Positions 1-32,785 of a stretch of 32,785 nucleotides of DNA are shown here, piece by piece. A program made the position numbers and the translations under genes. Positions within the stretch are counted from its first letter, which is position 1. Every line of letters begins with the position of its first letter. The notes beneath the pieces were generated by a model. That model worked only from the letters and a program-made list of their open reading frames with translations. It had not been told where the DNA came from and searched no databases. Location: positions 1-32,785 of the IMG/VR virus record IMGVR_UViG_3300044971_000900. One strand, given 5' to 3'. This DNA comes from a virus.

Positions 1-180
1 TGTATGGGATTGTGGGTTAGAGATACTGCGTTAAGATTAAGACAACAAGGAATCGAACTGACAAAGACTACACTAAACCATATGCGTTCAACGGGAGTAT
101 ACAAGCCAAGCTATAGTAACACAGAAGCTTGGAGAATGAACGTGAATGGAGAACAAGAAGACATTTCATGGTTAATATAA
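1..180 (+). CDS. 17: Large terminase subunit (gp17-like), C-terminal end only
   Basis: A reading frame open from the first base ends in TAA at 178-180 and gives the last 59 residues of a protein. The visible start, CMGLWVRDTALRLRQQGIEL, resembles the stretch that follows the DDLVM nuclease motif at the end of T4-like large terminases, and the protein ends in a short acidic-aromatic tail (EDISWLI). The portal gene follows 24 bases later, the usual terminase-portal adjacency. The terminase packages DNA into the prohead with an N-terminal ATPase and a C-terminal RNase H-like nuclease; neither catalytic centre lies in the visible part. The assignment rests on a short tail and on position, so a different protein is possible. 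Confidence 0.6.
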   Translation, partial: CMGLWVRDTALRLRQQGIELTKTTLNHMRSTGVYKPSYSNTEAWRMNVNGEQEDISWLI

Positions 181-182
181 CC

Positions 183-190
183 TATTTATT
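183..190 (+). promoter_or_regulatory. Putative late-promoter octamer TATTTATT before the portal gene
   Basis: TATTTATT lies 14 bases before the portal start codon. It is one of twelve related octamers that sit just before gene starts in this window. The promoter role is inferred from position and recurrence. Confidence 0.45.
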
Positions 191-204
191 AAAAACGCAT
201 TTAC

Positions 205-2070
205 ATGGCTGAAAACCGAGATCCAAATTTATTTCAACGACTACAACGATTATTTAGTACGGATGTAATCATTCGTAACGTAGGAGGTAATCAACTAAAA
301 GTAGTTGATACAGATCACCTACAGTCCAGTGGAAACCTACAAAACAACAGCCGCATTGATAGGTTCAATCGACTATATGGTACTGGACCGACTACTGCTT
401 ACAACAATGGTCAATTACTCCAAGCAACTCGACTAGAAGTTTTCCGCGATTACGAAGCAATGGACTCCGATAGTATCATTTCGTCTGCATTAGACGTTTA
501 TGCAGATGAGTGTACAGCTAAAGATGAGTTTGATGATACACTCACAATTGTGACATCAAACGAAAAAATACACAAAGTATTACACAACCTATTCTACGAC
601 ATTCTTAATGTAGAGTTCAATCTTTGGCCATGGATTAGAAGTACCTTGAAATATGGAGACTTCTTTCTACATTTACACATCACAGAGAAGTACGGTATTA
701 CAAACGTAGAGCCAGTTTCTGTTTATGAGATGATTCGTGAGGAAGGATCGGATCCAGAAAAACCAAACGAGGTTGTATTTAGAAGAGACTTATCAGCAGG
801 TGTAACTACATCAGCTACTTTCTACCGTAGAGATATTGACTCTGAGGAGTATCAAAATTACGAAGTTGCTCACTTTAGATTATTAACAGATACCAACTTC
901 TTACCATACGGTCGTTCACTAATCGAACCAGCACGTAAGGTTTGGAAGCAGTTGACTTTGATGGAAGATGCGATGTTGATTCACAGAATCATGCGAGCTC
1001 CTGATAAGCGTATTTTCAAGATTGATATTGGTAACATTCCACCTGCAGAAGTTGATGCGTTCATGGAGAACACAATCAACAAGATGAAGAAGATTCCATT
1101 TATGGATGAGGCTACTGGTCAATACAACTTAAAATACAACATGCAAAACATACTAGAAGACTTCTATCTTCCAGTTCGTGGAGCAGAGAGTGGTACTACG
1201 ATTGAAACAACACCAGGTTTAGCTCACGATGCTATTCCTGATATCGAGTACTTAAAAAACAGAATGCTTGGATCATTAAAGATTCCAAAAGCTTACTTAG
1301 GATACGAGGAAGATACTACTGGTAAGTCTACATTATCGTCACAAGACTTCCGCTTTGCTAAAACCGTAGAGCGTATTCAAAAGATTATTGTTTCTGAGCT
1401 TACAAAGATTGCAATCATTCACTTGTATGCTCAAGGATTTCAAGACGATGAGATTGTTGATTTCTCACTAAAACTTACACCTCCAAATACAATATACGAG
1501 AGAGAGAAGATTGAATTGTGGACATCTAAAGCTGCACTCGCTCAAACCCTAGTTGAGCAGCGATTATTCAGCAAGTACTGGTGCTATGAAAATATCTTCA
1601 ACATTCCAGAAGACGATTGGTTAAGAGAGCAAGAGAATCTAGCAAAAGGAGAGAAGGAGTTTTTCCGATTGGAGCAGATTAAGACAGAGGGTAATGATCC
1701 ATCTAAGACTGGTCAATCCTTTGGAACACCTCACGACATTGCCTCACTATACAAAGGTGATAATGGAGTTCCTCCAGGATACGATGAGAAGAAAGTACCT
1801 GATGGAGGATGGGACGGTGCAGGACGACCAGAAGAACCTGGTACGTATATGACACACCAACATCCAATGGGCTGGGATCCATTTGGCAGAAAAGCGTTTA
1901 AAGTAGCAAGAAATGTATACGAGGCTTCTAAAAGCAGTGGCAACGGAGGCATGATAAAACACAGAGATGTAATAGAAAGCTACAACAAACACAATGCAAT
2001 TCGCCAAACATACGAGGATAAACCGGAAGGACCGTCTATGCTCAACGAAGAAAACATATTAGACGAATAA
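205..2070 (+). CDS. 20: Portal vertex protein (T4 gp20-like)
   Basis: 621 residues, against 524 for T4 gp20. The portal is the dodecameric ring at one capsid vertex through which DNA is packaged and ejected, and it nucleates head assembly. Family features are clear: a region around residues 220-240 (HFRLLTDTNFLPYGRSLIEP), a helical stretch with RIMRAPDKRIFKIDIGNIPP, then ILEDFYLPVRGAESGTTIET and the following PGL segment, all typical of T4-type portals. The C-terminal 120 residues are polar with Gly/Pro-rich parts (GYDEKKVPDGGWDGAGRP) and look like an extension. The ATG at 205 has no Shine-Dalgarno sequence; TATTTATT lies 14 bases upstream. It directly follows the probable terminase gene. Confidence 0.93.
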   Translation: MAENRDPNLFQRLQRLFSTDVIIRNVGGNQLKVVDTDHLQSSGNLQNNSRIDRFNRLYGTGPTTAYNNGQLLQATRLEVFRDYEAMDSDSIISSALDVYADECTAKDEFDDTLTIVTSNEKIHKVLHNLFYDILNVEFNLWPWIRSTLKYGDFFLHLHITEKYGITNVEPVSVYEMIREEGSDPEKPNEVVFRRDLSAGVTTSATFYRRDIDSEEYQNYEVAHFRLLTDTNFLPYGRSLIEPARKVWKQLTLMEDAMLIHRIMRAPDKRIFKIDIGNIPPAEVDAFMENTINKMKKIPFMDEATGQYNLKYNMQNILEDFYLPVRGAESGTTIETTPGLAHDAIPDIEYLKNRMLGSLKIPKAYLGYEEDTTGKSTLSSQDFRFAKTVERIQKIIVSELTKIAIIHLYAQGFQDDEIVDFSLKLTPPNTIYEREKIELWTSKAALAQTLVEQRLFSKYWCYENIFNIPEDDWLREQENLAKGEKEFFRLEQIKTEGNDPSKTGQSFGTPHDIASLYKGDNGVPPGYDEKKVPDGGWDGAGRPEEPGTYMTHQHPMGWDPFGRKAFKVARNVYEASKSSGNGGMIKHRDVIESYNKHNAIRQTYEDKPEGPSMLNEENILDE

Positions 2071-2088
2071 TAATACGGAACAGCGACA

Positions 2089-2096
2089 TACTTATT
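2089..2096 (+). promoter_or_regulatory. Putative late-promoter octamer TACTTATT
   Basis: TACTTATT, the C variant of the recurrent octamer, lies 17 bases before the start at 2114 and would serve the tightly overlapping run of genes up to 5877. Promoter role inferred. Confidence 0.4.
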
Positions 2097-2113
2097 ACTA
2101 GGGAAAACTATAC

Positions 2114-2950
2114 ATGAAAAAATCAACACATTCCAAGTTAAAAAACACTGGAATCTTATTCGAGCTGTTAACAAGACAAATTACTGCCGATACAATGGTA
2201 GGTGTGTCTGACTCACCAGCGCTTAAGATTGTGAAAGAGTTTTTTGGACCAAAGAAGACTTTGGCAAAAGAGTTGGTGCTATACCATACACTAATCAATG
2301 AGTCGTTCAAAGCACCAGCCAAAGCTGAGATGCTTTTAGCTACAACCATTAAGCTTCGCAAAGCCCTTAGCCAAAAGGTCTTACAAGAGAGTAAGTATCA
2401 GTTAATCAAAGAGGTTAAAAAGCACTACGATCTTCGTGAGTTTTTCAAAGCGACTGTAGCTGATTATAAATTGCATGCAGCAATCTATCGTTTGTTTGAA
2501 GGTGCAGGAGTAACTCAAGTTGCTGAGCTTGTAAAAAGTCGCACAACGATTACCGAGCATATCATGCGTAAACGTCAAGCATCTCCAGAGGTAGATACTA
2601 CTCAGTCTTACTTGAAGGAGTCAGAAGATGTTAGACTATTAGCATACCGCTTAATGCTTGAAAAATTCAACGATAAGTATTCTGTACTTTCTGCAGGTCA
2701 ACGCAAGATCCTTAAAGAGTATATCAATAACATATCTAACACAAGCGAGCTTCGTACATTCATCATGAAGGAGAGTAAAGCGCTTAAGCAGTTAATTGCC
2801 AAGAAAGCTGATAAAGTAAAAGATAAAGTTACTGCTATTAAGTTAGCTGAAGTAGCACACCTATTAGATCGCAATCAAACAATCAAACGAGCTAAGGAAG
2901 AGCATGTACACGGTTTGTTATTGTATCACGAACTGTTAAAAGAACTATGA
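2114..2950 (+). CDS. Unrecognised helical protein between portal and protease
   Basis: 278 residues, rich in Lys, Leu and Glu, apparently almost all alpha-helical, with no Cys and no membrane segment. It begins MKKSTHSKLKNTGILFELLTRQITADT and has no motif that I recognise as enzymatic. It stands immediately after the portal gene, where T4 carries the small prohead-core genes 67 and 68, so a core or portal-associated assembly role is plausible but unproven; it is much longer than gp67 (about 80 residues) or gp68 (about 140). The next gene starts within its stop codon (ATGA overlap at 2947-2950), which suggests translational coupling. The start at 2114 has a weak AGGG upstream and the TACTTATT octamer at 2089. 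Confidence 0.75.
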   Translation: MKKSTHSKLKNTGILFELLTRQITADTMVGVSDSPALKIVKEFFGPKKTLAKELVLYHTLINESFKAPAKAEMLLATTIKLRKALSQKVLQESKYQLIKEVKKHYDLREFFKATVADYKLHAAIYRLFEGAGVTQVAELVKSRTTITEHIMRKRQASPEVDTTQSYLKESEDVRLLAYRLMLEKFNDKYSVLSAGQRKILKEYINNISNTSELRTFIMKESKALKQLIAKKADKVKDKVTAIKLAEVAHLLDRNQTIKRAKEEHVHGLLLYHELLKEL

Positions 2951-3678
2951 AAAGACAAGAGAAGAGAGAGCTTCGTGAGTTTGTAAAAACACAACTAAAA
3001 AAGATGCGTGAAGGTAGCACTACCGGAAACGTAGCATCTTATAGTACTCCTAGAGCCTTTGTAGGAGATCCAAAAGCTGATGAGCCAACTTCGTTTGAGG
3101 TTGAAGACGATCAATACGCATACTCGATTAAAGCTCCTAAGGAGAGAAAAAATTCAATTAAACTACACGAAGTTTCATATAAGTCATTTAAGACAGATGA
3201 GACTAGAACTAGCGTACAAAAAGTTAATCAAAACATCTTAGAAGTAGCAAAGAAACTTGGTGAAGTATCAAGAATGCTTAACCACAGCATTAAGCTAAAA
3301 ACAGAACAAAAGATGTCTAATGTGCATTGGAAAAAGACAAACGAAGCGTTGGTGAAGATACACCAAAGAATACAAGAGCTTGCCGACAAAGCTAACAACT
3401 TGTACGATTTGAAAGAAGCAACAGCACAATCTATCAAGACTAAACTAGCTGACTACTTTACAAAAGCGGGTCTGCAAGTTAAACCTCAAGACATCGACTA
3501 CAATCAATTAGGAAACGAGTGGTATGAGTTTGATGTTATGATCATGGGAGAACCGCAAGCTATTGATTATCGTAATGGCGAGATCTTTTGGCAAGCCTAT
3601 GACGAAGAGATTAGATTAGGAAACATTGCTCAAGAGCAGGAGTTGGTGCAAAACATAACTAAAGAATTTAAACCATGA
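2947..3678 (+). CDS. Unrecognised protein, possible prohead core component
   Basis: 243 residues. The N-terminus is strongly basic and helical (MKRQEKRELREFVKTQLKKM) and leads into a disordered-looking segment (TTGNVASYSTPRAFVGD). The middle, about residues 75-160, is a heptad-like helix. A compact C-terminal domain of about 80 residues, with several aromatics (NEWYEFDVMIMGEP, GEIFWQAYDEE), follows. The gene overlaps its neighbours by four bases on both sides (ATGA at 2947 and 3675), so it is co-translated with the protein above and the protease. Function unknown; position in the portal-protease interval suggests head assembly. Confidence 0.72.
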   Translation: MKRQEKRELREFVKTQLKKMREGSTTGNVASYSTPRAFVGDPKADEPTSFEVEDDQYAYSIKAPKERKNSIKLHEVSYKSFKTDETRTSVQKVNQNILEVAKKLGEVSRMLNHSIKLKTEQKMSNVHWKKTNEALVKIHQRIQELADKANNLYDLKEATAQSIKTKLADYFTKAGLQVKPQDIDYNQLGNEWYEFDVMIMGEPQAIDYRNGEIFWQAYDEEIRLGNIAQEQELVQNITKEFKP

Positions 3679-4292
3679 AACAAGTAATTGTAGATTACAT
3701 TGGATCAATCGAAGTATCACCAGCACAGATAAACGAGTCGCTTGCCAATAACGGAGGTAAGTTAATCGTATCCGGTATCATGCAACGTGGTAGCTCTAGT
3801 AATAATAGAAACTTCAATCAAAACGGAAGAAGCTATCCATTACCAATCTTAAAAAGAGAGTCCGAAAAGTATAAGCAAACTTTTGTAAAAGAGCGCAGAG
3901 CTTTAGGAGAATTAGATCACCCAGAATCACAAGTAGTAAACCTAGCAAACGTATCTCATAACATATTAGATTTGTGGTGGCAAGGAAACGACTTGATGGG
4001 TAAGATTGAAATACTTTCTACACCATCAGGAAACATTGCTAAAGAATTGTTGAAGTCTGGTATTAGACTAGGCATCAGCTCTCGAGGAATGGGATCTGTA
4101 AGAGAGTTGGGAGAGGGTAAAGTGGAGGTAGAAGATGACTTTGAAATCGTATGTTGGGACTTAGTAAGTAACCCATCTACACAAGGAGCGTTTATGTCAC
4201 CATCCCTAAACGAGAGTGTTACTCTAGGCGCTAACAGAAGCTACAATAAAATCAACTCTCTCATTAATGAGATTATAACAGTAATGCAATGA
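3675..4292 (+). CDS. 21: Prohead core protease (T4 gp21-like)
   Basis: 205 residues, close to T4 gp21 (212). This serine protease of the herpesvirus-assemblin-like fold cleaves scaffold, capsid and itself during head maturation. Visible catalytic elements are GELDHP, with His82, and LGISSRG, with Ser135/Ser136; WDLVSNPS near residue 161-168 is the conserved block after the active-site strand. T4 gp21 cuts after (L/I)-x-E. Such sites occur here at INE (Glu21) and LNE (Glu180), near both ends, as would suit self-processing; that is inference. The start codon overlaps the previous stop (ATGA), and its own stop overlaps the next start. Confidence 0.9.
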   Translation: MKQVIVDYIGSIEVSPAQINESLANNGGKLIVSGIMQRGSSSNNRNFNQNGRSYPLPILKRESEKYKQTFVKERRALGELDHPESQVVNLANVSHNILDLWWQGNDLMGKIEILSTPSGNIAKELLKSGIRLGISSRGMGSVRELGEGKVEVEDDFEIVCWDLVSNPSTQGAFMSPSLNESVTLGANRSYNKINSLINEIITVMQ

Positions 4293-4672
4293 GAAATATA
4301 TTACAACAAATCAACGAAGTAATGACTGGAAACACTCCAGGTCAAAAACTACACTTGAACGAAAAGGCTCAAGTATTAGAAGAAATCAAAAGCTATCAAG
4401 CATTGGGTGAGGTAATTTACCGAAGCGAAGGTTTGAAAGAAGCAGCTACTAAAATCTCTAAGATTGTAGAAAAAGCAGAAGGACTTGTGTTGCAAGAGAC
4501 TGAGGAGTGGTTTGATGAGGTAACCATTAAGCGTAACATGAAAGAACTTAACAGCAAAAACCAAGAGTTTGTTAAGACTGTTAACGAAATGGCAAAGCTT
4601 CAACAACGATTAGAGTCTTTATATGAGGAGATGGGTAACGGATTATCTCGCTACTATGAAATTGGTAACTAA
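4289..4672 (+). CDS. Small helical protein of unknown function
   Basis: 127 residues, acidic and helical throughout, with heptad-like spacing of Leu, Ile and Val in the second half (KELNSKNQEFVKTVNEMAKL, then LQQRLESLYEEM), which suggests a coiled coil. No enzymatic motif is seen. It starts in a four-base overlap with the protease stop codon and its end overlaps the next gene. Because it sits between protease and scaffold in a co-translated run, a role in the prohead core is the simplest guess; I do not recognise the family. Confidence 0.7.
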   Translation: MRNILQQINEVMTGNTPGQKLHLNEKAQVLEEIKSYQALGEVIYRSEGLKEAATKISKIVEKAEGLVLQETEEWFDEVTIKRNMKELNSKNQEFVKTVNEMAKLQQRLESLYEEMGNGLSRYYEIGN

Positions 4673-5039
4673 TAAAGAAACCACTATTAAGCTCTTAGCT
4701 GAGATCCTTAGCGAGTATCAAATACTTGCTGAAGCGAATCCCTTTGCAGCAGCTGCGGAAAAAGCAGATGCAGGAGGAGGTGACGCAGGAGCAGAAGAGC
4801 CTGCAGCAGATGCTGAAGGTGGTGGTGAAGAGAAGGCAAAAGACGACAAAAAAGCTAAGCCAGCCGAACCAGCAGGGTTGACTGTAGACTTCAATATATC
4901 TGCTGTTAAAAAGTACAATGACGCAGCATTTCGATCTAACAAAGGTGAAGTTAAAGCTATCAATAAAAACGGATTAGAAGTAGCTGTTGATAATGGACAG
5001 ACAATTCACATAAACTTTCAAGACATAACAAATGAGTAA
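4656..5039 (+). CDS. Small acidic Ala/Gly-rich protein of unknown function
   Basis: I prefer the ATG at 4656 (127 residues, starting MKLVTNKETTIKLLAEILSE) over the in-frame ATG at 4623, because the upstream codons overlap the well-formed end of the previous gene and give a less natural N-terminus. It has three parts: a short N-terminal helix, a low-complexity Ala/Gly/Glu segment at about residues 30-75, and a C-terminal globular part with alternating hydrophobics (GEVKAINKNGLEVAVDNGQ) that looks like a small beta barrel. It overlaps the gene before by 17 bases and the gene after by 8. Function unknown; possibly part of the head core. Confidence 0.62.
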   Translation: MKLVTNKETTIKLLAEILSEYQILAEANPFAAAAEKADAGGGDAGAEEPAADAEGGGEEKAKDDKKAKPAEPAGLTVDFNISAVKKYNDAAFRSNKGEVKAINKNGLEVAVDNGQTIHINFQDITNE

Positions 5040-5877
5040 AAAGCAGATTAGCATCTCTGAACTAGCACAGAGAATCGTACTAGAGAAAAAATTCGACAAG
5101 ATGGTAGCTGAGGTAACTCTTGGTTTGAAGATTGCTTCAAAAAAAGCGGCCCGCTTAATAAAAGAGGGAGGATTACCTAGTGGCATTGATCAAGGTATAT
5201 TAAAAGCTTCTAAGGAAGCAGAAAAGGCTGGAGAAGATGTTGCGGATGAGGATGTTCAAGCTGCAATGTTATTGGCTGCTATAGAGAAAGGTGGAGATCC
5301 TAGTAAAGTAACTGGAGCAGACATTGAGACTCAAATGGAAAAGGCTACTGTAAAAGAAACTAAACAACAGCTTCAGGAGTCACACAGCCTGGGTGTACAG
5401 ATTGTCGAAACGGGAGCGTTAATTTTAGGTAATCTAGCCTTGGTTGAAGCAATTTGTGAGGTGATTGAGAAGATAACTGGCAAGAAGATTGATGCTAGCA
5501 AGTTTACAAAAGCAGTAAACACATTTGCTGGTTGGGTTAAAAAAGCAACCGGTTGGCCAATGCATGCTTTTGGAAAGGCTATTGAGTGGGTCATAAAAAA
5601 ATTAGGCGGTGGTGAGTCAGCTCAAAAGATTGGTAAGTATTCTGTAAAGCTTGTAGCGGTAATAGCTATGGCTGTTATGGGAATTGCATTCTTCCCACTA
5701 GGAGGTGTGAGTCTACTAGGTGTGGCACTATCCATAACCGGTATGATTGGAAAAGGTATTGAAATAGGAAAACTCGGATATGAGCTATTTAAAGCTATTG
5801 GTGATGCCGTCGGCAAAGGTGCCTCAAAGGTGGTAGCAAAAGCTAGTGCAAATAACCCAGAAATGGGAATGGCATAA
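5032..5877 (+). CDS. Putative membrane-associated protein of the head-gene cluster
   Basis: 281 residues. The first 115 are charged and helical. A moderately hydrophobic stretch at about 121-146 follows, then an amphipathic part rich in Trp, Gly and Lys (about 160-195). A strongly hydrophobic Gly-rich region at about 207-240 (LVAVIAMAVMGIAFFPLGG, then VSLLGVALSITGMIG) looks like a membrane hairpin. There is no signal peptide. T4 proheads assemble on the membrane, so an anchor or initiator role is conceivable; a holin-like or ejection role cannot be excluded. I do not recognise the family. ATG at 5032 overlaps the previous stop by eight bases. It is the last gene of the run before the leader at 5878. 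Confidence 0.68.
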   Translation: MSKKQISISELAQRIVLEKKFDKMVAEVTLGLKIASKKAARLIKEGGLPSGIDQGILKASKEAEKAGEDVADEDVQAAMLLAAIEKGGDPSKVTGADIETQMEKATVKETKQQLQESHSLGVQIVETGALILGNLALVEAICEVIEKITGKKIDASKFTKAVNTFAGWVKKATGWPMHAFGKAIEWVIKKLGGGESAQKIGKYSVKLVAVIAMAVMGIAFFPLGGVSLLGVALSITGMIGKGIEIGKLGYELFKAIGDAVGKGASKVVAKASANNPEMGMA

Positions 5878-5905
5878 ACCAAAAAAGTTACGATTTTTTT
5901 TACAT

Positions 5906-5936
5906 AAAACCAACTTTTTTTTTAAGTTTAGGTTTT
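5906..5936 (+). terminator. AT-rich hairpin after the protease gene cluster
   Basis: AAAACCAACTT (5906-5916) can pair with AAGTT (5924-5928) and GGTTTT (5931-5936) across a seven-T loop, with a two-base bulge. It lies 29 bases after the stop at 5877. GC content is low and no T run follows the stem, so termination is uncertain; an oligo-T run is found inside the loop. Confidence 0.3.
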
Positions 5937-5946
5937 CTGTTGACTA

Positions 5947-6026
5947 CGTATTATTAAATACGCTATCCCTGATATGGCGTCCTAAACAAATTATTCCCAA
6001 TTGCAGTTCTAAATAACTGTAGGACG
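5947..6026 (+). promoter_or_regulatory. Structured leader before the scaffold and capsid genes
   Basis: The 165 bases before the scaffold gene hold several inverted repeats. CGTATT/AATACG (5947-5952 with 5957-5962) has a four-base loop. CGTCCTA (5978-5984) pairs with TAGGACG (6020-6026). Inside that stem, CAGTT/AACTG (6004-6008 with 6015-6019) forms a hairpin directly abutting the outer stem. No TATTTAT octamer is present here, unlike before most other units, so this region probably carries a different promoter plus an RNA leader controlling scaffold and capsid production. The function is inferred from structure and position. Confidence 0.4.
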
Positions 6027-6042
6027 TTCAAAAACAATCAAA

Positions 6043-7053
6043 GTGAACAAATTACTAAAAGACGCAATTGCTGACGCTAAAGCCGTTAGAGAAACAGCAC
6101 TTGCAAACGCAAAATTGGCTTTGGAAGAAGCATTCGCTCCAAAGATCCAGTCTATGCTATCTCACAAAATTAAAGAGGAGATGGAAGGCGAAGAAGAGGA
6201 AATGACTGAGGAGGAAGAAGAAATGACAATGGACATGGAAACTTCTGACGAAGAAATGGCTGCTGAATCAAGAATGCGTAGAAACGCTGGTATCTACGAA
6301 GAGGAGGAAGAAATGGAATCTGAAGAAGAATCATCTGAAGAAATGCCAGAAGAAGAAATGCCTGCTGAAGAAGAGGAGATGTCTGACGAAGAGTTAGAAG
6401 AAATCCTTCGTGAATTAGAAGGTGAAGATGAGGAAATGACTGAGGAGGATGAAGAAATGTCTGACGAAGAAGAAGCTCTCATGGAAGAAGAAGGCGAAGA
6501 TGACGATGACGATGAAGAAGAAGCTCCAAAAACTGAAGCTCGTCGCAAGAAGAAAAAAATGATGGAAAACGAAGAAGAGTCTTCTGAAGAAGAAGAGGAA
6601 GTATCTATCGAAGAAATCATTCGTGCTTTACGCGAAGGAGAAGACGAAGAAGAAGCTCCTGCTGCAGAAGAAAAAGCTGAGGAAGAATTAGAAGAAGCTT
6701 ACAAAGTTATCAAATTCTTACGTGCTAAGTTAAACGAAGTTAACTTGTTAAACGCTAAGTTACTTTATGTTAACAAACTTTTCAAAAAAGCTAATTTAAC
6801 TGAATCTAAGAAAATGAAAGTTGTTGAAACTTTCGATCGAGTGAAATCAGTACGTGAAGCTAAATTGGTATACGCTACATTGTGCGAGTCATTGGCTGCA
6901 GCATCTGTAAAGAAACCAGTTAAGACTAACAAAACTAGCTTAAAAGAAAGCTTCGCTTCAAGAGCAAGCAAAGGAACTCGAGTAATCAACGAGAGCAATC
7001 AAGTTGTTAACCGATTCAAAGAACTAGTTAATTACAACAAAAACAATTTTTAA
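6043..7053 (+). CDS. 22: Prohead scaffold/core protein (T4 gp22-like)
   Basis: 336 residues starting at GTG (MNKLLKDAIADAKAVRETAL). Scaffold proteins of this type fill the prohead and are degraded by the gp21 protease before packaging. The N-terminal 45 residues form a helix; residues about 46-220 are dominated by Glu, with Asp and Met, giving an extremely acidic segment; the C-terminal about 110 residues are again helical and basic (YKVIKFLRAKLNEVNLLNAK). Several L-x-E motifs could be protease cut sites. It lies between protease and major capsid, the gp22 place in T4, and is longer than T4 gp22 (269). GTG start with no Shine-Dalgarno; a structured leader precedes it. Confidence 0.78.
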   Translation: MNKLLKDAIADAKAVRETALANAKLALEEAFAPKIQSMLSHKIKEEMEGEEEEMTEEEEEMTMDMETSDEEMAAESRMRRNAGIYEEEEEMESEEESSEEMPEEEMPAEEEEMSDEELEEILRELEGEDEEMTEEDEEMSDEEEALMEEEGEDDDDDEEEAPKTEARRKKKKMMENEEESSEEEEEVSIEEIIRALREGEDEEEAPAAEEKAEEELEEAYKVIKFLRAKLNEVNLLNAKLLYVNKLFKKANLTESKKMKVVETFDRVKSVREAKLVYATLCESLAAASVKKPVKTNKTSLKESFASRASKGTRVINESNQVVNRFKELVNYNKNNF

Positions 7054-7074
7054 TCTTAAAAACCCAACAACAAA

Positions 7075-8673
7075 ATGAACTTGTTTGAAAACATGGGCCA
7101 AACTAACAGAGCGAACGAAATCAAACCGCTTGTTAAAAAATGGTCTAGAACTGGACTTTTGGAAGGTTTGAATAAAAGCGAAACTGCTACTATGGCAGTC
7201 CTTTTGGAGAACCAAGCCAAACAACTATTGAAAGAAGGTTCTGCAACAACTGCAGGTACTTCTGGTACAGGATATGAGCAATGGACTGGTGTAGCCCTTC
7301 CGTTAATCCGTCGTGTATTCGCTGAGATCGCAGCTAAAGAATTCGTTAGTGTACAACCAATGAACTTGCCTTCAGGTCTTGTATTCTATTTAGACTTCAA
7401 ATATGCTGATGACAAAAATCCATTTGGATTTGATCCAACTGGTAAAAACCAAACTGGTACTCTTCAAGGTATCACTGACACTACTTCTGACCCTAATGAC
7501 GGTCTTTATGGTGCAGGTCGTTTTGGATACTCTATCCGTAACGTAGCTGCTACTGCAGCAGCTTACACTACTGCATCTATTGGTAACGTTGATGTATTCT
7601 TTGATGGTAACTACACTGGATCTTTAACTAGCTATAGAAAATTAGCTTTCCCTACATCTTCATTAAGCGCACCAGATTTAGAAGGAGTTCGTTCATTCCG
7701 TCTTTTCTCTTCTTCTGTTGAGTTAGATGTACTTCCTGCATTTACAAGAGTTAGTGCTTCTGCTGCTGGTGAGTTCGTACAGTTCGTAATGGCTTCAAGT
7801 GCAGTATCAACTGGATCATTTACAGCTAACGTATCTTACTCTAAACAACCTACTAACGATGATAGAGGTGACTTCGAAGCTAAACCAGTTTCTTCTCAAA
7901 ACAGAAGCTTGGATACTGACTTGAATATCCCTAGCATTGAATTACAAATGCGTTCTATTCCAGTAACTGCTAAGACTCGTAAGTTGAAAGCAAGCTGGAC
8001 TCCAGAATTTGCACAAGACCTTAACGCATACCACTCAGTAGATGCTGAAGGTGAATTAACAGCAATGTTGTCTGAGTACGTATCTATGGAGATCGACTTA
8101 GAAATCCTTGATATGTTGATTACTTCTGCTGCTTCTACTGACTTCTGGTCTGCAAAAGTAGGTCAAGAGTATAGCGGTGGTGCATTTGCACAATCACAAT
8201 TCTCTGGTCAAGCATACATCCAAGGTACTTGGTTTGCGACTTTAGGTACTAAAGTACAAAAAATCTCTAACCAAATCCATGCTAAGACTTTAAGAGGTGG
8301 TGCTAACTTCCTTGTTACTTCTCCTGCAATCTCAACTATCCTTGAATCAATCCCTGGATACGCTGCAGATACAGATGGTAACAAAATGAAGTATGCAATG
8401 GGTGTACAAAAAGTAGGTGCTATCACAGGCCGCTACGATGTGTACAAAAACCCTTACATGCAAGAAAACACTATCTTGATGGGCTTTAGAGGTTCACAAT
8501 TCTTGGAAACTGGTGCAGTATATGCTCCTTACGTTCCATTAATGTTGACTCCACTTGTGTACGATCCGAACAACTTTACTCCACGTCGTGGTGTAATGAC
8601 CCGCTACGCTAAGTTGGTTACTCGTCCTGAGTTCTACGGACGAATCAACGTAGCTGATTTGGGTATCGTTTAA
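7075..8673 (+). CDS. 23: Major capsid protein (T4 gp23-like)
   Basis: 532 residues, like T4 gp23 (521). It forms the hexamers of the head shell with an HK97-type fold. Diagnostic stretches are WSRTGLLEGL near residue 23, GYEQWTGVALPLIRRVFAEI after residue 65, and LPSGLVFYLDFKY after that, all characteristic of the T4 capsid family. The N-terminal propeptide is expected to be removed by the gp21 protease; the best (L/I)-x-E site is LKE, Glu54 (codon 7234-7236), just before GSATTAGTSG, in keeping with T4 cleavage at Glu65. It starts 21 bases after the scaffold stop with an A-rich, Shine-Dalgarno-free upstream (aacaacaaa). A strong terminator follows at 8697. Confidence 0.96.
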   Translation: MNLFENMGQTNRANEIKPLVKKWSRTGLLEGLNKSETATMAVLLENQAKQLLKEGSATTAGTSGTGYEQWTGVALPLIRRVFAEIAAKEFVSVQPMNLPSGLVFYLDFKYADDKNPFGFDPTGKNQTGTLQGITDTTSDPNDGLYGAGRFGYSIRNVAATAAAYTTASIGNVDVFFDGNYTGSLTSYRKLAFPTSSLSAPDLEGVRSFRLFSSSVELDVLPAFTRVSASAAGEFVQFVMASSAVSTGSFTANVSYSKQPTNDDRGDFEAKPVSSQNRSLDTDLNIPSIELQMRSIPVTAKTRKLKASWTPEFAQDLNAYHSVDAEGELTAMLSEYVSMEIDLEILDMLITSAASTDFWSAKVGQEYSGGAFAQSQFSGQAYIQGTWFATLGTKVQKISNQIHAKTLRGGANFLVTSPAISTILESIPGYAADTDGNKMKYAMGVQKVGAITGRYDVYKNPYMQENTILMGFRGSQFLETGAVYAPYVPLMLTPLVYDPNNFTPRRGVMTRYAKLVTRPEFYGRINVADLGIV

Positions 8674-8696
8674 TCGAACATAAACCAGACTGAAAG

Positions 8697-8724
8697 CCCC
8701 TCCTAGTGAGGGGTTTTCTTTTTT
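8697..8724 (+). terminator. Intrinsic terminator after the major capsid gene
   Basis: Perfect six-base stem CCCCTC/GAGGGG (8697-8702 with 8708-8713), five-base loop, followed by TTTTCTTTTTT. It is 23 bases after the capsid stop and separates capsid from the PhoH gene. Confidence 0.9.
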
Positions 8725-8730
8725 CCAAAC

Positions 8731-8738
8731 TATTTATA
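8731..8738 (+). promoter_or_regulatory. Putative late-promoter octamer TATTTATA before PhoH gene
   Basis: TATTTATA lies immediately after the capsid terminator and 10 bases before the ATG at 8749. A terminator followed directly by this octamer and a start codon recurs at 21941 and 23101, supporting a promoter role. Confidence 0.5.
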
Positions 8739-8748
8739 GGAAAGCAAA

Positions 8749-9459
8749 ATGTTACATATGGCATCTGACTATAACCGCACAGAAGAAGCGCAAGAAGTTT
8801 TTAAAGCAAAACGAAAGCTAAAAAATCCTATTAAATTTAATATCCAACTCAACGACGAGCAAAAGATAGCAAAAGAGCAATCGCTCAACAATGTTATCAC
8901 TGCTCTACGTGGAAAAGCTGGTTCTGGTAAATCACTACTAGCAGCCAACATTGCATTGGATATGTTGTTTAAGGGTGATGTAGAGAAAATAATCATTACA
9001 AGACCTACAGTTGTTGCAGGGCAAGATATTGGATTCTTACCAGGAGATATTAATCAGAAACTAGCACCATTTACTGCGCCAGTATATGAGAATATGTATC
9101 GCTTGTATAGTAAGGAGAAGATTGAGAAGTGCATTGAGACTGGACAGATCGAGATTGTTCCAATTGCGTTTATGAGAGGTCGTAACTTTACTAACTGTTT
9201 AGTAGTAGCTGATGAAGCGCAAAACCTAACAGACAGTCAAACGGAGTTATTACTTACTAGAATGTGTAGCGGTAGTAAATTAATCTTTTGTGGAGATAGT
9301 GCTCAGATAGACTTGAAAGACAAGAAGACATCGGGTTTTGAGTTTATGTGTAAGCACCTTAAAGATGTAGACGGCTTTAACGTTGTAAGTCTACAGAAAA
9401 ACCACCGTCATGAGATTGTTGATCCAATCTTAGAAGTATACAAAAACTACCGAAGCTAA
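8749..9459 (+). CDS. phoH: PhoH-like P-loop ATPase
   Basis: 236 residues. The PhoH domain is a P-loop ATPase/RNA-helicase-like fold common in marine and T4-like phages; its phage role is not established. Visible motifs: Walker A GKAGSGKS at residues 55-62, ITRPTV near 83-88, Walker B LVVADEAQN with Asp155-Glu156, and a late block SKLIFCGDSAQIDL. The length equals that of stand-alone phage PhoH proteins. An AGGAAAG lies about ten bases before the ATG, one of the few Shine-Dalgarno-like sequences here; a second in-frame ATG is at 8758. It is isolated from its structural neighbours by a terminator upstream and octamers on both sides. Confidence 0.92.
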   Translation: MLHMASDYNRTEEAQEVFKAKRKLKNPIKFNIQLNDEQKIAKEQSLNNVITALRGKAGSGKSLLAANIALDMLFKGDVEKIIITRPTVVAGQDIGFLPGDINQKLAPFTAPVYENMYRLYSKEKIEKCIETGQIEIVPIAFMRGRNFTNCLVVADEAQNLTDSQTELLLTRMCSGSKLIFCGDSAQIDLKDKKTSGFEFMCKHLKDVDGFNVVSLQKNHRHEIVDPILEVYKNYRS

Positions 9460-9485
9460 TATAGCTCTCAAACCATTTTACTAGC

Positions 9486-9493
9486 TATTTATA
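9486..9493 (+). promoter_or_regulatory. Putative late-promoter octamer TATTTATA before neck genes
   Basis: TATTTATA, 18 bases before the ATG at 9512. It overlaps the right arm of an inverted repeat ATAGCT (9461-9466) / AGCTAT (9483-9488). Likely serves the co-translated genes 9512-12792. Promoter role inferred. Confidence 0.45.
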
Positions 9494-9511
9494 GGTAAAA
9501 GCCATAGACCT

Positions 9512-10690
9512 ATGAATATACCAATCTGGCCGGGTTCCAGTTCCTTTGTAGCTGTATCAGCCTCTTTTTATAAAACACCATCTACTGGATCGAGACCAAC
9601 TCCGTTTGGTTACTACGATGGAGATGGAGTGTTTAAGATTGAAGCCGATAAGGTAGCGGATTACTGCGCACGTAGCGTTGGGTATCCAATCATGGAGGTG
9701 GAATTACAAGACCTTAACTTCTGGGCTGCATTCGAGGAGTCTACTACAAAATTCACTACAATGGTGAATATGTATAACGCAAAGGATTACATACTCACAT
9801 TGCAAGGTACATCCAAAAATACAAACCTTAGCGGTAGAAACATCCAGACAAACCTAGGTCGTGCTATTGAAATGTCTAAGACATATGGAACAGAAGCGGG
9901 ATCGGGTGGAACAGTGGATTGGAAACGTGGAAAGATAGCAATTAACACAGTGTCACAGAGCTATGATCTCGATGCGTTGTGGACTGATGTGAGTGAGTCT
10001 GGAAAGCGTATTGAAGTTAAACGAGTGTACCACAACGAAGATCCAGCCATTGTAAGATACTTTGACCCGCAGACAGATACGGGTAGAGGAACACAGACAA
10101 TGTTAGAAGGGTTTGGTTGGGGGTCGTATTCTCCAGCTGTATCGTTCCTAGTAATGCCTATGTATGCTGACTTACTAAGAATGCAAGCAATCGAACTAAA
10201 TGACCAAATCCGTAAATCATCTTTTTCGTTTGAAATACAAAACAATAAATTACGTTTATTCCCAATCCCAGAAACAGAATATACATTGTATTTTGAGTAT
10301 GTGGTTGTTGAGGAGAGGAACGATCCACTTAATACACCAACTGGATCAATTAGCGATTTAAGTAATGTACCATATGACCGCATTCAGTTTGGCGACATCA
10401 ATGACATAGGAGTTCAGTGGATATACGAATACACACTAGCAGTGAGTAAGGAGATGTTGGGATTAGTTAGAAGCAAATACTCAACCGTTCCAATTCCAGG
10501 AAGCGAAGCAACATTGAATGGGGCAGAGCTAATAGCACAAGGTAGGGAAACAAAGACTCAGCTACTAACAGATTTAAAGGAGTTGTTGTTATCAATGGGA
10601 CGAGAAACAACAATGCAAGCAGAGGCAACTATAGCAACAGCATTACAGCAGCAATTGGCAAAGGTGCCTAATTTAATATACATTAAGTAG
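9512..10690 (+). CDS. 13: Neck / head-completion protein (T4 gp13-like)
   Basis: 392 residues, against 309 in T4. gp13 and gp14 form the neck that seals the packaged head and receives the tail. The sequence matches the neck-protein pattern in general form: an early block FWAAFEESTTKFTTMVNMYN, a central aromatic stretch, then LRLFPIPETEYTLYFEYVVVEE and a C-terminal helix-rich part (SKEMLGLVRSKYSTVPIPGS). No enzymatic motif. The next gene starts two bases after the stop, and that gene resembles gp14, which supports this call. The first 35 residues are Ser/Pro-rich and look flexible. Confidence 0.68.
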   Translation: MNIPIWPGSSSFVAVSASFYKTPSTGSRPTPFGYYDGDGVFKIEADKVADYCARSVGYPIMEVELQDLNFWAAFEESTTKFTTMVNMYNAKDYILTLQGTSKNTNLSGRNIQTNLGRAIEMSKTYGTEAGSGGTVDWKRGKIAINTVSQSYDLDALWTDVSESGKRIEVKRVYHNEDPAIVRYFDPQTDTGRGTQTMLEGFGWGSYSPAVSFLVMPMYADLLRMQAIELNDQIRKSSFSFEIQNNKLRLFPIPETEYTLYFEYVVVEERNDPLNTPTGSISDLSNVPYDRIQFGDINDIGVQWIYEYTLAVSKEMLGLVRSKYSTVPIPGSEATLNGAELIAQGRETKTQLLTDLKELLLSMGRETTMQAEATIATALQQQLAKVPNLIYIK

Positions 10691-10691
10691 T

Positions 10692-11201
10692 ATGGCACTA
10701 TTTGGATCTTCCCGTGATTTTAGCTTTGTTAGAAACATTAACAATGAACTGCTTGAAGATGTAATTCAGCAGGAGGTAGATTACTTTAAATTATACTTAC
10801 CTGAGACAAAAGCAGCAGATACTGCCAACTTATACGGAGAAGCTTCCTCACAAAAGACATACTATCAACCAGTGCGTTTAGCGTGTCTAGTAGATCGTAC
10901 AGCAGGATTCCAATCATTAGCTGACGATCAGTTTGGTATTGATATTAACGCTACATACACATTCAACTTCTTGAGACCTAAACTCGAAGAATTAGCTTTG
11001 GTACCTCAAGTTGGAGATATTATAGAAGATCGAGGTAGGTATTTTGAAGTAGACAACGTAAACGAAGCTCAGTTCTTTTTAGGAAAAGACAAAGATTACG
11101 GTAAGAATGTAGGTGCAGAATTTGGTAGAAACATTTCAATCCAAATCACAACACACCTGGCTAGAGTAGCAAGATTACAGATCACTAAAGCACGCTTATA
11201 A
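10692..11201 (+). CDS. 14: Neck protein (T4 gp14-like)
   Basis: 169 residues, shorter than T4 gp14 (256). Typical pieces are NLYGEASSQKTYYQPVRLAC, an NLYGE block found in this family, and LVPQVGDIIEDRGRYFEVDN followed by EAQFFLGKDKDYG, a beta-rich segment. It probably joins the gp13-like protein in the head-tail connector. It begins two bases after the upstream stop and its own TAA overlaps the next ATG by one base (TAATG), implying coupled translation. Recognition is by sequence pattern and position, so moderate confidence. Confidence 0.62.
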   Translation: MALFGSSRDFSFVRNINNELLEDVIQQEVDYFKLYLPETKAADTANLYGEASSQKTYYQPVRLACLVDRTAGFQSLADDQFGIDINATYTFNFLRPKLEELALVPQVGDIIEDRGRYFEVDNVNEAQFFLGKDKDYGKNVGAEFGRNISIQITTHLARVARLQITKARL

Positions 11202-12400
11202 TGTATACTAAAAAGCAACTTCCAACATCACAATACGAGTTATCTAAAGGTGTAGAAAATAAAGCCTTTGGTAGGAGTAATGATGTGCGTCGAGATGACG
11301 ACGAGCTTAAGGATTTGACCATTGGTCTATTTGATCTCGATCATTGCATTAAGTGGTATTTTGATAACGTGATTAAACCTAAGGTGAACGACTTTGGTCG
11401 CAATCTAGATGTTCCCGTAATGTATGGTGCTCCGGAAAAGTGGAAGAACATGCAAGCCGATGGATACTTTCGTGATCAAAACGGTAAGATACAAGCACCT
11501 CTAATATCTTATAGACGAACAGCTGTTACAAAAAACAGAATGTTAGGAAACAAAGTAGACGCAAATTATCCAGCACTATACCGAACACAAGAGGTAAAGT
11601 ACACACAACAAAATCGATACGATCAGTTTGGTACTTTAACTAATCTAAAACCAACTCGTAATTTTATCAACACCATTATTCCAGAGTATGTCGATATAAC
11701 TTATGAAGTAATTGTGTGGACAGACTTTATTGAACATATGAACAGTATTGTAGAGTCCATGGTATACTCAGAGGGATCTTATTGGGGAGAACCTGATAGG
11801 TTTAAGTTTCGTACAAAGATTGATGACTTTCAAAACACAACTGACTTACAAGTTGAAACTGATCGAATAGTTAGAACGAGTTTTACTATCACAATGTTTG
11901 GATATCTTGTTCCAGATGTATTGGTGAAAAACCTAAGCAAACAGAAATCCAACAAAACTAATTCAGTACAGCAACTTAACGTGCAGTTTAATACAGATGC
12001 AGATGCTACAGTATTCCAAGATCAGACATCACTTGCGTCAGGTCCAAGCATGCAGGTAACACCAGTAACACCATCAAGTAACATTCTTCCATCAGGAGGA
12101 GTGAGTGCTGAGGTTTTAACCTACTTGAATACTAATTCAGCAAAGACGGCTACAACAGTAACACCATCTAATACTGCACTATTTACGGGAGCTTCTTTTT
12201 TAGCAGCACCGTCAGGTTTACCAGCAACAAGCGCGACAAGTTTCCAGTTCTTTATAAACGGACAACACGTAGAACCTGCCGCAATCACAAGCTTTGTGGA
12301 TAACGGAAATGCTACGTGTACGTTGACCGTCGATACAGCACAACTAGGTTTTACATTAATATCAACAGACGAAATCGTCGCAGTAGGTAAATTTGGGTAA
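11201..12400 (+). CDS. 15: Tail completion / sheath stabiliser-like protein (gp15-like) with C-terminal extension
   Basis: 399 residues. The first about 255 resemble the structural protein following gp14 in T4-like phages: VPVMYGAPEKWKNMQADGYF, then DQNGKIQAPLISYRRTAV and NFINTIIPEYVDITYEVIVW. T4 gp15 (272 residues) caps the tail and binds the neck, and the core length fits. The last about 130 residues are a different domain, Thr/Ser/Ala-rich and beta-like, beginning after ASGPSMQVTPVTPSSN and containing FQFFINGQHVEP; it resembles the low-complexity composition of the fibre genes that follow. The stop overlaps the next start (TAATG at 12398-12402). Confidence 0.58.
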   Translation: MYTKKQLPTSQYELSKGVENKAFGRSNDVRRDDDELKDLTIGLFDLDHCIKWYFDNVIKPKVNDFGRNLDVPVMYGAPEKWKNMQADGYFRDQNGKIQAPLISYRRTAVTKNRMLGNKVDANYPALYRTQEVKYTQQNRYDQFGTLTNLKPTRNFINTIIPEYVDITYEVIVWTDFIEHMNSIVESMVYSEGSYWGEPDRFKFRTKIDDFQNTTDLQVETDRIVRTSFTITMFGYLVPDVLVKNLSKQKSNKTNSVQQLNVQFNTDADATVFQDQTSLASGPSMQVTPVTPSSNILPSGGVSAEVLTYLNTNSAKTATTVTPSNTALFTGASFLAAPSGLPATSATSFQFFINGQHVEPAAITSFVDNGNATCTLTVDTAQLGFTLISTDEIVAVGKFG

Positions 12401-12792
12401 TGGCATTAATTAGAGGAAGTCAAATATCAGGAAGTGTTGCATCAGCGAGTTATGCAGTAACAGCTTCGTATGCTCTTAATGCAGGAGGTGGAGGAAGCAA
12501 CTACTTTATAGCATCTGGAAGTGTAACTGCAAGCGTTGATGTAACCGGAGATATCTTTATTATTAGATCCGGAAGCTACAACCCACTTATAGTATCTAGT
12601 ACCGGCTTGACAACTATATCAGGAAGCGCTGCTAACCTTTTCATAATTAAAAACGCTAGTAATCAAGCCATATTAACTGTATCACAGAGTGGTATTGTTC
12701 AGTTTGCAACCCAATCAACAGATCCTATAGGAACACCAAGTCCAGGTGCAATTTGGTTCACTTCTGCATCTTTTTTTGTAGGTTTAGAGTAA
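12400..12792 (+). CDS. Short fibre-like structural protein
   Basis: 130 residues, rich in Ser, Ala, Thr and Gly with no Cys. The N-terminus has the short repeat ASYAVTASYALNAGGGG, related to the GTASxA repeats of the two large fibres downstream. The rest alternates hydrophobic and polar residues as in beta-helical or beta-prism fibre shafts (FIIRSGSYNPLIVSSTG, LFIIKNASNQAILTVSQSG) and ends with GAIWFTSASFFVGLE. It probably is a virion-surface or fibre-attachment protein. It is co-translated with the gp15-like gene by a one-base stop-start overlap. No named family recognised. Confidence 0.6.
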   Translation: MALIRGSQISGSVASASYAVTASYALNAGGGGSNYFIASGSVTASVDVTGDIFIIRSGSYNPLIVSSTGLTTISGSAANLFIIKNASNQAILTVSQSGIVQFATQSTDPIGTPSPGAIWFTSASFFVGLE

Positions 12793-12799
12793 CACGACA

Positions 12800-12807
12800 T
12801 ATTTATT
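12800..12807 (+). promoter_or_regulatory. Putative late-promoter octamer TATTTATT before first large fibre
   Basis: TATTTATT in the gap after the short fibre-like gene, 27 bases before the ATG at 12835. Promoter role inferred. Confidence 0.45.
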
Positions 12808-12834
12808 AAAGAACTAATATAACAAAAGTACACC

Positions 12835-14583
12835 ATGCCAACTTGGAAAAAAGTCATAGTATCCGGCTCAGCAGCTGAATTAAGTCAATTAAACGTCGGA
12901 GCTAATCAGCAAATCACAACTGCACAAGGCACAACGTTTTTAACGGGATCATTTACGGGGTCATTTGTTGGAAGTGGTGCTGGCTTAACTGGCGTAACTG
13001 CAACAGCCATCTTCCCGACAACAGCTAAGACTGACTTAGCTACTACCGATCAATTCTTTATCAACGACGGAGCTAGTAAGTTTGTTACATATGGCAACTT
13101 AGTAACAGATTTAGCAGGATCAGGTGCTGGTACAAGTAACTTAACTACAACCGATACTGGCGATAGTTTAGCCTTGACTTCTCAAATCGCTGTAACTGGA
13201 GTAACTGCATCCTTCCTAGGTAACGTAGCAGGAACAGCGTCATGGGCATCCAACGTAGTAGGCGGTATTGGAGTAACCTCAGTTGCGACCGCAGGTACAG
13301 TATCGGGTATTACTCTAACGGGTGGTACGATTACCTCAACTGGAACTATTACTCTAGGTGGATCTATTTCCGGCCTTACAAACTCAAACTTATCTGGCAC
13401 TGCAGGTATTACAAATGCTAATTTAGCAAACTCTGCAATCACAATAGCAGGAACATCAACCTCATTAGGTGGATCAATCACAGCTGCTACGATTTTAAGT
13501 GGTACTGGAGTATTCTCAGGTTCTGCTCAAATTCCTAACAGCTCCATTCAAAACGCTCAGCTAGCAAACAGTAGCGTTACAGTTGGATCAACCGCTATAT
13601 CGTTAGGTTCATCAGCAACTACACTTGCAGGTTTAGTTAGTGTAACATCAACTGGCTTTACTGGTTCACTTCTAGGAACTGCATCTTGGGCAAATAATGC
13701 AACTACTGCTGCTACAGCAAATGCTACAACAGCAGCATTAACAGCAGGAGCTGGCCTCTTGAGTGGTGGTACATTTAACGGATCTACAGCGAGAACATTC
13801 TCAGTAGATTCTGGATCAATGCTTCCATACTACTCTGGTTCTATCTTCAGTACACTTTCAGGTGGTGCAACAGTAGCCCAAAATGGTGTAGTAACTTTAA
13901 AAACAGGCCTTGTATCGGGATCGTCAATTGCATCAGGTGCACAAGGTGAAGTAACCCTTACAACAAACGGCGTAGCAGCTTCAGCAGTTGACTTAGGATT
14001 ACAAACAACAGACTCTCCACAATTCGTAGGATTAACGTTGACGGGTGATGCAGCAGTAAACGGTGGTGATATTACAACCTCAGCTACTACATTTAACTTA
14101 GTCAATTCTAATGCAACCACAGTTAACTTTGCAGGTGCAGCTACTACCTTAAACTTAGGTAACGCATCCGGAACTACAACAGTTGCAGGTAATGCAGTAG
14201 TACAAGGTGACTTCACAGTAAATGGAACAACTACATATCTTAATGTTCAAGACCTTTACGTAGAGGATAAATTTATCGTATTAGCTTCTGGATCTGCAAC
14301 AGCAGGAGATGGTGGTATCATAATTGATAGAGGATCAGATGCAGCAGGAAACATTGCTTACGGTTTTGACTCAGTAACCGATCGTTGGGGATTCCAGTCA
14401 GGACTTGCAGATTCTACTAACACCTTTGATCCAACTGCAAACTCAGGTGTAAGTGGTTCATTTGTTCCTTATTTATTCACCGAAACAAGTCACGGTTCTA
14501 CTAAACCAATCACTGGAGAATTTGCAGTAGTAGGTAGCCAGTATATGGATGCAGCAGGAAACTTCTGGATCTACACAGCGTAA
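12835..14583 (+). CDS. Large repeat-rich tail fibre protein, copy 1
   Basis: 582 residues, without Cys, dominated by Ser, Thr, Gly, Ala and Val. It starts MPTWKKVIVSGSAAELSQLN, nearly the same as the second large fibre (MPNWKKVIVSGSDAALSTLI), so this is probably the virion-attachment anchor. The shaft holds repeats of types GTASWA, SVATAGTVSGITLTGGTITS and SNLSGTAGITNANLANS. Near the C-terminus, VQGDFTVNGTTTYLNVQDLY and FIVLASGSATAGDGGIIIDRG match a domain widespread in fibres of T4-like phages. The end (YMDAAGNFWIYTA) is the presumed distal tip. Role: host adhesion or a baseplate or neck fibre; the receptor is unknown. Confidence 0.8.
   Translation: MPTWKKVIVSGSAAELSQLNVGANQQITTAQGTTFLTGSFTGSFVGSGAGLTGVTATAIFPTTAKTDLATTDQFFINDGASKFVTYGNLVTDLAGSGAGTSNLTTTDTGDSLALTSQIAVTGVTASFLGNVAGTASWASNVVGGIGVTSVATAGTVSGITLTGGTITSTGTITLGGSISGLTNSNLSGTAGITNANLANSAITIAGTSTSLGGSITAATILSGTGVFSGSAQIPNSSIQNAQLANSSVTVGSTAISLGSSATTLAGLVSVTSTGFTGSLLGTASWANNATTAATANATTAALTAGAGLLSGGTFNGSTARTFSVDSGSMLPYYSGSIFSTLSGGATVAQNGVVTLKTGLVSGSSIASGAQGEVTLTTNGVAASAVDLGLQTTDSPQFVGLTLTGDAAVNGGDITTSATTFNLVNSNATTVNFAGAATTLNLGNASGTTTVAGNAVVQGDFTVNGTTTYLNVQDLYVEDKFIVLASGSATAGDGGIIIDRGSDAAGNIAYGFDSVTDRWGFQSGLADSTNTFDPTANSGVSGSFVPYLFTETSHGSTKPITGEFAVVGSQYMDAAGNFWIYTA
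12843..12863 (+). repeat. Direct repeat shared by the two fibre gene starts (copy 1)
   Basis: A 21-base sequence starting TTGGAAAAAAG and ending CATAGTATC is identical to 15172-15192 in the second fibre gene. Both code for the WKKVIVSGS anchor. It could serve recombination between fibre genes or may only reflect conserved protein. Confidence 0.75.
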
Positions 14584-14618
14584 GTTTGATAATTGACAAA
14601 AATTTTGTATAGTAAGTT

Positions 14619-14816
14619 ATGGGTATAATGAATAAAATAGTAGGAGCAAGAGATCCTCACCAAGCACCAAACGAGTTAAACGCTCAAGAGTTAGAGTTTA
14701 TTTTAAACTCCATGAAAACGGTTACTATCGCGGGTGAGCAGGTAGAGGTCTTTTACAATATGATTATTAAGCTTCAAAATCAGTATACCCAACAACTGGC
14801 AAAACAAAACGATTAG
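14619..14816 (+). CDS. Small protein between fibres, paralogue 1
   Basis: 65 residues. It contains LNAQELEFILNSMKTVTIAG followed by EQVEVFYNMIIKLQNQY, a two-helix pattern with a short turn (TIAG). The next gene carries the same pattern (INLLRHSLDTLTISG, then KDAKIVASLQYKLEHE), so the two are likely paralogues. Proteins of this form occur in other marine phages but I know of no function. ATG at 14619 or the in-frame ATG at 14628 could be used. It ends two bases before the next start. No octamer is seen upstream, so it is probably transcribed with the first fibre. Confidence 0.68.
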   Translation: MGIMNKIVGARDPHQAPNELNAQELEFILNSMKTVTIAGEQVEVFYNMIIKLQNQYTQQLAKQND

Positions 14817-14818
14817 TT

Positions 14819-15061
14819 ATGACTTTATTTTCAATTGATTTATCAGTAGGAGACATTAACCTACTGAGACACTCCCTAGACACACTTACGATTAGCGGTA
14901 AAGATGCTAAAATAGTAGCAAGTCTTCAGTATAAGCTTGAGCATGAGCTAGCTCAAATAAAAGAGATGCAGGCTCAGCACGATGCAGAGAAGGCTGCCGA
15001 ACTAGAGAAAGCTGTAAAAGCTGAAGCAAGAAGAGTAGCAAAAGCAGCAGTGCAAGAGTAA
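14819..15061 (+). CDS. Small protein between fibres, paralogue 2
   Basis: 80 residues. The first half aligns with the preceding small protein (L..SL.TLTI.G pattern, then a helix ending KLEHE). The second half is a long charged helix rich in Ala, Lys and Glu (KAAELEKAVKAEARRVAKAA) that the first paralogue lacks. Starts two bases after the upstream stop, so the pair is co-translated. Function unknown; lying between two fibre genes it could assist fibre assembly, which is inference only. Confidence 0.68.
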   Translation: MTLFSIDLSVGDINLLRHSLDTLTISGKDAKIVASLQYKLEHELAQIKEMQAQHDAEKAAELEKAVKAEARRVAKAAVQE

Positions 15062-15069
15062 ACGCGATA

Positions 15070-15077
15070 TATTTATA
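15070..15077 (+). promoter_or_regulatory. Putative late-promoter octamer TATTTATA with long leader
   Basis: TATTTATA lies 86 bases before the ATG of the second large fibre, much farther than at the other sites, leaving a long 5-prime leader. Promoter role inferred. Confidence 0.42.
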
Positions 15078-15087
15078 GAAAATAATT

Positions 15088-15147
15088 GTTGTTGGCCGCA
15101 AGGAAGTAGGCGCACACACGGCATAAGTGTATGTATCTAACCACAAC
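15088..15147 (+). promoter_or_regulatory. Possible structured RNA leader of the second fibre
   Basis: Between the octamer and the fibre start, GTTGT (15088-15092) plus GG (15094-15095) can pair with CC (15141-15142) plus ACAAC (15143-15147). An alternative or nested stem, GCCG/CGGC (15095-15098 with 15119-15122), is possible. The segment is more GC-rich than its surroundings. It could be a translational control element or a small RNA; neither is demonstrated. Confidence 0.3.
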
Positions 15148-15163
15148 TTAATTAAGACATAGT

Positions 15164-18103
15164 ATGCCAAATTGGAAAAAAGTCATAGTATCAGGCTCTG
15201 ATGCTGCATTAAGTACGCTAATAGTAACTGGAGCCGCAGCTATCGGAACATCTAGCTTAGGAGCTAGCGAAAACACCTTAACTTTAGGTGCTCGTGATTC
15301 AGTAAACGAGGGAGCTCAATTAGGATTCAATGCTCCTGGAGGATCGTATATTTCATCTTCATTCCTTGATCTTTACCAAAACAGATTTAGAATACTTAAA
15401 GGCACAAACGCTAGTAGTACTGCAGAAGTTGCTAGCTGGAATATGCATACCCTGCAAGCAGCGTTACCTGCGTATAATAGTGTATCAGCATTTCCAGGAA
15501 CAGCAGTAGCAACCTTAGCAGTAGATAGCGGTGGTAATATACTTACAATTGCAGGCGGTGGATCTGGAACAGTAACATCCATAGCAACTACCGGTAACGT
15601 ATCAGGCATTACTTTAACTGGAGGCACAATTACCACTTCAGGTACAATTACACTAGGTGGATCGGTTACTGGATTAACTAATGCCAACCTATCGGGTACT
15701 GCGGGCATTACAAATGCCAACTTAGCAAACAGTAGTGTGACGATTGGCTCGACTGCAATATCGCTAGGAGGGACATCTACAACCTTAGCAGGATTAACCA
15801 ACGTAACTTCTACAAACTTTACTGGGTCATTATTAGGTACAGCATCATTTGCTACATCAGCATCGGTAGCAGCTACGTCATCTAAGGTAATTTCTCAAGG
15901 TTCTATTTCTGGTGGTACTCATTATTTTTTAATTTCGGGTGAAGATATATCAAGCGGTCCAGTAGCAGCAACCGTACGGACTAGTAACTTAACATATAAT
16001 TCTACCACTAATACATTACCAACAACAGCATCATGGGCAACTAACGTAGTTGGTGGTATTGGAGTAACAAGTGTTGGAGGTACTGGCACAGTTAACGGAA
16101 TAACACTAACTGGTACAGTAACAAGTACTGGCAACTTGACTTTAGGAGGTACACTTTCTGGTATTGGCAACTCACAATTAACAAATAGCTCCATTACGAT
16201 AGCAGGCACAAGTACAGCATTGGGTAGTTCAATTGCACAATCAACAATCTTGGCGGGCTCAGGAGTGTTCTCAGGCTCTGCTCAGATTACTGGACTAACC
16301 AATTCCAATTTATCAGGAACTGCTGGAATCACAAATGCCAATTTAGCAAATAGTAGTGTTACGATTGGTTCCACAGCAATAAGTCTAGGAGCATCCTCTA
16401 CAACATTAGCAGGTTTAACTAATGTCACTTCTACAAACTTTACTGGGTCACTACAAGGTACAGCTTCGTTAGCAACAACTGCAACAACAGCTTCGTTTGT
16501 TAAAACCATAAATACAGTTAACAATACAGCTTACTATTTAACTGGAGTCGATTCTGATAATGGTACACTAAGTCCGGAACAGCTTTATACTTTTGGTGGA
16601 GTATCTTATAATCCTGACACCAATACAATGTCCATCTCTGGTGGAGGTGGTACAATCGTTGGTTCATTAAATGGAACGGTAAATGGAACGGCATCTTGGG
16701 CAACCAATGTGGTTAATAACGGAGTGACATCAGTCGGCGGTACTGGAACTGTTAACGGTATCTCTTTATCAGGTACAGTAACAAGTACTGGCAACTTGAC
16801 TTTGGGTGGTACTCTTTCCGGAATTGGCAACTCACAACTGACAAATAGTAGTGTTACAATCGGATCAACCGGTATATCATTAGGTGGAACATCAACAACA
16901 CTAGCAGGTCTAACTAACGTAACATCGACTAACTTTACCGGTTCTTTATTCGGTACAGCATCCGCAGCTTCATCCGCCTCTCTCGCATTAAATGCGGAAA
17001 TCGGTAAGACGGTAATGTTAACAGATACCAATGGGATCAACGCCAATTACTACCCCACATTTGTTGGAGCAACTTCAGCAAACGCCGGTGTTTTAGTTGA
17101 TAGTTCTGGTATAACATATAACCCCAGTACAAATACGTTAACCGCTACAACGTTTGTCGGTGCATTAACGGGTAACGCAACAACTGCTACTAGTGCAACA
17201 ACTGCTACTAGTGCAACAACTGCTACTTCAGCAACAACTGCAACAACAGCAGCATCAGCTAGTAGTATACTACCTAGCACCGTTACGGGTACTGTTCCGG
17301 TTCCATTTATGTCAACAAAAACACCAGGTGTCGCAGCATACTTAGGTGGTGACACTGTTTTAACATACAATACTAGCACAGGAACATTGAATGCATCAGG
17401 ATTCAGTGGAACAACCTTCACTGGAACAACCTTTAGTGGAAACGCAGCAACTGCAACCACAGCACAGTCTGCTAGTACAGCGCTAGTAACAACAGCCGCT
17501 GTTCACTATCCTATATTTGTAGACGCTAATAATGCAACTCCTGCCTCTGAAAAATTAGGTACAGTATCTGGCTACAACTTCAATCCAGGCACTGTAAGAT
17601 TAGAGATTACCGGATCATTATTTGCCACAAATATAACGGGTTCACTTCAAGGAACAGCCTCGTACGCCACAATGGCATCACAAAGTGGATATACAATGCA
17701 ATTTGTATTAGCTACTACTGGGTCAAATCCAGCCGCAAGCACAATCTACCGCTTGGGGGCTCCAGTACGAAATCAGTTAAACACCACAACAGGACGAACT
17801 AGAATATATGTACCAAGACCTGGAAAAGTGAGGCATGCTCACATATACATTAGAACAAACGGAACTCTTGCCTCTGCAGGAACATCAACACTAACTTTGA
17901 ATAAAAATTCTAGTATTGGTGAAACAATAGCAACATCAACTACTGCAGGATCAAGTGCAGACGCAGTTATATCAAGTACTGCAGTGTCTATGAGTGTCGC
18001 GCAGGGTGATTTTTTAGAAATTAACTGGACAACCCCAGCATGGGCAACACTACCGACTGCAGTTGAAGCTAACGCAATAATTTACATTGAAAATAATATA
18101 TAA
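15164..18103 (+). CDS. Large repeat-rich tail fibre protein, copy 2
   Basis: 979 residues, no Cys, very rich in Ser, Thr, Gly, Ala and Val. The N-terminal anchor MPNWKKVIVSGSDAALS matches the first fibre. The shaft has at least three copies of a module of the type TSVGGTGTVNGITLTGTVTS, then TLGGTLSGIGNSQLTNSS, then ISLGGTSTTLAGLTNVTSTN and FTGSLxGTAS; two of these copies are about 220 residues apart. A low-complexity (ATTATS) stretch lies near residues 672-695. The last about 110 residues differ: GRTRIYVPRPGKVRHAHIYI to the end looks like a globular beta-sandwich tip, a candidate receptor-binding domain. Probably the long tail fibre or a side fibre. Confidence 0.8.
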   Translation: MPNWKKVIVSGSDAALSTLIVTGAAAIGTSSLGASENTLTLGARDSVNEGAQLGFNAPGGSYISSSFLDLYQNRFRILKGTNASSTAEVASWNMHTLQAALPAYNSVSAFPGTAVATLAVDSGGNILTIAGGGSGTVTSIATTGNVSGITLTGGTITTSGTITLGGSVTGLTNANLSGTAGITNANLANSSVTIGSTAISLGGTSTTLAGLTNVTSTNFTGSLLGTASFATSASVAATSSKVISQGSISGGTHYFLISGEDISSGPVAATVRTSNLTYNSTTNTLPTTASWATNVVGGIGVTSVGGTGTVNGITLTGTVTSTGNLTLGGTLSGIGNSQLTNSSITIAGTSTALGSSIAQSTILAGSGVFSGSAQITGLTNSNLSGTAGITNANLANSSVTIGSTAISLGASSTTLAGLTNVTSTNFTGSLQGTASLATTATTASFVKTINTVNNTAYYLTGVDSDNGTLSPEQLYTFGGVSYNPDTNTMSISGGGGTIVGSLNGTVNGTASWATNVVNNGVTSVGGTGTVNGISLSGTVTSTGNLTLGGTLSGIGNSQLTNSSVTIGSTGISLGGTSTTLAGLTNVTSTNFTGSLFGTASAASSASLALNAEIGKTVMLTDTNGINANYYPTFVGATSANAGVLVDSSGITYNPSTNTLTATTFVGALTGNATTATSATTATSATTATSATTATTAASASSILPSTVTGTVPVPFMSTKTPGVAAYLGGDTVLTYNTSTGTLNASGFSGTTFTGTTFSGNAATATTAQSASTALVTTAAVHYPIFVDANNATPASEKLGTVSGYNFNPGTVRLEITGSLFATNITGSLQGTASYATMASQSGYTMQFVLATTGSNPAASTIYRLGAPVRNQLNTTTGRTRIYVPRPGKVRHAHIYIRTNGTLASAGTSTLTLNKNSSIGETIATSTTAGSSADAVISSTAVSMSVAQGDFLEINWTTPAWATLPTAVEANAIIYIENNI
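15172..15192 (+). repeat. Direct repeat shared by the two fibre gene starts (copy 2)
   Basis: Identical over 21 bases to 12843-12863. The two copies are 2329 bases apart in the same orientation and bracket most of the first fibre and both small paralogues. Confidence 0.75.
16027..16180 (+). repeat. Fibre shaft repeat, copy with partner 660 bases downstream
   Basis: This segment matches 16688-16840 closely. The stretch 16112-16143 is identical to 16772-16803 (starting GGTACAGTAACAAGTACTGG), exactly 660 bases apart. It codes for the TSVGGTGTVNGITL to LSGIGNSQLTNSS part of the shaft. Such near-identical DNA suggests a recent duplication or gene conversion. Confidence 0.7.
16688..16840 (+). repeat. 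Fibre shaft repeat, second copy
   Basis: Partner of 16027-16180, with one codon fewer near its start (VVNNGVTS against VVGGIGVTS). Parts are identical in DNA and parts differ only at third codon positions. Confidence 0.7.
17177..17248 (+). repeat. 18-base tandem repeat inside fibre gene
   Basis: Four head-to-tail copies of an 18-base unit, GCAACAACTGCTACTAGT; the first two are identical, the third and fourth differ at the end. It encodes ATTATS. Unit number can change by slippage in frame, which would lengthen or shorten the fibre by six residues per unit. Confidence 0.85.
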
Positions 18104-18106
18104 TAT

Positions 18107-18631
18107 ATGCCAACATCATACACATACGCAAGACAAGGAAACGGCGTAGATTCGTGGATTGCTGTAGAAACAGACGATACTGGAGAGGTTACTAGTAAAT
18201 ACATGGTATACGAGGATCCAAACAAAAAAGCAACAATCCGCGAATTTGAAAAACTATCAACAGAGGATATAGCTTCTTTCAAGAGCATCATTGGAGTTAC
18301 TGGAGGAGGTGGAGGATCTGTTACATTAACATCTGGAGAGGGTATTGATGTAGTAGATAATGGAAATGGATCTTATACCATTAACTCAACCGGAGGTGGC
18401 GGAAGTGTCAAACTTATGGCTGATAAGGGTATTATCATAAGCGAAATAGACGGAGGTTACTCAATCGGTGTTGATTTTAAAGCTTTTGCTGAACGCGGAA
18501 TTATTGGAGAAAGGTATACTGGTGTAGTACCAGTTTTCGATGGTAAGTCTACTAACTTTCTAGATTTTCGATATGGATTACTTGTAAGTGTAAAAGGAGA
18601 TGGCGCTAATGAAATGCCTTCAGAAGGGTAA
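18107..18631 (+). CDS. Small fibre-associated structural protein
   Basis: 174 residues. An N-terminal part with YARQGNGVDSWIAVETDDTG is followed by a charged helix (REFEKLSTEDIASFKSIIG), then two Gly-rich linkers (TGGGGGS near 100 bases apart in the gene) that flank a beta-type unit (VTLTSGEGIDVVDNGNGSYT). A C-terminal part, GIIGERYTGVVPVFDGKST to the end, follows. The start is three bases after the second fibre stop, so the two are co-translated and probably co-assembled. The Gly-linked beta units suit a fibre tip or collar accessory. No named family recognised. Confidence 0.65.
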   Translation: MPTSYTYARQGNGVDSWIAVETDDTGEVTSKYMVYEDPNKKATIREFEKLSTEDIASFKSIIGVTGGGGGSVTLTSGEGIDVVDNGNGSYTINSTGGGGSVKLMADKGIIISEIDGGYSIGVDFKAFAERGIIGERYTGVVPVFDGKSTNFLDFRYGLLVSVKGDGANEMPSEG

Positions 18632-18652
18632 CACTTTACAAAAAACACAACA

Positions 18653-18660
18653 TATTTATT
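18653..18660 (+). promoter_or_regulatory. Putative late-promoter octamer TATTTATT
   Basis: TATTTATT, 18 bases before the ATG at 18679, in the 47-base gap after the fibre-associated gene. Promoter role inferred. Confidence 0.45.
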
Positions 18661-18678
18661 AATACAAAAAACAACGTT

Positions 18679-18951
18679 ATGAGCACAGTTAAGTTTACGG
18701 AAGAAGAATTGAACAGCATTAGAACAATTCAAGAAGAGTATAGCACAGTTGGAATCCAGTTGGTGCAACTCAAGCTAGCTAAAAAAACAAGCGAGGAATA
18801 TCTTGCAGCGTTACAGCAGGAAGAAGATAGAATCGTAGAGCAGATAGATAGCATCAACACAAGAGAGAAAGAGCTTACAGAGGCCCTCAACGACAAGTAC
18901 GGCATCGGCTCACTTGATATGACTACTGGAGAGTTTACTCCAAATAGTTAA
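18679..18951 (+). CDS. Small coiled-coil protein upstream of tail sheath
   Basis: 90 residues. Almost the whole chain is a charged helix with heptad spacing (FTEEELNSIRTIQEEY to about residue 75), ending in a short conserved-looking tail KYGIGSLDMTTGEFTPNS. Similar small proteins, with a KYG-G-hydrophobic-D-x-x-T-G-x-F end, accompany structural genes of other marine T4-like phages, from memory; their function is unknown. It has its own octamer upstream and another between it and the sheath gene. Confidence 0.7.
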   Translation: MSTVKFTEEELNSIRTIQEEYSTVGIQLVQLKLAKKTSEEYLAALQQEEDRIVEQIDSINTREKELTEALNDKYGIGSLDMTTGEFTPNS

Positions 18952-18983
18952 AAAAATATATAGGTTTCGGGTTATAGAAGACA

Positions 18984-18991
18984 TATTTATT
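18984..18991 (+). promoter_or_regulatory. Putative late-promoter octamer TATTTATT before tail sheath
   Basis: TATTTATT, 25 bases before the sheath ATG at 19017. The intervening leader is A-rich and has no Shine-Dalgarno sequence. Promoter role inferred. Confidence 0.5.
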
Positions 18992-19016
18992 TAAGAAAAC
19001 AAAATAACAACGAAAC

Positions 19017-21404
19017 ATGGCAGAAAAAATTGTTAGTCCTGGAGTTTTTACAAACGAAAAGGACTTATCTTTCTTACCAGCAGGAATTGCAGCAATCGGT
19101 GCTGCTATTGTGGGTCCAACTAAGAAAGGACCTGCTTTTGTTCCTACCGTAATTGAGAACTTCGATCAGTTTATTGCACAATTTGGTGGCTTAAGCGAAA
19201 ACACTTACGTACCATACGCAGTAAAAAGCTACTTAAATGCTGCAAGCACAGTAACAGTGGTGCGTGTTCTTCAAGAGGGCGGATACAATGCAAAAGCAGT
19301 TCATATTGTACATACTACTGGATCTATTAATAGATTGGTTGGTGTAATCTTACCAACTAAGAACACTTCAAATGGAGCATCTACTGGTAATGGATTCGAA
19401 GCATCTGCATTCTCAGCCGGATCAGTAACTGGATCTTTCGGATTCACTCTATCAGGTTCGGGAGTAACAGCACAAATCTTAACAGCTTCCGCAAATCCTA
19501 ACAATGTTAGTAACTTTGAGAACGTACTTGGTACCTCTCCTCAAGGTGGTAAGAAGGGGTATGTGTATGTGTGGTTTGACAACTACTTGAAATCTACTCC
19601 AGGACTAAGCGGATCTGTACAGTTTATTACTGGATCAACTACAGCTTTTGTAGATTACTCAAGTTCAATCTACGGAGATGCAACTAACGCAGCTACACCA
19701 TACATCACATCACAAATCATTGGTGGAGCTAAATTAGACCTATTCAAAATCAACACAATTGCTGACGGTACAGATACAAACACATCTATCAAAGCTAGTA
19801 TCATCAATACTACTTTACCAGGTGGAAACCCAGCAAGTGATTACGGATCATTTACTTTATTAGTTCGTGATTACAATGATACAGACCAACGTCCAGTAGT
19901 ATTAGAATCTTATGCTAACTTGACTCTAGATCCAGATTCATCTAACTACATTGCTAGACGAATTGGTGATAGATACAAAACTGTATCCGATACAGGAGTT
20001 GTAACTGTGAATGGTGACTATGATAACGTATCTCAGTACATTTACATTGAGTGTGTTGATGATGTTAAGAATAAAGCAATCACTCCTAATGTTAAACCAT
20101 TTGGATACGATGCTTACGTTCAACCAGTATCTTCATCTTACAGCTTCCCAACTGCATCTTTCATTAAACAAGATACAATAATCAACGGAGCTTATAATAA
20201 GAAAGCTTATTACGGACACGACTTTGCTACCACAGCAGACAACAACAACTTCTTGTTGCCACTCGCTAACGGTACTGCACAAGTAGCTGGAAACGACTTC
20301 AACTTAGATGAGTGTTTCATCCACCCAAGTGCATCTGCAACAGATGGTAATTCTTCATTCACTGGAGGAGCAAGCATCTCAGGATCTACTTTCGCAGGTG
20401 TTGATATCTCTAACGTATTGAAATTCACTATAGGTTTCCAAGGTGGATTTGATGGAGATGATCCTGCTAAGTCTAAAAATGTTGGAGCTAACATCCTACC
20501 TACAAATGTATTCGGTATGGATTGTTCAACAGCAAGCACAGCTGGTTCAATTGCTTACATCAAAGCATTAAACACTATTGCAAACTCTGACGAGGTTGAT
20601 GTTAACTTAATCGTTACTCCAGGAATCAACGTAGCTGATCACGCATCAGTTGTTAATAAAGTGATCGAAGTAGCAGAAGATCGTGGAGATGCATTTGCAA
20701 TCGTTGATCCAATTGCTTACGGAAACACATTAGGTGCAGCAGTAAACGCAATCGCACAAGCAGGTCTAGATACAAACTACGCAGCTACTTACTGGCCATG
20801 GGTTAAGATTCTTGACACTGACAAAAACAAACCAGTATGGGTTCCACCATCAGCAGTATTGCCACGAGTATTTGCTAACACAGATAACGTAGCTTACGAG
20901 TGGTTCGCACCAGCAGGTTTGAACAGAGGTGGTCTTCGTGAGGTAATCGATGTAGAAAGAAAACTTGCTCAAGCAGATCGTGACGATCTTTATGATAACA
21001 GAATCAACGCAATTGCAACATTCCCTAATCAAGGAGTATGTGTGTGGGGTCAAAAAACACTACAAGCAGCTCCAAGTGCATTAGATAGAATCAATGTAAG
21101 AAGATTGTTGATCGCATTGAAGAAATTCATTGCAAGCTCTTCAAGATATTTGGTATTCGAGAACAATACAACTGAAACTCGTCAAAGATTCTTGAACATT
21201 GTGACTCCATACTTGGAAACAGTAAAATCTCGTCAAGGATTATACGCTTACCGAGTAATCATGGATGAAACAAACAACACTCCTGATGTAATTGACAGAA
21301 ATGAAATGTACGGACAAATTTACATCCAGCCTGCAAAAGCTGCTGAATTTATCGTACTAGACTTCAATATCTTACCTACTGGAGCAACTTTTGATAACGC
21401 TTAA
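19017..21404 (+). CDS. 18: Contractile tail sheath protein (T4 gp18-like)
   Basis: 795 residues, longer than T4 gp18 (659). It polymerises around the tail tube and contracts on infection. The N-terminus (SPGVFTNEKDLSFLPAGIAA, then IGAAIVGPTKKGPAFVPTVI) and the block FDQFIAQFGGLSENTYVPYA are hallmark sheath sequences. The C-terminal third has the conserved YWPWVKILD, VPPSAVLPRVFANTDN and WFAPAGLNRGGLREVIDVER blocks, and the C-terminal strand is present (IQPAKAAEFIVLDFNILPTG). The variable middle (about residues 115-500) accounts for the extra length. ATG at 19017 has an A-rich leader. The tube gene follows after 18 bases. Confidence 0.96.
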   Translation: MAEKIVSPGVFTNEKDLSFLPAGIAAIGAAIVGPTKKGPAFVPTVIENFDQFIAQFGGLSENTYVPYAVKSYLNAASTVTVVRVLQEGGYNAKAVHIVHTTGSINRLVGVILPTKNTSNGASTGNGFEASAFSAGSVTGSFGFTLSGSGVTAQILTASANPNNVSNFENVLGTSPQGGKKGYVYVWFDNYLKSTPGLSGSVQFITGSTTAFVDYSSSIYGDATNAATPYITSQIIGGAKLDLFKINTIADGTDTNTSIKASIINTTLPGGNPASDYGSFTLLVRDYNDTDQRPVVLESYANLTLDPDSSNYIARRIGDRYKTVSDTGVVTVNGDYDNVSQYIYIECVDDVKNKAITPNVKPFGYDAYVQPVSSSYSFPTASFIKQDTIINGAYNKKAYYGHDFATTADNNNFLLPLANGTAQVAGNDFNLDECFIHPSASATDGNSSFTGGASISGSTFAGVDISNVLKFTIGFQGGFDGDDPAKSKNVGANILPTNVFGMDCSTASTAGSIAYIKALNTIANSDEVDVNLIVTPGINVADHASVVNKVIEVAEDRGDAFAIVDPIAYGNTLGAAVNAIAQAGLDTNYAATYWPWVKILDTDKNKPVWVPPSAVLPRVFANTDNVAYEWFAPAGLNRGGLREVIDVERKLAQADRDDLYDNRINAIATFPNQGVCVWGQKTLQAAPSALDRINVRRLLIALKKFIASSSRYLVFENNTTETRQRFLNIVTPYLETVKSRQGLYAYRVIMDETNNTPDVIDRNEMYGQIYIQPAKAAEFIVLDFNILPTGATFDNA

Positions 21405-21412
21405 TACTTATA
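21405..21412 (+). promoter_or_regulatory. Putative promoter octamer TACTTATA between sheath and tube
   Basis: TACTTATA sits directly after the sheath stop and 10 bases before the tube ATG at 21423. C variant of the recurrent octamer. It could provide extra tube transcripts; inferred. Confidence 0.38.
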
Positions 21413-21422
21413 GAAAAGAGAT

Positions 21423-21911
21423 ATGGCTAATTTAATTGAAAACGACAAGATATTCTATACCAACTACGAGCCGAAGGTACAGAATAGATTTATACTAGAG
21501 ATTGATGGTATTCCATCATTCTTATGCAAAAAGGTCTCTCGTCCCCAGTTGGAGTGTGGTGAGGTTGTGTTAGATCACATCAACATCATTCGTAAGATGA
21601 AAGGAAAATGTAAGTGGGGTGATATCACTATTACAATGTACGATTCAATCGTGCCTTCTGGAGCTCAAGCCGTAATGGAGTGGGTAAGAACAGCACACGA
21701 ATCTGTAACTGGTAGAGATGGCTATGCTGACTTCTATAAGAGAAACTTTGACATCTTCGTACTAGGTCCAGTAGGAGATAAGATTGAAAACTGGAAGATT
21801 TGGGGTGCTTACATTAAGACAGCTCAATTCGGAGACATGGATTGGTCTACTGAAACACCAGTTGAAATCTCTCTTACATTAGGAATCGACTACGCAGTAC
21901 TTGAGTATTAA
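21423..21911 (+). CDS. 19: Tail tube protein (T4 gp19-like)
   Basis: 162 residues, the same size as T4 gp19 (163). Hexamers stack to form the inner tube that carries DNA. Recognisable features are NRFILEIDGIPSFLCKKVSR near the N-terminus, ITITMYDSIVPSGAQAVMEW in the middle and GDMDWSTETPVEISLTLGID near the C-terminus, the standard tube beta-barrel pattern. It directly follows the sheath gene as in T4 and is followed by a strong terminator, so sheath and tube form one expression block. Confidence 0.95.
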   Translation: MANLIENDKIFYTNYEPKVQNRFILEIDGIPSFLCKKVSRPQLECGEVVLDHINIIRKMKGKCKWGDITITMYDSIVPSGAQAVMEWVRTAHESVTGRDGYADFYKRNFDIFVLGPVGDKIENWKIWGAYIKTAQFGDMDWSTETPVEISLTLGIDYAVLEY

Positions 21912-21940
21912 TAAGGACTGGGAAGTTCCCAATCGAACAA

Positions 21941-21968
21941 AGCCAACCGTAAAAAGTTGGCTTTTTTT
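21941..21968 (+). terminator. Intrinsic terminator after tail tube gene
   Basis: Stem AGCCAAC/GTTGGCT (21941-21947 with 21956-21962), eight-base loop, then a run of T to 21968. It is 30 bases after the tube stop. Confidence 0.9.
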
Positions 21969-21980
21969 GTTTTCCGTGCA

Positions 21981-21988
21981 TACTTATA
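21981..21988 (+). promoter_or_regulatory. Putative promoter octamer TACTTATA before the gp26-like gene
   Basis: TACTTATA follows the tube terminator and precedes the ATG at 22014 by 25 bases, repeating the terminator-octamer-start order seen at 8697 and 23101. Confidence 0.45.
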
Positions 21989-22013
21989 AGAAAGTTACTA
22001 ATAAACAATATCT

Positions 22014-22895
22014 ATGAGCAAAGTTGTAAACGACGACTATCCAGGTCAAGCCCCAATGTCAGATGCTGACTTAAAACAAATGGTATTAAACAACCACGTA
22101 AACACAGGCACTCCTGACGAATTTACTAAAGGTGAATCTTCTAATGTTCCTACTGAGGTTATTCCATTACCAAGTAAAGGACGATTCTACCCAGAAGGAC
22201 ATCCACTAAGATCCGGTACTATTGAAATGAAGTACATGACTGCTAAGGAAGAAGACATCTTAGCATCTCAAAACCTTATTAAGCAGGGTGTTGTAATTGA
22301 TAAACTATTGCAATCATTGATTGTTACTAGAATCAACTACAATGACTTGTTGACAGTGGATAAGAATGCAATCTTTATTGCAGCTCGTATATTAGCTTAT
22401 GGTCCAGATTATACTGTAGAGATTGCTTGTCCTAGTTGTGGTGAAAAATCAAAACACACAATTGATTTACAGCAGTTCTCTGAAAAGGCTATTGATTGGA
22501 ACGTATTTGAGGAAGGAGAAATTTATCATAAGTTTAATCTTCCAGTCTCTAAAAATGTACTAACATTAAAGATGTTATCACATGGAGATGAGAAAAAAAT
22601 TGAAGAGGCAGCAAAAGCGTACAAAAAAGCATCTAAAACTTTAGGAGTTGATCGTGAGTTGACAACTAGATTAAAGCATGTTATTGTAGCTGTAGATGAC
22701 AACGAGGACAAAGCTTTTATCAATAAGTTTGTTGATACAATGTTTTCTCGAGACTCTTTAGCACTTCGCCAACACCTTAAACAAGTAACACCAGACATCG
22801 ACACAACTTTTGGCTATGAATGTCCGGCATGTGGATACGAGGTTCCAAACATGCAGCTGCCAATTGATGTGGGGTTTTTTTGGCCTGGGGTCTGA
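22014..22895 (+). CDS. 26: Baseplate / tail-assembly protein (T4 gp26-like) with zinc finger
   Basis: 293 residues, against 208 for T4 gp26. The region EVIPLPSKGRFYPEGHPLRS, then GTIEMKYMTAKEEDILASQN matches the T4 base-plate protein family that includes gp26. Two CxxC pairs, Cys139/Cys142 (ACPSCGEKS) and Cys270/Cys273 (ECPACGYEV), probably bind one zinc ion together. The chain ends DVGFFWPGV. Proteins of this type act in baseplate-hub or tail assembly and are not always kept in the virion. Just before the stop, GGGG plus seven T (22871-22881) lies where a second open frame begins, so some ribosomes may shift into the frame of the next entry. Confidence 0.8.
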   Translation: MSKVVNDDYPGQAPMSDADLKQMVLNNHVNTGTPDEFTKGESSNVPTEVIPLPSKGRFYPEGHPLRSGTIEMKYMTAKEEDILASQNLIKQGVVIDKLLQSLIVTRINYNDLLTVDKNAIFIAARILAYGPDYTVEIACPSCGEKSKHTIDLQQFSEKAIDWNVFEEGEIYHKFNLPVSKNVLTLKMLSHGDEKKIEEAAKAYKKASKTLGVDRELTTRLKHVIVAVDDNEDKAFINKFVDTMFSRDSLALRQHLKQVTPDIDTTFGYECPACGYEVPNMQLPIDVGFFWPGV

Positions 22896-23097
22896 TTACA
22901 AGGCCCACCTATACGATCAGCTCTTTGATCTCATGTATTACGGAAAGATGGGCTGGTTATGGACAGAACTCTACTCCCTACCGACGCATGTTAGGAATTA
23001 CTACTATAGGAAATTAGCTGACATTAAAGAAAAAGAGAACAAAGCGGAACAATCAGAAGCTGACAAAATTAGGTCATCCGCATCGCGACGAAGATAG
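22867..23097 (+). CDS. 51: Short second-frame protein overlapping gp26-like gene (gp51-like or frameshift extension)
   Basis: 76 residues if started at the ATG at 22867 (MWGFFGLGSDYKAHLYDQLF). The frame is +1 relative to the gp26-like gene and overlaps it by 29 bases. The core, LMYYGKMGWLWTELYSLPTH followed by VRNYYYRKLADIKEKEN, resembles short proteins that follow gp26 in other T4-like phages; in T4 gene 51 follows gene 26. It may be made by reinitiation at 22867 or as a C-terminal extension by a +1 or -2 shift on TTTTTTT (22875-22881), as in tail-assembly chaperone pairs. The end is a highly charged helix. Either mode is compatible with the sequence. A terminator follows at once. Confidence 0.7.
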   Translation: MWGFFGLGSDYKAHLYDQLFDLMYYGKMGWLWTELYSLPTHVRNYYYRKLADIKEKENKAEQSEADKIRSSASRRR

Positions 23098-23100
23098 TAT

Positions 23101-23124
23101 AAGCCAGTGAAACGCTGGCTTTTT
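23101..23124 (+). terminator. Intrinsic terminator after the gp26/gp51-like pair
   Basis: Stem AAGCCAG/CTGGCTT (23101-23107 with 23115-23121), seven-base loop, then T to 23124. It starts three bases after the stop codon at 23097. Confidence 0.9.
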
Positions 23125-23137
23125 CTTATCACTAAAC

Positions 23138-23145
23138 TATTTATA
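23138..23145 (+). promoter_or_regulatory. Putative late-promoter octamer TATTTATA
   Basis: TATTTATA, 13 bases before the ATG at 23159 and directly after a terminator. Probably serves the long run from 23159 to 30896, in which I find no further octamer. Confidence 0.5.
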
Positions 23146-23158
23146 AGAAATCAATAGC

Positions 23159-23491
23159 ATGGATAAATACGAACAAGAGCTTCGCCAAGAAATTAGAAAA
23201 GTATTAGAACAAGCACTCAAAGAATCCGAAGACCTAACAGAGGGAGGCCTTACGGGATGGGTAATTGATAAGATATCTAACGGCATGAAGTGGGCTGTTA
23301 ATCGTAATGCAGATTACCAGTATGATGCTTTATTGAAAAGTAAGGAATTTAGATCCGCTGCCAGTCACTACAATATGAGTGAAAAGGATTGGGATAGTGT
23401 TGCTCGTAACATGATAAAAAAAGATCCACAGAGATTTGCAAAAATACTAGCATACGATTTACGCAATCGTAAGATTTCTAAATTTCTTTAA
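23159..23491 (+). CDS. Small protein upstream of tape measure, function unknown
   Basis: 110 residues, helical and charged. The N-terminal 35 are a Glu/Leu helix (YEQELRQEIRKVLEQALKES), then a Gly-containing turn, then a compact basic part with several aromatics (NGMKWAVNRNADYQYDALLK, SEKDWDSVARNMIKKDPQRF). No membrane segment or enzymatic motif. It is 16 bases before the tape measure gene and the first gene of its unit. A tape-measure chaperone is conceivable; not recognised. Confidence 0.65.
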   Translation: MDKYEQELRQEIRKVLEQALKESEDLTEGGLTGWVIDKISNGMKWAVNRNADYQYDALLKSKEFRSAASHYNMSEKDWDSVARNMIKKDPQRFAKILAYDLRNRKISKFL

Positions 23492-23507
23492 GTAGAGGCT
23501 AGAAAAT

Positions 23508-26195
23508 ATGGAGGATAACCTTAACTTACGGCCTGATGAAGCTCGAGCGCTTCAGAAAGTACTAGCACAGATGGGAGTGTCTTCTGGATTGCTTCGCTCA
23601 AACATGCAAATCATGTCAGAGGCTGTAGAGAGAGCTGCTTCTAAGTCTGAGGTTTTAAAAAATTTAACTGGAGGAATCAAGGATTACGTTAAGGACTTAG
23701 AAGCAGATCAAAAACTACTCAATCAAAATAGAGAAATACAAAACCTACTCCTCAAAACAGGAATATCATTTGCTCGAGCTGAGCTTATGGTTAAGAGAGA
23801 AGCTGCCATGGAAGAAGCCCGTAAAAAGGGTATCATGGATGAGGAGATGGAAAGCTTAGCTGCTCAATATGATAAAGCTATTAAGATAGCTGAGCAGAAT
23901 GAACACATGGAGGATAGTCTTGAAAACCAAAAACGACTATCTGAGATTATTGTAAAAGCTGAAGAGGAAAGAAAGGAGCTTATAAACGGCATTACTTCAA
24001 AAGCACAAACACTAAAAGATATTTTTACAGACCAGCGAGTAGCAGCTGCTATGTTCACTAGTCAAGTAATCAAAGGCTACGATGCATCTAAGGAGATGTT
24101 TTCTGAAGTAAGGCATGAAGGCCATACAGTCACACAAGCGTTTCATGAAACGGGTATAGCTATATCGGATGCATTTTCGCTTAGTGGTGTTAGTGCAAAA
24201 GATTCCTTAGAGGTTATGAAAGGTATGCGATCTGAGATGGGATCTGTACACCACGTAACCAGAGAAGCACGCATTGAAGCTGCATCGTTAGCAAAAACCT
24301 TTGGTATAACTAACGAGCAATCAGGACAACTTACCGCACAGTTTGCTACAATGCCAGGCGCTACAATGGAAAGCGCTAACAACACACTTGAGTTTGCAGG
24401 TAATCTATCTAAAGCAGCAGGAGTTGCTCCGGGAGAGGTTATGGCATCTATTGCTAATTCATCCGAAGATGTTGCTACATACACTAAGGATGGAGGTAAA
24501 AATATAGCAGTAGCAGCCGTTGCTGCAAAAAAATTAGGAGTTGACTTTAGTACAATTACTAAAGCAGCAGAGGGGTTATTAGATTTTGAAAGTAGTATCA
24601 ATAAGCAGATGGAAGCGTCTGTATTATTGGGTAGAGAGATTAATCTTGATAAAGCACGTGAAGCAGCGCTTAATGGTGATTTAGTAACAGCTACTGAAGA
24701 GATGCTAAAGAACGTAGGTGGTGAGGCTGAGTTCAACAAGATGAACGTAGTGCAGAGAAAAGCACTCGCTGACTCTATGGGTGTTTCTGTTGCGGATTTA
24801 TCAAAGATGGTTAAGCATCAAGATGAGTTAACAAACTTAACAGAAGAACAACGAGAAGCGCTAGCGACTGGCGAATTATCTATGGATGAAGCACTTGCAA
24901 ATGCAGGTGGCTTTGCTAGTAAGATGTGGGAAAGCACTAAGACAGTGGGTTCAATGGTGATGGGATTTGGCGAACTTTCAAAGGGCATCAAGGACGCCAA
25001 AGCAGGAATGTCAGCTTTGTTTGGAGGTACAATGAACTTCCTCAAAGGAATGAAGGGCGGAGGTGGACTCAAGGGTGGAGTTAAGAGTATGTTTGGCGGA
25101 GGCGGAGACGACTTAGCTAAAACGGATGAAGCTTCCTCTAAGATGAAAGGAGGAGGAAAAGGCTTTAAAGATTCCATGAAAGGCTTGGCTGATGGATTTA
25201 AAGAAATGGGAGTATCAGGTGTACTAAAGGGTATAATCAATACAGCTATAGCAGGACCGGCATTGATACTAGCACTACCGTCTATACCATTTTTGTTATT
25301 CATGGGACTAACTCCTTTGAAAATGCTCGAAATGAACTTTGAAGGTTTAGCAAAAGGACTAGCCGGCATGGGAACAGGTAAAGTAGCAATTGGTTCTTTA
25401 AATTTAATGCTATTTGCTTTAGCTGCAGTAATTGGATTAGTAGGTATTCCATTTATGTTATTCCTTATGTTAGGTACCTTTATAGGAATAGGCTTACAAG
25501 GATTAGCGTCAGGGTTGAGTGCTTTGGCAAATCCAATGGTTGCAATTGGTATTGGATTGTTAAGCTTACTTGCGTTATCGCTTGGTGCAAGTATCATGAT
25601 GATGGGAATCGGTATTGGTATAGCTGCAGCAGGTTTATCTTTAATGTTTAAGGAACTTGCAAATATGCCAATTGAAAACATGATGCTTATGCCAATCGCA
25701 TTACAGCTCATGGGTGTTGGATTACTTGCATTAGGAGTTGCATCCTTTATTGCAGCACCAGGATTATTCTTTGCAACTCTTGCACTAGCAGGATTTGCGG
25801 CAGTACTAGCATTAATGCAACCTATAATGGCAATGGGTGGTCTGCAAGCATTAGCTGATGGTTTAACAGCAATATCAGCAAGTGCGGGTGGCTTAACTCA
25901 AGTAGGCTTAGCAGTGATGGGAATAGGTGCCGGTTTAGGAATGATGGCATTGGCTGGATTAGCGGCACTACCAGTAATTGGTGCATTGATTGGATTAGCA
26001 GCAGTAGCTCCTGCATTAGGTGCTCTGGGTGGAGTACTTGGTGGTGGTGGTGGAAAAGACGATAAGATGGATGCACTTATAGGTGAGGTACGTGAACTAA
26101 AAGCGATAATGGCTCAAGGTGGAGTAATCAATATGGATGGTAGAAAAGTTGGCGATGTATTAAGATTAGGTATGACTTCATCCGCAGTAAAATAG
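23508..26195 (+). CDS. Tail tape measure protein (gp29 role)
   Basis: 895 residues, against 590 for T4 gp29. Tape measure proteins set tail length and pass into the host with the DNA. The N-terminal half is charged helix with coiled-coil character (about residues 1-180), followed by a helical region rich in Ala, Ser and Glu. A Gly/Lys-rich hinge lies near 500-560 (LKGMKGGGGLKGGVKSMFGG). Residues about 575-840 are strongly hydrophobic and Gly/Ala/Leu/Met-rich (IGIGLLSLLALSLGASIMMM), able to enter the host membrane. The C-terminus, LIGEVRELKAIMAQGGVINM followed by DGRKVGDVLRLG, is a common tape-measure ending. Position after the tail-assembly pair fits. A weak AGAGG precedes the start. Confidence 0.85.
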   Translation: MEDNLNLRPDEARALQKVLAQMGVSSGLLRSNMQIMSEAVERAASKSEVLKNLTGGIKDYVKDLEADQKLLNQNREIQNLLLKTGISFARAELMVKREAAMEEARKKGIMDEEMESLAAQYDKAIKIAEQNEHMEDSLENQKRLSEIIVKAEEERKELINGITSKAQTLKDIFTDQRVAAAMFTSQVIKGYDASKEMFSEVRHEGHTVTQAFHETGIAISDAFSLSGVSAKDSLEVMKGMRSEMGSVHHVTREARIEAASLAKTFGITNEQSGQLTAQFATMPGATMESANNTLEFAGNLSKAAGVAPGEVMASIANSSEDVATYTKDGGKNIAVAAVAAKKLGVDFSTITKAAEGLLDFESSINKQMEASVLLGREINLDKAREAALNGDLVTATEEMLKNVGGEAEFNKMNVVQRKALADSMGVSVADLSKMVKHQDELTNLTEEQREALATGELSMDEALANAGGFASKMWESTKTVGSMVMGFGELSKGIKDAKAGMSALFGGTMNFLKGMKGGGGLKGGVKSMFGGGGDDLAKTDEASSKMKGGGKGFKDSMKGLADGFKEMGVSGVLKGIINTAIAGPALILALPSIPFLLFMGLTPLKMLEMNFEGLAKGLAGMGTGKVAIGSLNLMLFALAAVIGLVGIPFMLFLMLGTFIGIGLQGLASGLSALANPMVAIGIGLLSLLALSLGASIMMMGIGIGIAAAGLSLMFKELANMPIENMMLMPIALQLMGVGLLALGVASFIAAPGLFFATLALAGFAAVLALMQPIMAMGGLQALADGLTAISASAGGLTQVGLAVMGIGAGLGMMALAGLAALPVIGALIGLAAVAPALGALGGVLGGGGGKDDKMDALIGEVRELKAIMAQGGVINMDGRKVGDVLRLGMTSSAVK

Positions 26196-26196
26196 T

Positions 26197-28368
26197 ATGG
26201 AAACAAATAAGCCATTTAAGACAATAAGCCTCGAACAACGTCTTGCACAAAGCGTAATGGCTAAGTTTGATCCGGAAAAAACAAAACAAGCACCTAAGAA
26301 GGGTGCTGCTGACTTGAAGTTGATCGGTGACGCTCAAGAGAAGAATGCCGCTATTCTAAAGCAGATGGCTCGAACAGCTAAGCAACCAGTCTTACCAACA
26401 CCTTCACAATTCAAACAAAGCGATCTTGCTAACCGCGATACACGAGAAGCGTATACAAGCTTTCCAAAAAACATTAGGTTAGGTGATAGGTTAGCACAAC
26501 CACTTGACTCAAGAACAACACACTTGGCAAAGTACTTTTTGAGTGACACCTATAGTGGCATCATGAAGGCAACACCGTTTGTGACTTCACCGCTAGCTAG
26601 TAGAGTAAACATAGATCCGTATGGATTTGCCGATAAAGGAGCTATAACTTTCCATCGTAATTTGGATCCTAAGAAAGGCAGTCCAATTTTACAAAACACA
26701 CTAACACTGGCTAACCCTATTGCAAATCAAACCAACCAAGTTTTGATTAAGAGTCTTAGGGGATTTGGATCAGTATTAACATCGCAAGGAACCACAACAT
26801 CTAATGGAGCGTTTGTATCGTTAGCAGAAGTTAAGCAGTCTTTATCGGAAACATTAACTCTTATCAACCAGGGAGCAACTGTATCTAACAATGTATTTCA
26901 GTCAGTAACTCAGACTAAGCTATCCGTTATTCCTCAGCTCATTCAACAAGGTGGTGTAGAGATTAAAAAACCAATTGGATTAACAGATGTAGCTTTGTTG
27001 CAAGGACTACTACTTGACCAAGGTGAAATAGGTGATAGTTTTTTAAAACCAGAGTCAATTGATCCAATTCCAAATATAATTAGAGGTGTTCGTAGGTTTC
27101 CTAAGAACCCTGCAGTATTTAAGTTACCAGACTTAAAAGCTAAGCAGAACTCATCACCTGCAGTAAACGAAACGGGACAACCACTACAACCTACTACAGC
27201 ATACAAAAGACTTGCTCCAATCCTACAAAACATTGATAGTAGTTTGGATGTCTTAAAAAAGGATCTTATTGGATATGGCTCAGCAACTTTACCATTTGCT
27301 TACAGTCCATCACCCTACTACTCACCAACTCTAAAGGTTGCTAAGTATGAAGCTGATAGGTTGATAGCTCGCTTTGCACCAACCGTTAAGCATGGTTCAA
27401 GTGCTCTTAAAACATTCAATCCAGATATAAGACAAGGTTCTACTGAGGTTGATCAATCGGATCTACAACCAACACCACAGAAAGGACCTTATAAGTCTTT
27501 TAAAAACTCAGGTGAACCTATCGGTTTTCTTGATGCAGTAGGGCAGGCCAACTCTCAACCAATACCAGAAGTGTTCCAAGAAGGAGCTACTGTAGGTTAT
27601 GGTAATGTGAATCGAGAAGTGTGGGCTAGTATTAGACAAGCACTTGAAGGTGGTGATGCACTTCCTATTGACGACTTTACCAATTTCCCATCTGGGGATA
27701 CATCACAAGGAAGCTTGGCTAAGTACAAAGCTCTCTCGTATGGTGAAATAGAATCAGCAGCTGCCGCAGCCGCAAACAATGCAGGGTTAAGTGCGTTGGC
27801 AGCATCGGGACCTAACCCACAAATTGGAGCAGGAAACCGTAAAGTACAAAAAGTACTAGACTATAATGGTAAGGATTATATCACCATTAAGATTGCTAGC
27901 GAGACATTAGGTACAAACGTTGTATTTAAAGCTTACTTGAGTAGCTTTAGTGATAGCTTTTCTACTAGTTGGAACGATGTGCAATATGTTGGACGTCAAG
28001 AAACACTCAAGCAGTTCAAAGGAGTTACTCGTGGTGTGAGTTTTGGGTTAGCGGTACCATCCTTTAGTGTAGTGGATTTACCAATTAATATGGCTAAAAT
28101 TCAAAAAGCAATAAACATTACCTCAATAGCTACTTATAGTGGCAACTACTTAAAAGGCCCTTTGTGTAAATTAACACTTGGAGGTTTCTTTAAAAATGTG
28201 TATGTTGTGTTTAACAGCTTTAAGGTTGACTTCGATCCAGCAGAATCTACTTGGGATATTGATAGTGGATTACCACATTTATTAAGAATATCAATGGATG
28301 CAACAGTGTTGGGAGATGCAGCAGGAAAAGGATTAGATGCAAAAAGCAGTATACATTATAATTTTTAA
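26197..28368 (+). CDS. Baseplate-tail tube junction protein (gp48/gp54-like C-terminus) with long N-terminal extension
   Basis: 723 residues, about twice T4 gp48 (364) or gp54 (320). The recognisable part is the last about 175 residues: DYITIKIASETLGTNVVFKA, YLSSFSDSFSTSWNDVQYVG, RQETLKQFKGVTRGVSFGLA, then YSGNYLKGPLCKLTLGGFFK, the tube-like domain of proteins that cap the baseplate and seed the tail tube. The first about 540 residues are polar, Pro/Gln/Asn-rich and of unknown fold; they are not fibre-like. One-base gap after the tape measure stop. It precedes a LysM protein and a hub-like protein, as expected for the baseplate centre. I cannot say whether it corresponds to gp48 or gp54. Confidence 0.6.
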   Translation: METNKPFKTISLEQRLAQSVMAKFDPEKTKQAPKKGAADLKLIGDAQEKNAAILKQMARTAKQPVLPTPSQFKQSDLANRDTREAYTSFPKNIRLGDRLAQPLDSRTTHLAKYFLSDTYSGIMKATPFVTSPLASRVNIDPYGFADKGAITFHRNLDPKKGSPILQNTLTLANPIANQTNQVLIKSLRGFGSVLTSQGTTTSNGAFVSLAEVKQSLSETLTLINQGATVSNNVFQSVTQTKLSVIPQLIQQGGVEIKKPIGLTDVALLQGLLLDQGEIGDSFLKPESIDPIPNIIRGVRRFPKNPAVFKLPDLKAKQNSSPAVNETGQPLQPTTAYKRLAPILQNIDSSLDVLKKDLIGYGSATLPFAYSPSPYYSPTLKVAKYEADRLIARFAPTVKHGSSALKTFNPDIRQGSTEVDQSDLQPTPQKGPYKSFKNSGEPIGFLDAVGQANSQPIPEVFQEGATVGYGNVNREVWASIRQALEGGDALPIDDFTNFPSGDTSQGSLAKYKALSYGEIESAAAAAANNAGLSALAASGPNPQIGAGNRKVQKVLDYNGKDYITIKIASETLGTNVVFKAYLSSFSDSFSTSWNDVQYVGRQETLKQFKGVTRGVSFGLAVPSFSVVDLPINMAKIQKAINITSIATYSGNYLKGPLCKLTLGGFFKNVYVVFNSFKVDFDPAESTWDIDSGLPHLLRISMDATVLGDAAGKGLDAKSSIHYNF

Positions 28369-28378
28369 ACAAAAGTAA

Positions 28379-28687
28379 ATGCCATACAGTCGATACACTG
28401 AGGTTCCACAAAAGAAGGATCCAAACAATAGGAGAGTGCTGATGTCAACTATCTATCCGCCTATTCCAAAGCACTCAGACGACACCTACGTATTAACAAC
28501 AGTAGGAGATACGTTGTATGCATTAGCTTTACAATACTACAACTCAGTTAATTACTACTGGATTATTGCAGAAGCAAATGAAGGATTAGATAAAACAACA
28601 CTAAATTTAACACCAGGATTGCAATTAAGAATCCCATCACAGTTATCACAAATCTTAACAGATTTTGAAGACCTAAATAATATGTAA
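28379..28687 (+). CDS. LysM-domain baseplate protein (gp53-like or gpX-like)
   Basis: 102 residues, of which about 36-86 form a LysM-type domain: YVLTTVGDTLYALALQYYNS, then VNYYWIIAEANEGL and LTPGLQLRIP. In T4, gp53 of the baseplate wedge carries a LysM-like fold, and many contractile phages have a short LysM protein (P2 gpX) near the hub; here the short length is closer to the latter. There is no signal peptide or catalytic domain, so it is a structural tail protein and not a free lysin. It sits between the tube-junction and hub genes with gaps of 10 and 4 bases. Confidence 0.75.
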   Translation: MPYSRYTEVPQKKDPNNRRVLMSTIYPPIPKHSDDTYVLTTVGDTLYALALQYYNSVNYYWIIAEANEGLDKTTLNLTPGLQLRIPSQLSQILTDFEDLNNM

Positions 28688-28691
28688 TGTT

Positions 28692-30896
28692 ATGAGTAAC
28701 CCTTTTAAAGGAATTGATGTACCTGGTCTAGTTAAGACTGAGTTAAACAGTAGAGCTGACACCTCTAAAGCATTAAGGTGGACTGCAAAGCGTGTTCCTT
28801 GGATACACGTAATGTCAATGTCCAATGCATGTAAAGACAGTAGCTATAATGTACTAGGTAATTCCGTCTATTTAGCAGGTGGATCATCTATACTTGGCAC
28901 AGTATCAAAAACATCCTTATACGACAAAGCTTCTGGATTACCATTTCCAGTTGTTACGGGTGTTGAGGTAGGAGCTTTAGGTAACCTAGGTAGTACACGT
29001 AAAGCCACCGTGAAGGTAAAAGCTTACACGGATGAACAGTTAGTAGAACTACAAAAGTGTTATTTTATTCCTGGAATGGATGTAAGAGTTCAGTTTGGTT
29101 GGAACGAATCATGTACCGGAGAGTCTGCACCACCCGTATATATTGCTGTAGTTGATCGTGCACAAGCTGTGTGTGAAATGTATAATAAAGCCAAAGCAAA
29201 CACTGCTTACGATGGCTTACAGGGTATTGTCAGCAATTTCAAATACAGCTTACAAGACGACAATTCGTGGGACTGTGAAATAGAAATTAATTCACCTGCC
29301 GATCCATTTGCTGATAGTAATGTCTCAGACTCTCAGTGTGGTTGCACTCGCAAAACCAAAATGACCAACTCTGAGGGTAAAGAAGAGGAGGGGATAGCAA
29401 AGAATGGACAATTATATGCTATGCTACTTGACTGCTTTACTGATCCAAACAATGCAGCACAATGGGCCTCTAAATTAAAAAGTAACGAATATGCGGGATC
29501 ACCTGCATTAAGAGGAACTGTTGGTTGGAGCAGTAGACACTACTTCGGAAAAGCTCGAACTGAGATTGGAGGAGATGACTCAAGCTGGTACGAAGGTAAC
29601 CTTATCAATCCATATGACACTACTGAGCAATACATATCTTACGGAATGCTCGAAGCTGCCATAAATGCCTACACAGTTCCAAATGCAAAAGGTTTACCGT
29701 ATGGTCGTATTGATTCTAGTGGAATTGTATTACCAATACCATCAACCATTGTATCAACCGATCCACGAGTGTGTGTTATCGGAGGTGGAGCATTCGATGT
29801 AACAGCTCTGAAAGAAGGAGGAATACCAAATGCAGTAGGAGGAGGAACGTCCCAGGCAACGAACAATGATGCTACAACACAAGTAGCAGCAACGTATGCA
29901 ACTGTTGTTGGGACAACCTTAGGAGGTCCAGTAGGTGGTATTGTTGCTGCCAACGTTGCAAATAACCTAGGTAATTCTCAAGCTCACGATGCAGGTATTG
30001 CTTCGTTAGAGGGTGGAGGAAGCTTAGCAGCTCCAGGTGGAGGTTTAACTCTATGCAATGTTGAGTTGAATGTTATATTCCTAATGATGGAACTCAAAAA
30101 GGTGCTAGATGGTGATAAGAAGATGTCTACTTTTTTGCGAGCAGTAGTTGATGAAGTAAACCGAGTATGTGGTAATCCTTGGAACATAGAGATTATAGCA
30201 AGCAGTGAGACAACTTCTGGATGTGGTAGTCGAGGAGGAATGCAAGGAGCTGCTATCTCAGTAGTCGATGTTAAGCAGTACGAACCAACTGGTCCGTATA
30301 TGGTCCCAGCCAAACCTGGAAAGTCAGCTGCTCGAAACATCTCATTAGACTTAAAGATGACAGGAGCTATGAAAACTCAAGCACTCTATGGACCTGGAAC
30401 ACAACAACGAGGTAGTGGTAACACCGCTGCTGGTGGAGATGCAACTGGATGTGAAGGAAAGTCAATGGAACCGTTTTATGTTGGTCAGGGTGTTACTAAA
30501 AACAGAGCAATGGAGTCTGCTACAAAGACAGACAAGACTAAGTGTGATTGTGATGAGATTGACACTCCTAAAAAAGAACCAGAACCATCTTTCCAGGAGT
30601 TGGGGTTAGCAGTGTATGATAGTGTTTCAGATGAAACTTGCAAAGCACTACTTAACGCATTAGTAGAGAGAATACACACAGAAGCAAAACCGCACTGTGC
30701 TGGAGTTCCACTACCGTTTGACTTTAGCTTTGAGGTTGATGGTATAGGAGGCTTCCGTTGGGGTCAAGTTGTATCTTGTGATCGTATTCCGGCTGGAATC
30801 AGAAAAAATATGCAGTGGCAAGTTACCAAAGTTGATCACAGCATCACAGCTAACGACTGGGTTACAAAAGTTGGTACAGTAGCAAAATCACTTTAA
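28692..30896 (+). CDS. Baseplate hub-like structural protein, cysteine-rich
   Basis: 734 residues. Two blocks resemble tail-hub proteins of distant T4-like phages: LGSTRKATVKVKAYTDEQLV followed by FIPGMDVRVQFGWNES in the N-terminal quarter, and near the end PFDFSFEVDGIGGFRWGQVV followed by NMQWQVTKVDHSITANDWVT. These suggest a gp27-type hub at the tail tip; no lysozyme domain is visible. The middle has a Gly/Ala-rich hydrophobic stretch (TYATVVGTTLGGPVGGIVAA). I count 18 Cys, including CGC, GCG and CDC clusters, while capsid and fibres here have none and the sheath four. Assignment is by pattern and gene position. Confidence 0.6.
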   Translation: MSNPFKGIDVPGLVKTELNSRADTSKALRWTAKRVPWIHVMSMSNACKDSSYNVLGNSVYLAGGSSILGTVSKTSLYDKASGLPFPVVTGVEVGALGNLGSTRKATVKVKAYTDEQLVELQKCYFIPGMDVRVQFGWNESCTGESAPPVYIAVVDRAQAVCEMYNKAKANTAYDGLQGIVSNFKYSLQDDNSWDCEIEINSPADPFADSNVSDSQCGCTRKTKMTNSEGKEEEGIAKNGQLYAMLLDCFTDPNNAAQWASKLKSNEYAGSPALRGTVGWSSRHYFGKARTEIGGDDSSWYEGNLINPYDTTEQYISYGMLEAAINAYTVPNAKGLPYGRIDSSGIVLPIPSTIVSTDPRVCVIGGGAFDVTALKEGGIPNAVGGGTSQATNNDATTQVAATYATVVGTTLGGPVGGIVAANVANNLGNSQAHDAGIASLEGGGSLAAPGGGLTLCNVELNVIFLMMELKKVLDGDKKMSTFLRAVVDEVNRVCGNPWNIEIIASSETTSGCGSRGGMQGAAISVVDVKQYEPTGPYMVPAKPGKSAARNISLDLKMTGAMKTQALYGPGTQQRGSGNTAAGGDATGCEGKSMEPFYVGQGVTKNRAMESATKTDKTKCDCDEIDTPKKEPEPSFQELGLAVYDSVSDETCKALLNALVERIHTEAKPHCAGVPLPFDFSFEVDGIGGFRWGQVVSCDRIPAGIRKNMQWQVTKVDHSITANDWVTKVGTVAKSL

Positions 30897-30900
30897 CAAC

Positions 30901-30908
30901 TATTTATG
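30901..30908 (+). promoter_or_regulatory. Octamer TATTTATG overlapping a start codon
   Basis: TATTTATG includes the first ATG of the next gene (30906). If this is a promoter element, transcription would begin downstream of that ATG and the start would be 30912 or later. It may be a chance match. Confidence 0.25.
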
Positions 30909-31646
30909 AGCATGCGCAGAGGAATAGATAGTATAGAACAGAGGCAAGCTAATAATCGAGCTTCCAAGTACTCAAGCTTTGTTGGTGGTAACGACTATCA
31001 ATACACCAAAGGAAAGGAGTTTACTACAGAGGACGGTGAGGAGTATATTGGAGAGTATCACACACTAAAGAGCGGAGCTACATTTACAGGCCCCGTAGAA
31101 GATACAAATAATCTACGATCACAAAAGAGACTGTATCCATACTATCGAAATGACGATCATATCACATACGATAAGTTGTTTAACTTCCACACACCGCAAA
31201 AAGCAAACACTCAACCTATTCCATTTCTATACAAACCTCGTGAAGCAGAAGGAGCATATCTAAAAGGATACGACTTACGTTTCTTTGTACAAAGACGTAA
31301 TGCAGGTACATTTGCCATTGAAGTTAGCGGACAGCAATACAATCAAATAGGAAAGGCTGGAGGGATAGATGGTAGCATATATGCTTATGCAGCCGTTGCC
31401 TGGCAGCTTACAGGAACGCTAGATTACATCGAGACAACAAATAAGCGTAACATAAATGTTGCAGCCCAACAATTACCAGCATTACCATACGCTATAAGCA
31501 ATTATACACAATTCGCAAATCCATCACTACAGACAGTGTTTAATAGTGAGGATTCTCAATACGTACAACCTAGATACAAAAACAACGCTGTACCAATTAA
31601 ACAAACATACGACCGCACTACTGGAAAAATAATTCCACTCAAGTAG
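30906..31646 (+). CDS. Unrecognised structural-type protein
   Basis: 246 residues from ATG 30906; an in-frame ATG at 30912 is an equally good start. It contains EEYIGEYHTLKSGATFTGPV, then KGYDLRFFVQRRNAGTFAIE, an aromatic beta-rich pattern that I associate with structural or fibre-related proteins of marine phages, without a known function. The C-terminal 60 residues are extended, Pro/Gln/Asn-rich and basic. It is 9 bases after the hub-like gene and lies before the polymerase; it is the last gene of the virion block. Confidence 0.62.
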   Translation: MSMRRGIDSIEQRQANNRASKYSSFVGGNDYQYTKGKEFTTEDGEEYIGEYHTLKSGATFTGPVEDTNNLRSQKRLYPYYRNDDHITYDKLFNFHTPQKANTQPIPFLYKPREAEGAYLKGYDLRFFVQRRNAGTFAIEVSGQQYNQIGKAGGIDGSIYAYAAVAWQLTGTLDYIETTNKRNINVAAQQLPALPYAISNYTQFANPSLQTVFNSEDSQYVQPRYKNNAVPIKQTYDRTTGKIIPLK

Positions 31647-31651
31647 TTGTA

Positions 31652-31670
31652 AAGTCTTAGAAAAAGACTT
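31652..31670 (+). terminator. Hairpin between structural block and polymerase
   Basis: AAGTCTT/AAGACTT (31652-31658 with 31664-31670), five-base loop. It has no following T run, so it is a weak or non-classical terminator, or a 5-prime hairpin on the polymerase transcript. The right arm runs into GACTTATA (31666-31673), close to the recurrent octamer. Confidence 0.3.
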
Positions 31671-31681
31671 ATATTGGGACA

Positions 31682-32785
31682 ATGGTTATAGATAATGCTC
31701 AACAGCTTACTGCGTTGAATGGTCGTGATGTATTCTTACATCCGATTCCAATAGACGATCGATTGCATCCAAGCTTTGCATCTATAATTGCATTTGGTAT
31801 TGTCGATATCCAAACTTCAAAATCATATGTTGTAAGTGTTAATCATCCGGAAGGATTGTTTCACGTATCCGATCTCAGCTTTTTAACTGGAGCAGTCTAC
31901 ACAACAAATAAAGCAATACTAATTGCAAACGGATACGACATTGAAAGCTACGACTTGGAGATGATGTCTTACCTAAGAACAAACAAAGGGTTTGAGATAG
32001 AATCAAGTACACTAACTTCTCACTACAACCGTACACTATCGAAGATGCAAAAGATAAACGCATTAGTAGACTTGGTTAAGTTAGAGGAGCAAGCATTCAC
32101 CTTATACAAGAAGCACTATAAACCTACTTTACCGGATGGACTAGACTTTTATAGTAACACACTAAAACGATCTTTGATTGCTATTCAACAAAATGGATTG
32201 CAAATCGATCCTATGTTGTTTGAAGAGAATTTTGGAAAAACCTTTGCACAGAGAGATAACCAATGCTACACACAGTATAATTTCTACACAACTACTGGTC
32301 GTCCAAGTAATAGGTTTGGTGGAATTAACTTTGCAGCCTTACCTAAGGAGGATGATACTAGAGCTTGTTTTGTTAGTAGGTTTGAGAATGGAGTACTGCT
32401 AGAGCTAGACTTCAACTCATATCACCCCAGATTGATTGCTGACATTATTGGATACAATTTTGGAACTGAAGATGCTTATCACCATCTAGCTAAGAAGTAT
32501 CACAACACGGAGACACCAACTGCATCACAAGTAGCAAAAGCTAAAGAAGATACGTTCCGTCAGTTGTATGGAGGGATTAAGAGAGAGTATCTAGAGATTC
32601 CATTCTTTGCAGCTACTGATATGTTCTCAAAGCAAATTTGGAAACATATGATCACACACGGGTATGTTGACAGTTTAATATCAGGTAGGAGACTATTAAT
32701 GAGCAATTACCAGGATATAACCGAATACACACTCTTCAACTACTACATACAAATGTACGAAACTGAGAAGAACGCAATCGTGTTA
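31682..32785 (+). CDS. Family A DNA polymerase, 5-prime 368 codons (runs off the window)
   Basis: Open from ATG 31682 (in-frame stop at 31658-31660 upstream) to the window end. Polymerase landmarks of the PolA family are present: TTTGRPSNRFGGINFAALP at 203-221; motif A LELDFNSYHPRLIADIIG with Asp243; motif B with Lys288, Phe292 and Tyr296-Gly297; and GYVDSLISGRR at 327-337. Motif C would lie beyond the window. The first about 200 residues hold no recognisable 3-5 exonuclease motifs (no DxE early, no exo-type YxxxD), so proofreading may come from a separate gene, as in Rhodothermus phage RM378. The steric-gate position, Glu in Klenow, is His248; the Arg of motif B is Val284. T4 itself uses a family B polymerase. 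Confidence 0.85.
   Translation, partial: MVIDNAQQLTALNGRDVFLHPIPIDDRLHPSFASIIAFGIVDIQTSKSYVVSVNHPEGLFHVSDLSFLTGAVYTTNKAILIANGYDIESYDLEMMSYLRTNKGFEIESSTLTSHYNRTLSKMQKINALVDLVKLEEQAFTLYKKHYKPTLPDGLDFYSNTLKRSLIAIQQNGLQIDPMLFEENFGKTFAQRDNQCYTQYNFYTTTGRPSNRFGGINFAALPKEDDTRACFVSRFENGVLLELDFNSYHPRLIADIIGYNFGTEDAYHHLAKKYHNTETPTASQVAKAKEDTFRQLYGGIKREYLEIPFFAATDMFSKQIWKHMITHGYVDSLISGRRLLMSNYQDITEYTLFNYYIQMYETEKNAIVL

Follow-up and report, generated by a model that had tools for sequence, protein, structure and literature searches.

A recurrent octamer before virion genes is very probably a two-base variant of the T4 late promoter in a large group of T4-like phages

The octamer TA(T/C)TTAT(A/T/G) recurs before gene starts in a phage genome fragment, raising the questions of whether it is a promoter and what might read it. 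The window analysed here is the entire IMG/VR record IMGVR_UViG_3300044971_000900, a virus fragment of 32,785 bases with a G+C content of 39.8% and its genes on the + strand. PHROG matches in the window include portal, prohead protease, major capsid protein, PhoH-like protein, head-tail adaptor, tail sheath, tail tube and baseplate genes. The phage is T4-like and related to Flavobacterium phage immuto, and the window is its virion-gene cluster; by capsid protein, immuto and Microcystis phage Mel-JY01 are the nearest named phages, with the Rhodothermus phage RM378 more distant. Judged by its position, the incomplete last gene (ATG 31682) looks like the DNA polymerase gene that opens the immuto record. 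About 80 relatives were taken from viral contigs.

The original prediction placed the octamer at twelve coordinates, all of which were exact (Table 1). It had missed a thirteenth site in the capsid operon, which had seemed to have no promoter: at 5945, ahead of the genes for scaffold and major capsid protein, lies TACGTATT, a one-mismatch version whose aligned counterpart in the close relative L009 is TACTTATT. The spacing of 10–27 bases to an ATG given for most copies applies to 10 of the 12, and the three copies described as lying directly behind terminators do follow terminator-like hairpins. Coding sequence on the + strand contains two exact octamers, at 14470 and 28131, rather than the single one reported, and TATTTATG also occurs at 16507 on the - strand.

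Table 1. Octamer sites and associated features in the window
Feature	Sequence	Coordinates	Strand	Context
Octamer	TATTTATT	183..190	+	14 bases before ATG 205 (portal)
Octamer	TACTTATT	2089..2096	+	17 bases before ATG 2114
One-mismatch octamer	TACGTATT	5945..5952	+	upstream of scaffold (6043) and major capsid (7075) genes
Terminator-like hairpin and T run		8697..8724	+	directly before 8731 octamer
Octamer	TATTTATA	8731..8738	+	10 bases before ATG 8749 (PhoH-like)
Octamer	TATTTATA	9486..9493	+	18 bases before ATG 9512 (head-tail adaptor)
Octamer	TATTTATT	12800..12807	+	27 bases before ATG 12835
Octamer	TATTTATA	15070..15077	+	86 bases before ATG 15164; leader RNA behind
Conserved three-way-junction leader RNA (model R1)		15085..15161	+	
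Octamer	TATTTATT	18653..18660	+	18 bases before ATG 18679
Octamer	TATTTATT	18984..18991	+	25 bases before ATG 19017 (tail sheath)
Octamer	TACTTATA	21405..21412	+	10 bases before ATG 21423 (tail tube)
Terminator-like hairpin and T run		21941..21969	+	before 21981 octamer
Octamer	TACTTATA	21981..21988	+	25 bases before ATG 22014 (baseplate hub)
Terminator-like hairpin and T run		23102..23125	+	before 23138 octamer
Octamer	TATTTATA	23138..23145	+	13 bases before ATG 23159
Octamer	TATTTATG	30901..30908	+	overlaps ATG 30906; ATG 30912 sits 3 bases behind
Contrast: candidate host-like two-box promoter	GTTG-N20-TATATTGG	31646..31677	+	before ATG 31682; no octamer

The + strand of the window has 14 copies of TAYTTATD and the - strand has one. 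The proposed comparison with a shuffled control failed for the total, 15 copies on both strands against a shuffle mean of 14.1, and succeeded for strand and place. Since the total equals the shuffled expectation, counting over the whole window is uninformative by itself, and the signal lies in the strand bias of 14 to 1 and in the noncoding placement. The 1426 noncoding bases of the + strand hold 11 of its 13 copies of TAYTTATW, where 0.53 would be expected and where 2000 simulations reached a maximum of 5; the noncoding bases of the - strand hold none. This enrichment, within the window alone, is already decisive.

Conservation was assessed by an 8-mer search that assumed no motif and covered the 60 bases before 1119 gene starts in the window and its relatives. 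The most enriched 8-mer was TATTTATA, found before 228 of the 1119 starts versus 2.2 expected from coding sequence; on the reverse strand before the same starts it occurred 17 times. Applied to controls, the same procedure returned TATAAATA for the T4 late region and TATTTAAA for RM378. As the relatives are not independent samples, these counts describe conservation and give no clean P-value. The frequency of the octamer depended on the intergenic gap, rising from 7 of 269 starts at gaps of 1–14 bases to 56 of 160 at 15–29, 101 of 145 at 30–59 and 123 of 151 (81%) at 60–119. At gaps of at least 120 bases it fell to 23 of 136 (17%), perhaps owing to missed genes or long leaders. Overlapping starts, predicted to lack the octamer, did so throughout the window and in all but 1 of 213 cases across the window and relatives, and this rate, set against the 81% at 60–119 bases, supports the idea that the octamer marks transcription units.

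A profile of 350 sites had the form A/C-TAYTTATA with an A-rich stretch behind it, strongest at bases 4–5 after the octamer. No -35 element was found in this profile, in which no upstream position was conserved and only a weak T bias was seen, as fits the preceding terminators. The Bacteroidota and Flavobacterium sigma-A promoter consensus consists of a -33 TTTG/TTG and a -7 TAnnTTTG (PMC6847099, PMC9723704), and we compared the two kinds of promoter in the complete immuto genome. The octamer was present at 16 of the 22 head and tail gene starts with gaps of at least 20 bases. In a cluster of small genes at 62–78 kb, which from the kind of gene would be early genes, it was present at 1 of 20 widely spaced starts, nearly all of which carry GTTG-N20-TATMTTTAG, by its sequence a host-like pair of boxes unlike the octamer promoter. 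The octamer also precedes some immuto genes with non-structural products. The window has one such two-box pair, at 31646 before the putative polymerase gene, and it is conserved in the relatives L343 and L344.

These observations bear on a reading in which the octamer is a promoter element of the host type, a variant TAnnTTTG -7 box recognised by sigma-A or by some other sigma of the host. Both are short elements near the start site with TA at the left end; TATTTATA and TAnnTTTG share T-12, A-11, T-8 and T-6 (consensus from PMC6847099), and the start distance of 4–5 bases proposed below is that of the host box. However, the octamer sites lack a -33 TTTG/TTG, the TTTG end and the conserved G-5, other genes of the same phages have an evident two-box promoter of the host-like type, and the identical octamer is used by Mel-JY01, which is recorded from a cyanobacterium. 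We therefore consider recognition by a host sigma unlikely.

The distance from the end of the octamer to the ATG ranged from 3 to more than 40 bases and was bimodal, with one class at 3–4 bases and another at 13 or more. Weighted by gene family, 10.3 families fell at 3 bases and 8.1 at 4, about 2 per position at 5–12, and 7.0 at 13. The simplest reading of this distribution suggests a start site 4–5 bases past the octamer, with spacings of 3–5 forming a leaderless class, leaders of a few bases avoided and longer ones, of about 8 or more bases, tolerated. In RM378 the modal spacing is exactly 5. Such a start site would also account for the odd copy at 30901. At the equivalent place L343, L347 and L349 have TATTTATA, 3 bases and an ATG, so the gene behind this copy probably starts at ATG 30912, as a leaderless type, and not at 30906. 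The very short leaders of the original prediction thus agree with the bimodal spacing, while their proposed link to missing Shine-Dalgarno sequences is weaker, as Mel-JY01 combines the same octamer with AGGAG-like sites and longer leaders.

A structured leader RNA separates the copy at 15070 from its ATG and accounts for the long distance. This three-way-junction RNA is conserved in about 90 viral contigs; both partners change in 10 of its 18 pairs, and pairing held in 93.8% of cells versus at most 46% with slid partners, in an alignment that was fitted to the structure. When a pattern of the RNA was scanned without regard to the octamer, 98 distinct viral places were returned, of which a few are chance hits. 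The octamer was found within 38 bases upstream in 73 of the 98, most often at 8–14, and nearly all of the places precede a gene starting MPxWKKxIxSGS. With the octamer just upstream, the RNA starts at the place expected for transcripts initiated at the octamer, and it is an independent witness for the octamer promoter. Searches of the window and the leader RNAs against Rfam gave only sub-threshold chance matches and no family.

The leader RNA also bears on the possibility that the octamer is no promoter and instead a translation or mRNA-processing signal, such as a ribosome-binding or RNase site. Its closeness to start codons and the fixed commonest spacing of 5 in RM378 would suit such a signal, but the spacing varies widely, a structured RNA can separate octamer and ATG, genes internal to operons lack the octamer though translation signals are needed there too, and in Mel-JY01 it coexists with Shine-Dalgarno-like sites. 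We regard this explanation as very improbable.

The T4 late promoter is the octamer TATAAATA, which is served by the sigma factor gp55, the co-activator gp33 and the clamp gp45, and from which RNA synthesis begins late in infection, some 6 bases past the octamer. gp55 comprises sigma region 2 without region 4 and has a clamp-binding C-terminus. The octamer described here resembles the T4 element in being a single 8-bp -10-type element with no -35 box before virion transcription units, and in matching TATAAATA at 6 of 8 bases in the same orientation. It differs in that the central AA of TATAAATA is TT, so that a literal octamer test fails, and in the frequency of leaderless-type spacing. By this analogy, the octamer very probably works like the T4 late promoter, as a two-base variant of its octamer. 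Although TATTTATA is also the reverse complement of TATAAATA and the window total equals the shuffled expectation, reading it as T4 late boxes of the opposite strand, which would be antisense promoters, or as an artefact of A+T composition is extremely improbable, given that the octamer points in the sense direction toward the downstream gene, often just behind a terminator, that the A-rich stretch and the leader RNA lie on the sense side, and that the noncoding excess has no antisense counterpart. The late-type promoter that we found in RM378, TATTTAAA, shares the first six bases, TATTTA, and is likewise a single element upstream of genes; it differs in having A rather than T at position 7 and in its commonest ATG spacing.

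The window fragment does not include a gene for a candidate sigma of this kind, and the family is known here from relatives. The Pfam model Sigma70_r2 matches T4 gp55 itself weakly (0.0045), and similarly weak matches in the relatives identified ORFs of approximately 240 residues. This family was present in 9 of 14 long records, including immuto, where the member is immuto26A_153, and gave no match in the other 5, records that may be incomplete or too divergent. It was also present in at least 576 viral stretches, in Mel-JY01 and in the uncultured phage LR756508. The group's candidate sigma gene was further found in ten bacterial or archaeal genome bins, 5 of which are labelled Flavobacteriales or Bacteroidetes, and the octamer is very probably common to a large T4-like phage group that mostly infects Bacteroidota.

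Sigma70_r2 matched 18 of 37 members of the family and SigI models matched 30 of 37, the best at 1.7e-5, all below curated cut-offs. Using hhalign, a collinear match to gp55 residues 3–110 was obtained (81%, E 1.2e-5), which fell to 26% with a broader alignment. The N-terminal structure model (pLDDT 91, pTM 0.82) had mostly sigma region 2 as its best PDB neighbours in Foldseek, with E near 1; among them were sigma-E bound to the -10 element (probability 0.89, TM 0.61/0.72) and sigma-B (0.90). The model suggests that a region-2 fold is present, and homology to gp55 is weakly indicated. A fold search with the full two-domain model gave no significant match, with sigma factors scattered among the matches; a PDB sequence search with the family profile gave no result, and a PHROG scan gave nothing meaningful. 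Unlike gp55, the candidate bears an extra helical C-terminal domain, which did not match ECF sigma region 4 in the one comparison made, and the gp55-type C-terminal motif is absent from the family alignment. A T4-type clamp (PF02916) was not detected in the group with a search that was positive for T4, though a divergent clamp may escape it. RM378 has a homolog of the candidate, Rm378p020 (94%, E 1.5e-7). It also has an ECF-like sigma, Rm378p144, adjoining the capsid gene, whose sole outside match was weak, to an immuto protein without sigma matches (E 0.049); we rejected it as a shared late sigma, for which Rm378p020 fits better.

That the octamer is the late promoter of this phage, as originally proposed, has high probability from the gap dependence, the upstream terminators, the lack of a -35 element, the virion genes served and the sigma candidate in the group. 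Taken together, we strongly favour a reading in which it is a late -10-type element read by a phage gp55-like sigma on host RNA polymerase. The consensus [A/C]TATTTATA with its A-rich stretch would form the -10-type element, and the phage-encoded sigma would replace host sigma-A on the host polymerase. The resulting holoenzyme would recognise the octamer alone, without a -35/-33 box, and open the DNA there, and RNA would begin about 4–5 bases downstream. Where the ATG lies 3–5 bases from the octamer the mRNA would be leaderless, and elsewhere it would have a short leader. We infer that a gp55-like sigma likely reads the octamer, and that it would do so late in infection. A literature search on the octamer or an immuto transcriptome returned nothing relevant.

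The question of why there is no fused late sigma is raised in a T4 review (PMC2988020), and the family described here is a candidate for such a protein, no more. It is a tentative idea, which we hold to be possible and less than even in probability, that this is a one-chain late sigma combining a gp55-like region 2 with a beta-flap-binding (sigma-4/gp33-like) domain, working with no T4-type clamp and firing a new class of octamer that often yields leaderless late mRNAs. The candidate makes testable the old question of why the late sigma of T4 is divided between gp55 and gp33. With both octamer and sigma changed, sigma-promoter co-evolution becomes comparable across T4, RM378 and the immuto relatives, and a cultured test system is available in immuto on Flavobacterium sp. 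LMO8. In practical terms, the octamer can be used to search for late units and to correct start codons, and it predicts leaderless late mRNAs. On this reading, the T4 early/late switch would extend to a large environmental group of phages, mostly of Bacteroidota.

The virion gene starting MPxWKKxIxSGS was found to begin about 12-30 bases 3' of a conserved leader RNA, which forms a three-way junction with the pattern TTGGCC..GGAAGTRGGC..CCAACC. Covariation in this leader is strong, and it is carried by about 90 viral contigs. When compared with Rfam the leader RNA was without a family and no Rfam model matched, although it contains the string GGAAGTRGG, which it shares with glnA-type glutamine riboswitches. 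The leader of the scaffold/capsid operon is unusually long, at about 90-100 bases, and has a conserved hairpin, AATACRCTATC..ATAGYGT, directly 3' of the octamer.

Features in the window and in sequence records of relatives (L-numbers)
Feature	Location	Strand	Remarks
Three-way-junction leader RNA	window 15085-15161		also L061, L075, L111, L221-L339
Scaffold/capsid operon leader	window 5945-6042		also 5' of scaffold gene in L009, L012, L023, L061 and others
Exact TACTTATA	window 28131-28138		inside gene 26197-28368
Early-type promoter series	L110 (immuto 62-78 kb); L106		5' of small genes
Candidate gp55-like sigma	L122:1087-1809	(-)	
Candidate gp55-like sigma	L110:28174-28869	+	immuto26A_153, annotated hypothetical
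ECF-like sigma of RM378	L115:28332-28928		adjoins capsid gene

The TACTTATA copy within a gene lies about 240 bases before the start of the next gene (28379), and may be an internal promoter or a chance occurrence. In Flavobacterium phage immuto and L106, small genes are preceded by a series of near-identical early-type promoters, GTTG-N20-TATMTTTAGRTAT-CAATAATTAAAA.

The unannotated candidate gp55-like sigma family has an extra C-terminal helical domain. Besides the gp55-like candidate Rm378p020, Rhodothermus phage RM378 encodes another sigma, which is ECF-like. Microcystis phage Mel-JY01 (L132, L133; PP395634) falls within this otherwise mostly Bacteroidota phage group; it shares the octamer and the candidate sigma, yet also has Shine-Dalgarno-like sites. 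Its placement may reflect a host switch or host mislabelling.
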